Shown: positions 1 to 64,000, counted from the first letter of the stretch. The stretch: 64,000 nt of DNA from Pedococcus sp. 5OH_020 (GCF_027812955.1 NZ_JAPYZV010000012.1:1-64000); one strand, 5' to 3'. The notes: generated by a model not told the origin, from the letters alone. Translations and numbers: made by a program.

Positions 1-273
1 AGTGCTTACGACCCAGCCCTGCATCAAGCACATCAGCAGGCACTGCACCCGCGGACTTGACTTAGGTAACTCAAACGGCGCCTGTCCGACCTGGTGTACC
101 GGGCCATGCTCGACGACCTCAGCAAGGGCGCAGCGACGGGCCCGGGAGGGCAACAGCGCAACGACTCCGACTCCAGCGCGACCGGCTTCCAACCCGACAC
201 CGGCTCTTCGGACAAGCCACTTCCCGGACCCGCCAGCACCAAGCCTACGACCGGCATCCCCAAGACGTCTTGA
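1..273 (+). pseudogene. IS110-type transposase C-terminal remnant
   Basis: The frame that ends at a TGA at 271-273 reads LKRRLSDLVYRAMLDD followed by a Gly/Ser/Pro-rich tail (TGPGGQQ, then SSDKPLPGPA). From memory this matches the extreme C-terminus of actinobacterial IS110-family transposases. The same frame is interrupted by TGA at 58-60 and TAA at 67-69, so the copy is dead. The 5' part lies outside the window. No inverted repeats are visible, as expected for IS110. The IS110 assignment rests on recalled family sequence only. Confidence 0.55.
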
Positions 274-355
274 CACAGAAGGGAGCCATGTGAGGGCGTC
301 CGGTGCCAGGCCCACGCCGGTGCATTCGTACCTTGGCCCGTGGGAGGGTGACCGC

Positions 356-1324
356 ATGGATTACGCACGTCTGGGGCAGTCGGGTTTGAGGATCAGCCGC
401 ATCGGCTTGGGCTGCATGAGCTACGGGCACGCTGAGGCAGGGCTGCATCGGTGGACCTTAAACGAGGATGCTGCTGCGCCGTTCTTCCGACAGGCCGTTG
501 AGTTGGGAGTCACGTTTTGGGACACCGCCAACGTGTACCAGGGCGGGACCTCGGAGCAGTTCGTCGGCCGTGCCATCCAGAGGTACTCACACCGCGAGGA
601 CATTGTCCTGGCTACCAAGGTGCACGGGAAAATGCACGATGGCCCGGGCGGGAGCGGCTTGTCGCGCAAGGCGATCTTGGAGCAGTTGGACGCGTCGTTG
701 CGCCGGCTGGACACCGACCACGTGGACGTCTACTACATCCACCGGTTCGACGACCAGGTGCCGGTCGAGGAGACGATGGAGACCCTGCACGACGTGGTGA
801 AGGCCGGAAAGGTCCGCTATTTGGGAGCATCCTCGATGGGGGCGTGGCAGTTCGCGAAGATGCAGCAAGCCGCCACGGTGAACGGCTGGACCAAGTTCTC
901 GGCCATGCAGGACCAGTACAACGTGCCGAAGCGTGAAGAGGAGCGGGACATGATCCCGCTCTGTCTGGACCAGGGCGTGGGACTAACCCCGTACTCGCCG
1001 CTGGCCAAAGGCCGCGCGACGCGTCCATGGGGACAGCAGACCGCCCGGTCGTCCACGGACCAAGTGGCGAGGGCGTTCGACCGCGAGGCGGACAAGCCCG
1101 TGGTGGACGCAGTGCAGGCGATTGCGGACGCTCGGGGAGTTCCGATGGCGCAAGTCGCATTGGCTTGGGTTCTGGCGAAGCCGGCTGTGTCCTGTCCCAT
1201 CGTGGGCGCGACTAAGCCGAAGCACTTACAAGATGCGGTACACGCGTTGGACCTCGTGCTCACTGACGAGGAGTTGGTCGCACTCGAGCAGCCGTACGCG
1301 GCCCAGGACAACTACTGGTGGTGA
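356..1324 (+). CDS. Aldo/keto reductase
   Basis: This 322-residue NAD(P)H-dependent oxidoreductase of the aldo/keto reductase superfamily would reduce a carbonyl substrate in the cytoplasm. The catalytic tetrad is visible: Asp56 and Tyr61 in DTANVY, Lys88 in LATKVHG and His129 in YYIHRFD. The (beta/alpha)8 barrel ends with the cofactor-binding stretch PIVGATKPKHL. The frame stays open upstream to the window edge, but ATG 356 is chosen because a GGGAGGG ribosome site precedes it and the family N-terminus (ARLGQSGLRIS) starts there. It stands alone between a transposase remnant and an integrase remnant, so it may be a passenger of an old mobile insertion. The substrate is unknown. Confidence 0.88.
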   Translation: MDYARLGQSGLRISRIGLGCMSYGHAEAGLHRWTLNEDAAAPFFRQAVELGVTFWDTANVYQGGTSEQFVGRAIQRYSHREDIVLATKVHGKMHDGPGGSGLSRKAILEQLDASLRRLDTDHVDVYYIHRFDDQVPVEETMETLHDVVKAGKVRYLGASSMGAWQFAKMQQAATVNGWTKFSAMQDQYNVPKREEERDMIPLCLDQGVGLTPYSPLAKGRATRPWGQQTARSSTDQVARAFDREADKPVVDAVQAIADARGVPMAQVALAWVLAKPAVSCPIVGATKPKHLQDAVHALDLVLTDEELVALEQPYAAQDNYWW

Positions 1325-1429
1325 CCGTCGCCCACAGTCCGAACAAGCTCGTCGCGATCCTGCGCACCACCTTCTCCAGTCCGACCCAAGTCCCGGCGCA
1401 TGCCTCTTCGTCAGCCGATCTGGGGTCCC

Positions 1430-1641
1430 CGCAGGCCGTTGCCTCGTCACTTCTCCAAGCCGCTCTCGATCAGCACGGCCTATCGCGCATGGACCTTCGC
1501 GCGAGAGGAGGCGTTCACCCCGAGGGGGCCAACTCGCCGCTGGGTCGCAGACCTTGCGACCTGCGGCATGCCTGTCTATCGACCTGGCTCAACGCCGGGG
1601 CGCCCGCCAGCGCCGCTAACGCCAAGTGGTCAAGTTCCTGA
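1430..1641 (+). pseudogene. Tyrosine recombinase (phage-type integrase) C-terminal remnant, frameshifted
   Basis: One frame reads AYRAWTFAREEAFTPRG. After a shift near 1525 the next frame continues SPLGRRPCDLRHACLSTWL and ends at TGA 1639-1641. The pair matches the usual actinobacterial integrase segment with the catalytic Arg-His box (DLRHA). The later His and Tyr active-site segments are missing, so the product cannot be active. With the transposase scrap at 1-273 it brackets the aldo/keto reductase. The following 1642-1787 holds nothing I recognise. Confidence 0.65.
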
Positions 1642-1787
1642 TCAGGCCAGCTGCTCCTCCAGCCTGGCCGCGGTTCAACGAGAGCACACGCTGAGGGTGT
1701 GGGTGGTGGGCCGCATGCCTCACACAAGAAGGCGTGCTGGCTTTCGATGTCGTCGCCGACCCCCGGTGTTGCACCACCGACGGCAAG

Positions 1788-2114
1788 TTAAAGGGCCTTG
1801 ATGATGTCCTCGACGCGTTCCTTGGCGTCGCCGAAGAGCATCTGGCTGTTGTCCTTGAAGAACAGCGGGTTCTGCACGCCGGCGTAGCCGGTGGCCATCG
1901 AGCGCTTGAAGACGACGACGTTGCGTGCCTCCCAGACCTCGAGCACGGGCATGCCGGCGATCGGGCTGCCGGGGTCCTCGGCTGCGGACGGGTTCACCGT
2001 GTCGTTGGCACCGATGACGAGGACGACGTCGGTGTCGGCTAGGTCGCCGTTGATCTCGTCCATCTCGAGCACGATGTCGTAGGGCACCTTGGCCTCGGCG
2101 AGCAGCACGTTCAT
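1788..2114 (-). pseudogene. pntB: Truncated NAD(P) transhydrogenase beta subunit (C-terminal fragment)
   Basis: The 108 residues from [13 protein letters not shown] to the C-terminus match the NADP-binding domain III of Pnt[21 protein letters not shown], then the [12 protein letters not shown] and NPLFF stretches. Upstream codons in the same frame still read GRLPGH, the normal PntB sequence, but homology stops near 2137. The whole membrane domain (more than 300 residues) and the PntA partner are absent. The fragment is joined to the head of an unrelated regulator gene, so this is a recombination scar and not a working transhydrogenase. Confidence 0.8.
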
Positions 2115-2290
2115 GTGGCCGGGCAGGCGCCCGCGCGCTCTAGCCCGGCGTAGTAATCCGAGCTGACCCCGGCGAGCCTGGCCACCTCCTCGCGCCGCAG
2201 ACCAGGAACGCGTCGATCATCGTGGTCGCACGAAAGGCCGAGCTGCTCGGGCGTGACATTCGCCCGGCGGGAGACCAGGAACTCTTGCAC
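2111..2290 (-). pseudogene. Truncated XRE-family (MmyB-like) regulator, N-terminal fragment
   Basis: From a GTG at 2290 the frame reads VQEFLVSRRANVTPEQLG, then [20 protein letters not shown], and stops at TGA 2111-2113. This is the helix-turn-helix head of the MmyB-like XRE regulators that occur intact at 49347-50222 and 52820-53722. Only 59 codons remain and the ligand-binding domain is gone. Within a few bases of the end of homology the sequence becomes pntB in another frame, so the two fragments overlap and form a chimeric junction. Confidence 0.6.
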
Positions 2291-2428
2291 TTCCTTCCTT
2301 GGTGCTCACCCCCTAACAATACCTCCACTATCATCACTTCGCGAAATGTCAGAGTTTTACGACCATGTCGTTCTCAACCGTTTCGTCCGGGAACGGGGTC
2401 GCGCACCGGCGCCCTGGACGAGGAGGTG

Positions 2429-2906
2429 TCAGCGCACGCGTTTGTAGGTGACGCGCGATGCCTCAGAGGGGTCGGTCGGAGTCAGCACGAGAGTGCTTTC
2501 CGAAACGTCATAAGCCCGCGTCAGCGTGTGGCCGATAAGGCCACGCACGGCGGCCGACGAAATGGTGACCGCGAACGTTCCCGCATTCCTGTCGACCTCA
2601 ACGGTGCCGTAGTAGGCCTCGTACCCGGCGACTGTGTACCGGGCGTCAGGGGCCTCGGTGTCGGGGTTCATGGCCTGGACCGAGATGGTGCCGGACGGCG
2701 AAAAGATGACGCGACCGCTGTACGGGACGACCTGCCGGTCGCCTTCGCGGCCGACCTCGAGAGATCATTCGCCACTCGCCGCCCAGGTTTCCGACACCGC
2801 CGGTCGTCGCGGACTGCCCGAACGATGGAGCAAACGTCACCCGGGGCGCCGCAACCAGTGCCGCGAACGTGCGCGCCCACGGGGTGGACGTGAGTCTGGA
2901 GCCCAT
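2429..2906 (-). pseudogene. Lipocalin-like domain protein, apparently frameshifted
   Basis: The C-terminal part (ATG 2671 to stop 2429) reads GYEAYYGTVEVDRNAGTF and ends SRVTYKRVR, the second half of a bacterial lipocalin-like domain. Codons upstream of that ATG in the same frame continue the domain (VVPYSGRVIFSPSGTISVQA) back to about 2760. There a stop appears and the homology passes to another frame (GGEWRMIS) that starts at ATG 2906 behind a GGGAGAAGG site. One frameshift near 2760 would explain both halves. Alternatively a sequencing error broke an intact gene. The function of such single-domain proteins is not established. Confidence 0.5.
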
Positions 2907-3036
2907 TCTTGCCCTTCTCCCGGGATTGGTCGTCTGGCCGTCTGCCCTGGCTGCCAGCCTCTAGGGGCATGGGCGCGAGGTGCGACCGTCGCCCGCCACG
3001 CGCGTGCGCCGACCTGACGGTGTCGGCCGCGTGGCC

Positions 3037-3471
3037 TCATCCCTCTGCTGCGTATTGGTTGACCGCCTCGACGACCTCAGTGACGGGGGTACCTGACGTG
3101 TAGAGGGCGTCGACCCCGGACGCCAGGAGCTCACGCGTGTCGCGCACGGGGATGATGCCACCGACCAGGAGTCGAACGTGGTCCAGGTAGTGCTCGTCGA
3201 GAAGGCGGACGACCTCGTCGACGATGGTGAGGTGCGCTCCGGAAAGAATCGACAGGCCGAGCAGAGATGCGTTCTCGGAGATCACGGTTGCGACCACCTG
3301 ACGAGGAGTCCGGTGCAGCCCGGTGTACACCACCTGATGGCCGGCGTCTCGCAGCGCGCGGGCAATCACCTTGGCGCCCCGGTCATGGCCATCGAGGCCG
3401 GGCTTGGCGATCACCACGCGCAGCGGTGACCAGTGTGCCGGCTGCGGAAGTTCCAGCATGCCTTCGCTCAA
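3037..3471 (-). CDS. Orphan cobalamin (B12)-binding domain protein, mutase small-subunit type
   Basis: The product is about 144 residues and consists only of a B12-binding Rossmann-like domain of the type at the C-terminus of methylmalonyl- and isobutyryl-CoA mutases. The DxHxxG signature is present as DGHDRG (KPGLDGHDRGAKVIARAL), followed by LSILSGAH and VGGIIP, which wrap the cobalamin lower face. I chose TTG 3471 because GAGGAG lies about eight bases upstream; ATG 3459 is an alternative. No large catalytic mutase subunit is present nearby, so it must pair with a partner encoded elsewhere or act as a B12 carrier. It lies 138 bases downstream of the aldehyde dehydrogenase on the same strand and may be co-transcribed. 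Confidence 0.8.
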   Translation of the reverse strand: MSEGMLELPQPAHWSPLRVVIAKPGLDGHDRGAKVIARALRDAGHQVVYTGLHRTPRQVVATVISENASLLGLSILSGAHLTIVDEVVRLLDEHYLDHVRLLVGGIIPVRDTRELLASGVDALYTSGTPVTEVVEAVNQYAAEG

Positions 3472-3609
3472 CGAGGTCTCCTCACATGGGAGCGCAGCGC
3501 TGGGGCGAGCCCCGCACAAGACGCTCTGCCCCCGGCGCAGCTATGTCGCGTGGAACCCAGCCACTCCGACGGCCGCGAGTACCGCCGGAGTGGCTGGAGC
3601 TTTGGTCGC

Positions 3610-5118
3610 TCAGGCCTCGCCGGCCCAGCCGTCTGGAAGCCCCACCGAGCGCAGCTCGGTATACGAGCTGAGCCCTTCGGGGCCGTTCTCGCGGCCGAGC
3701 CCGCTGTCCTTGAACCCGCCGAATGGCGCCGCTACTCCCACGGGGTGTCCATTGAGCTCCACGACACCGGACCGGATCCTGCTGGCCACCCGCGCGCCGC
3801 GCTCGAGATCTTCGGTGTACACGGCGCCGCTGAGGCCGTACGGGCTGTCGTTGGCCAGCCGAACGGCTTCCTCTTCGTTCTCGTACGTGGACACCGTGAC
3901 GACCGGACCGAAGATCTCCTCCCTGGCGACAGTCGAACGGGGGTCGACGTGGGCGAAAACCGTCGGCGACACATACCAGCCACGGTCAAGGCCTGCGGGA
4001 CGGCCGCCCCCGGCGACCACGGAGGCCCCTTCCCGGCGACCCACTGCGATGAGTGCCTCCACAGTCGCGCGATGGGCTTGGGTGACCATCGGGCCGATCT
4101 GCGTGTCCTCGTCGGCCGGGTCGCCGACCTTCATCGAACCGACGAGGTCAACCAACCGGTCGACGACACCGTCGTGCAGGCTGGTCGGGACCAGGATGCG
4201 GGTCTTCAACGTGCAGATCTGACCACTGTTGCGGAAGCTGGCCATGCGCAGCGAGTCGACGGTTCGATCGAGGTCGGCGTCCGCGAGAACCACTGCCGCA
4301 GACTTTCCCCCCAGCTCGAGAGTCACTCTCCGTAGATCGTGGCCACAAAGCTCGGCGATCCGTCGACCCGCTGCGGTCGAGCCGGTGAACGAGACCTTGT
4401 CCACTCCCGGGTGGGTCACGAGGTACTCGCTGACGTCGCGCTCCGCCGGCACCACGCTCAGTACTCCCGGCGGGAACCCGGCTTCGGCGAACAGCTCAGC
4501 GAGCCGAAACGCGTCGAGCGCTGTTTGCGGCACGGGCTTCAGCACGACGGTGCACCCCACGAGCAGTGCGGGGAAGATCTTGGAGATCGCTTGGTGCGCA
4601 GGCATGTTCCACGGGATGATCGCGCCGACCACGCCTACCGGCTCGCGCGTCACCAGTGCCGTCCCGGTGGGGTGCCTGCGGATCGACCGGAACGCGTAGC
4701 TCTCTGCCAGCTCGAGGAGGTACTCCATGAGCTTGATCGGGTTCGTCGCCTGGATCGTGCGCGACTGGGTGATGGGGGAGCCCATCTCCGCCGTGAGCAG
4801 CTGCGCCAGCCGTTCATGATCCTGGGCCACGAGATCCTTGAACCGGCGAAGGAGCTCGAGCCGTCGTTCCAGCCCGTAGCTGGACCACGCATCCTGGTCG
4901 AAGGCCGCGCGAGCCGAAGCCACTGCTCGGTCGATGTCTGCGCGGCTGCCCAGGGCAACGGAGGCCACTGCATTGCCAGTCGCCGGTGAGATGACCTCGA
5001 AGGTCGCATCGACGCTCGACGCGACCCATTCACCGCCGATGAATAGCTGCCGATGCGATCCCAGATCTGTGGATGCGGTGGGAGCCTGCCCAGCGACACT
5101 GGCGCCGGAGGAGTCCAT
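3610..5118 (-). CDS. NAD(P)-dependent aldehyde dehydrogenase
   Basis: This 502-residue member of the aldehyde dehydrogenase superfamily oxidises an aldehyde to the acid. The general-base Glu lies in LELGGKSA and the nucleophilic Cys in SGQICT. The cofactor segments IIPWNMP, KPVPQTALDA and SFTGSTAAGRRIAE and the late EEIFGPVVTV motif are all intact. The frame is open about 150 codons further upstream, but ATG 5118, preceded by AGGAAG, starts just before the conserved FIGGEW segment. It lies upstream of the orphan B12-binding gene on the same strand. The bases 5119-5341 hold the divergent promoter region and no gene. The substrate cannot be read from the sequence. Confidence 0.9.
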   Translation of the reverse strand: MDSSGASVAGQAPTASTDLGSHRQLFIGGEWVASSVDATFEVISPATGNAVASVALGSRADIDRAVASARAAFDQDAWSSYGLERRLELLRRFKDLVAQDHERLAQLLTAEMGSPITQSRTIQATNPIKLMEYLLELAESYAFRSIRRHPTGTALVTREPVGVVGAIIPWNMPAHQAISKIFPALLVGCTVVLKPVPQTALDAFRLAELFAEAGFPPGVLSVVPAERDVSEYLVTHPGVDKVSFTGSTAAGRRIAELCGHDLRRVTLELGGKSAAVVLADADLDRTVDSLRMASFRNSGQICTLKTRILVPTSLHDGVVDRLVDLVGSMKVGDPADEDTQIGPMVTQAHRATVEALIAVGRREGASVVAGGGRPAGLDRGWYVSPTVFAHVDPRSTVAREEIFGPVVTVSTYENEEEAVRLANDSPYGLSGAVYTEDLERGARVASRIRSGVVELNGHPVGVAAPFGGFKDSGLGRENGPEGLSSYTELRSVGLPDGWAGEA

Positions 5119-5341
5119 ACGACGGCTTCTTCCTCGCGAGGTGGACCAAGGGTCCCGAGGATTCACACTGCACCATATACTTACCGATGATGCAAGTGTT
5201 TGACAGTTATTGATCGAGGGACGCGAATGCTGTGCGAACCCCTGGCAAGGCGCGCGAACCGCCTCAGTCTGAGCACGCTGAAAAATGTCCGACCGTTTGC
5301 GTATCCTCGGTCGCCAGACCACGAACGGACTGAAGGAACTC

Positions 5342-5896
5342 ATGACCCTGCTGCTCGGGCGATGTGCCGGCCTCGCCATCGGGGCACTCTCCCTGGGGCT
5401 CTCGTCGTGTGCAGTCGACGACCCGCAGTCGGCTTCCCCACCACCGGCTCCGACAGCAACCTCAGCGACCACGCAGGCGTCCTCGGCTGGCAGCACGGGT
5501 CCGACGTCATCCGGCACCAGCGACGAGGAGTCTCCCTTGCAGATCCAGGTCCAGATCGGGAACCAGCGATTCACCGCCCAGCTCGACGACAGCGCCGCCA
5601 GCCGTGACCTCGTGGCTCAGCTCCCCGTCACGCTGGAAATGCGTGACCACGGCTCGGTCGAGAAGACGGGACGACTCCCCTCGCCGTTGTCCCTGACCGG
5701 TCAGCCTGCTGGGGCGGACCCCGACATCGGGGACGTGGGCTACTACGCACCCGGCAACAACCTGGTCCTCTACTACGGCGACCAGTCCTACTACAACGGC
5801 ATCGTCGTGCTGGGCCGCCTGGAGGGCGGCGCTGCTGGTCGGATCGCCGCCTTGCAGGGCACTGTCCGGGTCACCGTCTCGGTCCCGGACCAGTGA
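5342..5896 (+). CDS. Cyclophilin-like fold lipoprotein
   Basis: A 184-residue predicted lipoprotein. The N-terminus has a hydrophobic signal segment and the lipobox LSSC at about residues 20-23, then a Ser/Thr/Pro-rich linker, then a cyclophilin-like domain (GYYAPGNNLVLYYGDQSYY, with NGIVVLGRL following). ATG 5342 is chosen because GAAGGA lies just upstream and the signal peptide begins there; an earlier ATG at 5285 gives a poorer signal. A cytoplasmic paralog without signal peptide lies at 54820-55197. Both copies sit beside a Zn-alcohol dehydrogenase, intact here and broken there. The function of this small family is not known to me. Confidence 0.75.
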   Translation: MTLLLGRCAGLAIGALSLGLSSCAVDDPQSASPPPAPTATSATTQASSAGSTGPTSSGTSDEESPLQIQVQIGNQRFTAQLDDSAASRDLVAQLPVTLEMRDHGSVEKTGRLPSPLSLTGQPAGADPDIGDVGYYAPGNNLVLYYGDQSYYNGIVVLGRLEGGAAGRIAALQGTVRVTVSVPDQ

Positions 5897-5954
5897 CGTC
5901 GCGGCATACCGCGCCAGAACCAGAACCTCCCCACAGCGAGAGAAGGAAACGACC

Positions 5955-7001
5955 ATGAGGGCAGCAATCTTCAAAGGTCCCGGCAAGGTCGTGGTCGAGG
6001 ACCGTGACAAGCCGTCGATCCTGCAACCGGGCGACGCCGTCGTCCGCGTCGTGATGGCCTGCGTGTGCGGCTCGGATCTGTGGTGGTACCGCGGGATCTC
6101 CGACCTCCCCCACTTCGCAGTGGGTCACGAGTTCATCGGCGTGGTCGACGAGGTGGGTGCCGAGGTGGCACAGCTCTCGGTCGGCGACTTCGTCATTGCT
6201 CCCTTCTCCTGGAGCGACGGGGTGTGCAAGAACTGTGAAGCCGGTTTCCAGACCGCGTGCGTCCACGGCGGCTTCTTCGGCCAGGGCGGCGAGGGTGATG
6301 GGGGTCAGGCGGAGTTTGTGCGCGTGCCCCACGCCGACGGGACGCTGTTGAAGGTTCCGGGTGAGAGCTTCTCGGATGATGTGATGGCCTCCCTGTTGGC
6401 ACTCACCGACGTGATGAGCACCGGCTACCACGCAGCCGTCAGTGCCGGCGTGCGCGAAGGCGACTGCGTCGCCGTCGTCGGCGACGGCGCGGTGGGGCTG
6501 TCGGGCGTGCTGGCCGCGAAGATGCTCGGTGCGGCGCGCGTCATCGTGCTCGGCAGCACTCACGAGGATCGCCACCTCCTCGCGCGTGAGTGGGGCACCG
6601 ACGAGGTCATCAGCGTGCGCGGCGACGACGCGGTCAAGGCGCTGCACGACCTCACCGACGGGTATGGCGCCGACGCCGTGCTTGAGTGCGTGGGGACTAA
6701 GGAAGCCACCGAGACGGCGTTCGCCGTCGCCAAGGCGGGCGCCATCGTCGGTCGCGTCGGAGTGCCGCACGATACCGACATCGACCCGATGGCCACGTTC
6801 TTCCGCAACGTCGGCATGCGAGGTGGTCCTGCTCCGGCCCGTCACTACCAGCCGCAGCTCGTCCAGGCAGTCCTCAACGGTGAGATCCAACCGGGCAAGG
6901 TCTTCGACCTCGCCACCGACCTCGAGCACATTGCCGACGCCTACGCCGCCATGGACGAGCGTCGCGCCATCAAGGCCCTGATCAACGTCAGCCCACTCTG
7001 A
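5955..7001 (+). CDS. Zinc-dependent alcohol dehydrogenase (MDR superfamily)
   Basis: A 348-residue medium-chain dehydrogenase. The catalytic zinc ligands are seen as Cys38 in CVCGSDLWWYRG and His58-Glu59 in VGHEFIG. The Rossmann fingerprint is VVGDGAVGLSGVLAAK. The structural-zinc loop keeps only three Cys (GVCKNCEAGFQTAC); the first ligand position is Asp or Gly, so that site may be weak or absent. The start has GAAGGAAACGACC upstream. It follows the cyclophilin-like lipoprotein by 58 bases and is probably co-transcribed. The N-terminal fragment at 53947 is a paralog. The substrate is unknown. Confidence 0.9.
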   Translation: MRAAIFKGPGKVVVEDRDKPSILQPGDAVVRVVMACVCGSDLWWYRGISDLPHFAVGHEFIGVVDEVGAEVAQLSVGDFVIAPFSWSDGVCKNCEAGFQTACVHGGFFGQGGEGDGGQAEFVRVPHADGTLLKVPGESFSDDVMASLLALTDVMSTGYHAAVSAGVREGDCVAVVGDGAVGLSGVLAAKMLGAARVIVLGSTHEDRHLLAREWGTDEVISVRGDDAVKALHDLTDGYGADAVLECVGTKEATETAFAVAKAGAIVGRVGVPHDTDIDPMATFFRNVGMRGGPAPARHYQPQLVQAVLNGEIQPGKVFDLATDLEHIADAYAAMDERRAIKALINVSPL

Positions 7002-7108
7002 CGAGGAGCACCGAGGCCAGGCCCTCTGGCATGAGTGCCCTGCGTATGGCGCGCGTGATCCGGAGGGCGTGGCGCGGCCATGGGGTCTCCCCCAGCGGGC
7101 CGCTGGCC

Positions 7109-8533
7109 TCAGGTCGGCGTTGAGCCCTCGGCCGCACGAGAGCGCGGGCGGACCCGTGGCAGCCGGACGGCGGCGACGGCAGCCGCCAGCAGGACAGCTG
7201 CGCCGATCAGCAGGCTCGAGCGCAGCCCGCCGACGAAGCTCGACGAGTCGGCCAAGAGGGCTCCGAACAGCGCGATCGCGAGCGCACCACCGACCTGTCG
7301 GCTGGTGTTGAACACACCGCTGGCGGTGCCTGCGAGGCGGCTGGGCACGCTGTTCAGCAGGACCGCGACAGTAGGCGGCATGGTGAGCGGACCGCCGAGA
7401 CCGATGAGGACCATAAGAGCGGAGACGACCCACAACGGCGCGGTGGGCGCGAGGATGGCCAGACACACCAGCCCGAGCGCCATCAGGCCGAGGCCGCCGA
7501 CGATGGGGATCCGCGAGCCGAGCCTCTCGACGATCACGGCAGCGAACGGCGAGAGCACGAGGCCGACCACCATCATCGGCATGAAGGCCAGCCCGGTGGC
7601 GAGCGGCGTCAGGGTGCGGACCTGCTGGAAGTACAGGCTGAAGAGGAACGGCACGCCGTAGAAGCCGACCATGAAGGAGAACCCGATCACCATGGCCGTC
7701 GGCATGGTGGGGGACCTCACGAGGCTGAGCGGCACCATGGGGTGCGATCCACGCGCTTGGCTCACGACGAAGCCAGCGGCGGCGACGACGGCCACCACGA
7801 ACGGCACCACAACCCGGGGGGCGCCGATACCCTCCTCGCCGGCATCGATCACGGCGTAGGTCAAACCACCCATGGCGATCACCGCCGTCACCTGACCCGC
7901 CACGTCCAAGGGCACTCGACTATGCGGTGACGGCGTCGTGCGCCGCAACAGCAGCAGTCCCGCTATCCCGACGGGCAGGTTGACGAGGAAGACCAGTCGC
8001 CAGTCCACGAGAGTCAGCAGGCCGCCGATCAGTGGACCTGACGACGAGGCGACCGCACCACCGGTGGCCCAGGCGGCCACGGCACGGGCCCGGCGCACCG
8101 GGTCGTCGTGAGCCTGCCCGATCAGGGCCATGGACGAGGGCATCATGATCGCCGCGGCGGCCCCCTGCAGCAGCCGGGACAGCACGAGCAAGCCCAGCGT
8201 CGGGGCAAGCCCGCAGGCGGCAGAGGTGAGCACGAAGAGCGTGATGCCGTAGCCCATCGCTCGCTTTGCACCAAACCGGTCCGACAGGGACCCGGCCGTG
8301 AGAAGCGTCGCGGCGAACATCAGCGCGTAGCCGTCAACCACCCACTGCAGCCCCTGGATGCCGCCACCGAGGCTCTCGCGGATGGACGGCAGGGCCACGT
8401 TGACCACGACCGCGTCCAGGGTGACGACGAAGAACGCCAGCACGGCGACGACCACCGCCGGGCTCGGGCGGGGGCGGATCCGTGAAGGGGTCGAGCGGCC
8501 GCCGGTTCGGGGGCTCTCGACACCGCTCACCAC
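7109..8533 (-). CDS. MFS drug/solute exporter, DHA2 (EmrB/QacA) type
   Basis: A roughly 474-residue membrane protein with about 14 hydrophobic segments, as expected for the DHA2 branch of the major facilitator superfamily. The first helix carries VTLDAVVVNVALPSI, and motif A appears as GSLSDRFGAKRAMGYG. Motif C-like GPLIGGLL follows. GTG 8533, with GGATAGG upstream, starts eight bases after the stop of the acyltransferase gene; the ATG at 8584 would overlap that gene by 44 bases. It is the last gene of the minus-strand lipid operon and converges on the alcohol dehydrogenase at 7001. Role inferred: proton-driven export of a product or toxic intermediate. Confidence 0.88.
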   Translation of the reverse strand: MVSGVESPRTGGRSTPSRIRPRPSPAVVVAVLAFFVVTLDAVVVNVALPSIRESLGGGIQGLQWVVDGYALMFAATLLTAGSLSDRFGAKRAMGYGITLFVLTSAACGLAPTLGLLVLSRLLQGAAAAIMMPSSMALIGQAHDDPVRRARAVAAWATGGAVASSSGPLIGGLLTLVDWRLVFLVNLPVGIAGLLLLRRTTPSPHSRVPLDVAGQVTAVIAMGGLTYAVIDAGEEGIGAPRVVVPFVVAVVAAAGFVVSQARGSHPMVPLSLVRSPTMPTAMVIGFSFMVGFYGVPFLFSLYFQQVRTLTPLATGLAFMPMMVVGLVLSPFAAVIVERLGSRIPIVGGLGLMALGLVCLAILAPTAPLWVVSALMVLIGLGGPLTMPPTVAVLLNSVPSRLAGTASGVFNTSRQVGGALAIALFGALLADSSSFVGGLRSSLLIGAAVLLAAAVAAVRLPRVRPRSRAAEGSTPT

Positions 8534-8540
8534 TGGTCGC

Positions 8541-9932
8541 CTATCCACCGGCAGACCGGACGCCCAGCTCGTCGAAAGCTGCATCCACGCAGTCCATGAA
8601 GAGCCCGACGTCCGTCACTGAAGCCGGGTCAATGGTGAAGCCGACCGTGCAGGTTCCGTCGTAGGAGACCATCACGGCCATGATGGGTATGCCGGGTAGC
8701 GGCCCGAACCCGTAGAAGCGTTCGATCGGTACGCCAGCGAGGTATAGCGGGCGCTGGGGCCCCATGATGTTGCTCGCCTGGAGGTCGACCCGTCTCGCGT
8801 AGGCGCCGAGCGCCACCGTTGCGAGGCGGGAGGGAACGTGGTGCACCAGTGGCGCCAGCCGCAAGGGAGCGTCGACGCCGGGTTCCTCCCGTCGCGCCAC
8901 GACCAGCTCGTGCACCAGCCGCAGCCTCTCGCGCGGGTCGGACACGGAGCACGGGCCAGGGATGACGCCGGCGCTGAAGTGGTTCCCGCTGCGCTGGGCG
9001 GCATCCCGGGACACGTTGATGGGAAAGGCGACAGGAATGTCGAGGACGGGCGCGCCCGACCGCTCGTGATACGCGCGCAGGCCACCGAGGAGCGCGGTGA
9101 TGAAGACGTCGTTGACCGTCGCCGACTTGGTCCGGGCCACCGAGCGCATCGACGCCAGAGGCACCTCCAGCACCGCGAAGGTCCGCTCGCGACTGCGCGA
9201 GCGCAGCAGTGGCGAAGGCTCTGCGCCGCTGGAGCCGTAGGTGCGCAGCACCGAGCGGGCGTACTGCCCAGCGTCGGACAGGGTTCGAACCGGTCTCCAG
9301 GAGGCGTCCATCGCCCAGCGCGTCATCGAGTCGGCACGCCCTTGTCGGATGGACATCAGCTGGCTCGTCGTCCGAACCCAGCGTTCGCCCGCAGTTCGGA
9401 GTGCAGACCTGCGAGGGTCGGGCGGCGTGGGTGCCTCTCCTCGAGTCGGATGCGGTTCGGTATCCAGCAGGTTCGCCATCATCTCGACGGTTCGCAGGCC
9501 GTCGGCGACCGCGTGGTGGACGCGTAGGAGGACGACCGCGCGCCCACCCTTCACGCCGGTCACCACCGTCACGTCCCAGAGCGGCTTGGCCGAGTCGAAC
9601 GGTGTCGTGGCAAAGGTGGACGCCATCTCGAGTACCGCGGTCAACGACCTGTCGCCGGGCGCCCCCACCCAGCGGATGTGGCCGCGCGCCTCGAAGGAGT
9701 CGTCGGGGACCCAGGTCTGGCGCGGGCGCGTCACGCCTGTCTCGCAGACCCGCTGCCGCATCCGCGGCACAGCGTTGGAGGCCCGCTCGAACGCCTCCTC
9801 CAGCGCCGTCGCGTCCGGGACGCCTTTCAGCACGAGCACCGAGCTCATGATCGCGCGCGTTGAGGGATCGGCATCTCCCTTGAGGAGCAGCGCGTCCAGC
9901 GGCGCGACCAGGTCCGCGAGGTAGTGCGACAT
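8541..9932 (-). CDS. Wax ester synthase / diacylglycerol acyltransferase (WS/DGAT) family protein
   Basis: A 463-residue acyltransferase that would move an acyl group from acyl-CoA to an alcohol or diacylglycerol at the membrane. The catalytic HHxxxDG motif is present as HHAVADG. The C-terminal half has the family segments VNDVFITALLGGLR and NIMGPQRPLYLAG. ATG 9932 follows AAGGAG by six bases. In actinomycetes this family makes storage triacylglycerol and wax esters. Its operon mates (ligase, PhaC-like enzyme, hydrolases) support a storage-lipid or acyl-exchange role. The gap to the ligase upstream is 52 bases. Confidence 0.88.
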   Translation of the reverse strand: MSHYLADLVAPLDALLLKGDADPSTRAIMSSVLVLKGVPDATALEEAFERASNAVPRMRQRVCETGVTRPRQTWVPDDSFEARGHIRWVGAPGDRSLTAVLEMASTFATTPFDSAKPLWDVTVVTGVKGGRAVVLLRVHHAVADGLRTVEMMANLLDTEPHPTRGEAPTPPDPRRSALRTAGERWVRTTSQLMSIRQGRADSMTRWAMDASWRPVRTLSDAGQYARSVLRTYGSSGAEPSPLLRSRSRERTFAVLEVPLASMRSVARTKSATVNDVFITALLGGLRAYHERSGAPVLDIPVAFPINVSRDAAQRSGNHFSAGVIPGPCSVSDPRERLRLVHELVVARREEPGVDAPLRLAPLVHHVPSRLATVALGAYARRVDLQASNIMGPQRPLYLAGVPIERFYGFGPLPGIPIMAVMVSYDGTCTVGFTIDPASVTDVGLFMDCVDAAFDELGVRSAGG

Positions 9933-9984
9933 AGATGCTCCTTCGTGGGGATGGAGGAATCGGCACTGGACCGACGGGCGGGGG

Positions 9985-11592
9985 TCAGGCAGGCGCCTCG
10001 GCATGGTCGCGAAGGCCGGCGAGGACCTGCTCGCGCAGCACGAACTTGCGGATCTTGCCGCTGGGCGTTCGGGGCAGGTCGGGGCAGGAACGAAGCCCTT
10101 CGGGGAAGAACTGCGTCGCGACACCGCGCTCCCGCAGGAAGGCCGCCAGCTCAGCGAGTGTCGGCACGTCATGGCCGGACCTGGGCACCACGCAGGCGCA
10201 GGCCGTCTCACCCAGGCGCTCATGGGGAACCGGCACGAGGGCCACCTCCCTGATGGCGGGGTGCGTCAGCAGGAGGTTCTCGATCTCGACGACCGGGATG
10301 TTCTCGCCGCCTCGGATGATGAGGTCCTTGGTGCGACCGCTGATCCGCAGGTGCCCCTCCACGTCCAGGAGGCGTGCGCGGTCGCCCGTCTTGAGGTGCC
10401 CCGAGTCCGTGAAGCCGTCCCGCGTGAGGTCGTCCCTCTTGTAGTAGCCATGGAAGAGGCCAGGCCCCCGGATCACCAGATCTCCCTCCTCGCCCACCGA
10501 GACCGGCTTGCCGTCGACATCGACGATGCGCACGTCGGCCCGGCCGGCAGGACGCCCGTCGCTGGTGCTGGCGAGGGCGGGTTCGTCAGTCACGGACGTA
10601 CTGGTGCCGATCGGATACTCGCTCATGCCCCATCCGGACACGACGCGGGTGTGGTGCAGCAGCAGGGCTCGCTCGATCAGAGTCGGCGGAATCGGCGACC
10701 CCGCGCACACGAATGTGCCTGGAAAGGCTGCCTCCTTCCGCTCGGCCGCGGCGTCCAGCAGGTCGCTGAGGAAAGGCGCTGCCCCCATCGTGAAGGACAC
10801 CGAGTAGCGGGCGAACAGGTCGAGGGCCTGCTCAGCGTTCCACGTCTCGAGAAGGACGACGTCACCGCCGCCCTTCAGCGGCATCAGGATCCCCCACGTG
10901 AACCCGGTGAGGTGCCCGAACGGTGACATCACCAGTGAGGTGAGGCCCTGGCCGAGCCCGGCGTGAGCGACGAAGTCGTCAATGGCCGCGGTCATGGACC
11001 GGTGCGAGTGCATGACGCCCTTGGACTCGCCCGTCGTGCCGGAGGTGAAGGCCAGCACCGCGAGGTCGTCGGTTGCTGCCGCCACCGGCTCGACCGGAGG
11101 CGCCCCGGTGCCCGTGACCAGGGACCCGCTGGAGATGACCCGCTCGGTGGCGCTGTCACCCACGCAGACCACGTGCTCCACGTGAGGCAGCTCGTCGGCG
11201 ATCCCTCTCGCCATCGCTGCGAAGTCGTACCCGCGGTAGGTCGAGGGCGTCACCACGATCCGACACTGGGTGCGCTCGAGGATGAAGGAGAGCTCACGCT
11301 GTCGGTAGATGGTTGTGATGGGGCATACGACTGCTCCCAGCCGAAGGGCCGCGTAGGTGTAGACCACCGCTTCGGTCCAGTTGGGCAGCTGCAGGCAGAG
11401 CACGTCGCCCGGGCCCAGCCCCAGGGCTGCGAGCTCCGCGCTCACCATCGCGACCTGCGTGTGCAGCTCAGCACGGGTCAGCTCGACCCAGTCGCTGCCG
11501 TCACGGACGCCGGCCAGGGCGCGCTCGTCGGGAGGGCCGGAGGTGATGGCGCGTTCGAACGAGGCGAACAAGGAGTCGTCAGGCGTCGGCAT
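9985..11592 (-). CDS. Acyl-CoA ligase (AMP-dependent synthetase)
   Basis: A 535-residue ANL-superfamily enzyme that activates a carboxylic acid with ATP to an acyl-adenylate and then the CoA thioester. The P-loop-like motif is FTSGTTGESKGVMHSH, the hinge is SGRTKDLIIRGGENIP, and the catalytic C-terminal Lys lies in TPSGKIRKF. The start overlaps the end of the PhaC-like gene by 14 bases, so translation is probably coupled. It would supply acyl-CoA to the WS/DGAT enzyme downstream. Chain length or ring preference cannot be read from sequence. Confidence 0.9.
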   Translation of the reverse strand: MPTPDDSLFASFERAITSGPPDERALAGVRDGSDWVELTRAELHTQVAMVSAELAALGLGPGDVLCLQLPNWTEAVVYTYAALRLGAVVCPITTIYRQRELSFILERTQCRIVVTPSTYRGYDFAAMARGIADELPHVEHVVCVGDSATERVISSGSLVTGTGAPPVEPVAAATDDLAVLAFTSGTTGESKGVMHSHRSMTAAIDDFVAHAGLGQGLTSLVMSPFGHLTGFTWGILMPLKGGGDVVLLETWNAEQALDLFARYSVSFTMGAAPFLSDLLDAAAERKEAAFPGTFVCAGSPIPPTLIERALLLHHTRVVSGWGMSEYPIGTSTSVTDEPALASTSDGRPAGRADVRIVDVDGKPVSVGEEGDLVIRGPGLFHGYYKRDDLTRDGFTDSGHLKTGDRARLLDVEGHLRISGRTKDLIIRGGENIPVVEIENLLLTHPAIREVALVPVPHERLGETACACVVPRSGHDVPTLAELAAFLRERGVATQFFPEGLRSCPDLPRTPSGKIRKFVLREQVLAGLRDHAEAPA

Positions 11593-12703
11593 CAGTGCTC
11601 CTGGTAGGGGTGGGGGGTTGCCCGGGTGCTGCGTGGCGTTGGAGCCAGTCGACGACCGTCGGCACGGTCAACCGGCGGGCGACTGATCCCATCAGCGCGC
11701 CCGCATGGCCCCCCGGTACGCGCAGGACCTCCAGATCCTTCGAGCCGAGCTTCTCCTCGAGGGGATCGGAGTGGCCGCGCGGGACGAACTCGTCACGCTC
11801 TGCGACGACGATCAACGTCGGAATGGTGATCCTGGCCAGGTCGACCGCCTTCCCCGCCAGCCGCGCCGTCCCCTGCACCAAGGCGTTGGCCTGGACGTAG
11901 TCCTGGGTCAGCTGCAGGAACGCCGGGCCCGCCATCGCCCGGTGGTTCCAGGCCCAGTGGTTGACCGCCCGATGCGACTCCATGTAGTCGTCTCGCCACA
12001 GGTGCTCCCACAGCGTGACGTACTGCACCAGGTCGGCAGTGGGTTGCAGGAGTCGGAACATGGCGCGCATCGCGCTCGCGGGGACAAGCCCAGTCGTCTC
12101 GTCTATCGCGTCGGACGGTGAGATCCGCCCGTCCCGGTAGCCACCGAGAAAGGCCGGCGAGTAGTCGAAGTCGCAGGGCGGCGTGAACAGCACGAGGTTC
12201 CTCACCGGCAGGGTCGAGTCGCTCCCCAGGAGAAGGAGGGCCATCAGCGCGCCCATGCAGTAGGAGCCTAGGGAGACGCCCGCAGCGCCAGCCGACCGAC
12301 GCACCGCGTCCAGGGCAGGAACGAGGTAGCCGTGCAGGTAGGTCTCCAGGGTGTGGTCACTCTCCGCGGCCTCGGGCGCACCCCAGTCGAAGAGGAAGAC
12401 GTCGAACCCCTCGGCCACGAGCCGCTCGGCCCAGGAGTTGCCGGGATGCAGATCGAAGATCGCCGAGTCGCCAACCAAGCCGAGCATGAGCACCAGCGGG
12501 GGGCCCTGCCGGACCTGCGCGTTGCGGTACCTCCAGAGCCGCGCCTTGCCGAGCGACCACACCTCGTCCTTCGGGGTGGTGGCCACCTGCGGCGGAGGTC
12601 TGCGTGCCACGAGCTCGACGCCTCGGCGCGCCCTGAGCTGGGTGCGCCATACCTCTCGCTTGATGGCCTGTGCCGCATCAACGGCAGGGGCCAAGGGCCT
12701 CAC
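11579..12703 (-). CDS. PhaC-like alpha/beta hydrolase (polyhydroxyalkanoate synthase family)
   Basis: A 374-residue alpha/beta-hydrolase with PHA synthase features. The nucleophile elbow is LGSYCMGALMALL with Cys in place of the usual Ser, as in PhaC. The acid is Asp in ERDEFVP and the base His in GGHAGAL. The downstream segment NHWAWNHRAMAGPAF resembles class III PhaC proteins. The start is GTG 12703, overlapping the stop of the small upstream gene in a GTGA arrangement. It may polymerise hydroxyacyl-CoA or act as a thioesterase-like paralog; the short N-terminus argues against a class I synthase. Confidence is high for the fold and moderate for the reaction. Confidence 0.75.
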   Translation of the reverse strand: MRPLAPAVDAAQAIKREVWRTQLRARRGVELVARRPPPQVATTPKDEVWSLGKARLWRYRNAQVRQGPPLVLMLGLVGDSAIFDLHPGNSWAERLVAEGFDVFLFDWGAPEAAESDHTLETYLHGYLVPALDAVRRSAGAAGVSLGSYCMGALMALLLLGSDSTLPVRNLVLFTPPCDFDYSPAFLGGYRDGRISPSDAIDETTGLVPASAMRAMFRLLQPTADLVQYVTLWEHLWRDDYMESHRAVNHWAWNHRAMAGPAFLQLTQDYVQANALVQGTARLAGKAVDLARITIPTLIVVAERDEFVPRGHSDPLEEKLGSKDLEVLRVPGGHAGALMGSVARRLTVPTVVDWLQRHAAPGQPPTPTRSTDADA

Positions 12704-13008
12704 GTCGAGTCCGGACGGTCGTTCTCGGCTGCCTCCAGGGATCGGCGCAGCGCCGACATGTCGCGTTGCACCTCGCCCAGCTGTCGTCGGAGCTGGCGGA
12801 CGTCACCGTGGGTCGGCAAGCCGGCGACGTGCAGCCCCCACGCGGCCAGGTTTCCCACTGGGGACGACACCAACCGGGTGGCCTGGCGCAGGCTCTGGAC
12901 GAGGATCTGGAAGTCGGGTGAGCTCGTGGTCGCAGCCAGCCGCGGGGTCACGCGTCCCTCGACACCGTCGAAGGCGCGGCGCCAGGCCGGGGAGTTCGCG
13001 GGCGCCAC
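12700..13008 (-). CDS. Small coiled-coil protein beside PhaC-like gene (possible phasin/PhaE-like partner)
   Basis: A 102-residue hydrophilic protein. Residues about 72-95 form a heptad-like helix (DVRQLRRQLGEVQRDMSALR), after a middle region SLRQATRLVSSPVGNL. GTG 13008 is chosen because it follows the hydrolase stop by one base and has GAGG upstream; an earlier ATG at 13056 would overlap that gene by 47 bases. The stop overlaps the GTG of the PhaC-like gene. Small helical proteins often accompany class III or IV PHA synthases (PhaE, PhaR) or coat granules. I infer such a role from position only; no family signature is certain. Confidence 0.6.
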   Translation of the reverse strand: MAPANSPAWRRAFDGVEGRVTPRLAATTSSPDFQILVQSLRQATRLVSSPVGNLAAWGLHVAGLPTHGDVRQLRRQLGEVQRDMSALRRSLEAAENDRPDST

Positions 13009-13009
13009 G

Positions 13010-13981
13010 TCAGGCCTCGTCCGTGCGGAGCCGATGGAGGCGGCGGACGAGGGCACTCGTCACCGCCATCGGGTGCGCACTGCGGGGTGCCGATCTCAGG
13101 TACTCACCCAGCTCGGCTCTGGTGACCGCACGCGCGCTTCGCCATGCCATCGTCCGGCCATAGTTGGCCGACCCGAAGAAGTCGGCCACGATGTCGCCCG
13201 CACCCGACGCCGGGTCGTGGAGGAGGTAGTGGCCCCAACCGTCGAAGACCCTCAGACGTGCGTGTGGCAGGTGCGCCGCAAGCAGCGCGGAGTTCGCCAT
13301 CGGGACGAGGTGGTCATCGGTACCACTCATCACCAGCGTGGGCTGCGACAGGCGGTGCAGCCACGGCAGGCTGTGGAAGGTGGAGAACGCGCCCATCTGC
13401 AGCGCGTACCCGAGGGGAGACGGCGCGGCCTCGCGGTGGAAGGCCGCGGTCTGCTCCCGGACGCGGTCGCTGGCCTTCTCGGCTGGCGCGAGGTCGATCA
13501 TGCTCATCGCAGCCACGTACCCGGACTTCGAGTAGTGCCGAACGGGGGTCGTCACCGCCAGCAGAGCGCGCAAGGCACCGGGGACGGCACCAGCTCCACA
13601 CGACGTGCAGGCCAGGACCAGGCGCCGCACCAGCTGCGGCCGCGTGAGCGCCAGCCGTTGCGCGACTGCGCCGCCGAGGGAGTATCCGAGCACGTCGACC
13701 CGCTCGTGCCCTGCGGCGCGAACCACCTGCTCGGCGGTCTCGGTGAGCAGGTCCATGGTGTAGGGACGCAGCGGCGTCTGCGACCGCCCGGCGCCAGGGG
13801 CGTCGAACGTAATCACCTCGAAGCCGCGCAGCTGCTCGAGCAAGGGTGACCACGTCGCGACGTTCCCGCCCAAACCATTGATGAGCAGGACCGGCGGGCC
13901 CTGACCCTGCACGCGGAACCGCACGCGGCGCTCGGCAACGGCCGCAAAGCGGTCCTCGACCGCCTCCACCCGGGCCCTCAC
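13010..13981 (-). CDS. Alpha/beta hydrolase (PHA depolymerase/esterase-like)
   Basis: A 323-residue serine hydrolase. The oxyanion segment is INGLGGNVATW, the nucleophile lies in GYSLGGAVAQ, the acid in SGTDDHLVP and the base in GWGHYLLHD. The arrangement and the LINGLGG motif resemble intracellular medium-chain PHA depolymerases. The start overlaps the GNAT gene stop by four bases, and the stop lies one base before the small coiled-coil gene. Its place next to a PhaC-like gene suggests turnover of a hydroxyacyl polymer or ester. An ordinary esterase role is not excluded. Confidence 0.75.
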   Translation of the reverse strand: MRARVEAVEDRFAAVAERRVRFRVQGQGPPVLLINGLGGNVATWSPLLEQLRGFEVITFDAPGAGRSQTPLRPYTMDLLTETAEQVVRAAGHERVDVLGYSLGGAVAQRLALTRPQLVRRLVLACTSCGAGAVPGALRALLAVTTPVRHYSKSGYVAAMSMIDLAPAEKASDRVREQTAAFHREAAPSPLGYALQMGAFSTFHSLPWLHRLSQPTLVMSGTDDHLVPMANSALLAAHLPHARLRVFDGWGHYLLHDPASGAGDIVADFFGSANYGRTMAWRSARAVTRAELGEYLRSAPRSAHPMAVTSALVRRLHRLRTDEA

Positions 13982-14544
13982 GCGGACACCTCCTGGAGGC
14001 CGAGCACGGCAAACCGCCCCTGCTGGTCATCGACCCTGTGGGTCAGCAACAGGAGGTCGTGGAACCTGCCCTCCCCGTCCCGGACGAAGTCCGGCAAGAG
14101 CGCCTCCGGTTCGAAGCCGAGGTCCTGGAACATGGCCACCAACCCTTCCTGCTCAGCCACCACCTCGATGTAGGCGTGGGAGCACCCCCACTGCAGAGCC
14201 GTGATGAGGGCGGCGCGGGCCAAGGCCCGCCCCACACCCCGACGACGCTGACCCGAAGCAACGAGCACCCGCAGCTCGGCGACGTGCGACGACCAGCCCC
14301 GGCCGCGAAACACTCCGGCAAGGCCGACGATCTCACCGGTCGGTCCCACGGCCACCAAGCGGCGTGAAGCCGGCTCCGCGAGCATGGTCACCCACCCCGT
14401 GTCGGAGGCGTCCAGAGCCTCCTTGAGGAAGCGTCGCTCCCCCTCGGGCACGGCAGTGACGAAGCGCGCGAATGCCGCCGCGTCGGCAGGCGTGAGGGCA
14501 CGCACGCCACGAGGGTGTCTTGGCCCCGCCTCAGGCTCGAGCAT
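13978..14544 (-). CDS. GNAT-family N-acetyltransferase
   Basis: A 188-residue GNAT protein. The acetyl-CoA pyrophosphate loop is seen as SGQRRRGVGRALARAAL (Q/RxxGxG/A type), preceded by the beta-4 strand AELRVLV. It is the first gene of the minus-strand lipid operon and its stop overlaps the next start by four bases. The ATG lies only six bases from a good -10 box, so the mRNA is probably leaderless. The acceptor substrate is unknown. GNAT proteins can modify acyl-CoA synthetases, which would suit the ligase in this operon, but that is inference. Confidence 0.82.
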   Translation of the reverse strand: MLEPEAGPRHPRGVRALTPADAAAFARFVTAVPEGERRFLKEALDASDTGWVTMLAEPASRRLVAVGPTGEIVGLAGVFRGRGWSSHVAELRVLVASGQRRRGVGRALARAALITALQWGCSHAYIEVVAEQEGLVAMFQDLGFEPEALLPDFVRDGEGRFHDLLLLTHRVDDQQGRFAVLGLQEVSA

Positions 14545-14550
14545 GCACGA

Positions 14551-14579
14551 ACTGTAGGTTTCCCTCTAGAAAAAGTCAA
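14551..14579 (-). promoter_or_regulatory. Promoter of the lipid operon, predicted leaderless
   Basis: On the minus strand TTGACT (14579-14574) is followed by 17 bases and then TACAGT (14556-14551), a good sigma-70-like pair. Six bases separate the -10 from ATG 14544, so transcription should start at or within a base or two of the start codon. No Shine-Dalgarno sequence is present. Confidence 0.65.
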
Positions 14580-14593
14580 ACCTTTACTTAGAG

Positions 14594-14608
14594 TGACTCG
14601 CTGAGTCA
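14594..14608. promoter_or_regulatory. Perfect palindrome TGACTC-GCT-GAGTCA between divergent genes
   Basis: Six-base perfect arms flank a three-base centre in the 149-base gap between the GNAT operon and the SDR gene. The element lies upstream of the -35 of the leftward promoter. An imperfect larger inverted repeat (TTTACTTAGAG near 14583 and CTCTAAAGCAAA near 14625) surrounds it. It is a candidate operator for a dimeric regulator; which one is unknown. Confidence 0.5.
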
Positions 14609-14638
14609 GTTGCTTTCCTTCTTGCTCTAAAGCAAACT

Positions 14639-14645
14639 GTCTGAC
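14639..14645 (+). promoter_or_regulatory. GTCTGAC site upstream of SDR gene
   Basis: GTCTGAC followed directly by TAAT, 49-55 bases before ATG 14694. The same core is found in other promoters of this locus (33264, 35010, 38092 and 46019). It overlaps the weak -10 candidate ACTAAT. Read as a FadR-type half-palindrome, GTnnnAC. Confidence 0.4.
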
Positions 14646-14693
14646 TAATGGACGAGCCATCGGGGCTGGTCGCCGCTCACCGAAGGAGTCACC

Positions 14694-15437
14694 ATGTCGG
14701 ACCTCGCTGGAAAGAACGTGCTCATCACTGGCGCCCTGGGCACGATCGGGCAGGCCCTGGTGGCTGGCTACGCGGCGGAGGGTGCGAATGTCATCGCCCT
14801 GGACCGGCCTGACGCCCCGAGCCCGCAGGAGACGCTCGACGCGGTCGCTAAGGGCGTGCGTTTCGTCGGCTGCGACCTCAACGACCTCACGCGGCTGGAG
14901 AAGCAGGCGACCGCGCTGGCCGAGGAGGTCGGCGGCATCGACGTGCTCGTGAACAACGCGGCGCTCGTGATCTTCAAGCAGCACACCGAGTTCACGATTG
15001 CGGAGTACGAGGACCAGGTGCGGGTCAACTCCTCCGCCGTGTTCGTCCTGTCCCGCGTCTGCTCCGAGGCGATGAAGAAGAAGCGTTACGGCAAGATCGT
15101 CAACATCACCTCTCTCACGCTGACCGGACGATGGGACGGCTACGTCCCCTACATCGCGTCCAAGGGAGCGATGTACGGCCTGATCAAGGGCATGGCACGC
15201 GAACTCGGCGCCAGCCTCATCAACGTCAACGGCATCTCCCCCGGCGCCGTCCTGTCCGAGGCCGAGTTCCGGGACCGGGGTGACCAGCGCGAGGAGTACC
15301 ACCAGTGGATCCTCGAGAACCAGAGCCTCAAGCGCCGGATCGAAGCCGTCGACATCGCAAACCTCGCGGTGTTCCTCTCGACGTCCAAGGCCGACCTCAT
15401 CACGGGCCAGAACATCCAGGTCGACGGCGGCTGGTAA
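14694..15437 (+). CDS. Short-chain dehydrogenase/reductase (SDR)
   Basis: A 247-residue classical SDR. The cofactor motif is TGALGTIG, the NNAA motif is present, the catalytic Ser is in NITSLTL, and Tyr-Lys are in YIASKGAMYG. The C-terminal GQNIQVDGGW closes the fold. The start has AAGGAG. It is the only rightward gene before 24471 and is divergent from the lipid operon. A GTCTGAC site upstream suggests common control with the acyl-CoA genes. It probably oxidises a hydroxy intermediate; the substrate is unknown. Confidence 0.88.
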   Translation: MSDLAGKNVLITGALGTIGQALVAGYAAEGANVIALDRPDAPSPQETLDAVAKGVRFVGCDLNDLTRLEKQATALAEEVGGIDVLVNNAALVIFKQHTEFTIAEYEDQVRVNSSAVFVLSRVCSEAMKKKRYGKIVNITSLTLTGRWDGYVPYIASKGAMYGLIKGMARELGASLINVNGISPGAVLSEAEFRDRGDQREEYHQWILENQSLKRRIEAVDIANLAVFLSTSKADLITGQNIQVDGGW

Positions 15438-15477
15438 GCGCCGCCAGGCAGGCTCCGGGACCGGAGCCTGGCCACGG

Positions 15478-16428
15478 CTACGCCTCTGAGGAGTACCAGT
15501 CGATGACGCTCCGCAGGCCCTGCTCGAGCGGAACGCCGTCGCCCATGCCCAGCACCTGGGCCATCCGCGTGCGGTCGGCCGCCTGGTAGCGGGTCCTGCT
15601 CTCGTGCCACACGAGCGACTCGGGATCGCCACCATAGAAGCCAACGAGGGTGGTGTAGATGCGCTCGGCCGTGACCGACTCCCCCACCACGTTGACGGCC
15701 AGGTCGACACGAGCGGAGTCGAGCGCGCGAACGCAGGCGAGCGCGACGTCGTCGACGTAGACGAGACCGTGCCTGGAGTCCCGCGTCCAAGGGACCTGCG
15801 GAGTCGAGTGCGTATCGAGGGCCTGGAGCACCTCGAGCATCGTCGCATTGTTCGAGCCCACGCTGACCCGAGGTCCATAGATGGTCCCGAACCGCAACGA
15901 GAGGTAGCTCGGACCTCCCGAGCCCGCGAACGCCTCGAGGTAGGCCTCCGCGGCGAGCTTGGTGGCGGCATACATGTTCAGCCCACGCCCGGTTCCGCCG
16001 GTCTCGGTCTCGCGGAAGGGGAAGCGGTCGGGATCCGCGAACGCCCCGTAGACCGTGTGAGAGGACCCGAAGACGAAGCGCTGGACACCGTGCCTGGCGG
16101 CTCCGGCAATCAGGTCGTAGGTGGCGTCGACGTTCACCTCGTGTGAGAGCCGACGGTTGGAGTCCGAGGACTTGGAGCGCACAGCAGCCAGGTGCACCAC
16201 GTGAGAGACACCCTCGAGCAGCCGATCGAGGGTGCTGGCGTCACGCAGGTCCGCACGCTCGAACTCCACCTCGGGGTGTGCGGCCAGCGTCGCCGAGCGC
16301 TCGTTCTCGACCACGTCCACGGCCCGGACCAGGCGGCCTGTCCCGGCAAGCATCTCGACCACCCTCGACCCGACGAAGCCAGCCCCGCCAGTCACCATCA
16401 CACGATCACGCACCGTCTCGCTCACCAC
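15478..16428 (-). CDS. NAD-dependent epimerase/dehydratase-family protein
   Basis: A 316-residue extended SDR. The N-terminal MVTGGAGFVGSRVVEML binds NAD, and the catalytic Tyr-Lys pair is in YAATKLAAE. GTG 16428 (a GTG-GTG pair) is the likely start, behind a GAGG-like site. It is the last gene of the minus-strand acyl-CoA operon, 94 bases beyond the MaoC gene. Extended SDRs act on nucleotide sugars or on hydroxy-ketone acids and steroids. In this setting a dehydrogenase of a CoA-linked or alicyclic intermediate is as likely as a sugar epimerase. Confidence 0.82.
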   Translation of the reverse strand: MVSETVRDRVMVTGGAGFVGSRVVEMLAGTGRLVRAVDVVENERSATLAAHPEVEFERADLRDASTLDRLLEGVSHVVHLAAVRSKSSDSNRRLSHEVNVDATYDLIAGAARHGVQRFVFGSSHTVYGAFADPDRFPFRETETGGTGRGLNMYAATKLAAEAYLEAFAGSGGPSYLSLRFGTIYGPRVSVGSNNATMLEVLQALDTHSTPQVPWTRDSRHGLVYVDDVALACVRALDSARVDLAVNVVGESVTAERIYTTLVGFYGGDPESLVWHESRTRYQAADRTRMAQVLGMGDGVPLEQGLRSVIDWYSSEA

Positions 16429-16522
16429 AGACCCTCTTCCTCGGTGCCTACCTCGCTGTCAGGTGGGCCGTTGCTGATATTCCTGTCCGCTCTTACTCTT
16501 CTGACATCCCGTGGAACGCCGT

Positions 16523-17506
16523 TCAGCCTGACGCGACGAGCACGACCGGTCGCCACGACAGGACCGGCGTCTCGGCCACCGAGGTGGTGACGTGCAGGTC
16601 CAGCGCAGCCAGGCCGTCGCCCACCTGCTGGGCGCCCTCGATGGAGACCGACGATGTCAGGTAGTCACCCTCCCGCACCGGCGACAGGTGGTCGCAGGCC
16701 TTCCACCCCGCGACCGTCACCAGGCCCGGGAACACTTGGCAGACGTGGTGGAACGCCAACCCGATCGAGTGGCCCCCGTAGACCAGGCGATCTCCTCCTC
16801 CGACCCGGCGGTCGTGGTGCACCAGGGCGCCGTTGCCGGTCAGCCGGGCAAGCTCGGGAGCGCTGGAGACGACGTCGCCCCCCACCACGTCATACGTTCC
16901 TCCGACCTCCCACGCGGCCCCTGAGGGGCGAGGCACGGCGCCGAGGTCCCACGCGGTCATGGAGAGCAGTGAGTCGCTGGGCGCCCATGCCCCGGAACCG
17001 GTGGACAGCTCGTCGGCGTATCCGGTGGGCCCGGCGTCGGGGGATAGCAGGATCATCGCGCAACGCCGGTAGTCGAGCACCAGCCGGTCCTCGTGGTCGA
17101 CGGTGGTAATCCGCAGCTCGGCCAAGCCAGTGCTCGGACGGCCCACCCGGCGGGTGTTCTCGCGAAGCCCCACGACGGTGGTCGTGGTGCGCAGCGTGTC
17201 GCCGAGGAGCGGCTGGCGGTGGAACCAGAGCCCGCGGTAGAAGAGGTTGGCCTTCACGTGCTGGGTGGCCACGGTCGACTGGCCGATGGAGACGTCCCAC
17301 ACCAGCGCCGGGCCGGCCAGCGGGCCGCCCGCCACGCGGTGCGCCAGCTCGTGGTCGAGGGCGAGTGACAGCCGGTTGCCCACGACTGCCGCGTGCGCGG
17401 CCTGCAGGCCCGAGGTCAGGGTGACGGCCGGAGGCTGTGTCAGGACCAACCCCGGCGTCAACTCGTCGAAGTAGGGTCCGCGCACCGCCGTGGTGTTCTC
17501 AGCCAT
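16523..17506 (-). CDS. MaoC-like double-hotdog dehydratase
   Basis: A 327-residue protein with two hotdog halves. The first contains GPLAGPALVWDVSIGQ and FYRGLWFHRQPLLGDTL. The second contains DRLVYGGHSIGLAFHH, whose GGH stretch marks the substrate site of MaoC/mesaconyl-CoA-hydratase-like proteins. It likely adds or removes water on an enoyl-CoA. ATG 17506 is chosen with GAGGGGGC upstream; a GTG at 17524 overlaps the CoA-transferase stop. It sits between a CoA transferase and the epimerase-like gene in the operon. Confidence 0.78.
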   Translation of the reverse strand: MAENTTAVRGPYFDELTPGLVLTQPPAVTLTSGLQAAHAAVVGNRLSLALDHELAHRVAGGPLAGPALVWDVSIGQSTVATQHVKANLFYRGLWFHRQPLLGDTLRTTTTVVGLRENTRRVGRPSTGLAELRITTVDHEDRLVLDYRRCAMILLSPDAGPTGYADELSTGSGAWAPSDSLLSMTAWDLGAVPRPSGAAWEVGGTYDVVGGDVVSSAPELARLTGNGALVHHDRRVGGGDRLVYGGHSIGLAFHHVCQVFPGLVTVAGWKACDHLSPVREGDYLTSSVSIEGAQQVGDGLAALDLHVTTSVAETPVLSWRPVVLVASG

Positions 17507-17520
17507 GTCCCCGCGCCCCC

Positions 17521-18741
17521 TCACACGATCCCGCTCGTCCGGAGGCGGCCGATCTCGGCGTCCGTCAGGCCCAGCAGCTCGCCGAGGACCGCCTCAGTGT
17601 CGGCCGACAGCACGGGCGCCGGACGCGCAGGGGGACTCACTTGGTTCCACCGCCAGGGAGCGGCGGCAGCCAGCATCGGCCCGATCCCCGGCTGGTCGAT
17701 CTGGCTCACGATGCCGTCCTCGGTGCGTCGGGCCTCACGGCCCACCTCCACCATGTCGCGGTATGGGCTCCACAGCACCTTGGCGTCGTCGAGCAGCCGC
17801 TCCAGGGTGGCGTAGTCCTTCCCCTCGAACCAGGGGCGCAGGATCGAGGCGATCGTCTCCCGCAGGCGGTACCGGTCTCCTTCCCGCCCGAGGTCCACCC
17901 CCAGCGTCTCTTCGAGGGCCGCGAACACCCGATCGGTGCTCGTGACCCGTCGCAGGGCGTTCCATTGACCCTCGGTGAGGGCCACGACCATGATCCGTTT
18001 GCCGTCAGCCGTCGCGAAGTCCACTCCGAAGCAGCCGAACATGTGGTTGCCGATCCGCGGCCGGGCGGACTGGCGCTCGTCTGCCTCAGCCAGCCATCCC
18101 ATTCCTGCGACTCCGGCCAGGGCAACGTCGGCCAACGCCACGTCGACCCGGGCCCCTTCGCCGGTGCGTTCGCGCCGAAACAGGGCGCTGGTCACGGCCG
18201 AGACCGTCAGCATTCCCGTGACGAGGTCCCACGCCGGCAGGACATGGTTGACCGGTACCCCCGTCTCGGCCGGACCGGTCATCAGGGGTACGCCCACCTC
18301 GGCGTTGATCGAGTAGTCGACCGCCGGCTTTCCGTTGCGCCGTCCCTCGACGTGGACGTGGATGACGTCCTCCCGCCGGGCGGCCAGCTCTTCGTACCGC
18401 AGCCGCCTGGCCCCCACGAGGTTGTCGATGAAGACGCCCCCTCCGGGTCCTGAGGCGACCACCAGCTCGAGGAGCAGCTCTCGCCCCTCGTCACGGCGGT
18501 GGTCGATCGTCACAGACCGCTTGCCCTTGTTGAGGTTGGCCCAGAACAAGCTGGCCCCCCCGCTGGAGAGGGGCCACCGACCCGCGTCGCTGCCGCCACC
18601 CGGCGGGTCCACCCGGACGACCTGCGCCCCGAGCTGGCTGAGGGCCATCCCCGCGGACGGAGCCGCGACGAACGAGCCGGCTTCGATGACGCGCACGCCG
18701 GCTAGGGGCCCCTCGACGGACTCGCCGGTCGGCAACGGCAT
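17521..18741 (-). CDS. Family III CoA transferase (CaiB/BaiF type), first copy
   Basis: A 406-residue enzyme of the formyl-CoA transferase family, which moves CoA between carboxylates through an aspartyl-CoA thioester. Typical segments are GVRVIEAGSFVAAPSAGMAL, DPPGGGSDAGRW and NLNKGKRSVTIDHRRDEGR. The expected catalytic Asp is in AVDYSINAEVG; the surrounding sequence departs from the usual GYDLIAQA of the copy at 20704, so this copy may use another substrate. ATG 18741 has a strong GGGAGGAG; a GTG at 18774 overlaps the upstream stop. It lies downstream of the acyl-CoA dehydrogenase. Confidence 0.85.
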   Translation of the reverse strand: MPLPTGESVEGPLAGVRVIEAGSFVAAPSAGMALSQLGAQVVRVDPPGGGSDAGRWPLSSGGASLFWANLNKGKRSVTIDHRRDEGRELLLELVVASGPGGGVFIDNLVGARRLRYEELAARREDVIHVHVEGRRNGKPAVDYSINAEVGVPLMTGPAETGVPVNHVLPAWDLVTGMLTVSAVTSALFRRERTGEGARVDVALADVALAGVAGMGWLAEADERQSARPRIGNHMFGCFGVDFATADGKRIMVVALTEGQWNALRRVTSTDRVFAALEETLGVDLGREGDRYRLRETIASILRPWFEGKDYATLERLLDDAKVLWSPYRDMVEVGREARRTEDGIVSQIDQPGIGPMLAAAAPWRWNQVSPPARPAPVLSADTEAVLGELLGLTDAEIGRLRTSGIV

Positions 18742-18770
18742 GACGTGCTCCTCCCGGGCTGGGTGAGTAC

Positions 18771-19940
18771 TCACCGAGCTGGGCGTCCAGCCTTTGCGGC
18801 CCCGTTGATGTCACGGGCGACGAGCACGCTCTGGATCTGGTTGGTCCCGTCGTAGATCTCGGCGATCTTGGCGTCACGCAGTCGGCGCTCGACGCCGACC
18901 GACACCTTGTCGCCGTCCATCCCGAGAAGCTCGACACAGGTTGCCGAGACGCGCGTCCCCAAGGCGGTGCAGTGCATCTTGACCAACGAGACCTCGGCGA
19001 CCGGCTCCTCGTCACTCGAGTCGACGGTGTCGCACACCGACATCAACATCGCGCGCGCCGACGTGATCTCGCCGCGCAGACGGGAGAGCTCGAACTGCAG
19101 ATCCTGGGCGGCGGAGGCGCGGGACGACAGCAGACCGCGCTCGGACGCCCAGGTCACCGTCGCGTCATACGCCCCTTCGGCGAAGCCCAGGCCCTGTGCT
19201 GCCGCACTGATCCGTGACCTCAAGACCGACTGCAGCAACAGCGGGTACCCGTCTCCCTCGGCGCCGAGACGGCTGGAGGCGGGAATGCGACAGTCCTGCA
19301 ACGCGAGAGTGACCGTTGACGCACCAGTCTGTCCGAGCTTCTTCATCGGTCGCCCGACGGTGAAACCCTCGAGACCCTCGGTCTCCACGAGGAAGGCGGT
19401 GACGCCGTGCTTGTCCTTCGCGAAGTCCACCGAGGCGAAGAGGACCACGACGTCGGCACGGTCGCCGTTGGAGATGAACGTCTTCTCGCCGCTGATCACG
19501 TAGTCGTCGCCGTCACGACGGGCCAGGGTGCGCATCGTCCCCACGTCGGAGCCGGCGCCCGGTTCGGTCAGAGCGATAGAGCCCACTGCAGTGCCGCTGC
19601 ACAGGCGGGGAACCCACTTCTCGACCTGCTCCGGCGAACCCTGCAGGTGGATGGGGTGGGCGCAGTGCATCTGCGTCATGTAGACCGTCGACGTGGAGCC
19701 GCACGCCGCGCTGATGCGGGCGAGCGCCTCGGCGTAGGTGGCGGTGCTCGTGTCGGCGCCACCCAAGGCACTCGGCATGAGCATGACGCCCAACCCCTCG
19801 CGTGCGAGTTCGGCAATCGCCTCGGCCGGGAAGGTGGCGTCTTCGTCCACGGTCGTCGCGAGCGGACGGATCGTGTGGTCGATGACGGCGTCGACGGCCT
19901 TGATGACAAGGGCGTCCACGGACGGCCATACGCGGGTCAT
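18771..19940 (-). CDS. Acyl-CoA dehydrogenase with Asp at the usual catalytic Glu
   Basis: A 389-residue flavoprotein that desaturates an acyl-CoA at alpha-beta. The N-terminal helical domain, the FAD-binding ALTEPGAGSDVG, and the segment YVISGEKTFISNGD are all normal. The C-terminal motif is EIYDGTNQIQS; in short- and medium-chain dehydrogenases it is usually YEGT, whose Glu abstracts the alpha proton, so this enzyme carries Asp there. The start overlaps the stop of the hydratase gene by four bases. It may work with the shorter dehydrogenase-like protein at 22643 or alone. Confidence 0.88.
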   Translation of the reverse strand: MTRVWPSVDALVIKAVDAVIDHTIRPLATTVDEDATFPAEAIAELAREGLGVMLMPSALGGADTSTATYAEALARISAACGSTSTVYMTQMHCAHPIHLQGSPEQVEKWVPRLCSGTAVGSIALTEPGAGSDVGTMRTLARRDGDDYVISGEKTFISNGDRADVVVLFASVDFAKDKHGVTAFLVETEGLEGFTVGRPMKKLGQTGASTVTLALQDCRIPASSRLGAEGDGYPLLLQSVLRSRISAAAQGLGFAEGAYDATVTWASERGLLSSRASAAQDLQFELSRLRGEITSARAMLMSVCDTVDSSDEEPVAEVSLVKMHCTALGTRVSATCVELLGMDGDKVSVGVERRLRDAKIAEIYDGTNQIQSVLVARDINGAAKAGRPAR

Positions 19941-20716
19941 GAGGACTCCTGGTGGAACTCGGGAGCGCGACGTTCGGCGAAGGAGGTGATGCCCTCCTGG
20001 CCGTCGCGCGAGGCGATCGAAAGGGCAGCGAGGGCCGCCTCGTGCTGCAGGGCTGCCGGCGCGATCGCCGGACGCGTGGCATCGAGGATGTTGGCGGTGC
20101 CAGTGCGACTTCCCCCGGCGATCAGCTCGGCGACTCGCAGGACCTCTGCCTGGTGGTCGTCGGGAGCCAGTGGTGGGACCGAGAGCAGCCCGACCTGCCA
20201 GGCTCGCTCGGCGTCGATGCGTTCGCCGGTCAGGAGCAGGTGCATGGCGGCTGGCTTGCCGACTGCCTGCGGGAGGCGCTGGGTGCCGCCGAACCCCGGT
20301 ATGCAGCCGATCCGCGCCTCTGGCAGCCCGAAGTGGCTGCGGTCGGAGGCGATCACGAGGTGGCAGGCGAGCGCGAGCTCGAACCCGCCACCCAGTGCGT
20401 AGCCGTCGACGGCGGCGATGACCGGGACGGCGGACGTCGCCACCGACGACATGGTGCGGTGCCCGGCACGGATGAACTCCTGTGCCCCCTCGACGCCCAG
20501 CCCTCGGATCTCGTCCAGGTCCGCGCCCGCGCTGAAGGCCTTGCCGCCCACGCCCCTGATCACGACGCACCCCACCGACGGATCGCCCTGGACCTCCAGG
20601 ATCGCCTCATGGAGAAGGCGGAGCACCTCCGAGTTCAACGCGTTGAGCTGGCGGGGGCGCGACAGCTCGATGGTGAGCACCCGGCCGGACCGAGTGCAGT
20701 CGATCACTGAAGCCAT
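19937..20716 (-). CDS. Enoyl-CoA hydratase (crotonase)
   Basis: A 259-residue crotonase that hydrates a 2-enoyl-CoA. Both catalytic glutamates are present: the first in GGGFELALACH and the second in LPEARIG, with IPGFGGTQRL after it. The oxyanion loop is AFSAGADLDEI. GAGGAG precedes the ATG, and the gene start overlaps the upstream CoA transferase by 13 bases. It supplies the hydration step after the adjacent acyl-CoA dehydrogenase. Confidence 0.9.
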   Translation of the reverse strand: MASVIDCTRSGRVLTIELSRPRQLNALNSEVLRLLHEAILEVQGDPSVGCVVIRGVGGKAFSAGADLDEIRGLGVEGAQEFIRAGHRTMSSVATSAVPVIAAVDGYALGGGFELALACHLVIASDRSHFGLPEARIGCIPGFGGTQRLPQAVGKPAAMHLLLTGERIDAERAWQVGLLSVPPLAPDDHQAEVLRVAELIAGGSRTGTANILDATRPAIAPAALQHEAALAALSIASRDGQEGITSFAERRAPEFHQESS

Positions 20717-21900
20717 ATGACATTCTCCTCGGCCAACTCGTCGATGCCCTCGTCCTGGAGCCCGATCTCACGGAGGATCTCGCGTCCGTGCTCGCCGCGA
20801 ACCGGGGCGGGGATGCGTGCCTGGCGATCCGCCGGGTCCGAGGCCAGGCGCCAGGGCGCACCGACCCCTCTGAAGACGCCGGCGACAGGATGCTGGTAGT
20901 CCACTATCGCGCCTCGGGCCACGACTTGCGGATCGGAGACCACCTCGGAGAGGTAGTTGATCTGCGCGCACGGCACCCCGACGTCCTGCAGCAGCTTGAG
21001 GGCGTCGGTGGACGAGAGCACCTCGAGGGTTCGTTGGATCTCCGCGACGACCTCCATCCGGTGGGCCCGGCGTCCGGCGTTCGTGCTGAGCTCCTCGCGC
21101 TCGGCGAGGTGGTCCAAACCCAGTGCAGCGCAGGCGCGCTGCCAGTGGTTGTCGTTGCCGAGGGCGATCACGATGGTGCGGTCGGCAGTCCTCATCGACT
21201 GGTAGATCGCCACGACGGAGTCCATCCCCCCACACGGGGAAGGTTCGGGCTCACCGGCCAGGAAGCTGGCAATGCGCGGCGACATCAGTGCGAGGTCCGC
21301 TTCCAGGAGAGCCACGTCTACCAGCTCGCCGGTGCCGGTCTGCTGCTGCCGGACGAGTGCCGCAGCGATGGCGAACGCCGCCACCGTGCCAGAGGCCACG
21401 TCGGACAGCGCTGTACTCACCCGCTGGGGCAGCCCGTCGTCACCGGTGACGCTCATCAGTCCGGAGCGGGCCTGGGCGATGAGGTCGTAGCCGGGGAGCC
21501 CGGCGTCCGGACCGTCCAGCCCGAATCCCGAGAACGCGCAGATGACGAGCTGCGGGAACCTCTCGCGAAGTGCGTCCAGCCCGAGGCCGTGCTTCTCGAG
21601 CTTGGTTGGAACGATGTTCTCGATGAACACGTCGGCGGTGGCCAGGAGCTCGAAGAGAACGTCTCGCCCGCGGTCGCTGCGCAGGTCGAGGCACAGGCTG
21701 CGCTTGTTGCGGTTGGCGGAGAGGAACCAGGCCGCCTCCCCGTTCAGGAACGGCGGGCCCCAGCCTCGGGCGTCGTCGCCGCGCAGGGGCTCGATCTTGA
21801 TGACGTCAGCACCCATGTCGGCGAGGTACATCGATGCGGTGGGGGCGGCGTAGGACGACGCAATGTCGATCACCCGCACGCCCTGAAGGGGGCCGCTCAT
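20704..21900 (-). CDS. Family III CoA transferase (CaiB/BaiF type), second copy
   Basis: A 398-residue CoA transferase. N-terminal GVRVIDIASSYAAP, NRNKRSLCLDLRSDRGR and the catalytic Asp segment GYDLIAQARSGLMSVTG match the formyl-CoA/carnitine CoA transferase family closely. It overlaps the FadR gene stop by four bases. It would activate the incoming acid by transferring CoA from a donor thioester, avoiding ATP use. With the copy at 17521 and two ATP-dependent ligases, the locus holds four possible activating enzymes. Confidence 0.9.
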   Translation of the reverse strand: MSGPLQGVRVIDIASSYAAPTASMYLADMGADVIKIEPLRGDDARGWGPPFLNGEAAWFLSANRNKRSLCLDLRSDRGRDVLFELLATADVFIENIVPTKLEKHGLGLDALRERFPQLVICAFSGFGLDGPDAGLPGYDLIAQARSGLMSVTGDDGLPQRVSTALSDVASGTVAAFAIAAALVRQQQTGTGELVDVALLEADLALMSPRIASFLAGEPEPSPCGGMDSVVAIYQSMRTADRTIVIALGNDNHWQRACAALGLDHLAEREELSTNAGRRAHRMEVVAEIQRTLEVLSSTDALKLLQDVGVPCAQINYLSEVVSDPQVVARGAIVDYQHPVAGVFRGVGAPWRLASDPADRQARIPAPVRGEHGREILREIGLQDEGIDELAEENVIWLQ

Positions 21901-22646
21901 TCTTGAACCCCGTCCCGTCCTTCGCTGGAATACCTGAGGACGTACTCGAGGTGCCGGTCCATCGCCTCCGCGGCGTCACTGGCCGAGCCACCACGAATGG
22001 CGCTCACGATGGCGATGTGCTGCTTCACCGTCTCCCGACCCACCTCCGGTGTCACCCCGAGGAACCTGGCGGGCAGCGTGGTCTTGTGGATGGCGGAGAT
22101 GAACGCCGAAAGGAGGCGGTTGCCGGAGGCCTCGGAGATGGTGACGTGGAAGTCGCGGTCGTACGCGACGATCCGGGGATCGTCGATCGTGGTCGTCCGT
22201 TGCCGCTCGACGATCTCGGTCAGCGCCGAAACGTGTCGGTCCTCACGGTTGCATGCTGCCCAGGACGCCGCGGGCACCTCCAGCACGCGCCGCATGGCGG
22301 TGAGCTCGTCGATATCGAGAGAGCCCAGTCGCACGATGGTGTCCATGGACTCGCTCAGCATCGAGCTGAGCGAGTCCGGCGTGACGCTGTGGACGAAGCT
22401 GCCGCCGGCGACACCTGGGACCTTCCGGATCAGCCCCGCAGCGACCAGAGACCCGAGGGCCTCGCGCACCGTCGGCCGACTGACCCCGAACTGCCGTGCG
22501 AGCTCGGTCTCTGGCGGAAGCTTGTCGCCCTGCTGGAAGTCGCCGCGCAGGATGGCTTCCCGGATCTGGTGTTCGACTTGTGCTCGCGGCCGAAGGATCC
22601 GCTTGGCCAGGAACTGCTGCTCCGCCATGCCCTTTCCCGCACTCAT
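21897..22646 (-). CDS. FadR-type GntR regulator (FCD domain), internal to operon
   Basis: A 249-residue transcription factor. The winged helix is at residues about 20-85 (LPPETELARQFGVSRPTVRE), followed by a seven-helix FCD ligand domain with conserved His and Asp/Arg residues (YDRDFHVTISEASGNRLL). It is encoded within the degradation operon, overlapping both neighbours by four bases, so it should respond to a pathway acid or acyl-CoA and autoregulate. A close paralog is at 36032-36760; both share the phrase TPDSLSxMLSESMDTIVR. FadR-type proteins bind GTnnnAC palindromes, which recur in this locus. Confidence 0.9.
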   Translation of the reverse strand: MSAGKGMAEQQFLAKRILRPRAQVEHQIREAILRGDFQQGDKLPPETELARQFGVSRPTVREALGSLVAAGLIRKVPGVAGGSFVHSVTPDSLSSMLSESMDTIVRLGSLDIDELTAMRRVLEVPAASWAACNREDRHVSALTEIVERQRTTTIDDPRIVAYDRDFHVTISEASGNRLLSAFISAIHKTTLPARFLGVTPEVGRETVKQHIAIVSAIRGGSASDAAEAMDRHLEYVLRYSSEGRDGVQE

Positions 22647-23572
22647 GACCGGGCGCCTGCAGGGTCGCCGAGTCCGCGCTGGGCGACCCTCGCCACGTGC
22701 AAGCGCCGTCCCCCCGACCGAGCCTGGACGCTCATCGCATCCCTGAGCAGGCCGGCTATCGGGTACTCGGCGATGTATCCGTAACCGCCGTGCGACTGGA
22801 TCGCGTCCAAGCAGTTGTGAACTGCTGCTGGGCCGGCCAGGGCCACGACTGTGTCACTGGGCGCCAACCCGTCCAGAGCGCGGTCCAGCTGCGCCCGCAC
22901 GGGCTCGACCCGCAGTGCCATTCCGGCGACCAGCGCCCGCAGGCCCGCGAACGATCCAATCGGTACGCCGAACTGCTTGCGCTCCAGGACGTAGGCCTGG
23001 GTGAGCGCGACTGCTCTCTCGGCTATGCCGATCAAGGCTGCCCCGGTAAGGAGGTCCCAAGGCGTGAGCATGGTCGTGGGGTCGCTGCTCGTCGGTCGGC
23101 TCGTCGACGGGGGGGCGAACTCACCCCACCGCACCGCAGCCAAGCCCGTGCGCGGCGTGTCCCGCACGGTGGCTTCCACCTCGGCCCACGTCACAGTCTC
23201 GACGGTGCGGTTGTCGATGTCGAGGAGAACAACCAGGTCGGGCACCGGATCGATCACGACCACGGGGTCGCTGAAATGCGATCTGAGCGCAAACGTCGGT
23301 GCCTGCGACGAGTCTTCGCCCAGTGCCAGGTCGGCGGCATAGCGGGCCGCAAGCACGAAGGCCAGGGCCGGGAACGAGCCTGCCGCAACCCGCACGGTGT
23401 GGGCGAGCCAGTGCAGGGCATCCGGCTCCTCGGCGGTGTCGCGCGCCAACGACGGCAGACCCGCGCTCTCGACGGCCGTCCAGCCGTCGGCGACCGCACC
23501 GGTGGCAACCGATGTCGCCACCTTGCTCACGACCTCGAGGAACTGCTCGAGGTCAGGGCTCGTGGTGCTCAC
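22643..23572 (-). CDS. Short acyl-CoA dehydrogenase-like protein, possible partner subunit
   Basis: A 309-residue protein, shorter than the usual 380. The C-terminal helical domain is clear: RKQFGVPIGSFAGLRAL and SHGGYGYIAEYPIAGLLRDA. The N-terminal half is poorly conserved, with no TEPGAGSD FAD motif. Such shortened subunits form heteromeric dehydrogenases in actinobacterial steroid and ring-acid pathways. It could pair with the full-length enzyme at 18771, which sits in the same operon. Its start overlaps the BadI-like gene by four bases. Confidence 0.78.
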   Translation of the reverse strand: MSTTSPDLEQFLEVVSKVATSVATGAVADGWTAVESAGLPSLARDTAEEPDALHWLAHTVRVAAGSFPALAFVLAARYAADLALGEDSSQAPTFALRSHFSDPVVVIDPVPDLVVLLDIDNRTVETVTWAEVEATVRDTPRTGLAAVRWGEFAPPSTSRPTSSDPTTMLTPWDLLTGAALIGIAERAVALTQAYVLERKQFGVPIGSFAGLRALVAGMALRVEPVRAQLDRALDGLAPSDTVVALAGPAAVHNCLDAIQSHGGYGYIAEYPIAGLLRDAMSVQARSGGRRLHVARVAQRGLGDPAGARS

Positions 23573-24339
23573 CGATTGAACTTGCTGCGGTCGGGTTCGC
23601 GGCGCTGCTCGAAGGATGCCGACAGCTCCTCGGCCTCCGCCGTGCCCCGGTAGGCAGTCAGCAGGAGGTCATGCGCCATGCGCGCCTGCCCCGCAACGCC
23701 GGTGTGGCGACCGGAGAACGCGGTCTTGAGCGAACCGATGGCGAAGGAACCACGCTGGCGCAGCGTCTGGGCGACCTCCTGGGCGCGAGCGACCGGGTCG
23801 TCGGCGATCTCGTTGACCAGGCCCATCTCAAGCGCCTGCTCGGCCGAGTACTTGCGGTTGAGGTACCACATCTCCTTGGCACGACGTCGCCCGATGGTCT
23901 CTTCCAGGTACCACGTGCCGTAACCGGCATCGAAGCTGCCGACCATGGGCCCGACCTGGCGGAACACCGCGTGCGGAGCGGCCACGGCCAGGTCGCACAC
24001 GACGTGCAGGACATTGCCTCCACCGACAGCGAACCCGTTTATGGCTGCGATGACCGGCTTGGGCATCGTGTCGATGAACTCATAGAGATCGATAACGGGC
24101 ATCACACTCGAGTAATCCAGGGAGCTGAGCTCCTCGTGCTCGCCGCCGATGCAGAAGAACTTGTCACCGGCGCCGGTCAGGACGACGACGTCGATATCCG
24201 ATGTCTGCCGGACGTGACGCAGTGCCTCCAGGAGCTCGAGCGCGGTCTGGAAGCGCAGCTTGTTCGCGTTCTCGGGTCGGTTGATGGCGATGGTCGCCAC
24301 ACCTTCCTCCACCGAAACGACGATGTCCTCGTAAGTCAT
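23569..24339 (-). CDS. BadI/MenB-type crotonase, likely ring-cleaving beta-ketoacyl-CoA hydrolase
   Basis: A 256-residue crotonase of the MenB/BadI branch. BadI opens 2-ketocyclohexanecarboxyl-CoA to pimelyl-CoA; MenB closes a naphthoate ring. Shared features are VGGGNVLHVVCDL, QVGPMVGSFDAGYGTWYL, KEMWYLNRKYSAEQALEMG and the C-terminal EQRREPDRSKFNR. It lacks the paired Glu of hydratases. No menaquinone genes lie nearby, while CoA transferases and dehydrogenases do, so a degradative ring hydrolase is the better reading. It is first in the minus-strand operon behind GGAGGG, and divergent from the 3-hydroxyacyl-CoA dehydrogenase. Confidence 0.78.
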   Translation of the reverse strand: MTYEDIVVSVEEGVATIAINRPENANKLRFQTALELLEALRHVRQTSDIDVVVLTGAGDKFFCIGGEHEELSSLDYSSVMPVIDLYEFIDTMPKPVIAAINGFAVGGGNVLHVVCDLAVAAPHAVFRQVGPMVGSFDAGYGTWYLEETIGRRRAKEMWYLNRKYSAEQALEMGLVNEIADDPVARAQEVAQTLRQRGSFAIGSLKTAFSGRHTGVAGQARMAHDLLLTAYRGTAEAEELSASFEQRREPDRSKFNR

Positions 24340-24379
24340 ATTTCAGCCCTCCCCCTGGCCACGGTCAGGCGATTGACGA

Positions 24380-24417
24380 TTGGTAAAATTCTTACAGAAG
24401 CGTACATTGTCTTACAG
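24380..24417 (+). promoter_or_regulatory. Promoter/operator between BadI-like operon and hydroxyacyl-CoA dehydrogenase
   Basis: On the plus strand TTGGTA (24380-24385), 17 bases, TACATT (24403-24408) form a plausible promoter for the gene at 24471. CTTACAG occurs twice, at 24391-24397 and 24411-24417, 20 bases apart (about two helical turns). The second copy overlaps TGTCTTACA, which fits TGTnnnACA. Its reverse complement, CTGTAAGACAATGT, closely matches CTGTAGGACAATAT at 35951 upstream of the second FadR gene. Probable binding region for one FadR paralog controlling both directions. Confidence 0.5.
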
Positions 24418-24470
24418 GCATCTTCAAGGCGAGGTCGCGTGCGGAAGCGGCACTGACGAGGGAACACGAC

Positions 24471-25958
24471 GTGACGAAACCCAATCCTGTATCGGTGTGT
24501 GTCATCGGCGCTGGCACGATGGGACGAGGCATAGCCCAGATCGCGCTCGCGGCCGGACACCGGGTGAGCCTGGTCGACCCTGCAGCAGACCAGCTCGCGG
24601 CGGCCGCCGAGGACATCGCCCAACGGCTTTCACGGCGTCAGCCCGAGGTCGCCGCCGCCCTCCCCACGCAGCTGAGCACCCACACCTCCGTCGAGGACAC
24701 GCCTGCGGCGCAGCGGACCTTGGTCGTCGAGGCGGTCCTGGAGTCGCTCGCGGTCAAGACCGCGGTGCTCAGTGACGCACTGAACCACTTCGGGGCCGAC
24801 TGCATCCTCGCGACCAACACCTCTTCGCTGTCGGTCACCGCGATCGCCGCCGGCACGCCGTCACCCGAGCGGGTGGTCGGCATGCACTTCTTCAACCCCG
24901 TTCCGGTCATGCGGCTCGTCGAGGTCGTGACCGGCTTGCAGACCGACCCCGACGTGGCCGACGAGGTCGCAGGGCTGGCCACCGCGTGGGGCAAGCAGGT
25001 CGCCCGCGTGCGATCCGCTCCGGGATTCATTGTGAACAGGGTGGCGCGCGGCTTCTACGCCGAAGCGCTGCGGTTGGTCGAGGAGCAGGTCGCCACACCG
25101 GAGGCGATCGACGAGGTGCTCCGCGGAGCCGGACAGTTCCGGATGGGCCCCTTCGAGCTGATGGACCTCATCGGCAACGACGTTAACGCTGCAGTGACTC
25201 GTTCGGTCTGGACGGCCTTCAACTTCGACCCCCGGTTCGAACCCTCGCGCATCCAGGACGAGGTCGTCGCCGCCGGGCGCTACGGACGAAAGACTGGATA
25301 CGGCTTCTACTCGTACGCCGACGGTGCTACCCCCGCGCGACCGACCCCGGTGCCCCCCGGTGCCGCGCCCCCGCGCGTCGGGTTCGGCGGCTCCTCGGCC
25401 CAGCTGGAGACGCTGCTGGCACGGACCGGGGTCGAGGTCGATCACCGCGAGGACCTCGGGGCTGCGGCGGTGCTAGGTGACGGCACCGTCCTGCGCGTCA
25501 CGCGAGGGCGCACCGCACGCGAGGAGTCTCGAGCGCTCGGTGGCACCCCGGTCGTCCTCGTCGACCGCACGGTCAGCCCGGGCGACACCACGGCGATCGC
25601 GGTGGCCTCATCGCACCACGACACCCTCGGCGCAGTCGCGGCGCTGTTCGCTGCCGGGGGGATCGACGTCCACGAGGTGGGCGACGCGCCCGGACTGGTC
25701 GTCGCCCGAACCCTGGCAGTGATCATCAACGAGGCCTGGGAGACTGCGCTGCACGGTGTGGCCAGCCCCGACGACATCGACGTCGCGATGCAGCTGGGGA
25801 CGAACTACCCTTCAGGTCCCTTCGAGTGGACCCGTCGGTGGGGTGCACCCGAGGTCATCGAGCTGGTCGACGCCCTGTGGGCGACCTACCACGACACCCG
25901 CTACCGGGCGAGCCGCGAGCTGCGGCTCGTGGGCACGGAGCCCACTGCGTCCCAGTGA
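24471..25958 (+). CDS. 3-Hydroxyacyl-CoA dehydrogenase (PaaH-type, two C-terminal domains)
   Basis: A 495-residue NAD-dependent dehydrogenase. The N-terminal Rossmann motif is VIGAGTMGRGIAQ. The catalytic segments NTSSLSVTAIA and MHFFNPVPVMRLVEVV hold the Ser and His. A first C-terminal domain (FIVNRVARGFYAEALRL) is followed by a second after about residue 340, as in PaaH proteins. GTG start behind GAGGGA. It is the only rightward gene in this part of the locus and is divergent from the ring-hydrolase operon, so a shared regulatory region probably controls both. It forms the 3-ketoacyl-CoA substrate for hydrolysis or thiolysis. Confidence 0.92.
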   Translation: MTKPNPVSVCVIGAGTMGRGIAQIALAAGHRVSLVDPAADQLAAAAEDIAQRLSRRQPEVAAALPTQLSTHTSVEDTPAAQRTLVVEAVLESLAVKTAVLSDALNHFGADCILATNTSSLSVTAIAAGTPSPERVVGMHFFNPVPVMRLVEVVTGLQTDPDVADEVAGLATAWGKQVARVRSAPGFIVNRVARGFYAEALRLVEEQVATPEAIDEVLRGAGQFRMGPFELMDLIGNDVNAAVTRSVWTAFNFDPRFEPSRIQDEVVAAGRYGRKTGYGFYSYADGATPARPTPVPPGAAPPRVGFGGSSAQLETLLARTGVEVDHREDLGAAAVLGDGTVLRVTRGRTAREESRALGGTPVVLVDRTVSPGDTTAIAVASSHHDTLGAVAALFAAGGIDVHEVGDAPGLVVARTLAVIINEAWETALHGVASPDDIDVAMQLGTNYPSGPFEWTRRWGAPEVIELVDALWATYHDTRYRASRELRLVGTEPTASQ

Positions 25959-26033
25959 CCACCCAGTGACCGCTACGCGGCCGGACCACCGAGCTCGCCT
26001 GCGGTATGCCGGGCGCTCACCACAGCGTGCCCG

Positions 26034-26837
26034 TCAGGTGCGACGGGCGCGCGCCTGCGCGTAGCGTTCCATGACGTCGAGGATCCGTGAGCGCACCTCG
26101 GGGCGAGCAATGAGGTCGATATTGGCGGCAAGGCTCTCATCCAAGGCGGCGTGAAGCTCCACCGTCGACGCCGCGCGAGCAATCCCCTTGGCGCGGGCGA
26201 ACGTGGCGATCGGACCGGACGTCATCTCGAGGGCGACCTCGTGGGCGCGCTCCGCAAGGGCTTCGTCCTCGCAGACCTCCGTGACCATGCCGAGCCGGAG
26301 CGCCTCCTGGGCATCGATGAAGGCACCTGACGCGAACATCCTTGTCGCCGCAGGCAGCCCGACCAGCTTCGGGAGCAGGTAGGCACCGCCCGCCACGGGC
26401 ACCATACCCAGGTTGACGTAGCTCTCGGCGAACCGGGCGCTGCGAGCGGCCAGACGGACGTCGCAGGACAGACCGAAGTCCAGGCCCCCCGCCGTCGCCG
26501 CGCCGTTGTATGCGGCGATGACCGGCTTGGGTGCGGCCCACAGCAGGCGCACGAAGCGCTGGACGGCAGGCATCCAGGTTTCGCCGAGGTAGTCCATCAG
26601 GCCGTCCGGCCCCTGGGACGTGTGGATCTCGAACATGTCCTTCACGTCTGCGCCGGCGCAGAAGACAGAGCCGGTGCCGGTCAGCACCACCGCGCCGACC
26701 TCACCCGTTTCGACGAGAGACTGCACCGTGTCACCCAGACGTTCGACGACTTCGGGCGTCACCGAGTTGCCTCGTTCCGGCCGGTTGAACCGGACCGTGC
26801 CGACTCCCTCGCGTGTCCCTACGACGATGTCATCCAC
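26034..26837 (-). CDS. Enoyl-CoA hydratase/isomerase family protein
   Basis: A 267-residue crotonase. The oxyanion loop is FCAGADVKDM. The first catalytic Glu is replaced (AGGLDFGLSCD) and the second position is not Glu (AESYVNLGMVPVAGG). That pattern is closer to PaaG/ECI-type isomerases than to hydratases. It is last in the minus-strand operon that begins at 33252, and its start overlaps the ligase stop by eight bases. It converges on the dehydrogenase at 25958, with a 75-base gap. A double-bond isomerase role is inferred. Confidence 0.83.
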   Translation of the reverse strand: MDDIVVGTREGVGTVRFNRPERGNSVTPEVVERLGDTVQSLVETGEVGAVVLTGTGSVFCAGADVKDMFEIHTSQGPDGLMDYLGETWMPAVQRFVRLLWAAPKPVIAAYNGAATAGGLDFGLSCDVRLAARSARFAESYVNLGMVPVAGGAYLLPKLVGLPAATRMFASGAFIDAQEALRLGMVTEVCEDEALAERAHEVALEMTSGPIATFARAKGIARAASTVELHAALDESLAANIDLIARPEVRSRILDVMERYAQARARRT

Positions 26838-28449
26838 CGTTCTTCACCGCCTTCATGACGTTGGCAGGCCTCGTGGCCGGCTCCTCGACCCAGGAGCGCA
26901 CCAGCCGCTTGACGTCGCCGCGCGCGATCTTCGACTCCCCCGAGGCTCTCGGCAGCGGGTCTGCCGAGAGGAACACGTGGCGGGGAAGCTTGAACCCGGC
27001 GACGCGCGACCGGAGCCATTCCTCGAGCCCCACGCTGGTCGAGTCATCCAGCACGTCCACGTGGACGTATGCCGCCGGCGTCTCGCCCCAGTCGGGGTCG
27101 GGGACACCCACGACGACAGCCTCCCGCACGTTGGGGTGCGCCTCGAGGGCGCGCTCGATCTCCACCGGCTGGATGTTGGTGCCCCCGGTGATGATGGTCT
27201 CGCTGGCCCGTCCGACGATGTAGATCCGGCCCTCGTCGTCGAAGTGGCCGAGGTCGGAGGTGCGCCACCACCCGTCCGCGAGCAGGCGTTCGCTGTGCTC
27301 CGACTCGCCTCCGAGGAGGGTCGTGGCCACGCTCGGCGTGCGGATCACGAGCTCACCGTCCACACCGGGTGCCGGCACGTCGAGTACCTGCCCGTTGGAC
27401 AGCAGAGAGAACTCGACACCGGGCACCGGGCGGCCGATCGAGGGCCACAGCTCTCGATGCGCCATCTCCGCACGGCTCAGCAAGGTGGTCGAGGCGGGAG
27501 CCTCGGTCTGCCCCCAGCACTGGACCAACGCGTCGGTGTGCTCGCTGATGGCCTCCAGGGCGGGAATCGCCGCGGGTTCACCCGCCAGCATCAAGCAGGA
27601 CAGCGCCGATCCCCGCAGTCGCGAGAGCTCGGAGGAGGTGGCCACCCGCCGCAGCATCGTGGGCACCGCGAACATCCACGTGATGCCCTCGTCGGCGATG
27701 ACGCGCAACATCTCGTCGGCATCGAACCGCCGCTGGATCACGTTGGTGCCGCCGCAGACCAGGGTGGGCAGGACGCTCCACCCACCGGCATACACCAGCG
27801 GAGCGACCTGGAGCGTCCGCGGCGACAGCGTGGGCCCGCTGGTGGACATCACCCAGGTGTTCCCCAGCATGGCCGCCCTCGCACCCCTGTGGGAGATGGC
27901 GATGCCCTTGGGCTTGCCGGTCGACCCGGAGCTGAACCTGATGTGGTAAAGGTCGTCGGGTCCGACCGCGACGGCGACCGGGGCGACCGAGCCGCCGGAC
28001 ACGAGGTCTGCGAACGACATCCACCCCTCGCAGGTCCCGATCACGGCCCGCAGCGGTCCGTCGTCGGGAAAGACCTCATCGATCGCGGGGGCGGAGGCGG
28101 TATCGGCCACCACGAGGCGGACGTCGGCGAGCTCGATGCACCGGCACAGCTCATGGGGAGCGAAGCGCGGGTTCAGGGGAACCTTCACGAGGCCGGCCTT
28201 GAGCAGGGCGAACTCGAGCACGACGTACTCGACGTGGTTCTGCGCAACGTAGGCGACGCGGTCGCCGCGCCCGAGCCCGAGGCCCAGGAGAGCGTTGGCC
28301 AGCCGGTTGGAGTCGTCCCGAAGCTGAGCGATGCTCAGCCTGCGAGCGCCACCGGCCTCCTCCACCGCGATGTCGCGGGCGGGCCGACGCTCCACCTGCC
28401 GCATCAGCTGGACAACGGTCTGGGCGATCGTCGAGGACTCGGGGGCCAC
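26830..28449 (-). CDS. Acyl-CoA ligase (AMP-dependent synthetase)
   Basis: A 539-residue ANL-superfamily ligase. Motifs are FSSGSTGKPKGIAISH, WGQTEAP, and the hinge GRASETIITGGTNIQPVEIE. The C-terminal Lys region is ASGESKIARGDVKR. GTG 28449 is chosen because it lies two bases after the SDR stop with GGACAGG upstream; longer frames run into the SDR gene. It probably activates the ring acid or a downstream dicarboxylate. The neighbours in the operon are an SDR and an isomerase-type crotonase. Confidence 0.88.
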   Translation of the reverse strand: MAPESSTIAQTVVQLMRQVERRPARDIAVEEAGGARRLSIAQLRDDSNRLANALLGLGLGRGDRVAYVAQNHVEYVVLEFALLKAGLVKVPLNPRFAPHELCRCIELADVRLVVADTASAPAIDEVFPDDGPLRAVIGTCEGWMSFADLVSGGSVAPVAVAVGPDDLYHIRFSSGSTGKPKGIAISHRGARAAMLGNTWVMSTSGPTLSPRTLQVAPLVYAGGWSVLPTLVCGGTNVIQRRFDADEMLRVIADEGITWMFAVPTMLRRVATSSELSRLRGSALSCLMLAGEPAAIPALEAISEHTDALVQCWGQTEAPASTTLLSRAEMAHRELWPSIGRPVPGVEFSLLSNGQVLDVPAPGVDGELVIRTPSVATTLLGGESEHSERLLADGWWRTSDLGHFDDEGRIYIVGRASETIITGGTNIQPVEIERALEAHPNVREAVVVGVPDPDWGETPAAYVHVDVLDDSTSVGLEEWLRSRVAGFKLPRHVFLSADPLPRASGESKIARGDVKRLVRSWVEEPATRPANVMKAVKNGG

Positions 28450-28451
28450 GG

Positions 28452-29231
28452 TTAGACCTGTCCGAAGCCGACCGGCATCGTCGCGAGCGACAGCCCACCG
28501 TCCACCACGATGGTCTGGCCATTGATCGCGGCGCTGGCCGGCGAGACGAGGTAGGCCATGACGTCCGCCACCTCGTCGGGGGTGGGATAGGCGCCGGACG
28601 GGGTCTGCGCCAGCCACTGCTTGGCGTAGTCGTCCCACGCCTCTCCGGCGTAGTAGCGGAACGAGTCCGTGTCGATCGGCCCCGGGCAGACCCCGACGGT
28701 GGTGATCTTGTCCTTCGCGAGCTCGATGGCGAGATACTTCACGAGCGTCTCCATCGCAGCCTTCGCGGCACCAAGCAGGCCGTGGCCGGGAAGCACCCGG
28801 AAACTGTCCCACCCTGACACCGCCATCACCCGGCCGCCGTCGTTCATGTACGGAGTGGCCAGCCGGACGAGGTCCAGGAACCCCTGCACGGTGAGGCTCA
28901 TGGTCTTCTCGATGTGCCGGCTGTGGATGTCGGAGAGCGGCTTGAAGGCGCTCGCCGCAGCATTGGCCACGACGACGTCGAGGCTCCCGAAGCGCTCGAC
29001 CGACTGGGCCACGAGCGACTCCACCTCGTCGGTCTCGGCGACATCGGCCTGGACCGCGAACGCGACACCTCCCAGCGACTCGATCTGGGCGACGGTGTCC
29101 ATCGCCGCGTCCTTGTCGCGTCGGTAGTTGACGATCACGTTGGCCTGCTGAGCTCCCAGCTTCAGGGCGAGACGCTGCCCCATCCCGCGCGAGCCACCGG
29201 TGATGATGACCGTCCTGTTCTGCATGCTCAT
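28452..29231 (-). CDS. SDR of enoyl-reductase (FabL-like) type lacking the usual Tyr
   Basis: A 259-residue SDR. TGGSRGMGQ binds the nucleotide and VDGGLSL closes the sheet. The catalytic region reads RVLPGHGLLGAAKAAMETL: the Lys is present but the Tyr four residues before it is Leu. FabL-type enoyl reductases use a Tyr seven residues before Lys, and that position here is His. The flanking sequence (ALVKYLAIEL-like and GPIDTDSF) resembles FabL. It may reduce an enoyl-CoA by an unusual mechanism, or be inactive. GAGGG precedes the ATG. Confidence 0.8.
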   Translation of the reverse strand: MSMQNRTVIITGGSRGMGQRLALKLGAQQANVIVNYRRDKDAAMDTVAQIESLGGVAFAVQADVAETDEVESLVAQSVERFGSLDVVVANAAASAFKPLSDIHSRHIEKTMSLTVQGFLDLVRLATPYMNDGGRVMAVSGWDSFRVLPGHGLLGAAKAAMETLVKYLAIELAKDKITTVGVCPGPIDTDSFRYYAGEAWDDYAKQWLAQTPSGAYPTPDEVADVMAYLVSPASAAINGQTIVVDGGLSLATMPVGFGQV

Positions 29232-29243
29232 GGCCTTACCCTC

Positions 29244-29290
29244 GTCTGTTGTCCGGTCGTTGTCTGTTGTCCGGTCGTCTGTTGTCCGGT
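29244..29290. repeat. Three-copy short repeat GTCTGTTGTCCGGT
   Basis: The 14-base unit occurs exactly at 29244-29257, 29262-29275 and 29277-29290, with 4- and 1-base spacers. It fills most of the 93-base gap between two SDR genes of one operon. It could vary in copy number by slippage, or bind a protein. It contains no obvious promoter. Confidence 0.85.
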
Positions 29291-29324
29291 GGTCATGCTT
29301 GGTTGCCGCGGGCCGCGGTCGGGG

Positions 29325-30080
29325 TCAGGAGCTCATGGTGAGCCCACCGCCGACGCAGAGCGTCTGTCCGGTGACGTAGCTCGCCGCGTCAGAGGACAGG
29401 AACTCGATCGCGGCGGCGATCTCGGAGGGCTCCCCCGCTCGGCGCAGTGGAATGGCGCGGACCACGCTCGACAGCAGCTCCTCGCCCCCCTGGCTCTCCA
29501 GGAGCGGGGTCTGGGTCACGCCCGGGGCGACGACGTTCACGCGGATCCCGAAGCGGGCCCACTCGCGAGCCAGGGCTTTGGCCAAGGTCACGACACCGGC
29601 CTTCGCCGCGGAGTACACGGCCTCCCCCGACTGCCCCGCCACGCCGGCCTCGGAACTGGTCAGCACGATGCTGCCGCCGCTGTCCTTCATGACCCGGCCT
29701 GCCGCCGCTGACAGGTGGATCGCCGACATCAGGTTGACGTCGATGATCCGCCGCCAGTAGTCGGGCGTCTCATCGAGGAAGCGGGTGATCGCTGTCCACC
29801 CCACGGTCGACACCACGCGGTCGACGGAACCGAGCTGGGCGACGGCCTCCTGCAGCAACCGGTCGCAGGCGTCCGGGTCGGTCGCGTCCCAGCCGGCGTC
29901 GCCCGCGACGACGATGTGCTCGTGCTGGGCCGCGAGCTGGCGAGGCCCGGAAGGGTCGAGGTCGGCGGCGACGGTCCGGATGCCCCGGCTCGCGAACAGC
30001 TCCGCGACGGCGAGGCCGATTCCGGAGCCGGCGCCCACCACTAGGGCGGTCGAGGGTCGGTCGGGGTTTGCGTCTGTCAT
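29325..30080 (-). CDS. Short-chain dehydrogenase/reductase (SDR)
   Basis: A 251-residue classical SDR with VVGAGSGIG, catalytic Ser in VLTSSEAG and Tyr-Lys in AVYSAAKAGV. C-terminal GQTLCVGGGLTMSS. ATG 30080 is preferred over 30104 because AGGAG lies six bases upstream. It is in the operon between the repeat-containing gap and the carboxymuconolactone decarboxylase-like gene. Likely a hydroxy-to-keto oxidation of a CoA-linked intermediate. Confidence 0.87.
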   Translation of the reverse strand: MTDANPDRPSTALVVGAGSGIGLAVAELFASRGIRTVAADLDPSGPRQLAAQHEHIVVAGDAGWDATDPDACDRLLQEAVAQLGSVDRVVSTVGWTAITRFLDETPDYWRRIIDVNLMSAIHLSAAAGRVMKDSGGSIVLTSSEAGVAGQSGEAVYSAAKAGVVTLAKALAREWARFGIRVNVVAPGVTQTPLLESQGGEELLSSVVRAIPLRRAGEPSEIAAAIEFLSSDAASYVTGQTLCVGGGLTMSS

Positions 30081-30106
30081 GTCAGGCTCCTGATCCTGCG
30101 CCATGC

Positions 30107-30442
30107 TCAGCTGAGTTCGTCATGCAGCCACGCCAGCGCCTCAACGACCGGCACGAGCCCGAGGCTGGTCCCCAGCAGCAGGATCACGACCTGCTCGATC
30201 TCTGCGATCGTCGCCCCGCTGTCCTGGGCACGGGTGCAGTGGACGCGGAAGCCACCCTCGTTCCTCGTCGCGGCAAAACCAGTCAGCAGGGTGAGCTCGC
30301 GCTGCTTGGCGTCGAGAGGTCCGTGGGCGTCGGCGGCCACACGGATACCCCGAAAGGCCGTGGCGACGTCCGGTGCCGTGGCGCGAAGCCGGTCGACGAA
30401 CGAGACGAACTCGTCCTGCTTGCTCAGCGGGTAGTCGAACAT
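30107..30442 (-). CDS. Carboxymuconolactone decarboxylase/AhpD-family protein
   Basis: A 111-residue all-helical protein. The motif FRVHCTRAQDSGATIAEIEQ, with Cys and a downstream Gly-Ala-Thr, is typical of this family. It lacks the CxxC of peroxidase-active AhpD, so it is unlikely to be a disulfide reductase. ATG 30442 overlaps the upstream racemase-like stop by one base (TGATG). Members often sit in ring-degradation operons; here the reaction is not known. Confidence 0.8.
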   Translation of the reverse strand: MFDYPLSKQDEFVSFVDRLRATAPDVATAFRGIRVAADAHGPLDAKQRELTLLTGFAATRNEGGFRVHCTRAQDSGATIAEIEQVVILLLGTSLGLVPVVEALAWLHDELS

Positions 30443-31278
30443 CACTGCTCCTGCTCGGTCGGGTGGGTTGCGTCTGCCAGGCGGCCGAGCGCGGGAAGCC
30501 GGTAGGCCTCGGAGTACTCGCCGCCCGCGGCAGCGATGGAGGCCTCGGGAGCCCTGGCGTAGAGGCGACGCCGGCTGACGAAGGTGCCGGTCTGCCGCCG
30601 GATGCGGACGGCGGCCTCGGTCGCCGCCAGGAGCGACACGGTCCCGTCGACCAGCGGCGCCCCATCCACCTCTCGAATGCCGTGGGCGTTGAGGAAGGCG
30701 GTGAGGCGACCCCCCGCCGGGATCACTACCTCCGCGCCCTTGGCCAGCGAGGCACGCGCGGCCTCCTCGAAGGAGGCGATGGCCTTGCCGCGCTGGTCGG
30801 GGTCGGAGAAGCAGGCGTCCAGCTCGTGCGGGGTCAGGCCCATGCACTCGATACTCGCGAGCCGTTCGCGCAGGCCGTACTTCGCGACGTTCTCCTCAAA
30901 GCGACCTCCGAAGTAGGGGTTGACGCCCACGAGCGAGAAGGTGCTGCCCATCATGCAGGAGGTGAGCATCGAGGTCTCGCCGAGACCCAGCACGGGTATG
31001 TCCACCATGGAGCGCGCCTCCCGGAGGGCGGGGTCCAGGATGTTCCCGATCGCGACGGCGTCGTACCCCTCGAGCTCGGCCTCGAGGACCGAGTCGAGGA
31101 TGGAGATCCAGTCGAGCGTCTCGAAGAACCGAAAACTGTCGATGCGCCCGACACGCGTGCCCCGCAGTTCGACAGTCGTGTCCGCCGACTTGATCTCGTC
31201 GAGGTAGGAGCGGAGGAAGGGAAAGTAGTTCGGCGAGTACTTCTCGCGGGACATGCTCAGGTAGAGGATGCGGGTCAT
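30442..31278 (-). CDS. Asp/Glu/hydantoin racemase-like protein without the usual cysteine pair
   Basis: A 278-residue protein with the overall pattern of Asp/Glu or hydantoin racemases: MTRILYLSMSREK, NILDPALREARSM, DIPVLGLGETSML. The two catalytic Cys of the family would fall in AIGNILDPAL (Asn-Ile here) and VVIPAGGRL (Ala-Gly here), so both seem absent. The only nearby Cys is in TSCMMG. ATG 31278 sits just after the thiolase stop (TGAGATG). It may be an isomerase of a different mechanism, or a decarboxylase- or lyase-like relative. Confidence 0.7.
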   Translation of the reverse strand: MTRILYLSMSREKYSPNYFPFLRSYLDEIKSADTTVELRGTRVGRIDSFRFFETLDWISILDSVLEAELEGYDAVAIGNILDPALREARSMVDIPVLGLGETSMLTSCMMGSTFSLVGVNPYFGGRFEENVAKYGLRERLASIECMGLTPHELDACFSDPDQRGKAIASFEEAARASLAKGAEVVIPAGGRLTAFLNAHGIREVDGAPLVDGTVSLLAATEAAVRIRRQTGTFVSRRRLYARAPEASIAAAGGEYSEAYRLPALGRLADATHPTEQEQ

Positions 31279-31279
31279 C

Positions 31280-32494
31280 TCAGGCCACCCGCTCGAAGAT
31301 GGCGGCGAGGCCCTGTCCGCCACCCATGCACATCATCTCCATGCCGTAGCGTCCCTGCCGCCGGTCCAGCTCACGCAGCAGGTTGGCCAGGATTCGACCG
31401 CCCGTGGCACCGATCGGGTGGCCCAGCGAGATCCCGGAGCCGTTCACGTTGACCCGCTCGAGGTCGGACGGGCTCAGCTCCCAGCCGCGGAAGCACCCGA
31501 TCACCTGCGCCGCGAAAGCCTCGTTCAGCTCGATCAGGTCGATGTCGGCCCACGACAGTCCGGCCAGCTTCAGCGCCTTCTGCGCCGCCGGGACAGGTCC
31601 GATGCCCATCATCCGTGGCTCGACGCCCGCCAGCGACCAGGTCACGAGGCGCGCGAGTGGTCGCAGCCCCAGTGCCTCGGCCTTGGCTGGGGTCGTCACG
31701 ATCGCCACGGCCGCGGCGTCGTTCTGGCCACTCGCGTTGCCGGCGGTGACCGTCGCGCTGGGACGCTGCCGCGACATCATCGGCTTCAGCCGCGCCAGGC
31801 TCTCCATCGTGGTGCCCGGGCGGGGGTGCTCGTCACGGGTGATGGTGAGGGGGTCTCCCTTGCGCTGCGGCACGGTGACGGGGATGGTCTCGTCGTCGAA
31901 GAGTCCTGCCTCGATGGCGGAGACCGCGCGGGCGTGTGAGCGCACCGCCCACTCGTCCTGCTCCTCGCGCGAGACCCCGAACTCGCTGGCGACGTTCTCG
32001 GCGGTCTCGATCATCCCGCCCTCGACCGGGAACCGGTGACCGCCGGAGTTGTGTCGGGGTCGGGCGAGGCGATCCAGCAGCTTCGGCGCCCCGCCGGAGT
32101 TCCAGCGCATGCCGGGCACGTAGTACTCGGCCTGGCTCATGCTCTCGGCCCCGCCCGCGAGGACCAGCTCTGACCCACCGGTAGCCACCTGCATACAGGC
32201 ATAGAGCACGGACTGAAGACCCGAGCCGCATCGCCGGTCGATCTGCAGGCCCGGGACGGTGATGTCCAGGCCGGCGTCGAGCGCGGCGATCCGTCCGATC
32301 GCCGCGGCCTCGCCGTTCGGGTAACCCTGCCCGAAGATGACGTCGTCGACGTCCTCAGACCTGATGCCGGTGCGCTCGACCAACCCCTTGACGACCGTTG
32401 CCGCGAGCTCGGTCACCGGCACGTCCTTGAACATGCCGCCGTACCGTCCCACCGGTGTCCTGACCGGCTCGCAGATGACTGCTTCCACCATCAT
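31280..32494 (-). CDS. Acetyl-CoA acyltransferase (thiolase)
   Basis: A 404-residue degradative thiolase. The nucleophilic Cys lies in DRRCGSGLQSV, the NEAFAAQ motif is present, the His is in GHPIGATGGR and the second Cys in MCMGGGQG. GGGAGA precedes the ATG. It cleaves the 3-ketoacyl-CoA formed by the hydroxyacyl-CoA dehydrogenase. It is second in the operon starting at 33252. Confidence 0.93.
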   Translation of the reverse strand: MMVEAVICEPVRTPVGRYGGMFKDVPVTELAATVVKGLVERTGIRSEDVDDVIFGQGYPNGEAAAIGRIAALDAGLDITVPGLQIDRRCGSGLQSVLYACMQVATGGSELVLAGGAESMSQAEYYVPGMRWNSGGAPKLLDRLARPRHNSGGHRFPVEGGMIETAENVASEFGVSREEQDEWAVRSHARAVSAIEAGLFDDETIPVTVPQRKGDPLTITRDEHPRPGTTMESLARLKPMMSRQRPSATVTAGNASGQNDAAAVAIVTTPAKAEALGLRPLARLVTWSLAGVEPRMMGIGPVPAAQKALKLAGLSWADIDLIELNEAFAAQVIGCFRGWELSPSDLERVNVNGSGISLGHPIGATGGRILANLLRELDRRQGRYGMEMMCMGGGQGLAAIFERVA

Positions 32495-32508
32495 GTGTCT
32501 CCCGTGTC

Positions 32509-33252
32509 CTAGACGCTCGACTCGCCACCGTCGACCGCGATGGTCTGCCCGGTCAGGAAGTCGGGCGCGTGCAGGGCGAGGTACGTCACGATGTTGGCCA
32601 GCTCGTCGGGGGTCCCCATGCGGTAGGCGGGAATCCGACGCAGCACCTTCGCCATGGCGCTCTGGTCCTCGCGCAGCTCGGCGTTGATGTCAGTGGCGAA
32701 GTAGCCGGGGGCCACGGCGTTCATCTGGGCTCCGAAGCGCGCCCACTCGGCCCCTACCGAGCGCGTGAAGTTCACGACCGCACCCTTCGAGGCGCAGTAG
32801 GCCGAGAAGCCGGGCCTGCCGAGGAGTCCGAACACCGACGCGACGTTGACAGCGCGCCCAGAGCCCGTCTGGGCGAATCGACGGCCCGCCTCGCGGCTGC
32901 ACAGGAACATGCCCCGCACGTTCGTGTCGAAGATGCGATCCCACTCGGCCTCGTCGAGGTCGACGAGGTTCACCTGACCGGTGACCCCGGCGTTGTTGAC
33001 GAGGACGTCCACCCCGCCGAGCTGGGTCACCGCGACATCGAAGAGCTCGGCGACGGACTCGGCGCTGGTGACGTCGGTCTGCTTGACCAGTGCGACGCCT
33101 CCCGCGGACTCAATGAGCCGTTGCGTGACCTCCAGCGGTTCCAGCGAGCGACCGGCCAGCACGACGCTCACGCCCGCTGCCGCGATGTCGCGGGCGATCG
33201 CCTCGCCGAGTCCTCTTCCCGCACCCGTTACGACGGCCACCCGATTGGACAT
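32509..33252 (-). CDS. Short-chain dehydrogenase/reductase (SDR), leaderless start
   Basis: A 247-residue classical SDR: TGAGRGLG, NNAGV, Ser in VASVFG, Tyr-Lys in YCASKGAVV, and GQTIAVDGGES. The frame is open far upstream, but the family N-terminus MSNRVAVVTGAG fixes ATG 33252. No ribosome-binding site precedes it; the -10 box ends six bases before the ATG, so the mRNA should begin at the start codon. It is first in an eight-gene minus-strand operon (SDR, thiolase, racemase-like, CMD-like, SDR, SDR, ligase, crotonase). Confidence 0.88.
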   Translation of the reverse strand: MSNRVAVVTGAGRGLGEAIARDIAAAGVSVVLAGRSLEPLEVTQRLIESAGGVALVKQTDVTSAESVAELFDVAVTQLGGVDVLVNNAGVTGQVNLVDLDEAEWDRIFDTNVRGMFLCSREAGRRFAQTGSGRAVNVASVFGLLGRPGFSAYCASKGAVVNFTRSVGAEWARFGAQMNAVAPGYFATDINAELREDQSAMAKVLRRIPAYRMGTPDELANIVTYLALHAPDFLTGQTIAVDGGESSV

Positions 33253-33258
33253 ACTTGT

Positions 33259-33287
33259 AATATGTCTGACTTCTTGCTGACTGTCAA
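33259..33287 (-). promoter_or_regulatory. Leaderless promoter with embedded operator, SDR-thiolase operon
   Basis: Minus strand: TTGACA (33287-33282), 17 bases, CATATT (33264-33259). The start codon is at 33252, where transcription should begin. GTCAGAC (33270-33264) fills the end of the spacer and touches the -10, so a bound regulator would block RNA polymerase. The 15 bases 33256-33270 are identical to 35002-35016. Confidence 0.7.
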
Positions 33288-33323
33288 GGTCCCATGCGTG
33301 GGCCTCCTGCGCTCTCGCTCGAT

Positions 33324-33377
33324 CTGGCCTGGCCCAGCTCGGCGCGGCCCGGCCTGGCCCAGCTCCGCCCAGGCCAG
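33324..33377. terminator. Inverted repeat downstream of aldehyde dehydrogenase, possible terminator
   Basis: CTGGCCTGG at 33324-33332 is the exact reverse complement of CCAGGCCAG at 33369-33377. A 15-base direct repeat GGCCTGGCCCAGCTC also lies inside (33326-33340 and 33351-33365). The element lies in the 137 bases between the stop of the aldehyde dehydrogenase and the start of the SDR operon. No U-run is visible, so it may slow rather than end transcription. Confidence 0.45.
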
Positions 33378-33389
33378 ACCCAGAATTGT

Positions 33390-34841
33390 CTATGCGAAGG
33401 TCGGGAGCGCGTGCGACTCCTCGTCGAAGCCGAAGATGGACTTGACCTCCAGGTATTCCTCGAGCCCGAAGACGCCCATCGACCGGCCGACTCCGGACTG
33501 CTTGTACCCGCCCATGGGCGTGTACGAGTTGACGTTGGCGCCGTTGAAGGCAACCCGTCCGGCACGCAGTCCGCAGGAGAACTCGTACGCCCGCTGCCGA
33601 TCCTCGCCGAAGACATAGCCACCCAGGCCGAAGATCGAGTCGTTGGCGATGTCGAGGGCCTCCTCCTCGGACTTGTACGGCATGACGACCACGACGGGGC
33701 CGAAGATCTCCTCCTTGGCCAGGGTCATCTCCCGGGTCACATCGGTGAGCACCGTCGGCTTGCAGAAGAAGCCCCGCTCGAACCCTTCCATCCGGCCGAG
33801 TCCGCCGGCGACCAGGCGCCCTCCCTCCTCGAGGCCGATCTCGATGTGCTTCTGCACGCTGTCGAACTGGGCTGCGTGGACCAAGGGGCCGTGGGTCGTC
33901 GCGGGGTCGCGGGGGTCGCCCACCCGCATCCGGGCGATCTCGTCCACCAGGAAGGGCAGCAGATCCCCGACCTGGTCCTCGTGCACGAGGAGCCGGCTCG
34001 GGGCGTGGCACGACTGGCCGGTGTTGGAGAAGGCGCGCTGGATGGTCCACCGCGCGGCCTTCTCGAGGTTTCCGTCGGTGAGCACGATGTTGGCCGACTT
34101 GCCGCCCAGCTCGAGGCACGCGCGCTTGACCGTCTGCGCGGCGGCCTCACCCACGGTGACGCCCGCGCCGGTCGACCCGGTGAAGGAGACCATGTCCACA
34201 TCGGAGTGGCGAGCCAGCGCGTCGCCCACGACGCGTCCCGGGCCGATCACCAAGTTGAAGACGCCGGGCGGCGTACCCGCCTCATCCATCACCTGGGCCA
34301 GGGCAACGCCCGATGCGGGCGAGGCGTCGGAGGGCTTGAGCACCATGGTGCAACCGGCGGCGATGCCGTAGATGACCTTGATGACCGACGTCTGCAGCGG
34401 CCAGTTCCACGGCGAGATCAAGGCACACACGCCGATCGGCTCGCGGCGCACGATGGTGTCGGCCAGCTGGCGCTCGAACGCGTAGGACTCGATCAGGTCG
34501 CGCGCCACCTTCATGTGACCAGCAGGGCCGGCGACCTGGGCTTTGAACGAGACCGGGACACCCACCTCATGCGCGATCAGCTGGGCCAGGTCGGCCTCAC
34601 GCCTTTCGTAGGATGCGATGATCCGGTCGATCAGCTGGACCCGCTCCTCGACCGAGGTCTGCGAGAAGGTGGTGAACGCGCGCCTCGCCGCCGCCACGGC
34701 CAGGTCGACCTCCGGCACACCGCCTCCGGAGGTCACCGTCGCCCAGGGCTCCTCACTGGTCGGGTCGATCAGGGTGCGAGTGCCCTCGCGCGCAGGCGCG
34801 ACCCACTGGCCATCGATGTACAACTCTCCGAAATGCTCCAC
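33390..34841 (-). CDS. NAD(P)-dependent aldehyde dehydrogenase
   Basis: A 483-residue aldehyde dehydrogenase. Glu is in CLELGGKSANIV and Cys in NTGQSCHAPSR. Cofactor-binding ISPWNWPLQ and SFTGSTGAG are present, as is the EEIFGPVVVV motif. GTG 34841 follows GAGGAG. It is transcribed alone from a promoter near 35005, with a leader of about 157 bases that holds a strong hairpin. That promoter shares 15 identical bases with the SDR-thiolase promoter, so it is probably in the same regulon. The substrate may be a semialdehyde of the pathway. Confidence 0.9.
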   Translation of the reverse strand: MEHFGELYIDGQWVAPAREGTRTLIDPTSEEPWATVTSGGGVPEVDLAVAAARRAFTTFSQTSVEERVQLIDRIIASYERREADLAQLIAHEVGVPVSFKAQVAGPAGHMKVARDLIESYAFERQLADTIVRREPIGVCALISPWNWPLQTSVIKVIYGIAAGCTMVLKPSDASPASGVALAQVMDEAGTPPGVFNLVIGPGRVVGDALARHSDVDMVSFTGSTGAGVTVGEAAAQTVKRACLELGGKSANIVLTDGNLEKAARWTIQRAFSNTGQSCHAPSRLLVHEDQVGDLLPFLVDEIARMRVGDPRDPATTHGPLVHAAQFDSVQKHIEIGLEEGGRLVAGGLGRMEGFERGFFCKPTVLTDVTREMTLAKEEIFGPVVVVMPYKSEEEALDIANDSIFGLGGYVFGEDRQRAYEFSCGLRAGRVAFNGANVNSYTPMGGYKQSGVGRSMGVFGLEEYLEVKSIFGFDEESHALPTFA

Positions 34842-34872
34842 GTGAACTCCTCAAGATCATTCAAGACAATGC

Positions 34873-34890
34873 GCACCGCACCCGCGGTGC
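34873..34890. other. Hairpin in the untranslated leader of the aldehyde dehydrogenase
   Basis: GCACCGC (34873-34879) and GCGGTGC (34884-34890) form a perfect seven-base stem with a four-base loop, about 30 bases before the start codon. A second small hairpin (GGAGC-CGC-GCTCC) lies nearer the 5' end, around 34983-34995. The leader is long for this locus, where other mRNAs look leaderless. It may affect translation or stability; I see no known riboswitch pattern. Confidence 0.45.
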
Positions 34891-35004
34891 TCGGTTCGAC
34901 CCTGCAGGTCGCCGCATCGGGCTCCTGCTGACGCGCGCAACGTGCCTGCCGCCAGAGGCACGGGGAATCGTCCGCTGACCGCTGGAGCGCGGCTCCTACT
35001 CTGT

Positions 35005-35033
35005 AATATGTCTGACATCTAATCGTTAGTCAA
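35005..35033 (-). promoter_or_regulatory. Promoter with FadR-type palindrome, aldehyde dehydrogenase
   Basis: Minus strand: TTGACT (35033-35028), 17 bases, CATATT (35010-35005). ATGTCTGACAT (35008-35018) is a palindrome around one central base and overlaps the -10 and spacer. It fits the FadR-family consensus GTnnnAC. Geometry and sequence match the promoter at 33259-33287. Confidence 0.65.
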
Positions 35034-35042
35034 TGACGAATC

Positions 35043-35873
35043 TCACACGCCTTCCATCCCTGCCGTCGAGGCCACGATCCTTCGAGCGCGGGCGACCACA
35101 GGGGCATCCACCATGGCTCCGTCAACCACTCGGGCGCCGTCGTCCTGCGCCCCGGCCAGCACGCGCTGCGCCCAGGCCACCTCCTGCGCGGACGGACCCA
35201 TGCCGAGGTTCGTCGGCTGCACCTGCCGGGGGTGGATGCACAACCGGCCCGCGAAGCCGAGCTCGCGGGCGTGGGCCACATCGCCCTTCAGCGCCGACGG
35301 GTCCTCCAGCGCGGTCGTCACGCCGTCCACGGGGGGCGCAAGCCCGGCCACCGCGCTGGCGACGACGAGGCTCCACCGAGCGGGCGCCAGGGCGGACCTC
35401 GAAGCCGGGTCCACCCCCAGGCACGCCGCCAGGTCGACGTTGCCCAAGGCCAGTCGCGTGACGGCTCCGCTCTCGGCCAGGGTCTGGGCTTCCAAGAGTC
35501 CGCGCGGCGTTTCGATCAGGGCTACCAAGCAGCCGGCCACGTCGTCGACCACCCGACGGACGTCCTCCACCCGCTCGGCCTTGGGCAGCATGACGGCGAT
35601 GCCGGTGCCACGGAGCGCTCGGAGCTCCGAGCCGATCCACGGCGTCCCGACCCCGTTGATGCGCACGAGACATCGGTCGTGCGCCTGAGCCCATTCCAGG
35701 ACCGATCGGAGTGCCGTCTCCTTGGCTGCGGCTGGGACGGCATCCTCGAGATCCAGGATCACCAGGTCTGCCCCCGAAGCCTGCGCCTTGGCGAAGCGGT
35801 CCGGTCGGTCCCCGGGGACGAACAGGAAGCTCCGGGCCACCTCGACGCCCTCCCGCTGGCCGTCTGAGCTCAT
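35043..35873 (-). CDS. CitE-like HpcH/HpaI lyase
   Basis: A 276-residue TIM-barrel lyase resembling the citrate lyase beta subunit and malyl-CoA lyases. Metal and substrate motifs: FVPGDRPDRFAKA, DLVILDLEDAVP, VRINGVGTPW, LIETPRGLLEA and LCIHPRQV. ATG 35873 follows GGTGGGG; the longer frame reaches into the divergent promoter. No citrate lyase alpha or gamma genes are near, so it likely cleaves or forms a hydroxyacyl-CoA on its own. It is divergent from the second FadR gene. Confidence 0.85.
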   Translation of the reverse strand: MSSDGQREGVEVARSFLFVPGDRPDRFAKAQASGADLVILDLEDAVPAAAKETALRSVLEWAQAHDRCLVRINGVGTPWIGSELRALRGTGIAVMLPKAERVEDVRRVVDDVAGCLVALIETPRGLLEAQTLAESGAVTRLALGNVDLAACLGVDPASRSALAPARWSLVVASAVAGLAPPVDGVTTALEDPSALKGDVAHARELGFAGRLCIHPRQVQPTNLGMGPSAQEVAWAQRVLAGAQDDGARVVDGAMVDAPVVARARRIVASTAGMEGV

Positions 35874-35951
35874 CGTCCCCACCGCACCGGCCGTGATTGT
35901 GGGCGAAGACGTGGGCCAGAACAAGGCGCAGTTCCACGCGTCCATGTCATC

Positions 35952-35960
35952 TGTAGGACA
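35952..35960. promoter_or_regulatory. TGTAGGACA site between CitE-like and FadR genes
   Basis: The site fits TGTnnGACA. The wider stretch CTGTAGGACAATAT (35951-35964) matches CTGTAAGACAATGT on the minus strand at 24417-24404. CTGTAAG occurs again at 35979-35985. The position suggests autoregulation of the FadR gene at 36032 and control of the divergent lyase. Confidence 0.5.
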
Positions 35961-36031
35961 ATATGGGTACATCCACGTCTGTAAGAGCCCGACGGGCACA
36001 CACCGCTCGCGCCACCCGAGGAGACACCCCC

Positions 36032-36760
36032 ATGGCTACGACCAGCACTCCGGACCACCGCTTCCAGGCGCGGGTGGTCACCCGGCCGCGAGACCAGGTG
36101 GAGTCCCAGCTTCGCGAAGCCATCCTCAACGGCCACTTCGCCCAGGGCGAGAAGCTGCCAGCAGAGACGGAGCTGGCGCAACAGTTCGGGGTCAGCCGAC
36201 CCACGGTGCGCGAGGCGCTCGGCGCCCTGGTCAGCTCCGGGCTCATCCGCAAGATCCCGGGAGTGGCCGGAGGGAGCTTCGTCAAGACTGTCACGCCTGA
36301 CTCGTTGAGCCAGATGCTGAGCGAGTCCATGGACACGATCGTGCGCATCGGGGCGCTCACGATCGACGAGATCACGGAGGTGCGCAGGGTCCTGGAGATC
36401 CCTGCCGCGCAGTGGGCGGCGCGCAACCGCACTCCGGAGGACATCGAGGTCATGAAGGAGGTCGTCAAGACGCAGAAGAGCACGACGATCGACGACCCTG
36501 ACATCCCGTCCTACGACCTGCGCTTCCACACGGCCATCGGCCGCGCCTCGGGCAACCGGCTGCTGGAGGCGTTCATCGCCGCCGTTCACGACGCAACGCA
36601 CCCCGCCCAGTTCCTTGAGGTGACCCGTGAGGTCGCCAAGAAGACCGTGCGTCAGCACATCGCGATCCTCGCGGCCATCGAAGGTGGCGACGCCGACGCG
36701 GCAGGCGAGGCGATGCGGGAGCACCTCGACTTCGTGCTCCGCTACTCGACGCCGCGATAG
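36032..36760 (+). CDS. FadR-type GntR regulator (FCD domain), second paralog
   Basis: A 242-residue repressor/activator. Winged helix with LPAETELAQQFGVSRPTVRE, then the FCD domain with YDLRFHTAIGRASGNRLLEAF. It is a close paralog of the protein encoded at 21897; both share TPDSLSxMLSESMDTIVR and STTIDDP-like stretches. ATG 36032 follows GAGGAG; the frame is open 23 codons further without a ribosome site. It is divergent from the CitE-like gene and stands alone, converging on the stress protein. It may sense a different acyl-CoA from its paralog while recognising related operators. Confidence 0.9.
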   Translation: MATTSTPDHRFQARVVTRPRDQVESQLREAILNGHFAQGEKLPAETELAQQFGVSRPTVREALGALVSSGLIRKIPGVAGGSFVKTVTPDSLSQMLSESMDTIVRIGALTIDEITEVRRVLEIPAAQWAARNRTPEDIEVMKEVVKTQKSTTIDDPDIPSYDLRFHTAIGRASGNRLLEAFIAAVHDATHPAQFLEVTREVAKKTVRQHIAILAAIEGGDADAAGEAMREHLDFVLRYSTPR

Positions 36761-36794
36761 GCGCCTGCTCCCGGCGGCCACGTGCGTGGGCCTG

Positions 36795-37217
36795 TCAGAC
36801 CGTCTTGACGATGTAGACGTCGCAGGGAGCGTGCGCGGCAACGCTGGAGGCCACGCTGCCGAGCAGTCTGCCCACCCCCTGCACCCTGCGGTTTCCCACC
36901 ACGATGAGGGAAGCGTCCAGCCGGATGGCCTCGTCGACCAGCGCGGTCGCTGGCTTTCCGTGCAGCGGCCTGCTCGTGACGTTGGGTACAACGCTGCGCA
37001 GGTCCTGCGCCACCTCCGCCGCGATCGTCTCGGCCAGCTCGCCCGAGGTCAGCTGGCTGGCCCCCGGCCGGTCGGGAAACTCCTCGACCGTTGCCTGCTC
37101 CACCGCTGACAGGACATGGAGCTCGGCTCCCAGGCGTACGGCGAGCTCGGCGGCACGACGGGCAGCGAGGCGTGAGGAGTCGGTTCCGTCCACGCCTACC
37201 AGGATCACCGTGACCAT
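36795..37217 (-). CDS. Universal stress protein (UspA family)
   Basis: A 140-residue single-domain Usp. N-terminal VTVILVGVDGTDSS and the ATP-binding G-2x-G-9x-G motif as GNRRVQGVGRLLGSVASSV show an ATP-binding type. ATG 37217 has AAAGG upstream. It lies beyond a tandem GCTGCGG repeat that follows the SDR gene; whether they share an mRNA is not clear. Confidence 0.87.
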   Translation of the reverse strand: MVTVILVGVDGTDSSRLAARRAAELAVRLGAELHVLSAVEQATVEEFPDRPGASQLTSGELAETIAAEVAQDLRSVVPNVTSRPLHGKPATALVDEAIRLDASLIVVGNRRVQGVGRLLGSVASSVAAHAPCDVYIVKTV

Positions 37218-37252
37218 GGGTGGCCTTTCTGTTGGCTGCGGGCTGGTGGGAA

Positions 37253-37292
37253 GCTGCGGCGCTGCGGGGCTGCGGCGCTGCGGCGCTGCGGG
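37253..37292. repeat. Five tandem copies of GCTGCGG(C/G)
   Basis: An exact eight-base period from 37253 to 37292 with only the last base of each unit varying. It begins just beyond the stop codon of the SDR gene on the minus strand and precedes the stress-protein ATG. Copy number could vary by slippage. No gene is present. Confidence 0.85.
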
Positions 37293-37293
37293 G

Positions 37294-38061
37294 CTAGCGT
37301 GCGACATAACCGCCGTCGACGGGCAGGGCCACCCCGACGACGAAGCTGGCGCCTGGACTGCAGAGCCACAGGACGGCGGCGGCGACCTCCTCGGCAGTGC
37401 CCATCCGACCGATCGGAGTGGCTGCCACCGCGTCCGCCTCGGTCAGGTCACCGTTGTCGAGCATGCCCTGCACCATCGGGGTGACGATGGTCCCGGGGCA
37501 CACCGCGTTCACCCGCACGCCCCGCGCGGCATACTCGAGCGCCACGCTGCCGGTCAGGCCGATGACTCCGTGCTTGGAGGCGTGGTAAGCAGCCCGCCCC
37601 GGATTGCCGACGAGACCGCCCAGCGAGGAGTTGTTGACGATCGCACCCGAGCCCTGCGGGCCCATCACCCGCAGCTCGTGCTTGATGCTGGCCCATACTC
37701 CTCGCAGGTTGACGGCATTGATGCGCTCGAACTGCTCGAGCGACTCCTCGGCAGCGTCCGTGGCCGGCGCCATGATTCCGGCGTTGTTGAACGCCATGTC
37801 CAGGCGGCCGTACCTCTCCACTGCCGCGTTGACGAGGCGCGCGACCTGCCCCTCGTCACTGACGTCACACCTGACGCCGAGGACGTCATAACCCTGCTCG
37901 GTCAGCCTTGCCGTCGCGTCCTTGAGGGCTTCCTCGTTTACGTCACCGAGCACGACGCTGGCGCCGTTCTCCGCAAAGCCGGTCGCCGCGGCAAGGCCCA
38001 TGCCCATGCTGGCTCCGGTCACGAGGGCCACCTGACCCTGGAAGTCGTACGTCGGGTTCAT
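37294..38061 (-). CDS. Short-chain dehydrogenase/reductase (SDR)
   Basis: A 255-residue classical SDR: TGASMGMG, NNAGIM, Ser in NNSSLGG, Tyr-Lys in AAYHASKHGV, and the family end ALPVDGGYVAR. GGAGG precedes the ATG. The gene fragment at 54546-54770 is a near relative of its N-terminal part (YDFTG, LTARGHDVLGVRCDVS). Two GTCTGAC sites lie 30-55 bases upstream. Confidence 0.88.
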   Translation of the reverse strand: MNPTYDFQGQVALVTGASMGMGLAAATGFAENGASVVLGDVNEEALKDATARLTEQGYDVLGVRCDVSDEGQVARLVNAAVERYGRLDMAFNNAGIMAPATDAAEESLEQFERINAVNLRGVWASIKHELRVMGPQGSGAIVNNSSLGGLVGNPGRAAYHASKHGVIGLTGSVALEYAARGVRVNAVCPGTIVTPMVQGMLDNGDLTEADAVAATPIGRMGTAEEVAAAVLWLCSPGASFVVGVALPVDGGYVAR

Positions 38062-38091
38062 TCCATGCCTCCGGCTCGCGCCAATCGTTGT

Positions 38092-38116
38092 GTCTGACGT
38101 CAGAACGGGTCTGACG
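38092..38116. promoter_or_regulatory. Palindromic TCTGACGTCAGA with adjacent GTCTGAC repeat
   Basis: TCTGACGTCAGA (38093-38104) is a perfect 12-base palindrome. GTCTGAC occurs at 38092-38098 and again at 38109-38115, 17 bases apart. It lies between two minus-strand genes, upstream of the SDR at 38061. The cores match the other GTCnGAC sites of the locus. Confidence 0.55.
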
Positions 38117-38165
38117 AACTACCTGTCGGGGCCGGTCCGGCCAAATGCTCAGGACTCGCGGCCCG

Positions 38166-39053
38166 TCAACGAGCGTCGGCGTACCACTCCGCCATCATCT
38201 GGCTCTGGTCCGCATCGGGACCGAAGCGCTCGAGCGCCGAGTCGACGAACTGCTGCACAAGGTGGCCGATCGGGGTGTCGTGATGCAGCTCCTCGGCCAG
38301 CTGGTTGGCCAGTCGCAGGTCCTTATCCAGCAGCTGGAGGGTGAAGTGCTGGAGCTTGTACGGCTGCTCGGGAGTGCCGCCCATGAGCATGTTGGGGTAC
38401 GTGTTCTCCGTGGCGTAGTTGCGAGCGGACCCTCGGTTGATGACGTCGACAATCACCTCGCGGGGGATCCCCGCGACCTCGCCCAGCCGGATGGCCTCCA
38501 TCGCGGCGAAGCGGTTGCAGCTGTTCAAGAGGTTGTTGACGAGCTTGGCCGCGTGTCCTGACCCCACGGGCCCGACGTGAATGACGTCCGCCGTGACCTC
38601 GTGCAGCAACGGGGCGACGCGCGCGAACACGTCGTCCGCCGCTCCGACCATGAGGGCGGCCGTCCCGGCCTCCGCACGACTGACGCCACCGCCGATGGGG
38701 GCATCCACGAAGTCGATCTGGCGGGTCGCCAGCTCCTTGGTGAGCGCCTGGTCCGTGGTCGGCGTGCCGGTGGTGGTGTCGATGATGACGGAGCCCGGCT
38801 GGAGCTTGTCTGCGAGACCTCCCGCACCGATGAGGAGCTCCTGGACGTCGGACGGTCGCGGCAACGAGAGGAAGACGACCCGGCACCGCGCGCCGATCTC
38901 CTCCAGCGAGGAGAAGGTGGCACCGCGCTCCACGAGGCGGGCGGCGGACGCTTCGTTACGGTCGTTGACGAGCAGCTCGTGCGTGTCCACCAGCCTGCTG
39001 GCGATCGCAGAGCCCATGGCCCCGACTCCGACGAAACCTACTGCTTCAGACAT
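38166..39053 (-). CDS. 3-Hydroxyisobutyrate dehydrogenase-like (beta-hydroxyacid dehydrogenase)
   Basis: A 295-residue NAD(P)-dependent dehydrogenase. GFVGVGAMGSAIASRL binds the cofactor, DAPIGGGVSRAEAGTAALMV is the substrate loop, and the catalytic Lys lies in GSGHAAKLVNNLL. ATG 39053 has AGGAG six bases upstream. It is last in the ABC-transporter gene run. It may oxidise a beta-hydroxy acid or reduce a semialdehyde. Confidence 0.88.
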   Translation of the reverse strand: MSEAVGFVGVGAMGSAIASRLVDTHELLVNDRNEASAARLVERGATFSSLEEIGARCRVVFLSLPRPSDVQELLIGAGGLADKLQPGSVIIDTTTGTPTTDQALTKELATRQIDFVDAPIGGGVSRAEAGTAALMVGAADDVFARVAPLLHEVTADVIHVGPVGSGHAAKLVNNLLNSCNRFAAMEAIRLGEVAGIPREVIVDVINRGSARNYATENTYPNMLMGGTPEQPYKLQHFTLQLLDKDLRLANQLAEELHHDTPIGHLVQQFVDSALERFGPDADQSQMMAEWYADAR

Positions 39054-39129
39054 TGCGATCTCCTGATCATGTGATTGTCGTACGCGAACGGATGTGCCCT
39101 CTGGCGGCCTGGTAACCGACCGTGCCTGC

Positions 39130-40161
39130 CTAGGGAAAGCGCACGACGCCCTTGCCGGCGTCCTGCTTGTCGAACTGACGGTAGGCCTCCTCGATCTGGC
39201 CGAGGGACCAGACGTGGCTGAACAGGTCGTCGATCGGAAGGCCTTTGCGAGCAACGAACTGAGCGCACTCCTCTTGCCCGACCAGCGACATCGACCACGA
39301 GGTCATCACGGTCATCTGCGAGCGGTGGAACTCCATGACGTCGAAGCGCACCTCGCCACCGAGCCCGACGACGCAGAACCGCCCCCAGGGTGCGAGCGCC
39401 TTCAACCCCGCGGAGGCCGCCGCCGACGACCCCGACGACTCGAGCACGGCGCTGACTCCCTCCCCGTCGGTGAGGTCCTTGATCGCGAGGACGGGGTCGA
39501 CCTCTCCCGGGTTCACCGTCTCGACAGCACCGAGGCGTCGAGCGTGCGCGAGGCGACTCTCCGCCATGTCGACCGCGATCACCCGGGCGCCCAAGGCGGT
39601 GGCGAGGATGGTGCCGGAAAGGCCGACTGGTCCCTGACCGAAGATCGCGATCGTCGCGCCGCCGAGGTCACCCAGCCGCTGCAAGCCGCCCCAAGCGGTG
39701 CCGGTGCCACAGCCGATGGCTGCGCCCGCGTCGAAGCTGAGCCGGTCGTCGAGCCCGATGAGTGTGGCCGCAGGGACCTTCAGGTATGGGGCGTGGGCGC
39801 CGTTGCCGTTCATGCCGAGCACCGTGACCGGCTGGCGGCTGCACATCTGCGTCCAGCCGCTCCGGCACGGCGCACACGCGCCGCAGCCGATGTAGTGGTG
39901 CACCATGACCCGGTCGCCGACCGACGCGGTTGTCTCGGGCACGCCCGCGCCGACGGCATGCACGACGCCGGCCGGTTCGTGGCCGGCTATGAGCTTTCCC
40001 GAGGCGTACGTGTCGTTCGGCGGGCTCCGGTAGTACTTGAGGTCACTGCCGCACATGCCTGAGGCACGAATGGCCACGACCACCTCGCCGGGGCCCGGCG
40101 TCGGGTCATCCACCTCCGCGAGTGCAACCTGGCTGTCTCCGAGAAAGACTGCCGCCCTCAT
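39130..40161 (-). CDS. Zinc-dependent alcohol dehydrogenase (MDR superfamily)
   Basis: A 343-residue dehydrogenase. Catalytic zinc: Cys in GMCGSDLKYYR and His-Glu in AGHEPAGVV. Structural zinc: complete four-Cys loop GCGACAPCRSGWTQMC. Rossmann IFGQGPVGLSGTILA. GAGGTC precedes the ATG. It lies between the cupin and the beta-hydroxyacid dehydrogenase and is probably co-transcribed with them. Confidence 0.9.
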   Translation of the reverse strand: MRAAVFLGDSQVALAEVDDPTPGPGEVVVAIRASGMCGSDLKYYRSPPNDTYASGKLIAGHEPAGVVHAVGAGVPETTASVGDRVMVHHYIGCGACAPCRSGWTQMCSRQPVTVLGMNGNGAHAPYLKVPAATLIGLDDRLSFDAGAAIGCGTGTAWGGLQRLGDLGGATIAIFGQGPVGLSGTILATALGARVIAVDMAESRLAHARRLGAVETVNPGEVDPVLAIKDLTDGEGVSAVLESSGSSAAASAGLKALAPWGRFCVVGLGGEVRFDVMEFHRSQMTVMTSWSMSLVGQEECAQFVARKGLPIDDLFSHVWSLGQIEEAYRQFDKQDAGKGVVRFP

Positions 40162-40252
40162 GTTGTGACCTCACTTTTGTCCGCGTTCGGTTATTGACCT
40201 GTATTTGACTGTGGCAGGGTGCGTGCGTGTCCCGATGGTCGGTGACGACGTG

Positions 40253-40786
40253 CTAGCGACGCGCCCCGACCATCAAGGTGGAGTGCACACACGGCTGGTC
40301 GCCCGACACGCGCCAGGCGTGCTTGGTCCCCCGCTGGATGAAGGTGTCCCCGGCCTTCAGGAGTGTCTCGCCCTGCTCGAGGATCACGACGCACTCACCC
40401 GAGACAATGGTGATGATGTCGACAGTGTCGGTCTGGTGCATGCCCGGATCGGCGTCGCTCTCGACGTAGGACTCGGTTGCTCCAGCCGCTGCCATCGAGG
40501 CTTCATAGCCGCCGGACCCGTAGTTCCAGGAGCTGTCCGGCGGAAAAGTTGCCAAGACATGCGTGAAACCGTTGGGCGGCGGGGGGATCACCGCCTCGGT
40601 CCCGAGAGTGTTCTCGTCGTTGACGTGGGGAGGACACGACTCGACCTGCCAGATCTGGTTGAGGACGAAGGCGTCGGTCACGAGTCGCGTCTCCGTGTAG
40701 CCATCACTGACCACGGTGGACTTGCCGTTCTCGTCCAGCCCCGCCACGACTCGACGCACGCGGATGTCATCGTACTTTCCTGCCAT
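40253..40786 (-). CDS. Cupin-domain protein, first copy
   Basis: A 177-residue protein with a C-terminal cupin barrel: PGMHQTDTVDIITIVSGE, ILEQGETLLKAGDTF and RGTKHAWR. The N-terminal part carries the phrase VVSDGYTETRLVTDAF. The histidines suit a metal site. A paralog with the same layout is at 61341-61901. AAGGAG precedes the ATG. Known relatives have no settled function; a dioxygenase or isomerase role in the neighbouring pathway is possible. Confidence 0.8.
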   Translation of the reverse strand: MAGKYDDIRVRRVVAGLDENGKSTVVSDGYTETRLVTDAFVLNQIWQVESCPPHVNDENTLGTEAVIPPPPNGFTHVLATFPPDSSWNYGSGGYEASMAAAGATESYVESDADPGMHQTDTVDIITIVSGECVVILEQGETLLKAGDTFIQRGTKHAWRVSGDQPCVHSTLMVGARR

Positions 40787-40885
40787 GGCGCGCTCCTTTT
40801 TGGTTGGTGCGGTTCTACCGCTGACTCATGATTGCTGCGGCTGGCTGATCCACGCCAGCGGCAGCCCCGGCCGCGAGGCCGCCGG

Positions 40886-43387
40886 TCATGCCACCGCTCG
40901 GCGAGCCGCGATCGAGTACACGGTGACAGCCACGAGGAGGATCACGCCGTACATCACCTGCGTCCACGAGTAGGAGAGATTGATCAGCTGGGCCGCGTTG
41001 CCGATGAGAGTGAGGAAGGTGGCGCCAAGCGCAGCGCCGATGAACGTCCCTCGACCACCCGTGAGTGTCGCGCCGCCGAGGAAGCAGGCGGTGAAGGCAG
41101 GTAGCGAGAGCGAGAGCGCAACGTCATTGCTCCCGACGCCGACCTGGACGGCGAGGAAGACGCCGCCGATCGCCGCGCCCACTGCCGCGATGACGTACCC
41201 CGCCATCTTCACCCACTTCACCCGGACACCCACTCGCTCGCTGGCCTTGCTCTCGAGCCCGACGGCCCGGGTGGCCAGTCCCCCACCCGTTCGAAAGAGC
41301 CAGAAGTCCATCCCGCCTGCGACGAGCAGGGCCACGATGAACCCGTAGGGGACGTTGCCCACTCCCGCCGAAAGGGCCGCGCTGAGGTCCGACCCGATTG
41401 CGCCGGACGGCTCAGGGCGCAGCAGCACGCAGATGCCCGACACGATGCCCAACGTTCCGATCGTCGCAACAAGCGGCGTGACCCCGAACACCTGGGTGAC
41501 CAAGGCATTGAACAGGCCCACCACGAGGGCGACGAGCAGGATCACCACCACGCCCAGCAACGAGGATCCGACTCCGTTGCTGGCGAGGACGAAGGATGCC
41601 AGGACGACTGACAGTGTCATCGACGCGCCGATGGAGATGTCGAGCTCACCGACGAGCAAGGCAAACTGTTGGCCGATCACCACCCAGAGCAGCGGCAGGG
41701 CAGACAGGAAGAGGTTGTTCAGGTTGAAGCCCTGGAGGAACACAGGTGACTTGCTGGTGGCGTAGGCGCCGAGCAGCAGCATCAGCACCAGGAGCACGAC
41801 GACGGGAACGCGAGGGGAGGCCAGGGCGGACGCGATCCGGCGGCCGGGTCGCGAGGCCGCCTCGATGACGTCCTCGCGCTTGCCGGTCGTGCTCACGAAT
41901 CGGCGAACGATCTCCGCCTCGGTGAACGTCCCGGTCAGCTCGTCGATCACGGCGCCCTCGGACATCACGTAGACGCGGTCACACAGCCCGGCCAGCTCGA
42001 AGGAGTCGGAGGAGTTGACCAGCACACCCACACCGCTGGCGGCCGTATCGGCGACGAGCCGGTAGATGTCCAAGCGCGCCTTGGCGTCGACGCCCTGGGT
42101 GGGTTCGTCGATGATCAAGAGCTCAGGGCGCTGCATCGAAGCCCGCGAGAGGACGACCTTCTGCTGGTTACCGCCCGACAGCGCGCTGATGGGTTGGTAT
42201 GCCGAAGCGCTGACGATACCCAGCTCGCGGACGGCCTGGCCGAACTTCTGGATCATCCTCTTGGGGCGGATCGTCGCGAGCGGCCCGAGCTCGGTGCCCA
42301 GCTGCATGGTGCCGTTGGCGCCGATCGACATGGCCGGGAACACCGACTCGGCGACGCGGTCACCGCTCTGGAAGCTGATCCCGGCACGCAGCGCCCCCGG
42401 CGGGCCTCCCGTGACCGGCTTGCCGTTCAGCTCGACCGAGCCCGACTTGCGGTCCACCCCGATGATGGCGCGGAGGAGGTGCCGCTGCCCGTTGCCCTCG
42501 GCGCCGGCAATACCCACCACTTCGCCGGGGCCGACGTGGAGCGAGATCGGCCCGACAGTGGAGCCGCGCAGCTCCTTCACCTCGAGCAGCGGATCTCCGG
42601 TCGTCTGAGGCCGCCGATCCGGGAACTCCAGGTCGATGGGGGCACCCACCATCAGCTCGACGATCGTCTCGACGTCCCAGTCCATGCGTTCGTGCGTGCC
42701 TTGGATGACGCCGTCGCGGATGACCGTGAGCCGGTCGGCCAGGCGGCGCACCTCGTCGAGTCGGTGGCTGACGTAGACCACGGCGCAGCCCTCGCCGCGG
42801 ATGTTGGAGATGAGGGTCTCCAGCTGGTCGGCCGACGCGAGATCGAGCACGGCGGTCGGCTCGTCGACCAGGAGGACGTGTGGCCGGTGGATCATGGCCC
42901 GAACGACCTCGAGCATCTGACGGCCGCCCGGCCCGAGCGCGACGAGGAGGTCCTTGGGGCTGAACGGGAGATCGAACTCCGCGAGCAGCTTCTTGATGTT
43001 TCTGGGAGCCTCCTGTCCCAGGCAGTGGAACGACATCTCGATGTTCTCCGCGACCGTGAGGTCGTGGACCAGGGAGGTGTCCTGGTAGGCCGTCATCAGG
43101 CCAAGCCGCCGGGCGTAGCGAGGATCGCTTCGGGACAAGGTCTTTGCGCCCACCTGCACGGTGCCGGAGTCCTGCGGGACAAGCCCCGCGGCAACCTTGA
43201 TGAGGGTGGACTTGCCCGATCCGTTCTCGCCCACGAGCGCGTGGACCTCCCCTGGCCGGCACTCGAAGCTCACGTTGTTGACCGCCACCACTCCGGGATA
43301 GGTCTTCGTGATGCCGGTCAGCCGCAGGCCCCTGCTGCTCACGGGCGGGGAGTCCGCGCGTGCGGTCTCTTGGTACGACTCGATCAT
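40886..43387 (-). CDS. Fused ribose-type ABC importer: double ATPase joined to permease
   Basis: An 833-residue fusion. Residues about 25-245 are ATPase domain 1, with Walker A GENGSGKST and Walker B LLVDEPTAVLD; its signature region is atypical (LGPGGRQ). Residues about 265-500 are ATPase domain 2, with a degenerate Walker A (GAEGNGQ), signature LSGGNQQK and LLIIDEPTQGVD. From about 520 to the end is an RbsC-type permease with VGELDISIGASMT. In ordinary systems the ATPase and permease are separate proteins. A second, separate permease and a binding protein lie upstream in the same run, which suggests a heterodimeric membrane part. Confidence 0.9.
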   Translation of the reverse strand: MIESYQETARADSPPVSSRGLRLTGITKTYPGVVAVNNVSFECRPGEVHALVGENGSGKSTLIKVAAGLVPQDSGTVQVGAKTLSRSDPRYARRLGLMTAYQDTSLVHDLTVAENIEMSFHCLGQEAPRNIKKLLAEFDLPFSPKDLLVALGPGGRQMLEVVRAMIHRPHVLLVDEPTAVLDLASADQLETLISNIRGEGCAVVYVSHRLDEVRRLADRLTVIRDGVIQGTHERMDWDVETIVELMVGAPIDLEFPDRRPQTTGDPLLEVKELRGSTVGPISLHVGPGEVVGIAGAEGNGQRHLLRAIIGVDRKSGSVELNGKPVTGGPPGALRAGISFQSGDRVAESVFPAMSIGANGTMQLGTELGPLATIRPKRMIQKFGQAVRELGIVSASAYQPISALSGGNQQKVVLSRASMQRPELLIIDEPTQGVDAKARLDIYRLVADTAASGVGVLVNSSDSFELAGLCDRVYVMSEGAVIDELTGTFTEAEIVRRFVSTTGKREDVIEAASRPGRRIASALASPRVPVVVLLVLMLLLGAYATSKSPVFLQGFNLNNLFLSALPLLWVVIGQQFALLVGELDISIGASMTLSVVLASFVLASNGVGSSLLGVVVILLVALVVGLFNALVTQVFGVTPLVATIGTLGIVSGICVLLRPEPSGAIGSDLSAALSAGVGNVPYGFIVALLVAGGMDFWLFRTGGGLATRAVGLESKASERVGVRVKWVKMAGYVIAAVGAAIGGVFLAVQVGVGSNDVALSLSLPAFTACFLGGATLTGGRGTFIGAALGATFLTLIGNAAQLINLSYSWTQVMYGVILLVAVTVYSIAARRAVA

Positions 43388-43471
43388 GAGGTGTCCTTCC
43401 GCGTGCCGGTCGGCCCGAGACGTCGTGCTCGGGCCGGCCGGCAGCTTCTTTTCCAGCGGCGGGGAGTCGCG

Positions 43472-44773
43472 TTACTGCTTGAGAGCGAGTTCCTGCTCCT
43501 CGCCGGACAGCGGCGAGCCGAGGAACGCGAAGTTGTTCTGCTTGAGGTCGAACTGAGGCACGAACGTCTCGAAGTCGCCGAAGTTCACCGGCCAGTTGAT
43601 CTTGTCCGCCGACGGCCCCTTGCCATCCTTGATCGCCAGGTCAATGGACAGCTCGATGGCGCTCAGCCAGGTGTTGTTCGGTGAGACGAAGATGATCGGC
43701 TTGAAACCCTTGGTCTTCGCGTCAACGAAGGCCTTGGCCGTGCCGATGTCCGACGCACCCGTCAGGGCGAACGCCGGCATGTCCTTGTCGCCAGCATCGA
43801 TGTAGGCCTGCATGAAGTTCTCGGGGAAGGTGTCGTAGGTCACCAGAGACGGCTTCTTGTTCGAGGCGCGGAGTGCAGCAGCCGCCTTCACCGTGCCTTG
43901 AGGGGTCCACTCCGTGAATCCCGTGTAGACCTTCTTCATGCCAGCCGCGTTCAGCGCCTTCTCGGCGCAGGGCTGCCAGTATGCGGCGTAGGCGTTGCCT
44001 GCGGGGCCGGTGAACTGCGCGTAGGTGAGCGACTTGCCCTCCGCCTTCAGCTTGTCGGCGATCGAGGCTGCACCGTTGGCCCACATGTCGCAGAGCGGCG
44101 CGCTGAACTGGACGCTCAGCTTGGACATCACGTCCGGCGAGAGCGTCGCGACACCGTTGGTCATCGGGATCCCGGCTGCCTTGGCCTGGGCGATGACCTG
44201 CCCAGCCTGGTTGCCCAGGGCACCGAAGTTGCTCACGATGAGGTCGGCCTTCTGACCGATCGCCGTCCTGAAGTTGGACAGGTACTGCTGCACGTTCATG
44301 TTGGTGGTCGTGTACGTGATCTTCGCGATGGCGCCGGTCTTGATGGCGTACGAGGTGGTCTCGGCCCGCGACACGCTGTAGTAGGTGTTGACCTGGTCGT
44401 CCACGATGGCGAGTGTGTACTTGCCCGTGCCCGTCTCACAGGTGTCGTGCGTGAGGCAGTTCTTGAACACCTCCTGCTGGGCCGCCGTGAGCGGGGTGTG
44501 CGCAACCATCAGTGCCGTCTGGATCTCCGGCGCCAGCTTGGCGGTGTCCACGCCAGGGTTCATCAGGCTGGTTGCGTACTGCTTCATCTTCTCGGGGTCC
44601 GGCGCGGGGTAAGCGGTCTTGGCCCACGCGGCCTTGTCGGACGCGTTGGCAGTGCCGCCGTTCGAGGCACCGGACGCACCACCACACGCTGCCGTTCCCG
44701 CGGCAAGCAGAACGCCCACAACCAGGAGCGCCAGGCGCTCGGGTCGGGCCTTTCGAACGAACGCGTTTGTCAC
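43472..44773 (-). CDS. Sugar-type ABC substrate-binding lipoprotein
   Basis: A 433-residue exported binding protein. The signal peptide ends in the lipobox TAACGG (Cys about residue 30), followed by a Gly/Ser/Asn-rich linker, then two alpha/beta lobes of the periplasmic-binding type (TGASDIGTAKAFVDAKTKG; FVSPNNTWLSAIELSIDLA). GTG 44773 follows GGAGG. It delivers ligand to the permeases encoded on either side. The ligand need not be a sugar; the surrounding catabolic genes suggest an organic acid or alcohol. Confidence 0.87.
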   Translation of the reverse strand: MTNAFVRKARPERLALLVVGVLLAAGTAACGGASGASNGGTANASDKAAWAKTAYPAPDPEKMKQYATSLMNPGVDTAKLAPEIQTALMVAHTPLTAAQQEVFKNCLTHDTCETGTGKYTLAIVDDQVNTYYSVSRAETTSYAIKTGAIAKITYTTTNMNVQQYLSNFRTAIGQKADLIVSNFGALGNQAGQVIAQAKAAGIPMTNGVATLSPDVMSKLSVQFSAPLCDMWANGAASIADKLKAEGKSLTYAQFTGPAGNAYAAYWQPCAEKALNAAGMKKVYTGFTEWTPQGTVKAAAALRASNKKPSLVTYDTFPENFMQAYIDAGDKDMPAFALTGASDIGTAKAFVDAKTKGFKPIIFVSPNNTWLSAIELSIDLAIKDGKGPSADKINWPVNFGDFETFVPQFDLKQNNFAFLGSPLSGEEQELALKQ

Positions 44774-44854
44774 GATGTACCTCCGGTAGGTTTTCCTATG
44801 AGATCAATGCCGTGTTGACGTTGAAGTGATGCGATCGAGCTGAGGGCCTCTGAG

Positions 44855-45904
44855 TCAGGGCGTGCTCTTGGTGGAAGCCGAGCTCATGAGCCGTTTCAAA
44901 CCCGCTCTGCCGAGCTGGGTCATTGCCCCCGCAGCGACGGCCACGACCAGCAGCACTCCTTGCACGACGACTCGCAGTCCAGGGCTCAGGTCGTGCAGGG
45001 CGAGGCTCTGGTCGATCAAGGGCAGGAGCACGCAGGCCGCGACCAGGGGCGAGACGCTCGACGGCCCGCCGCCAAAGGTGGCCCCCGCGATGGCGACTGC
45101 CGTGAGCGTGGTGATCTGGTAGGTCACGCCAAGCGTCGCGTCAGGCGTCTGCACGTAACCCGCAGCGAGCGCCCCGGCGAAGGCGTAGAGCACCCCTGCA
45201 CCGGTGAAGGCCAAGATGTAGACGGCGTGCACGCGGATGCCCAGCAGCCTTGCGGCGGTGGGGTTGGTGCCACTGGCTGCGACCTGGCGACCAGCCCGAG
45301 TGCGATGGACGACGAAGCTCAAGCCGGCTGCCAGCACCAGGGAGATCAGGAAGAGGAGGCTGATGTGGCCTACGTCCGCGCGGCCGATGGATTGCAACCA
45401 CCCGGGTGCGCGACCACCGGTGGAGAACGTCTGGCCCATCCAGATAATCAGTGCTCCGGTGATCATGGTGTTGATCGCCAGCGTGACGATCAACGCGTTG
45501 AGTCGTAGCACGCTCACCATGGCGCCACTGATGGCGCTGAGCCCAGCGCACACGAGAACGGCCAGGAGGAAGGAGAACACCGGTCCGCGGGTCTCGACGT
45601 AGTGAACGTTGATGGCGGCACTCAGGGTCATGTAGCCCGGCACTGCCAGGTCGATCGCACCCACCATGACGACCAGCAGCTGGCCCAGGGCCGCGACGAG
45701 CAGGCATGCCGCTATCGCGGTGATCAGCTCCCGCGACGCCGGCTGGTACGTGCTGGGCTGGAAGAGGGCGATGACGACAACCGCGCCGGCCAGGGCGTAC
45801 CAAGCCACGAGGTAGCGGCTCGGCCACCGGTAGCCCAGGTCGACCTTGCGCGACCAGGACCGTGCCCCAGCGGCCTCCGGCGAGCTGTTCTGGTGGATCG
45901 CCAT
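44855..45904 (-). CDS. Ribose-type ABC transporter permease
   Basis: A 349-residue permease with about eight to ten membrane segments and the RbsC-like motif VVMVGAIDLAVPGYMTLSA. The late GATFGGGPSSVSPLVAACVL also fits. ATG 45904 (AAGGG upstream) is preferred over a TTG two codons earlier. It is the first gene of the transporter run and follows a promoter near 46025. It would pair with the permease half of the fused protein. Confidence 0.88.
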   Translation of the reverse strand: MAIHQNSSPEAAGARSWSRKVDLGYRWPSRYLVAWYALAGAVVVIALFQPSTYQPASRELITAIAACLLVAALGQLLVVMVGAIDLAVPGYMTLSAAINVHYVETRGPVFSFLLAVLVCAGLSAISGAMVSVLRLNALIVTLAINTMITGALIIWMGQTFSTGGRAPGWLQSIGRADVGHISLLFLISLVLAAGLSFVVHRTRAGRQVAASGTNPTAARLLGIRVHAVYILAFTGAGVLYAFAGALAAGYVQTPDATLGVTYQITTLTAVAIAGATFGGGPSSVSPLVAACVLLPLIDQSLALHDLSPGLRVVVQGVLLVVAVAAGAMTQLGRAGLKRLMSSASTKSTP

Positions 45905-46018
45905 GGCCAAGCCCTTCCGCGAACGTCATTGTCGGGTGGATGTCAGCGGCCGGCAGGGAACCTGGTGGGGGTGAAGCTGACAGCAAAATGGAACCATACA
46001 TTTTCCAGTGCCGCAAGA

Positions 46019-46053
46019 GTCTGACATATACATAGAGCGAGAAACATCTACAA
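46019..46053 (-). promoter_or_regulatory. Promoter of ABC importer run with GTCAGAC operator
   Basis: Minus strand: TTGTAG (46053-46048), 17 bases, TATATG (46030-46025), then GTCAGAC (46025-46019) covering the expected transcription start. A leader of about 115 bases precedes ATG 45904. The operator core matches those at 33264 and 35010. Confidence 0.5.
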
Positions 46054-46144
46054 TTCGATCGCGTGCAAAGTCACCGCGTCCCTCGGGGGACTTGCTCGGT
46101 CGACAATGGCCGGGCGACCGGTGCCCCTGAAGCGGCCCAGCCGG

Positions 46145-47632
46145 TCACTCCAGGTATGGCAGGGTCCGCTCGGTCGAGAGGTCCCACATCACTGCCTTCG
46201 GCCGCGTGTACTCGAGGACCGCTTCGAAGCCGTACTCGACGCCATACCCGCTGGTTTTCATGCCGGCCAGGGGCAGTGTGGGGTGGGCTGCACGATAGGT
46301 ATTCACCCATACCGCGCCCGCCTCGAGGTTCTGGGTGAGGTACTGGATGGCTGCCGCGTCATTGCCCCACACCTGGGCGCTCAGTCCGAACTCGGAGGCG
46401 TTGGCGCGGGACAAGGCCTCGTCCACGGCGTCGAACCGCAACACACTCGCCATCGGACCGAAGGCCTCCGTCGTAGCCGCCGGATTGTCGTCGTCGACGT
46501 CCACCAGGACCGTGGGCTGGTAGAAGGCGCCATCCGTCAGGGGCTCCCAGGTCGCGGGCGCCCCTCCTGCGAGGCGCGTCGCACCCGCGGCGACTGCCGA
46601 GGTCACGAGCGCGTCCACATTCTCGCGCTGACGCTTCGTGATCAACGTGCTCATCTGGGACCTGGCGTCGGTGGGGAGGCCCACCCTGATCCGTCCTGCC
46701 AGTTCCGAGACGCGCGCGCACACCTCGTCGTAGATGGAGCTGTGGACCAGGATCCGCGATCCCGCCACGCAGCTTTGACCGCTCTTCACGAAGTTGGAGT
46801 GCACCGCCGAAGGGACCGCAAAGTCCAGGTTGGCATCGGGCAGCAGGATGATCGGGCTCTTGCCGCCCAGCTCCACCACGACGGGCATGATGTTCGCAGC
46901 GGACTGGCGAATCACCGCCCGGCCCGCCTCGACGCTGCCGGTGAAGGAGAGCATGCCAATGCCATTGTTCTCCATCAGCATCGGTCCGACCACGTGACCG
47001 CGCCCCGTGAAGACGTTGAGGACTCCGGGAGGGATTCCCGCCTCGAGCGCGAGCTCGATCAGGCTGAACACGAGCAGCGGCGCGGACTCTGGAGACTTGA
47101 TCACGATGCAGTTGCCCGCGACCATAGCGGGAGCTGCCTTCAAGCCCACCATCACGGCATTGGCGTTGAACGGCGTGATGGCCCCCACCACGCCGTACGG
47201 CTCAGGGACTCCGTAGGCGATGCGGTTCGGGAACGACGAGTAGGTGTGCCCTTGGATCTTGTCGGCCATCCCGGCGTAGTAGCGGATCAGGCCCACGCTC
47301 GTGTCGATGTCGCCCAGCGCCTCTCGGCGCAGATGGCCCACGTCGGAAATCTCGAGGTCCGCGAGCTCCTCACGACGTTGCGCGATCAGGTCGGCCCACC
47401 GCGACAGCATCGCCCCGCGCACGTCAGGTGCGGTCTGGCGCCACGTCTGCTCGTAGGCCGCGCGCGCGCCGGCGACGACCTCGTCAAGGGTGGCTGTGTC
47501 CATCTCGAAGACTTCACCCAGGGGCTGACCCGTGGCTGGGTTCTCGAGCGGCAGATAGCGGCCGCCTGTCGGCACGACGTGGCCGCGCGCGGAGATGTAA
47601 CCCACTCGGGCGTGGTCGTTGACAATGGTCAT
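46145..47632 (-). CDS. NAD(P)-dependent aldehyde dehydrogenase (benzaldehyde/vanillin dehydrogenase-like)
   Basis: A 495-residue aldehyde dehydrogenase. Glu in VVELGGKSPIIL and Cys in KSGQSCVAGSR. The segments ITPFNANAVMVGLKAAPAM and LSFTGSVEAGRAV point to the branch acting on aromatic or branched aldehydes. The late motif is TEAFGPMASVLRF, where many members have EEIFGPV. AGGAGGAA precedes the ATG. It is last of three minus-strand genes (SDR, MBL-fold, aldehyde dehydrogenase). Confidence 0.88.
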   Translation of the reverse strand: MTIVNDHARVGYISARGHVVPTGGRYLPLENPATGQPLGEVFEMDTATLDEVVAGARAAYEQTWRQTAPDVRGAMLSRWADLIAQRREELADLEISDVGHLRREALGDIDTSVGLIRYYAGMADKIQGHTYSSFPNRIAYGVPEPYGVVGAITPFNANAVMVGLKAAPAMVAGNCIVIKSPESAPLLVFSLIELALEAGIPPGVLNVFTGRGHVVGPMLMENNGIGMLSFTGSVEAGRAVIRQSAANIMPVVVELGGKSPIILLPDANLDFAVPSAVHSNFVKSGQSCVAGSRILVHSSIYDEVCARVSELAGRIRVGLPTDARSQMSTLITKRQRENVDALVTSAVAAGATRLAGGAPATWEPLTDGAFYQPTVLVDVDDDNPAATTEAFGPMASVLRFDAVDEALSRANASEFGLSAQVWGNDAAAIQYLTQNLEAGAVWVNTYRAAHPTLPLAGMKTSGYGVEYGFEAVLEYTRPKAVMWDLSTERTLPYLE

Positions 47633-47695
47633 CTGACATTCCTCCTGTGCCGACCGAGTCGGCGGATCGGGGCGACAAGGCGTGGCGACGCCAGG

Positions 47696-48454
47696 TCAGG
47701 GCAGCTGCACCTGAGGGGTGAGGGGGAAGCCCGAGCTCTGGAAGCGCGAGAGGTCGGGGTCGTGGTTCATCAAGATCCGGTCGGAGACATCGGAGATCTT
47801 CTTCAGCGACGCGAGGGAGACGGCCGAGCCGACATGGGTCCCAGGCGGGGTCGGCGTTGTCAGGTTCTCCATCATGCAGGCCGCGTCACCGCTGACGCAG
47901 AGCACACCTTCGGCGGTCCTCACGAGGACGGACTGGTGCCCCGGCGTGTGCCCGGGGGTCTGGATGATCCGCAGTCCGGGGACCACGTCATAGTGGTCGC
48001 GACTCACCAAGTGGTAGTTCATGACAGTGAGGTCATCGTCGGTCCACTCGATGTCGTAGGCCCACGCCTGGGCGCTGCTGGGGTCCGCTGCCCACTGCCA
48101 CTCCTCGTGCGAGACGTAGAACTGGGCGTGCGGGAAGGCCAGGTTGTTCTCGGCGTGGTCGTAGTGCAGGTGCGTGTTGATCACCGTGTCCACGTCACGG
48201 CGACGCCAGCCGAGCTCGGCCAGGGCGGCGTCGATGGTCTCCTCCGGGGCGATCGTGTGCGGATCCACCCGCGACCACTTCGCTGCGTCACGGATCCCGG
48301 TGTCCACCAGGATCTTTCGACCAGCCCCTTCGATAGCTGCCGCCCAGACCGGTACGTCGAGCACGGTGCCTAGGGGATAGCCGTACACCGTGCCGCTCTT
48401 GTCGGCGCGAATGGTCCCGAGGCGGATCGTGTGGACCTCGAATGTGGCGGGCAC
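47696..48454 (-). CDS. MBL-fold metallo-hydrolase (lactonase-like)
   Basis: A 252-residue metallo-beta-lactamase-fold hydrolase. The metal motif is THLHYDHAENN, with later ligands in PGHTPGHQS, SGDAACMM and NHDPD. This set fits N-acyl homoserine lactonase-like enzymes. GTG 48454 overlaps the SDR stop by one base (TAGTG). In a catabolic setting it could open a lactone; quorum quenching is an alternative with no support from neighbours. Confidence 0.85.
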   Translation of the reverse strand: MPATFEVHTIRLGTIRADKSGTVYGYPLGTVLDVPVWAAAIEGAGRKILVDTGIRDAAKWSRVDPHTIAPEETIDAALAELGWRRRDVDTVINTHLHYDHAENNLAFPHAQFYVSHEEWQWAADPSSAQAWAYDIEWTDDDLTVMNYHLVSRDHYDVVPGLRIIQTPGHTPGHQSVLVRTAEGVLCVSGDAACMMENLTTPTPPGTHVGSAVSLASLKKISDVSDRILMNHDPDLSRFQSSGFPLTPQVQLP

Positions 48455-49218
48455 TAGAAGTTTCCGATGCCGATCGTGTTGCCCCCGTCGACGGTGAGGA
48501 CGGCGCCGGTGACGAATCCGGCCTCCTCGCCCAGGAGGAAGGCGACGGCACTCGCGACCTCGTGCGCCTCCCCTGCGCGGCCGATGGGGTGGGAGGCGGC
48601 AATCCGCGCGGCGTTCTCGGGGTCCTGGAACATGTACTCCGTGAGAGGGGTCTTGATCATGCCTGGCGCGACGGCGTTGACCCGGATCTGGCGGGGCGCC
48701 AGCTCGAGGGTCATCGTGTAGGTCATGCCGGTCACGGCGAACTTCGAGGCGACGTAACCGATCCGGTTCGCCACTCCCCGGATGCCCGCACCTGAGGAGA
48801 AGTTCACGATGGAGCCGGGGGTGCCGGCATCCACCATGGTGCGGGCCACAGCGCGGCTCACGTTCATGGTGCCGTCCACGTTCACGGCCATGACCCGGCT
48901 CCAGGCGTCGGGCTGCACGTCGAGCAGTGACCCGACGCACGTGATGCCCGCGGCGTTCACCAACCCGTATGGAGTGCCGAAACGTGTCACGGCAGCCGCC
49001 GCAAGCGCCTCCGCCTGGCTCGAGTCAGTGACGTCAGTGGGCACGAGCAGCACGCGGTCGGAGTTCCCCAGCTCATCGCGCAGCGAGTCGAGGGAACTCT
49101 CGTTGAGGTCTGCTGCCACCACCGACGCGCCCGCCTCAAAAACAAGTTTGGCCGTGGCTGCCCCCATCCCGCTGCCCGCCCCCGTGATGACTATCGATTT
49201 GCCTCGAAGACTGCCCAC
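48454..49218 (-). CDS. Short-chain dehydrogenase/reductase (SDR)
   Basis: A 254-residue classical SDR: TGAGSGMG, NAAGIT, Ser in NFSSGAG, Tyr-Lys in GYVASKFAVTG, and end VLTVDGGNTIGIG. GTG 49218 follows GAGGGAG. It begins a three-gene run with the MBL-fold hydrolase and aldehyde dehydrogenase: an alcohol oxidised to a lactone or ketone, hydrolysed, then aldehyde oxidation is one possible sequence. It is divergent from the XRE regulator at 49347. Confidence 0.88.
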   Translation of the reverse strand: MGSLRGKSIVITGAGSGMGAATAKLVFEAGASVVAADLNESSLDSLRDELGNSDRVLLVPTDVTDSSQAEALAAAAVTRFGTPYGLVNAAGITCVGSLLDVQPDAWSRVMAVNVDGTMNVSRAVARTMVDAGTPGSIVNFSSGAGIRGVANRIGYVASKFAVTGMTYTMTLELAPRQIRVNAVAPGMIKTPLTEYMFQDPENAARIAASHPIGRAGEAHEVASAVAFLLGEEAGFVTGAVLTVDGGNTIGIGNF

Positions 49219-49346
49219 TTTTGCTCCCTCGCTCGGGGATGACGCTTCCGCACACCGGTCCAGTGCAACCTAGCCATGCAAGAACAGTTTGTAAAAGGTC
49301 AGATCTTTCAGGGTTAGGACTAAACCTGTCACCGCCGTTCTCTGCT

Positions 49347-50222
49347 GTGGAGGTGGAGAGCCGCGCCGAGGCCAGAGAGTTCCTCAAGTCGCGACGGGCC
49401 AAGCTGAGCCCGCCGAGCTCCGTTCCCCCCTCCGATCCCACCTCCAGGGCCGTCCACCGGCGGGTGCCCGGGCTCCGCCGCGAGGAGGTCGCCGCCCTCG
49501 CGGGAGTCAGCGTCGACTACTACACCCGGCTCGAGAAGGGGCGCCTCGAGACCGCGTCGCCGGCCGTTCTGGACGCCATCGCGCGAGCGCTCCAACTGGA
49601 CTCCGCTGAGCGCTCGCATCTGTACTCCCTGGCGAGGGCCTCGCGGGGCGAGCTGGCAGAACCCCCTCCGGATGCGACGGACGGCGCGCTCCGCCCCCAG
49701 CTGAGGTGGCTGCTTGACGCCATGGGTCGCAGTCCGGCCTACGTGAGGAACGGACGGCTGGACGTCCTCGCCCACAACGTCATGGGACATGCGCTGTACA
49801 AGCCGATGTTCGACAGCATGGGAGACAGACCCAACCTGGCCCTCTTCTGCTTCCTCGACGGACGCGCGCAGGAGTTCTTCCCCAAGTGGCCAGAGGTGGC
49901 CGAGGAGACGGTGGCCCTTCTTCGCGCCGAGACCGGCCGGCATCCCTCCGACGCGGTCACGGCTGACCTCGTTCAGAGCTTGCTGCACGGCAGCACGGCT
50001 TTCTTTACGCTCTGGGCCACCCACGACGTCCGTCGGATCCTGGCCGAGGGCAAAGAGTTCGCTCATCCGCAGGTGGGACCCTTGACGCTGACACTCGAAG
50101 CGCTCGAGGTTTGTGCCGACCCCGGGCTCACGGTGGTGGCGTATGCCGCCCAGCCGGCCTCGCAGTCCGAGGAGGGACTGAATCGGTTGAGCCAGACAAG
50201 GACAGCCACCCCGAGCGGCTGA
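49347..50222 (+). CDS. XRE-family (MmyB-like) transcriptional regulator
   Basis: A 291-residue regulator. Residues about 10-75 form the helix-turn-helix ([35 protein letters not shown]). The rest is the MmyB-like ligand domain (NVMGHALYKPMFDSM; FFPKWPEVAEETVALLRAE). GTG 49347 is the likely start, since the family begins at this point; the open frame upstream lacks support. It is divergent from the SDR/MBL/aldehyde dehydrogenase run and may control it. It is one of three relatives in the window, one of them broken (2111-2290). Confidence 0.85.
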   Translation: MEVESRAEAREFLKSRRAKLSPPSSVPPSDPTSRAVHRRVPGLRREEVAALAGVSVDYYTRLEKGRLETASPAVLDAIARALQLDSAERSHLYSLARASRGELAEPPPDATDGALRPQLRWLLDAMGRSPAYVRNGRLDVLAHNVMGHALYKPMFDSMGDRPNLALFCFLDGRAQEFFPKWPEVAEETVALLRAETGRHPSDAVTADLVQSLLHGSTAFFTLWATHDVRRILAEGKEFAHPQVGPLTLTLEALEVCADPGLTVVAYAAQPASQSEEGLNRLSQTRTATPSG

Positions 50223-50315
50223 CACGCACTACTCGTGCTGGGCGATCGCCATGAACAGCGGGCACCCCGGACTGCAGCCCGGGCCTTGGACCAGCCCGCA
50301 AATTAGTTGGCACCA

Positions 50316-50353
50316 AGGGCCCCTGACCTGCGTTTCCGCTGGTTAGGGGCCCT
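50316..50353. terminator. Strong hairpin between convergent genes
   Basis: AGGGCCCCTGACC (50316-50328) pairs with GGTTAGGGGCCCT (50341-50353), a 13-base stem with one G-T pair and a 12-base loop. It lies between the XRE gene (ends 50222) and the alcohol dehydrogenase (ends 50500) and probably stops transcription from both sides. The rest of the 277-base gap holds nothing else I recognise. Confidence 0.65.
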
Positions 50354-50499
50354 CTCGTGAATGTGGTGGCCCGCCGCCGGGGGAAGATACCAGTGGGTCG
50401 GGTGCGCGATCAGGCGACGGCTTGGCTGCCGCAGCTTTAGTGTGAGCGCGCCGCGGTTGACTTGGTCTAGGAAGTCTGAAACTCCATCACTTCACCGGC

Positions 50500-51537
50500 T
50501 CACAGGGTGGTGGTGTCGATGACGAAGCGGTATCGCACGTCGGAGGCCAGGACTCGTTCGTATGCCTGGTTGATCTGGTCGGCAGCGATGACCTCGACCT
50601 CGGCACCGATGCCGTGCTGGGCGCAGAAGTCGAGCATCTCCTGGGTGAGGGCGATGCCACCGATCATGGAGCCGGCAAAGGACCGACGCCCCCCGATAAG
50701 GGAGAACACGTTCAGGCTGAGCGGCTCGGCCGGGGCGCCGACGTTGACCAAGGTGCCGTCCACTGCCAGCAGCCCAAGGTAGGCGTCGAGGTCGATGCCG
50801 GCGCTGACCGTGTTGACGATGAGGTCGAACCGCCCGGCCAGCTGCTCGAACGTCGAGGGGTCAGAGGTGGCGTAGTAGTCGTCGGCACCGAGGCGCAGGC
50901 CGTCCTCCTGCTTCTTCAACGACTGGGACAGGACGGTGACCTCGGCGCCGAGAGCGTGGGCGATCTTGACACCCATGTGACCGAGTCCGCCCAGGCCCAC
51001 GATGGCGACCTTCTTCCCGGGCCCCGCATTCCAGTGACGCAGCGGCGCATAGGTGGTAATGCCGGCGCACAGGAGGGGAGCAGCTGCAACGGGGTCGATG
51101 CCGTCGGGCACGGACAGGACGTAGTCGGAGTCGACGACGACGTGGGTGGAGTAGCCGCCATGGGTGGTGGTTCCGTCGCGGTCGGTGGCCGCGTAGGTGC
51201 CGACCATTCCCTTCAGGCAGTACTGCTCGTCGCAGGCCCGGCAGTTGGCACACTCCCCGCAGGAGTTGACCATGCAGCCGACGCCGACGCGGTCGCCGAC
51301 GCGGTGGCGGGAGACGTCCGCACCGACCTCGGTGACGACTCCGACGATCTCGTGACCAGGCACGACCGGGAAGGGCTGCGGGCCCCAGTCACCATTGACG
51401 GTGTGGATGTCCGAGTGGCAGATGCCGGCGTACTCGATCTGGATGAGGACGTCGTTCGATCCAACCTCACGGCGCTCGATGACGGTGGGGGCCAGGGGCT
51501 GGCCGGCGGCGGGTGCCGCGTAAGCGTTGACGCGCAT
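50500..51537 (-). CDS. NAD(P)-dependent alcohol dehydrogenase, cinnamyl/YahK-type
   Basis: A 345-residue zinc dehydrogenase. Catalytic zinc in [16 protein letters not shown] and PGHEIVGVV. Structural zinc in [15 protein letters not shown]. Cofactor motif [22 protein letters not shown] 51537 follows AAGGAAG. It is downstream of a cupin and a MerR regulator on the same strand, a grouping that suggests aldehyde or carbonyl detoxification under MerR control. Confidence 0.9.
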
Positions 51538-51587
51538 ACGAAAATCTTCCTTCTCTTCTGATTGGGTGGATCGGGAAAGTAGGGAGC

Positions 51588-51983
51588 TCAGACGCCGTAC
51601 TCGGCGTCTGTGACGTGGTCCAGCCAGGTCACGACTTGTCCTCGGTCGTCGGCCTCCTGGATGGCGACGTGGGCCATGAACCGGTCGGACGTGGCGCCGT
51701 GCCAGTGCTCTTCGTCGGGCTCGATGTAGACCACATCGCCCGGGCGGATCTCCTGCGGGTCGCCGCCTCTGCGGGCGACGTACCCGATCCCGTCGGTGAC
51801 GTACAGGGTCTGGCCCTTGGGGTGGCTGTGCCAGGCCGTCCTGGCGCCCGGGGTGAAACGGACGTGGGCGCAACCGACAGCCGACTGCTCGTCGGGATCG
51901 CGTATGCCGTCGATGTAGACCGTGCCGGTGAACCAGTCCGCAGGTCCTACGGCAGTCTCACCGCCGCTCTGGGTGAACTTCAT
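51588..51983 (-). CDS. Small cupin protein
   Basis: A 131-residue single cupin barrel with metal ligands in [13 protein letters not shown] and [10 protein letters not shown]. Such proteins often sit beside alcohol dehydrogenases and MerR regulators in actinomycetes. The gap to the alcohol dehydrogenase is 50 bases and to the MerR gene 111 bases. The reaction is unknown. Confidence 0.85.
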
Positions 51984-52094
51984 GTGCGATGCACTTCCTT
52001 CGTGTCACGGTCCAGGGCGCGCCGGAGCGCTGCCCGAACCTGGTTACCGGTGCCCGAGGTATGCCGCCGCAAGGCAGCGCGGCAAACGTTGGCA

Positions 52095-52556
52095 CTACCG
52101 CTTGCTGGCTGGCTTGACCTCGTCAGCGAGGGTGCGGGCCTCACCTAAGAGCAGTTCGACGTGGCCGTCGTCGCCGGCGGCCACAGCGTGCCAGTAGTCA
52201 ATCTTCAAGGCGACGTACCGCTGGCGGAGGACGAGCTGCTTTGCCTCGACCTCCAGTCGTTGCTGCTGCGCGGTGAGCAGCTCGATCTGCTCGCCGGCCG
52301 CACACGGGCCGAGTTGCCCGTTCGCGACGTACTTGGGCATGTCCCTCACGGACATGCCGGTCGCCGCGAGGCAAGCCACCCACATGATCTGGTCCAGGTC
52401 CTCCTCGTCATAGACGCGGTGACCACTGCTCGCCCCCCGGCCGACGGGGGCGATCACTCCGATGGACTCGTAGTAGCGCAGCGTGCTGGCTGGCAGCCCA
52501 GTCAGGGCTGCAGCCTCCTTGATCGTGTACTCGTGGCGGGCAGTCAGAGCGCTCAT
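52095..52556 (-). CDS. MerR-family transcriptional regulator
   Basis: A 153-residue regulator. The winged-helix head is YTIKEAAALTGLPASTLRYYE, followed by GHRVYDEEDLDQI and a long dimer helix (AAGEQIELLTAQQQRLEVEA). A Cys occurs only in CLAATG and GPCAAG. ATG 52556 gives the family N-terminus; GTG 52565 would add three residues. A palindrome lies just upstream. It probably controls itself and the cupin and dehydrogenase downstream. Confidence 0.85.
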   Translation of the reverse strand: MSALTARHEYTIKEAAALTGLPASTLRYYESIGVIAPVGRGASSGHRVYDEEDLDQIMWVACLAATGMSVRDMPKYVANGQLGPCAAGEQIELLTAQQQRLEVEAKQLVLRQRYVALKIDYWHAVAAGDDGHVELLLGEARTLADEVKPASKR

Positions 52557-52572
52557 GTCAACCACGCTAAGA

Positions 52573-52590
52573 ACTTCAAGTGCTCGAAGT
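52573..52590. promoter_or_regulatory. Palindrome ACTTCAAGTGCTCGAAGT upstream of MerR gene
   Basis: The 18 bases form an inverted repeat with one mismatched pair, 17 bases before ATG 52556. MerR proteins bind such dyads in the spacer of their promoters. No clear -35/-10 pair was identified. The remaining 52591-52819 shows no gene. Confidence 0.55.
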
Positions 52591-52819
52591 CAGGGCCATG
52601 CTTCCCAGCCAGATGACTTACTGAATCTCTGGGTCTCGCGAACAATGCTCGTCCTGTCTCAAGTAGGGGCCCCTGGGCCGAAGCCGTTCCCTACGGCCGC
52701 CAATGTGCGCTCAAGTTCCCACCAGTTTCACGCATCTCCTGACTCACCCCTCCAGCCGCCGCGCGAACCAGCCGTCGGCTTCATCGCCGAAGTAAGTAGC
52801 CGGTTGTCCTCGTGAGGTC

Positions 52820-53722
52820 TCAGCGAGACTGTCTCAGCGAGCCAGCCTCAGTGACGTCCTCGGGCAACTCGTGGGTTGCCGCCCATGACGCCAACAGCTT
52901 CAACCCGTCCTCAGCTGCCGAGCCCGGTCTAGCCGTGTACACAGTCAGGTCTAGGCTCCCCCGGTCACGCGTGGGTAGGTCCATCGAGTGGTACGTCAGC
53001 TCGAGCGAGCCGATGTCAGGATGACGGAACGTCTTGACGCCGTTGGAATGCAACCGGACGTTGTGGGCAGCCCACCGGGTGCGAAACTCGTTGCTGACCG
53101 TGGACAACTCACCAACGAGCTCACGCAGGTCCTTGTCATGCGGATCCCGTCCAGCCTCGGTACGCAGCAGCGCGACCGTCGTGTTGGCAGCCCCTTCCCA
53201 GTCGGGGTACATGCTCCGTGCTGCCGGGTCGAGGAACTGGAACCTTGCAATGTTGATCGGGTCCCGGCGACTGGCGTACATAGGCGAGTACAGGGCCCGA
53301 CCCAGTGTGTTCGTCGCGAGGATGTCCATGCGACCGTTGCGGACCATGGCCGGCGCCGTCGTCATGGAGTCCAGCATCCACTGCACGCTCTCGGGGAGCT
53401 CAGTGCCGCGACGGCGTCTCTGCACACCCTTCATGGAAGGTTTCGCCGCCTGCGCCAGGTCGAACAAGTAACTGCGCTCCGCATCATCAAGCTGCAACGC
53501 GCGCGCCACCGCATCGAGGACGTCTTCTGACACACCGGCTATGTGCCCCTTCTCCAGCCGGATGTACCACTCGGTGCTCACACCAGCGAGGACGGCAACC
53601 TCCTCACGGCGCAGCCCCTTCACACGCCGCACGCCACCACCAGCAGGCAGCCCAGCCTGCTCCGGGGTGATGCGCGCCCGGCGGTTGGTGAGGAAGTCAC
53701 GAATGTCTGCACGAATCTCCAC
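52820..53722 (-). CDS. XRE-family (MmyB-like) transcriptional regulator
   Basis: A 300-residue relative of the regulator at 49347. Helix-turn-helix in FLTNRRARITPEQAGLP and [20 protein letters not shown]; ligand domain with TNTLGRALYSPMYA and YPDWEGAANTTVALLRTEAG. GTG 53722 is taken as start because the family begins MEIRADIRDFL; a start nine codons earlier is possible. It is divergent from a broken alcohol dehydrogenase gene, so its original target may be lost. Confidence 0.85.
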   Translation of the reverse strand: MEIRADIRDFLTNRRARITPEQAGLPAGGGVRRVKGLRREEVAVLAGVSTEWYIRLEKGHIAGVSEDVLDAVARALQLDDAERSYLFDLAQAAKPSMKGVQRRRRGTELPESVQWMLDSMTTAPAMVRNGRMDILATNTLGRALYSPMYASRRDPINIARFQFLDPAARSMYPDWEGAANTTVALLRTEAGRDPHDKDLRELVGELSTVSNEFRTRWAAHNVRLHSNGVKTFRHPDIGSLELTYHSMDLPTRDRGSLDLTVYTARPGSAAEDGLKLLASWAATHELPEDVTEAGSLRQSR

Positions 53723-53946
53723 CCCTTCACGGTACGACCGAACGCACATCCATGGGGGGTCGCGTTTGTCCCCCTACAACCTGAACCTGCCCTCGACGCC
53801 CCAACAGGAGTTACATGGTGCGCGCGGACGGATGACAGCCAACCTCACCGGCCCGCACGAGTCCTGTCTTGCGTCACCGCTGGCGACGTGAACCGGTCCA
53901 GCATCAACCAAACGCTGACCTTTCAGCCAACAAGGGAGACATCAAC

Positions 53947-54215
53947 ATGCGAGGCACAGTCCTGCACGGGCCTGGCGACGTCCGCTTCGAAGAGCGAGAC
54001 GACCCCACCCTCGTCGAACCCACCGACGCCATCATCCGCCTCGCCGCCAGCTGCGTTTGCGGGTCAGACCTGTGGCCCTACCGCGGCCTCGAGGACGTCA
54101 ACGTCCCCTCCCCGATGGGTCACGAGTACGCCGGTTACGTCGAGCAGGTCGGTGACCAGGTCACCGCCGTCAAGCCCGGTGACTTCGTCGTCGGGTCGTT
54201 CTTCGCCTCGTTCCC
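53947..54215 (+). pseudogene. Zn-alcohol dehydrogenase, N-terminal fragment
   Basis: The first 88 codons are a good MDR dehydrogenase head: CVCGSDLWPYRG and MGHEYAGYVEQVG, close to the intact gene at 5955. After GDFVVGSFFAS the homology ends and the frame runs on as Arg/Pro-rich nonsense. The Rossmann domain is missing. The next recognisable sequence is the tail of an unrelated gene. A deletion or recombination joined the two. Confidence 0.8.
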
Positions 54216-54247
54216 GGCGCCATCCGCGACGGCGACCCGGCCTACGG

Positions 54248-54505
54248 CAGGATGCCAGCCCCAGCGGCATGGTCTACGCGTCCGGCACCCTGTACGTGGC
54301 CCACGTGCGCGGTCAGGCGCTGCGCGCCGTCCCCGTTGCGGATCCGTCGGCCTCGCGGCTGTTCTTCCACGAGCAGTTCGGCCGCATCCGTGACGCAGCC
54401 ATCGCACCCAACGGTGACCTGTGGTTCATTACGAACAACACTGACGGTCGCGGCACACCGCGCGGCCGCGATGACCGCATCATGCGGGTTCACCTTGCCG
54501 GCTGA
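54248..54505 (+). pseudogene. PQQ-dependent sugar dehydrogenase-like C-terminal fragment
   Basis: In another frame the sequence reads ASPSGMVYASGTLYVAHV, then GRIRDAAIAPNGDLWFITNN and a closing DDRIMRV. These are the last blades of glucose/sorbosone dehydrogenase beta-propellers. The rest of the enzyme, more than 250 residues, is absent. It is fused to the dehydrogenase fragment upstream. Confidence 0.7.
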
Positions 54506-54545
54506 CTTGAACACCACCGGCCTGAGGCGCTCCAACGGTACGGTC

Positions 54546-54770
54546 TCAGCGACCCACCGCGACTGTGCAGTCCTGGTTGCTGACGTCGCATCGGACGCCC
54601 AGAACATCATGGCCCCGTGCGGTCAGGTCCTTGGTCGCCTCGTCTAGCTTCTCCTGGGTGACATCGGCCAGAGCCGCCGCGGCGTTGCTTGCCGCGAATG
54701 CGCGCGGGGTGGCCAGACCCATGCAGGAACTGGCACCGGTGACGAACGCCTCATGGCCGGTGAAGTCGTA
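54546..54770 (-). pseudogene. SDR N-terminal fragment
   Basis: On the minus strand 75 codons read YDFTGHEAFVTGASSCMG, then LTARGHDVLGVRCDVS, and stop at TGA. This is the cofactor-binding half of an SDR similar to the gene at 37294. The glycine motif is damaged (SSCMG for SSGMG) and the catalytic half is missing. A third fragment in a row, so this stretch is decayed. Confidence 0.75.
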
Positions 54771-54819
54771 GCTTGAAATTCTTCAATGGTGCTTGGCCGA
54801 TCGTTTTCCGTGGACATGC

Positions 54820-55197
54820 TCACTCGTTCTTCTCATCGGCGTCAGTAGCGCGTTCAATCAGCACCTTAAAGACGTCAGGCTGAGAGCGGATGGCGGCAAT
54901 GTCCCCGTCGAAAGAACCCAAGCGAACGATTCCGTTCCAGTAGTCGACGTCGCCGTAGTAAAAGACAAGGTCGCCGGAAGGCGCGTAGTACCCGACGTCG
55001 TTGACCTCGGGGTCTGCGCCTGCGGGGACACCCTGCGTCGTCAGCGGCCACTGGAGGTCGGCAATCTTTTCCACACCGTTGAAGTCACGGAACGTCAACG
55101 TCAGCGGGAGATGGTCGACCAAGGCCTGCGCCGTGGAGTTGTCGAACAGGGTGGCGGTCAGCGTCTGGCCGCTGAACCTGATGGTGACTTGGGTCAT
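54820..55197 (-). CDS. Cyclophilin-like fold protein
   Basis: A 125-residue soluble protein: VTIRFSGQTLTATLFDNS at the N-terminus and VGYYAPSGDLVFYYGDVDYW near the middle, then NGIVRLGSF. It is a paralog of the lipoprotein at 5342 without the signal peptide. It lies beside a broken alcohol dehydrogenase and an SDR. The function is unknown to me. Confidence 0.8.
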   Translation of the reverse strand: MTQVTIRFSGQTLTATLFDNSTAQALVDHLPLTLTFRDFNGVEKIADLQWPLTTQGVPAGADPEVNDVGYYAPSGDLVFYYGDVDYWNGIVRLGSFDGDIAAIRSQPDVFKVLIERATDADEKNE

Positions 55198-55291
55198 CGC
55201 GCCCTCTTCCGGTGGATGCTGTCAGCCTCGAGGGTGGTAGGACTTGGGGCGGCACAGGACATCCACGCACACCGTGGTGTCCACGGGAGGC

Positions 55292-56029
55292 TCATGCGCG
55301 TTCGGGCAAGGTTAGGCCGGTGTGGCGTTCAAGTGAACAGAGCAGACGGTCTTGGAACTGTGAGTCCGTCACGGCGGGGTCTGGGTCACGACGCTGCTGG
55401 TGGTACCAGTACCCGCCACTGGTCGGGGCCTGCCGGTCATCGCTCGTGACGAGCCACTCTTGGGTGCGATGCCCGAGCCGCAGGTCGTCCGGAGCTCCCG
55501 GCCCACCCATGCGTGTTGGCACCCACCCTGGGTCGACACTGTTACTGAACACGCCCGGCCACAGGCGCGCCACCGCTGCCGCGAGCGTTGCCACGAACAG
55601 TTTGCTGTCGGAATACGAGCCAGCCCGTCCACCCGTCCAGTCGACGCCGGTAACGTCGGCCGTCGCACCCCGATGCATGCCGCTGCTGAGGTACACCAGC
55701 CGCTCAACCTGCGGCATCAAGGCGGTCAGCGCGTACGGAGCAACCACATTGACCGGCATGATGCCTGGCCCGCGGTACACCCCAGCGTTGTGGATGACCG
55801 CGTCCACCATTCCCGACGACGCGACCTGATCGGCAACGCTACGAGTCTGAGCCAGGTCGGCAAGGTCCCCAACAATGGCGTGAGCGCCAGCGTCCAGGAG
55901 GTCACGCACCGCGTCCAACCGCTGCTCGTTGCGACCATGAACGACGACTTCATGCCCCTGCTCCAGCAGGGTTTGCGCTGCAGCTCGGCCCAGCCCGTCC
56001 ACTGACCCGGTGATGAGCACCTTGGTCAT
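55292..56029 (-). CDS. SDR-family oxidoreductase, atypical
   Basis: A 245-residue SDR with N-terminal LITGSVDGLGRAAAQ, IHNAGVY, Ser in VYLSSGMH and Tyr-Lys in GSYSDSKLFVATL. The pattern resembles the retinol-dehydrogenase-like/daunorubicin C-13 reductase group. It is 94 bases upstream of the cyclophilin-like gene on the same strand. The substrate is unknown. Confidence 0.83.
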   Translation of the reverse strand: MTKVLITGSVDGLGRAAAQTLLEQGHEVVVHGRNEQRLDAVRDLLDAGAHAIVGDLADLAQTRSVADQVASSGMVDAVIHNAGVYRGPGIMPVNVVAPYALTALMPQVERLVYLSSGMHRGATADVTGVDWTGGRAGSYSDSKLFVATLAAAVARLWPGVFSNSVDPGWVPTRMGGPGAPDDLRLGHRTQEWLVTSDDRQAPTSGGYWYHQQRRDPDPAVTDSQFQDRLLCSLERHTGLTLPERA

Positions 56030-56042
56030 GTCGGCACGCCGG

Positions 56043-56417
56043 TCATATCGGCACGCGCCACGACGGAGAACCAGCCGAACAGGCGCGCACGCTCGTGGCT
56101 ATCAGCCCTGCGACGCGGCCTCTCACCACGGGCACGACGGCTCGCCGGTCGGGGCAGGCGGGGCCATCTGAGATGACGCCGTAGACGACTGTTCCCGCAT
56201 CCGGCGACGGTCGTGGGACGTTCGCGTCGGCCGGCGCCGCAGAAGCGGTGGAGACGATGACCACACCCGAGGCCGCAAGTGTCAACGCTGCCGAACGAAG
56301 GCGCCGGCTCCAGGGACCCAAGAGCGCTCCTCGCCTCTCATCCACGCCGCAGACAGGGTGGCAGCCACTGAGTTTGCGACCCTGCGGCGCATTTTCCCTG
56401 CTGGTGCGAGTCGTCAT
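56043..56417 (-). CDS. Hypothetical small secreted protein
   Basis: A 124-residue open frame. Residues about 40-62 form a hydrophobic stretch ending in an Ala-rich signal-like site (VVIVSTASAAPADA) after an unusually long basic head. The mature part has no recognised domain. The ribosome site is weak. It may be a gene fragment or a chance frame; no homology was recognised. Confidence 0.3.
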   Translation of the reverse strand: MTTRTSRENAPQGRKLSGCHPVCGVDERRGALLGPWSRRLRSAALTLAASGVVIVSTASAAPADANVPRPSPDAGTVVYGVISDGPACPDRRAVVPVVRGRVAGLIATSVRACSAGSPSWRVPI

Positions 56418-56700
56418 GGTCCGTCTTTCTCATGTCGTGGCGGGCCGCCGACGCCCGGCACTCAGCCCGAATCTGCGAGGCGACTGGGTAAGTCAGACGT
56501 GGCGAACCCATTTCCACCACGGTAGGTGCCTGCATCATGCGCTGGCAGGCACAACCGGTACCCCCACAAGTTCAACCCCTCAAACAGGCAATGCCCTGGC
56601 CGGGCACGTGGTTGTCACCAGTGCGGCAGCTACGACGAGGTGGCTCACACCGGCTGCGACCGGGCCGCACACCCATCCTGCCTAGCTCAGAAAGCACACC

Positions 56701-57990
56701 ATGTCTTCGCAACCTCGTCCCCCGACCACCAGACTTCCCCTCGTCGTGTTCGTCCTCGCCGCCGGCACATTCCTCATGGGAACGACCGAGTTCATGATTG
56801 CCGGGCTCCTGCCCGAGATGGCCGCCGACCTCGGCTTCTCCATCCCGCACACCGGCCTGCTCATAACCGCATTCGCCGTCGGCATGATTGTCGGCTCACC
56901 CCTCATGGCCGTAGCCACCCTGCGGATGCCGCAACGTCTCACGCTGACCCTCGCACTGTTGGTGTTCGCCGCCGGGCACGTCGTCGTCGCCCTGTCCACC
57001 ACGTTCGCGGTTGCACTCGGCGCCCGCGTCGTCACGGCATTGGCCACCGGCGCGTTCTGGTCAGTCGCAGCAGTCGTCGCCACCCGCGCCGCCGGTGCCG
57101 CCAACAGCTCCCGAGCCCTCGGCGCCGTCATCGGCGGTCTCACCCTCGCCAACGTCATCGGAGTCCCCATCGGCTCGTTCGCCGGACAGCTAACTGGATG
57201 GCGCGGCCCGTTCTGGGCCCTGGCCATCCTCGCCACCGTCGGCGCCACCGTCATCGGCCGGTTCATCCCCCACAACACCGACGCAACCACACCAAGCATC
57301 CGAAGCGAGCTCACGGCCCTGCGCAACGGTCGGCTGTGGCTCGCACTGACCGCGTCCGCCGCCATCATGGGCGGCGTCCTGGCCACGTACAGCTACATCA
57401 CCCCCATCCTCACCGACCGCACCGGCATCCCAAGCAACCTCGTCCCGCTCGTCCTCGTCGGGTTCGGCGCCGGCGCCCTTGCCGGAACCACGTTCGGCGG
57501 CCGCATCGGCGACCGGCACCCGATGACGACCACAATCACCGGAGCCATCGCCACCGCCGTCATCCTCGCCCTGTTCACCACCCTCGCAGCCCAGCCCGTT
57601 GCAGCCATCGCCCTCGTCGCACTCATGGGTCTGGCCGGATTCGCCGTCAACCCAGTCCTGTCCGCCATGGCTGTCCAGTTCGCCGGCAACGCCCCCACCC
57701 TCGCCGCAGCCCTGAGCACGTCCGCATTCAACGTCGGCATCGCCGCCGGCTCCTGGGTCGCCGGCCTGGCCCTAGGAACGGGCCTCGGCCTGGCCGGCCC
57801 GTCCATGGTCGGCGCCCTCATCGCGCTCACCACCTTGGTGCCGCTCGTCGCCCTGGCCGTCATCGCACGCCGCCGGGCACACCCGGACGGAAGCTGGGCA
57901 GCCCTGACCAGCCGCCCGAAGGGGGCCACGACTGCCCGGCCGAACCAGCCGGCGTCTCGACCCGCCGCGCAGCTGGAACCGGCTTGCTGA
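56701..57990 (+). CDS. MFS transporter, DHA1 (Cmx/AraJ-like)
   Basis: A 429-residue membrane protein with about 12 segments. GTTEFMIAGLLPEMAADLG at the first helix and the later WRGPFWALAILA are typical of chloramphenicol/arabinose-type exporters. GDRHPMTTT matches the mid-loop motif. The C-terminal tail is hydrophilic and Pro/Ala-rich. The 283 bases upstream (56418-56700) show nothing I recognise. It stands alone; substrate unknown. Confidence 0.88.
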   Translation: MSSQPRPPTTRLPLVVFVLAAGTFLMGTTEFMIAGLLPEMAADLGFSIPHTGLLITAFAVGMIVGSPLMAVATLRMPQRLTLTLALLVFAAGHVVVALSTTFAVALGARVVTALATGAFWSVAAVVATRAAGAANSSRALGAVIGGLTLANVIGVPIGSFAGQLTGWRGPFWALAILATVGATVIGRFIPHNTDATTPSIRSELTALRNGRLWLALTASAAIMGGVLATYSYITPILTDRTGIPSNLVPLVLVGFGAGALAGTTFGGRIGDRHPMTTTITGAIATAVILALFTTLAAQPVAAIALVALMGLAGFAVNPVLSAMAVQFAGNAPTLAAALSTSAFNVGIAAGSWVAGLALGTGLGLAGPSMVGALIALTTLVPLVALAVIARRRAHPDGSWAALTSRPKGATTARPNQPASRPAAQLEPAC

Positions 57991-58348
57991 CCCCACGGGT
58001 GCCGCCGCCCTCTCCCCAACTCACGTGGCCCGGGCCCCCTGCTCACGACCGACGTTCCGGTCCGGCCGCCTGGGACCCATGCGTGTCATAGGGGCCCAGG
58101 CAGCCTTTGCCGTGGACACGCGGATGCCGGTCCGCGCCTGAAGCCCTTTGTTGCGTGACCCGGCCACCATCGCGGGGCTGGTGCGAGAGGTCTCTACAGC
58201 AGACAGAGCGGACAAAGCGCGAGCGGGAGTGCCGTCAGAGAACGATTCCGAGCGCCCCGACATGGGACTGAGGAATGTGGCCCCTCGCCGAAATCTGCTC
58301 CGCGTGTGGACTGGTCTCTACTGCGTGGACTGCAACGACCCTCGCTGT
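57991..58348. other. Apparently gene-free stretch
   Basis: Between the MFS gene and a kinase fragment no recognisable gene, hairpin or repeat is seen. A frame from 58148 is open through this stretch into the kinase tail, but its first 67 codons match nothing I know. Confidence 0.5.
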
Positions 58349-58546
58349 GGTCCACCCATCGCCCGCCAGGTCGTCGAAGCGCCCGAAGGACGCATCATCC
58401 GGGTCAGCGACTCCAACCAGGGCAGCACGTTCGTGGTGTGGCTGCCGGACCGAACGATGGACTCGGCCCCGAACGCGGCCTGCAACCACCCAGCTGAACC
58501 GCTCAGGGCTCGGCGCGTGAGCGAGCCAGATGCACGGTGCCGGTAG
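58349..58546 (+). pseudogene. Sensor histidine kinase C-terminal fragment
   Basis: The frame reads GPPIARQVVEAPEGRIIRVS followed by SNQGSTFVVWLPDR, the last strand and loop of a histidine kinase ATPase domain (normally GLAIARQVVEAHGGRIxVxS...GSTF). Two residues near the HGG position are altered, and everything upstream of the G2 box is absent. No response-regulator gene is near. A decayed remnant. Confidence 0.65.
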
Positions 58547-58568
58547 CCCTCACGCGTAGGTGGGTAGC

Positions 58569-59621
58569 TTAAGCGTTGCCGCGCGGCCGACGGCGCAGCC
58601 ACGCTCCCAGCAATGGGGCGCACAGCAAAGCCAGCAGGATGCGCAGGCACTGCATGGTGAGAATGAGTCCGACCTCGTCTCCCGAGTCCACCGCGACAGC
58701 GGTCACCGCCGGCAGACCCCCAGGGGTCGTGGCCAGGTACCCGTCCAACGGCGACACCCCAACCATGTGCGCGAAAGCAACCCCGATGCCGGCGCACGCG
58801 GCCATACCCAGCAGGGCGCTGACCAGCGCCAGCGGGAAGATGCCCGCGAGCGTGCGCAGCTGGTCCCTGGTGAACCCGACCCCGACGTAGAGACCAACCA
58901 GCGTGTAGCCCACCGTCAGCAGCCAACCCGGGACGTGAGCCAACCCGAAGACGCCCCACACGGACACCGCGCTCGAGACCACAAGGGGAACGAGGATTCC
59001 GGCGCCGCCGAATCGGGCGAGACGAGCCAGGACCATGCCGACCAGCAGGCAGATGCCGGTGTAGGCAAGGTCCGCCCCCACCGAGGAGTTGACACCCGTC
59101 GAAGCGCCGCTGGCAGCTGGCCGCGCGCCGCCGAGGAGCGGGGCCACGAGGGGGACGCTGACGAGGACGACGATGACCCTCAGGTACTGCGCTGACAGCA
59201 CCACCTGGGCATCTGCGCCGAACTCCTTGGCCATCAAGCTGACGCCGCTGGCTCCGCCGGCAATTGAGGCAAACGCCGCGGTCGTTCCCGACACCCCCGG
59301 GTGCAGGTTCAGGAGCTGGCCAATCAGCATGGTGGCGCCAAGCGTCAACAGGACCCCCGCCGGAACGGCAACAGGTTCCCTCGCCACCGCTTTGAGCACG
59401 TCAGCGTTGATGGTGGCGCCTGCGGCCACACCCACGATGGCCATGCCCAGCTGACGCAACACAGCCGGCAGCTGCGGCGCGGTCGGCGAAGTCACTCCCA
59501 ACACCCCGCCGCCCACCAGCGCCGCGAACAAGGCCGGTGTCGGCGCACCCGCCCAACTCAGCAGGCCGGCGACGGCGACGAACGCCAGGACGGCCAACGA
59601 CCAACGACGGCCCGCCTTCAC
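58569..59621 (-). CDS. AbrB-family membrane protein
   Basis: A 350-residue membrane protein of two repeated halves, each of about five segments: GVAAGATINADVLKAVAREP in the first, VGLYVGVGFTRDQLRTLAG in the second. TTPGGLPAVTAVAVDSGDEVGLI is diagnostic of this family, once called ammonia monooxygenase-like. It is last in the minus-strand run and 84 bases from the Kch/TrkA-like gene. It may be a transporter; the function is not established. Confidence 0.83.
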   Translation of the reverse strand: MKAGRRWSLAVLAFVAVAGLLSWAGAPTPALFAALVGGGVLGVTSPTAPQLPAVLRQLGMAIVGVAAGATINADVLKAVAREPVAVPAGVLLTLGATMLIGQLLNLHPGVSGTTAAFASIAGGASGVSLMAKEFGADAQVVLSAQYLRVIVVLVSVPLVAPLLGGARPAASGASTGVNSSVGADLAYTGICLLVGMVLARLARFGGAGILVPLVVSSAVSVWGVFGLAHVPGWLLTVGYTLVGLYVGVGFTRDQLRTLAGIFPLALVSALLGMAACAGIGVAFAHMVGVSPLDGYLATTPGGLPAVTAVAVDSGDEVGLILTMQCLRILLALLCAPLLGAWLRRRPRGNA

Positions 59622-59705
59622 AAGAGCACAGTGCGCAACGTGGCAAGCGACCCGGCGGTGAGGCGGTCACCGGGCACGAGCGTGAGCCACCCGTTCATTG
59701 TTTGG

Positions 59706-61094
59706 TCAGCCATGGGCGGCACCGAACCGAGCGACGTGGTCACCCATGTGGTGACACTCGTCCTGGTGAGTGACCTCGAACGACTCGAGGCGACCGTCGT
59801 CCAAGAGCACATGAACGGCGTCATCGTCCGCGACGACCATTCGAGGATGGTGACCCAGGACGCTGCTCATCACAAACGTGGCCGCAATCTTGGTCACGTC
59901 CCGCACGACCCCCAGGCGCAGCAGCGACCGCGTCTCAGCCACGGCCTCCTGCTCACCAGCGCGCAACACGATTCGAGACGACGGTGACACCGCCGATGCC
60001 GCGACTGCCACCGCCACGTTATCCAAGTCGTCCGAACCTACCGCCGCAAGGGCAATGCTGCCGTCAAGGCGGACTCGTTCCAGCAGAAGGCGAACACTGC
60101 CGTCACCGATGACCACCGGCACCCCCAGCCTGCGCGCCACAGCCACATGCGACGCGTGCGGTTGACGCTCCACCCCGACGACCGGAACACCCTGAGCCTT
60201 CAACGCGACGCACAACCGCAGTCCCACCTGACCGATGCCTACCACCACCACATGGTTCTTGCGAGGAAGGGACCGCGGGCCCAGCAGGTGCACGAATCGC
60301 GGCTCCAGAAGCCTGTCGACCAGGCCCGCGGTGAACAGGGCCGTCAGCACCACCGTCGCCAGCATCGCCACCGCCGAGAACGTCCCGTACACACCTCCCA
60401 CGTCGACAGGTCCTGGACCCACCGTCGCCACGACCCGCGCCGCGTCGACGAACGATTCCAACGGGCCGTGGCCGGCCACCAGCAGCCATGCCCAGTCGGC
60501 CAGCAGGATGAAGACCAGGCCCAGCAGACCCACCAGCAGAAGACGGGTGCCCGGGTCGTGATGTCGAGGGTTCAGCTGCAAACCCGCAGGAACCCGTCTC
60601 CACCGTCGACCTGGCAACGGTCGGCGTATCTCCACCGGCTGCCCCGTGCCCGGGTTCCGGACCAAGTCCACGCACTCGTCACCGTCGACGGACCGAGCCA
60701 TCAGGTCCCCACCCATGCACGCCCCGATGAGGCTCGGCACCGACAGCGACGCCGGGGAGATGACCACCGCCTGCGGCAGCATCACCCGCAGCTGCTCCGC
60801 CATGGTTCGGTCGAACACTGACACGGTCAACGGCAGGTCGGGGCGAAGGTGCGCCAACGCCAGCGCGTACCGCAGCGCGGCAACGTCGTCGTGCAGCAGG
60901 ACCGCCGCAGAGCGGACACCACCGACGGTATCGGCCAGCTCCGCGTCGCCGGGACCGTCCAAGTGAACGACCGGTGTCTTCAGCGTGCCGGCAAGAGTGG
61001 CGCACACCTTGCGCGCTACTGGGCCGGCACCGATGACGAGGACCGGCTCGCCTACCGCGCCTGAGGGGCCGGCCACCTGCGCGTCGACGGCCAT
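59706..61094 (-). CDS. Kch/TrkA-like protein with two nucleotide-binding domains and altered pore motif
   Basis: A 462-residue protein. An N-terminal RCK/TrkA-N-like domain (VLVIGAGPVARKV) is followed by membrane segments at about residues 185-275 and a second RCK domain (NHVVVVGIGQVGLRLCVAL; VVIGDGSV). Between the two main helices the pore-like stretch reads VATVGPGPVDVGG, where potassium channels have TVGYGD. It may not conduct potassium. No clear ribosome site precedes ATG 61094, which lies nine bases after the small Cys-rich gene, so coupling is likely. Confidence 0.8.
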   Translation of the reverse strand: MAVDAQVAGPSGAVGEPVLVIGAGPVARKVCATLAGTLKTPVVHLDGPGDAELADTVGGVRSAAVLLHDDVAALRYALALAHLRPDLPLTVSVFDRTMAEQLRVMLPQAVVISPASLSVPSLIGACMGGDLMARSVDGDECVDLVRNPGTGQPVEIRRPLPGRRWRRVPAGLQLNPRHHDPGTRLLLVGLLGLVFILLADWAWLLVAGHGPLESFVDAARVVATVGPGPVDVGGVYGTFSAVAMLATVVLTALFTAGLVDRLLEPRFVHLLGPRSLPRKNHVVVVGIGQVGLRLCVALKAQGVPVVGVERQPHASHVAVARRLGVPVVIGDGSVRLLLERVRLDGSIALAAVGSDDLDNVAVAVAASAVSPSSRIVLRAGEQEAVAETRSLLRLGVVRDVTKIAATFVMSSVLGHHPRMVVADDDAVHVLLDDGRLESFEVTHQDECHHMGDHVARFGAAHG

Positions 61095-61103
61095 GGGATG
61101 CCG

Positions 61104-61310
61104 CTAGCAGTCGTCCGACAGGTACGGGTCGCACGTCAGACAGCGAATCTCCCCGCACCCGACACAGGAGACCATGGCGTCCCCGCAATGGCATGCGCTC
61201 CCTCTACTGCCCGTAACTGGCTCGGCTGGGGACAGGGTCTGCAGTGGCGGCCGGGACCATTGACCTGCGGCGGCGGGAACCGCCACCGACTGCGTAGCAC
61301 TGAGCACCAT
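61104..61310 (-). CDS. Small Cys-rich (zinc-ribbon-like) protein
   Basis: A 68-residue product. The C-terminus has the spacing ACHCG...VSCVGCG...IRCLTC, four Cys pairs that could hold zinc, and ends DPYLSDDC. ATG 61310 (or 61313) follows GGGGAG closely. It lies between the cupin and the Kch/TrkA-like gene with gaps of 30 and 9 bases, so it is probably translated. No homolog recognised. Confidence 0.5.
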   Translation of the reverse strand: MVLSATQSVAVPAAAGQWSRPPLQTLSPAEPVTGSRGSACHCGDAMVSCVGCGEIRCLTCDPYLSDDC

Positions 61311-61340
61311 CATTTCTCCCCTGTCCTGCGCGCGAACAAG

Positions 61341-61901
61341 TCAGCGGACCACGCTGATGTGAACGGCCAACACCGTGCACGGCGCATCGGAACGGTTGCG
61401 CCACGCGTGCCAGGTACCCCTGTGGACGACTGTGTCGCCCGCCTTCGCGAGCGTCTCCCCCGTTTCCACGAGGCACCACACTTCGCCCGAGAGCACCGTC
61501 ACGATGTCCACCGTGTCGGTCTGGTGCATCCCCGGAAGGGACCGCGCATTCTTCGCGGGCGATGGCGACGCCGGCGCCGCCGTGTCGTCAACACCTGCCT
61601 GCTCGAGCGCTTGGCCGTACCCGCCCTCGTAGTCCCATTCACTGTCCGGCGGAAACGTGCTGATGTCGCAGTAGTAGCCCGCCGGCGGTGGCGGAATCGT
61701 CGCCGCATCCGTCACCGCATTCTCCGCCATCACCGGCGTAGGCACCGTGTCGGCACCCCAGATGATGTTGCGAGTGAAAGCCTCGGTCGCCAGCCGCGTC
61801 TCGCTCAGCCCGTCAGACACAATCGTCGACCGCCCCTGCTCGTCCACCCCCACCACGACACGGCGGGCCCGAGCCTCAAGGTGTTCTCCAGCCATGGTCA
61901 T
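61341..61901 (-). CDS. Cupin-domain protein, second copy
   Basis: A 186-residue paralog of the protein at 40253: VVSDGYTETRLVT-like phrase as IVSDGLSETRLATEAF, and cupin stretches PGMHQTDTVDIVTVLSGEV and RGTWHAWRNRS. GAAAGGA precedes the ATG pair. Here it is in a kinase/aldolase gene run rather than beside an ABC importer, so its role may be a shared chemical step on acids from different sources. Confidence 0.8.
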   Translation of the reverse strand: MTMAGEHLEARARRVVVGVDEQGRSTIVSDGLSETRLATEAFTRNIIWGADTVPTPVMAENAVTDAATIPPPPAGYYCDISTFPPDSEWDYEGGYGQALEQAGVDDTAAPASPSPAKNARSLPGMHQTDTVDIVTVLSGEVWCLVETGETLAKAGDTVVHRGTWHAWRNRSDAPCTVLAVHISVVR

Positions 61902-62012
61902 GGTCCTTTCAACTGTTGGACTCGGTACTGCCGGGTGGGTCGACCGTCCCAGACCAAAAGATCTGACGCAGCCTCTCCCGGGGCCATTCGGTTTGACGAC
62001 GAGCGGTGTGCG

Positions 62013-62909
62013 TCAACGCTGGGACGATCCTCGTGACGGCTCACCCGAGACGGTCCGCAGCGCAGAGGTCCCTGACAGCAGCTGCCCGACCGACGTGGTG
62101 AAGTCGCGTGTGGCCTGAGCCTGGGCACCGGTCAGCGCCCAAACGTCATCCCCGGCCGCACGCGCCGGCGCGAGCCCAGCCGCAAGCGCGTCGAGAACCA
62201 CACCCCGCAGCTCAGTGTTGATGTTGACCTTGCCAATGCCGGCCGAGCCGGCACGCGCCAAGTCCTCCCGCGGAAGCCCGGACGCGCCGTGCAGAACCAA
62301 AGGCACCGACGACGCCGCCCTGATCCGCTCCAACCTGTCCCGGTCGATGAGCGGTTCACCCCGGTACCGACCGTGCACGTTGCCGACGGCAACCGCCAAC
62401 AGGTCGCACCCCGACAGCGCAACGAAATCGCCAACGTCATCCGGGTCGGTCATGCCAAGGACGCTGGGGTCGGCCTCGACGGAGCGGTCCTCGTTCCCGG
62501 CGATGCTGCCCAGCTCAGCCTCGACGGTGACATCAGGTCCGCAAAGGTCACGCGCAGCATGAACGAATGCGGAGTTATCACGCAACGGCTTCGACGAACC
62601 ATCAGCCAAGACCGCGTCAACACCCGCCTTCACGGCCACGTCGATCAGCCGCAGGTCGGTGGTGTGGTCAAGCTGCACCACCACGTCGACCTCCGCAGCG
62701 TCGGCAATCGCACACAAAGCGCGAATCGTCCGCACTCCCTCCGTCGAGCCAGCGACAGCGGGCGGGACGAGCAGAACCACGGGAAACCCGGCGGCCTCAG
62801 CGGCCTCGACCACGGACACGGCAGTCGACGCCCCGTAGCAGGTGATGGCAGGAACGGCAGCGCCCTGGGCCAGCAACTGTCGAGCGACATCGTGCAGCAA
62901 GGACCTCAT
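62013..62909 (-). CDS. Class II aldolase (fructose-bisphosphate/ketose-bisphosphate type)
   Basis: A 298-residue zinc aldolase. Ligand and catalytic motifs are seen as QLDHTTD, EAELGSIAG, VGNVHGRY and LHGASGLP, and substrate phosphate binding in KVNINTELR. It overlaps the kinase gene upstream by four bases. With a four-carbon acid sugar kinase it likely cleaves a phosphorylated keto-acid sugar. The specific substrate is not readable. Confidence 0.87.
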   Translation of the reverse strand: MRSLLHDVARQLLAQGAAVPAITCYGASTAVSVVEAAEAAGFPVVLLVPPAVAGSTEGVRTIRALCAIADAAEVDVVVQLDHTTDLRLIDVAVKAGVDAVLADGSSKPLRDNSAFVHAARDLCGPDVTVEAELGSIAGNEDRSVEADPSVLGMTDPDDVGDFVALSGCDLLAVAVGNVHGRYRGEPLIDRDRLERIRAASSVPLVLHGASGLPREDLARAGSAGIGKVNINTELRGVVLDALAAGLAPARAAGDDVWALTGAQAQATRDFTTSVGQLLSGTSALRTVSGEPSRGSSQR

Positions 62910-64000
62910 CGAACAGCCACACGGACGCCCAACGCGTCGAGAACGCGCGTGAGCGTGTCAGGGCCACCAACGTTCCCGGGCACGACGACGTACAGAACCT
63001 GACGGCCCGTCCGGTCCTCCAGTTGCCACACGGACACCCCGGGCAGAACCTGCCCCAGGACCAACGCGGACGTGGCACCGATACCGGTCCGGGCCACCTC
63101 GGCCGAGGTGATACCTCCCTTGGCCACGACCACATCGACTTGCGGAAGCAGGTCGGCAACCGCAGTCGTCAGCGCCGTCATGACCCGTTCGCCGTGGTCG
63201 AGAGTGTTGTGCTCTGCAGACCGCACACGCTCCGTCGCCAGAAGAACGACCGGTGCCTGGGCAAACGCTGCGCGAGCCGAGTCGGCCGCGACGGCACCTT
63301 CCGCGGCAGCATCCAGCAGCGCTGTTGCGGTGTCGACGAGGACTGGGGAGCCCCACGCTTCCGCAATCGGTGCCAGCTGCGCACTCGCCCCCAGCGTGTG
63401 CGAACCACACACCAGCAAGGCGCGCACGGGCCGCTCAACGAGTGGTACCGGCAGCAGTCCACGGCTGGTAACGCCAGCGAGTTCAGCAGCCAACGGGGCA
63501 GCGCATCGCACCACAACACGGCGACCATGACCAGCCACCGCATTGACCGCGTCGGCCACAGCACGAACATCATCCTCATTCACCACATCGGGCAACACGA
63601 CGCTGCCCGCCGGCGCATCCACCAGCACCTGGAGCACGCCTCCGGCGCGGACCTCGTCAAGCGCGACAGACACCGCGGAACGACCCGACTTCTGCGCGAC
63701 GTAGTCAACCAGGACGCCCGTGGCGAAGCCGAACACCGGGTCCTGGGCATACTCGCTCTGGTCAGCGGGCAACTCCTCATCACCGACACGGACGAAGTGC
63801 ACCCCGCCGCGAGTGGTGCGCCCCCCCGCCGGGAACGCCGGGACGAACAGCAGGACTGCGTCGTCGTCCATGAACACCGAGGACTCGGCGAACACATGCC
63901 CGCGCAACGTGGAGTCACCGCGAAGCACGAAACGGACCTGCTCCCCCAGTTCCTGGGCCGCCCCCTCACCGTCGGCCCTGATCTTGGCGACCAACGCCAC
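62906..64000 (-). CDS. Four-carbon acid sugar kinase (DUF1537/OtnK-like), partial
   Basis: 364 codons are present; the N-terminus runs off the right edge of the window. RGDSTLRGHV, VPAFPAGGRTT, CGSHTLGASAQ and VVAKGGITSAE are typical of four-carbon acid sugar kinases, with VVPGNVGG near the end. It phosphorylates a tetronate or similar acid with ATP. It precedes the class II aldolase and is probably the first or an early gene of this run. Confidence 0.88.
   Translation of the reverse strand: MALVAKIRADGEGAAQELGEQVRFVLRGDSTLRGHVFAESSVFMDDDAVLLFVPAFPAGGRTTRGGVHFVRVGDEELPADQSEYAQDPVFGFATGVLVDYVAQKSGRSAVSVALDEVRAGGVLQVLVDAPAGSVVLPDVVNEDDVRAVADAVNAVAGHGRRVVVRCAAPLAAELAGVTSRGLLPVPLVERPVRALLVCGSHTLGASAQLAPIAEAWGSPVLVDTATALLDAAAEGAVAADSARAAFAQAPVVLLATERVRSAEHNTLDHGERVMTALTTAVADLLPQVDVVVAKGGITSAEVARTGIGATSALVLGQVLPGVSVWQLEDRTGRQVLYVVVPGNVGGPDTLTRVLDALGVRVAVR

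Follow-up and report, generated by a model that had tools for sequence, protein, structure and literature searches.

Three of the known systems closest to the locus described here open rings by hydrolysis. The bad-ali pathway of Rhodopseudomonas palustris and Aromatoleum sp. CIB has a ligase, an acyl-CoA dehydrogenase, a hydratase, an SDR dehydrogenase, and a crotonase-type ring hydrolase, and it shares all five with the locus described here. Also shared is the logic of the chcpca pathway of Rhodococcus aetherivorans BCP1, an aerobic actinobacterial beta-oxidation of ring acids with a BadI homolog annotated as MenB. Finally, the EchA20/IpdAB system of steroid (HIP) degradation has in common with it a MenB-like crotonase, which opens a ring by retro-Dieckmann hydrolysis (PMC5380842).

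The window, by which we mean the whole 64,000-nucleotide stretch of Pedococcus sp. 5OH_020 that was analyzed, carries an annotated gene set at 14694 to 33252 that largely matches the first-pass annotation. Gene content, a separate hydrolase clade, retained catalytic residues, conserved neighbors, and common operator-like sites are established computationally. On balance, we favor the view that about 3.6 to 38 kb is a GntR-controlled catabolic regulon for an alicyclic acid, probably methyl bearing and perhaps with a second carboxylate. Our best reading, held with slightly better than even confidence, is a ring-acid pathway that opens the ring by hydrolysis and disposes of a methyl-branched product via mesaconyl-CoA. 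The features are as follows.

3610..5052, minus strand: aldehyde dehydrogenase (start estimated from its profile match), with a homolog inside the R. fascians cluster
5197 and 5286: operator-like sites upstream of that inferred start
14694..15437, plus strand: SDR dehydrogenase (profile match), operator-like site upstream at 14638
15478..16428, minus strand: NAD-dependent epimerase/dehydratase-like protein (profile match)
16523..17524, minus strand: P0002, MaoC-type double hotdog protein, mesaconyl-CoA hydratase-like
17521..18774, minus strand: P0003, Mct-like CoA transferase, proposed for mesaconyl-CoA C1-C4 transfer
18771..19940 (upper coordinate approximate), minus strand: full-length acyl-CoA dehydrogenase (start inferred)
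19937..20716, minus strand: enoyl-CoA hydratase, crotonase family (profile match)
20704..21900, minus strand: family-III CoA transferase, succinyl-CoA:dicarboxylate type
21897..22646, minus strand: FadR/NanR-type GntR regulator inside the operon (PRK03837, 125 bits; cut-off, 260)
22643..23572, minus strand: short protein resembling only the C-terminal domain of acyl-CoA dehydrogenases (PF00441 at residues 175-299)
23569..24339, minus strand: P0001, BadI/MenB-type crotonase, proposed hydrolytic ring opener, first gene of the operon
24408..24416, minus strand: operator-like site at the crotonase/3-hydroxyacyl-CoA dehydrogenase promoter
24471..25958, plus strand: fused 3-hydroxyacyl-CoA dehydrogenase, divergent from P0001
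26034..26837, minus strand: second enoyl-CoA hydratase, crotonase family (profile match)
26830..28455, minus strand: AMP-dependent acyl-CoA ligase (start inferred)
28452..29231, minus strand: SDR dehydrogenase (profile match, relatives' loci)
29325..30104, minus strand: SDR dehydrogenase, subthreshold BadH match (TIGR03206, 179 bits; cut-off, 431)
30107..30442, minus strand: carboxymuconolactone decarboxylase-family protein (start inferred; PF02627, 27.4 bits, over the cut-off of 23)
30442..31278, minus strand: Asp/Glu racemase-family protein lacking both catalytic cysteines (start inferred)
31280..32494, minus strand: thiolase
32509..33252, minus strand: SDR dehydrogenase that leads the thiolase-ligase run (profile match, relatives' loci)
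33263..33271, plus strand: operator-like site preceding the SDR-thiolase-ligase run
33390..34841, minus strand: aldehyde dehydrogenase (PF00171, 481 bits)
35009..35017, plus strand: operator-like site upstream of that aldehyde dehydrogenase
35043..35873, minus strand: HpcH/HpaI lyase, citramalyl-CoA lyase (RipC)-like (start inferred)
35952..35960, plus strand: operator-like site in the gap that separates the inferred lyase start from the second GntR-like gene
35963..36760, plus strand: second GntR-like regulator, next to the lyase and named from inspection of its sequence rather than from a profile search
37294..38061, minus strand: SDR dehydrogenase, operator-like site upstream at 38091
40886..45910, minus strand: ABC transporter (ATPase-permease, binding protein, permease), membership unsure, kept alongside the cluster in Kribbella and R. 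fascians

Family matches agree with a modified beta-oxidation containing a hydrolytic BadI-type step, as had been proposed; counting against this reading, almost every curated equivalog cut-off was missed in profile searches. Hydroxyacyl oxidation and thiolysis are borne out by the fused 3-hydroxyacyl-CoA dehydrogenase (PRK08268, 520 bits; cut-off, 508) and the thiolase (PRK06205, 667 bits; cut-off, 551), and hydration by two crotonase-family hydratases. The two predicted dehydrogenases are likewise present. The full-length enzyme matched NF042972 at 253.5 bits and NF043006 (cyclohexane-1-carbonyl-CoA dehydrogenase) at 195.6 bits, each below its cut-off, and reached 139 of the 575 bits required by the AliB model TIGR03207. 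Solved dehydrogenases align to the short protein only across its C-terminal part, and it is possible that it partners the full-length enzyme. Both predicted CoA transferases are of family III, and that at 20704..21900 matched NF052585 (312 bits; cut-off, 750) and PDB 9br6 (263 bits). Two ligases had been counted, but a single AMP-dependent one was found within 14694 to 33252 (PRK06187, 296 bits; cut-off, 476), and the other AMP-binding gene, at 9985-11592, lies outside. The AliA model was absent among the 25 matches listed for the ligase, and no model specific to BadK turned up among the matches. The racemase-like protein is a family member (Asp_Glu_race, 72.8 bits) but hardly the working racemase that its name suggests: if we assume a two-cysteine rule and our placement of both catalytic sites, there is no cysteine at either in the window, L040, L041, Sagittula, or R. 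erythropolis. The Ancylobacter counterpart is a different, AMDase-like protein.

P0001 belongs with neither MenB nor BadI, judging by profiles and phylogeny, because it falls below both cut-offs, the genome encodes its own MenB elsewhere, and its clade is separate. P0001 scored 229.8 bits with the MenB model TIGR01929 (cut-off, 342.7), 248 bits with PRK07396 (cut-off, 380), and 200.3 bits with the BadI model TIGR03210 (cut-off, 467.6); the MenB models thus outscored BadI. The separate MenB reached 416 bits with TIGR01929 (cut-off, 343). A tree had been called for, and in one of 111 rows, which included chc-type but no EchA20 rows, P0001 fell in its own 90-row clade (support, 100/100), outside both a group of 10 MenB rows (100/100) and a group of 3 BadI rows (100/100), two of them above the TIGR03210 cut-off and one at 461 bits. 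Grouping with MenB, the first half of the refuting outcome named beforehand, did not occur, and that half of the objection fails because P0001 lies outside the MenB rows and the genome has another MenB above cut-off. Residues S135 and D137 are present in 90/90 clade rows as well as in BadI, chc-type, and MenB rows, and Y230 is kept by 98% of clade rows and 3/3 BadI rows; we take these three to be the catalytic Ser/Asp/Tyr of BadI-type hydrolases. Clade-specific residues include R127, W143, E146, R220, H223, and D224. A putative hydrolase of the predicted type is present, but equating it with BadI is unsupported because the separate clade coexists with an over-cut-off BadI in 2 of 14 genomes searched, a Xanthobacter and a Marinobacter MAG.

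The clade is found among recurrent neighbors. From 177 confirmed loci, 80 named ones were kept, with 3 BadI, 4 chc-type, and 5 MenB loci as controls. A homolog of the CaiB-type CoA transferase occurred in 74/80 loci, compared with 0/3 BadI, 2/4 chc-type, and 0/5 MenB loci; some of the six lacking it are on short contigs. The hydratase of 19937..20716 had homologs in 74/80 loci and the acyl-CoA dehydrogenase in 68/80; a 3-hydroxyacyl-CoA dehydrogenase was present in 72/80, an SDR in 68/80, and a ligase in 56/80. The five MenB controls had no CaiB, hydratase, acyl-CoA dehydrogenase, or 3-hydroxyacyl-CoA dehydrogenase. Most of the set is kept at about 50 to 86% identity in Modestobacter, Rhodococcoides, and Tsukamurella (L040, L041, and L042), although in the last two the stretch compared ends before the thiolase; examples in all three are the ligase (70-72%), second hydratase (68-75%), and carboxymuconolactone decarboxylase-family protein (71-78%). 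Conservation of this set across three genomes is beyond chance. The epimerase-like protein has counterparts close to the cluster in two further genomes (52% in L041 and 55% in L042), and the aldehyde dehydrogenase of 3610..5052 has one in L041 (59%). Neighbors and hydrolase type appear exchangeable, because Xanthobacter L171 pairs a related dehydrogenase (72%) and CoA transferase (59%) with a chc-type hydrolase and because CaiB occurs in 2/4 chc-type loci.

The original borders were too tight, as operator-like sites and conserved gene order extend the system to about 3.6 to 38 kb and bring in the citramalyl-lyase-like gene that had been left out. An operator model, TGTC(A/T)GACA, was built from 10 sites in five loci, all from other genomes and picked by eye near promoters. 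When likely start codons were assumed, eight of the window's nine top-scoring sites lay upstream of genes in the region from about 5 to 38 kb, some only if the gene starts later than its longest ORF. Sites ranked 2 to 6 scored above 60/60 null sequences, and the top score was equaled in 2/60. The Tsukamurella locus L042 contained no exact TGTNNGACA. Sites cover the operon that contains the Mct-like gene as well as the citramalyl-CoA-lyase-like gene; the cluster genes are apparently co-regulated, and we infer that GntR binds there. None of the nine best sites was at the ABC transporter promoter, and a sugar/nucleoside-type transporter is unexpected for a hydrophobic ring acid, which counts against the ring-acid reading.

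The CoA transferases and MaoC-type protein had been listed correctly, but resemblance to Mct and mesaconyl-CoA hydratase had been missed. P0003 matched solved Mct (PDB 8apq, 377 bits; 7xkg, 375 bits) and TIGR04253 (2-methylfumaryl-CoA isomerase, 379 bits; cut-off, 725). By hand count on the 8apq alignment, P0003 retains Asp165, Arg47, and Tyr136, residues of Mct named in PMC9813914. Position 43, reported there as Leu/Ile in intramolecular Mct enzymes, with Leu43 conserved, is Ser in P0003. P0002 had no Pfam or NCBIfam match and was recognized by solved-structure comparison alone: it matched 2bi0/Rv0216 at 287 bits, confirming the MaoC assignment, and 8hgn, a beta-methylmalyl-CoA dehydratase, at 60 bits, sharing N-x-A-x-V-H-x-D and YGGH stretches with the latter. 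The lyase matched NF038242 (150 bits; cut-off, 375) and PDB 9nzb (169 bits). Its homologs (46-52%) adjoin the hotdog gene in L161 and L162, and the two genes are neighbors in R. fascians and Tsukamurella. Modestobacter had no lyase homolog beside the cluster, its two matches being on other contigs, and no hotdog homolog was found in Kribbella. By best-match assignment, Mct-like genes were near the hydrolase in only 3/80 loci (L040, L041, and L042). The module is outside the widespread core.

In the proposed pathway, SDR and aldehyde dehydrogenases would bring the substrate to the acid level, and the ligase and/or succinyl-CoA:dicarboxylate-type transferase would form the CoA ester. By family, the acyl-CoA dehydrogenase, possibly assisted by the short protein, would yield a ring enoyl-CoA, a crotonase would hydrate it, and an SDR or the 3-hydroxyacyl-CoA dehydrogenase would produce a cyclic beta-keto thioester. 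P0001 would then cleave a ring C-C bond by retro-Dieckmann hydrolysis, consistent with the conserved Ser/Asp/Tyr. The open-chain dicarboxyl-CoA would be shortened by beta-oxidation and thiolase, leaving a methyl-branched C5 dicarboxyl-CoA that the Mct-like, mesaconyl-CoA-hydratase-like, and citramalyl-CoA-lyase-like proteins may cleave, yielding either acetyl-CoA plus pyruvate or glyoxylate plus propionyl-CoA. We tentatively speculate that the 90-row clade comprises uncharacterized ring-opening hydrolases that work with the dicarboxylate CoA transferase on alicyclic acids with a second carboxylate. As part of the same speculation, a methylated, possibly plant-terpenoid-derived ring would in the Pedococcus lineage reach mesaconyl-CoA by intramolecular CoA transfer, and ring acids would thereby have a biological route to methylsuccinyl/mesaconyl-CoA. 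Iridoid-like methylcyclopentane acids would suit a plant-terpenoid ring.

An unlikely alternative is that the locus represents a diverged form of the established bad-ali/chcpca cyclohexane-/cyclopentanecarboxylate pathway and P0001 is functionally BadI. Reaction logic and the catalytic Ser/Asp/Tyr are identical, CaiB occurs in half of the four chc-type loci, and the ligase of a Streptomyces plasmid version is AliA-like, its best model being cyclohexanecarboxylate-CoA ligase (435 bits; cut-off, 792). Moreover, both ring acids are reported to induce the Rhodococcus chcpca genes (PMC5906575). The separate clade with its own residues, coexistence with BadI in two genomes (one a MAG), and the 74/80 to 0/3 distribution of CaiB argue otherwise. 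Less likely still is an acyclic substrate, a branched dicarboxylate resembling methylsuccinate, itaconate, or mesaconate, with P0001 hydrolyzing an open-chain beta-keto thioester. The Mct-, mesaconyl-hydratase-, and citramalyl-lyase-like proteins and dicarboxylate-type CoA transferase would fit, and itaconate/methylsuccinate clusters are already known, but those described are three- or five-gene sets (PMC12290011). Furthermore, most relatives carry the ring-type core without the module, and the MenB, BadI, and EchA20 precedents close or open rings (PMC5380842). Steroid ring C/D degradation of the KstR2 type, with P0001 acting as EchA20, a MenB-like ring hydrolase (PMC5380842), is very improbable: the short dehydrogenase weakly matched the IpdE2 model (52 bits; cut-off, 450), but no IpdAB- or IpdC-type family was among the matches listed for the island proteins scanned, and the operon's regulator is GntR. 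Five IpdA-like stretches yielded no relative of P0001 at E 1e-5. That P0001 is MenB of ordinary menaquinone biosynthesis is the least credible reading and largely ruled out by its missed cut-off, the apart-standing MenB rows, the genome's other MenB, and conserved beta-oxidation neighbors, despite the stronger MenB than BadI scores and a ligase match to MenE (216 bits; cut-off, 330; not its best match).

If the ring-acid reading is true, assaying a single enzyme would be enough to assign a function to a crotonase clade that has these same gene neighbors in dozens of actinobacterial and proteobacterial species and is plasmid-borne in several cases. In the annotated plasmid records examined, its members are mostly labeled just "enoyl-CoA hydratase-related protein." The pathway would also be one source of methylsuccinate, a compound that, according to a 2025 study, could be plentiful in soils (PMC12290011).

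How the locus differs from known systems supports the original claim of a gene set unlike bad-ali and chcpca. Compared with bad-ali, the Pedococcus hydrolase is in another clade, the cluster has CoA transferases, a fused 3-hydroxyacyl-CoA dehydrogenase, and GntR instead of the MarR-type BadR, and the Mct/hotdog/lyase module is its own feature; no AliB, BadH, or BadI ortholog exceeded its cut-off (139/575, 179/431, and 200/468 bits). In the published BCP1 gene table the regulators are of the TetR type and a CoA transferase is absent (PMC5906575), and the proteins labeled chc-type here, among which the BCP1 protein is not included, are 41 to 44% identical to P0001. IpdAB, IpdC, and KstR2 of HIP degradation were unrecognized among the matches listed for the cluster. 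Mct and mesaconyl-CoA hydratase of the Chloroflexus 3-hydroxypropionate bicycle have related proteins that are adjacent in Pedococcus, where the putative regulon also includes a CoA-ester lyase, but P0003 is below the Mct cut-off with Leu43 replaced by Ser, the hydratase is nearer Rv0216, and the lyase is CitE/RipC-like. Finally, the itaconate/methylsuccinate cluster of Pseudomonas and Cupriavidus necator shares a citramalyl-CoA lyase-type end step but encodes a CoA transferase, an MmgE/PrpD isomerase, and a dehydrogenase of its own. For that cluster, methylsuccinyl-C1-CoA has been described as a dead end (PMC12290011), one that an Mct-type step would sidestep.

The gene cluster lies in a host genome of 4.43 Mb, and its closest homologs are actinobacterial. 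Genes are packed into long runs, in the first of which, with eight genes, the ends overlap the next starts; several starts were taken from profile matches rather than from the longest open reading frame. The main units are as follows.

24339-16523, minus strand: BadI/MenB-type crotonase, short acyl-CoA dehydrogenase, GntR regulator, CoA transferase, enoyl-CoA hydratase, acyl-CoA dehydrogenase, Mct-like CoA transferase and double hotdog protein, in that order
24471-25958, divergent from the crotonase run: 3-hydroxyacyl-CoA dehydrogenase
33252-26034, minus strand: SDR, thiolase, racemase-like protein, carboxymuconolactone decarboxylase-family protein, two more SDRs, AMP ligase and second hydratase

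The first-pass annotation had counted two ligases in 14694-33252; a single ligase was found there, and another AMP-binding gene lies outside, at 9985-11592. The cluster's AMP ligase matched the MenE model below threshold. The annotation's racemase-like protein (30442-31278) does belong to the racemase family, but both catalytic cysteines are absent. Cysteine-less homologs, 34-35% identical, are found on plasmids, in clusters alongside genes for acyl-CoA ligases and thiolases, in Sagittula stellata and Rhodococcus erythropolis. A plasmid search with the racemase-like protein, the ligase and one SDR returned distant matches, none above 41% among the matches listed, and the hotdog protein had no match in a plasmid search. 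We note that AbrB-family, TrkA_N-domain and class II aldolase genes lie downstream of the cluster at 58569-62909 and are perhaps a separate sugar-acid module.

By membership, the crotonase (23569-24339, minus strand) fits neither MenB nor BadI, although its fold is clearly that of a crotonase. It scored below cut-off with both models, at 230 bits for MenB (cut-off, 343) and 200 bits for BadI (cut-off, 468), and a separate MenB of 416 bits is encoded elsewhere in the same genome. For a tree, 153 crotonase sequences were cut out, 120 were entered, with 10 hand-picked MenB rows, and 9 duplicates were dropped, leaving 111 rows. One group (support, 100/100) comprised the window protein together with 89 relatives, a second (100/100) the 10 MenB rows, and a third the three BadI rows, two of them above the BadI cut-off, the branching order among the groups being untrustworthy because the tree program flagged long branches. 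Since the rows of the crotonase's clade were gathered as its relatives, the informative part is the placement of MenB, BadI and chc-type proteins outside it. The first-pass annotation had asked whether the crotonase groups with MenB; it does not, and MenB identity was rejected on the tree position and the genome's separate MenB.

Plain membership in the BadI/chcpca family was dropped as well. The BadI model exceeded its cut-off in 2 of the 14 genomes searched, with 479 bits in Xanthobacter aminoxidans and 467.9 bits (cut-off, 467.6) in a Marinobacter MAG, and each of these genomes also carries a member of the window crotonase's clade. This coexistence, the separation of the clade and the differing loci all weighed against membership. 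A function like that of the BadI/chcpca enzyme is a different matter, and it is kept as a rival. Ser135 and Asp137 are invariant in clade, BadI, chc-type and MenB rows of the alignment, and Tyr230 is shared by the BadI rows and 98% of the clade, with a different residue at that column in MenB. F61, Y86, R127, W143, E146, R220, H223 and D224 are 99-100% conserved in the clade and different in BadI, and the positively charged clade-specific residues might bind a second carboxylate.

Relatives of the crotonase occur in Actinomycetota and Pseudomonadota, and some are plasmid borne. Within the order, 35 of 198 genomes matched at an E value of 1e-40 or better, with 41-45% identity except for the window's own protein, and the three other members of the genus had no match in that search. 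At 1e-60, 3 of 396 phylum genomes matched, the window's own included, in a search that scored at most six candidates per genome. A scan of named genomes confirmed 177 relatives, and neighbor counts rest on 80 of these loci, including L046 and L047, which have near-identical clusters. A CaiB-type CoA transferase and a hydratase each accompanied the crotonase at 74 of the 80 loci, a 3-hydroxyacyl-CoA dehydrogenase at 72, an acyl-CoA dehydrogenase and an SDR each at 68, and a ligase at 56. Among 12 hand-picked control regions, the CaiB-type CoA transferase was found at 0/3 BadI, 2/4 chc-type and 0/5 MenB loci; other beta-oxidation genes were present in controls (hydratase, BadI 2/3 and chc-type 2/4; dehydrogenase, BadI 1/3 and chc-type 1/4). 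One locus of X. aminoxidans (L171) has a chc-type hydrolase beside relatives of the core dehydrogenase (72%) and of the CoA transferase (59%); with such core-like neighbors, the type of hydrolase appears exchangeable.

The cluster also occurs in other forms. Most of the window's set is kept in Modestobacter sp. Leaf380, Rhodococcoides fascians A44A and Tsukamurella sp. PLM1, where the crotonase is 82-86% identical and other members are about 50-84% identical. Gene order in at least one of these and in Kribbella adds an aldehyde dehydrogenase, a citramalyl-lyase-like protein, an alcohol dehydrogenase and an ABC transporter beyond 14694-33252. Rhodococcus opacus, Streptomyces and Pseudonocardia (L034, L125, L074 and L085) have a smaller version, in which the CoA transferases, the hydratase, the 3-hydroxyacyl-CoA dehydrogenase and the crotonase are joined by an MFS transporter, a DgcA-like protein and a pair of class I CoA-transferases resembling glutaconate CoA-transferase or IpdAB; for the R. 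opacus pair, glutaconate CoA-transferase scores above IpdAB. On a Streptomyces plasmid, the best model for the ligase near the crotonase is cyclohexanecarboxylate-CoA ligase (435 bits; cut-off, 792). At four proteobacterial loci (L120, L099, L101 and L090), a type II 3-dehydroquinate dehydratase homolog lies near the core cluster. Finally, the contig of L045 is titled as a Rhodococcus MAG with part of the cluster yet carries a Cyanobacteriota label in the tree, and its bin or taxon label may be wrong.

How the pathway ends is suggested by three minus-strand genes. The second CoA transferase (17521-18774) scored 377 and 375 bits against solved mesaconyl-CoA C1-C4 transferases and, by manual count on the alignment, has Asp165, Arg47 and Tyr136, residues named in PMC9813914. 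The same paper reports a conserved Leu or Ile in intramolecular enzymes, which is replaced by Ser here. The adjoining double hotdog protein (16523-17524) is a relative of Rv0216 and, at greater distance, of beta-methylmalyl-CoA dehydratase, with which it shares N-x-A-x-V-H-x-D and YGGH stretches; we note that the Tsukamurella hotdog gene (G585:C1:1339748-1340722) contains one in-frame TGA. The citramalyl-CoA-type lyase (35043-35873) has an operator-like site 5' of its inferred start. In R. fascians and Tsukamurella, the lyase and hotdog genes lie next to each other; in Modestobacter no lyase homolog lies beside the hotdog gene, and the lyase homologs are on other contigs.

From established chemistry, a methylated ring could be opened and, after one round of beta-oxidation, could yield methylsuccinyl-CoA with CoA on C1. 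Dehydrogenation, movement of CoA to C4, hydration and cleavage would then give acetyl-CoA and pyruvate. Alternatively, the C1 ester could be hydrated and then cleaved to glyoxylate and propionyl-CoA. PMC12290011 calls methylsuccinyl-C1-CoA a dead end in Cupriavidus necator. The ring that would fit best is methylcyclopentane; methylcyclohexane, with an HMG-type end of the pathway, may be an alternative.

The gene runs may form one regulon with shared putative operators. A palindrome of the TGTNNGACA type is common to the crotonase promoters of Modestobacter (L040), R. fascians (L041) and two further loci (L043 and L045), and the Tsukamurella copy (L042) has one mismatch. A weight matrix trained on 10 sites at these five loci, window sites excluded, gave nine best window positions (35009, 24408, 35952, 14638, 33263, 5286, 5197, 47630 and 38091), all but 47630 lying upstream of cluster genes, given inferred starts (8/9). 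Downstream are two aldehyde dehydrogenases, the crotonase, the 3-hydroxyacyl-CoA dehydrogenase, the lyase and a second GntR-like gene, together with three units that begin with an SDR, one of which is the thiolase-ligase run. Ranks 2 to 6 were higher than in all 60 first-order Markov nulls, and rank 1 was reached in 2 of 60. A longer pattern, devised after the window site had been seen, was found 7 times against 1.8 expected. The evidence is good but not blind, because the window has no excess of plain TGTNNGACA (8 copies against 7.4 expected), L042 has no exact copy, and the training sites were hand-picked near promoters, the remaining TGTNNGACA matches there being omitted.

An Asp base in the dehydrogenase, found by pattern in 43 of 76 homologs, was dropped as the mark of a ring substrate because two proteobacterial homologs read WEGT, which is invisible to the pattern used. 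The steroid HIP pathway is unlikely because IpdAB/IpdC-type names are missing among the matches listed. In the portions of the open-licence PMC literature available, neither a description of this gene set nor an account of it in work on jasmonate, monoterpenes or naphthenic acids was found; the words CaiB and BadI did not co-occur in the open-licence PMC papers searched, and that literature gave no useful lead on Ancylobacter ZM13 as a substrate clue. Related pathways are known, namely, bad-ali, chcpca and HIP (PMC9795900, PMC5906575, PMC4591350 and PMC5380842). We rate the locus as a putative new form of alicyclic-acid beta-oxidation in which the ring would be opened by hydrolysis.
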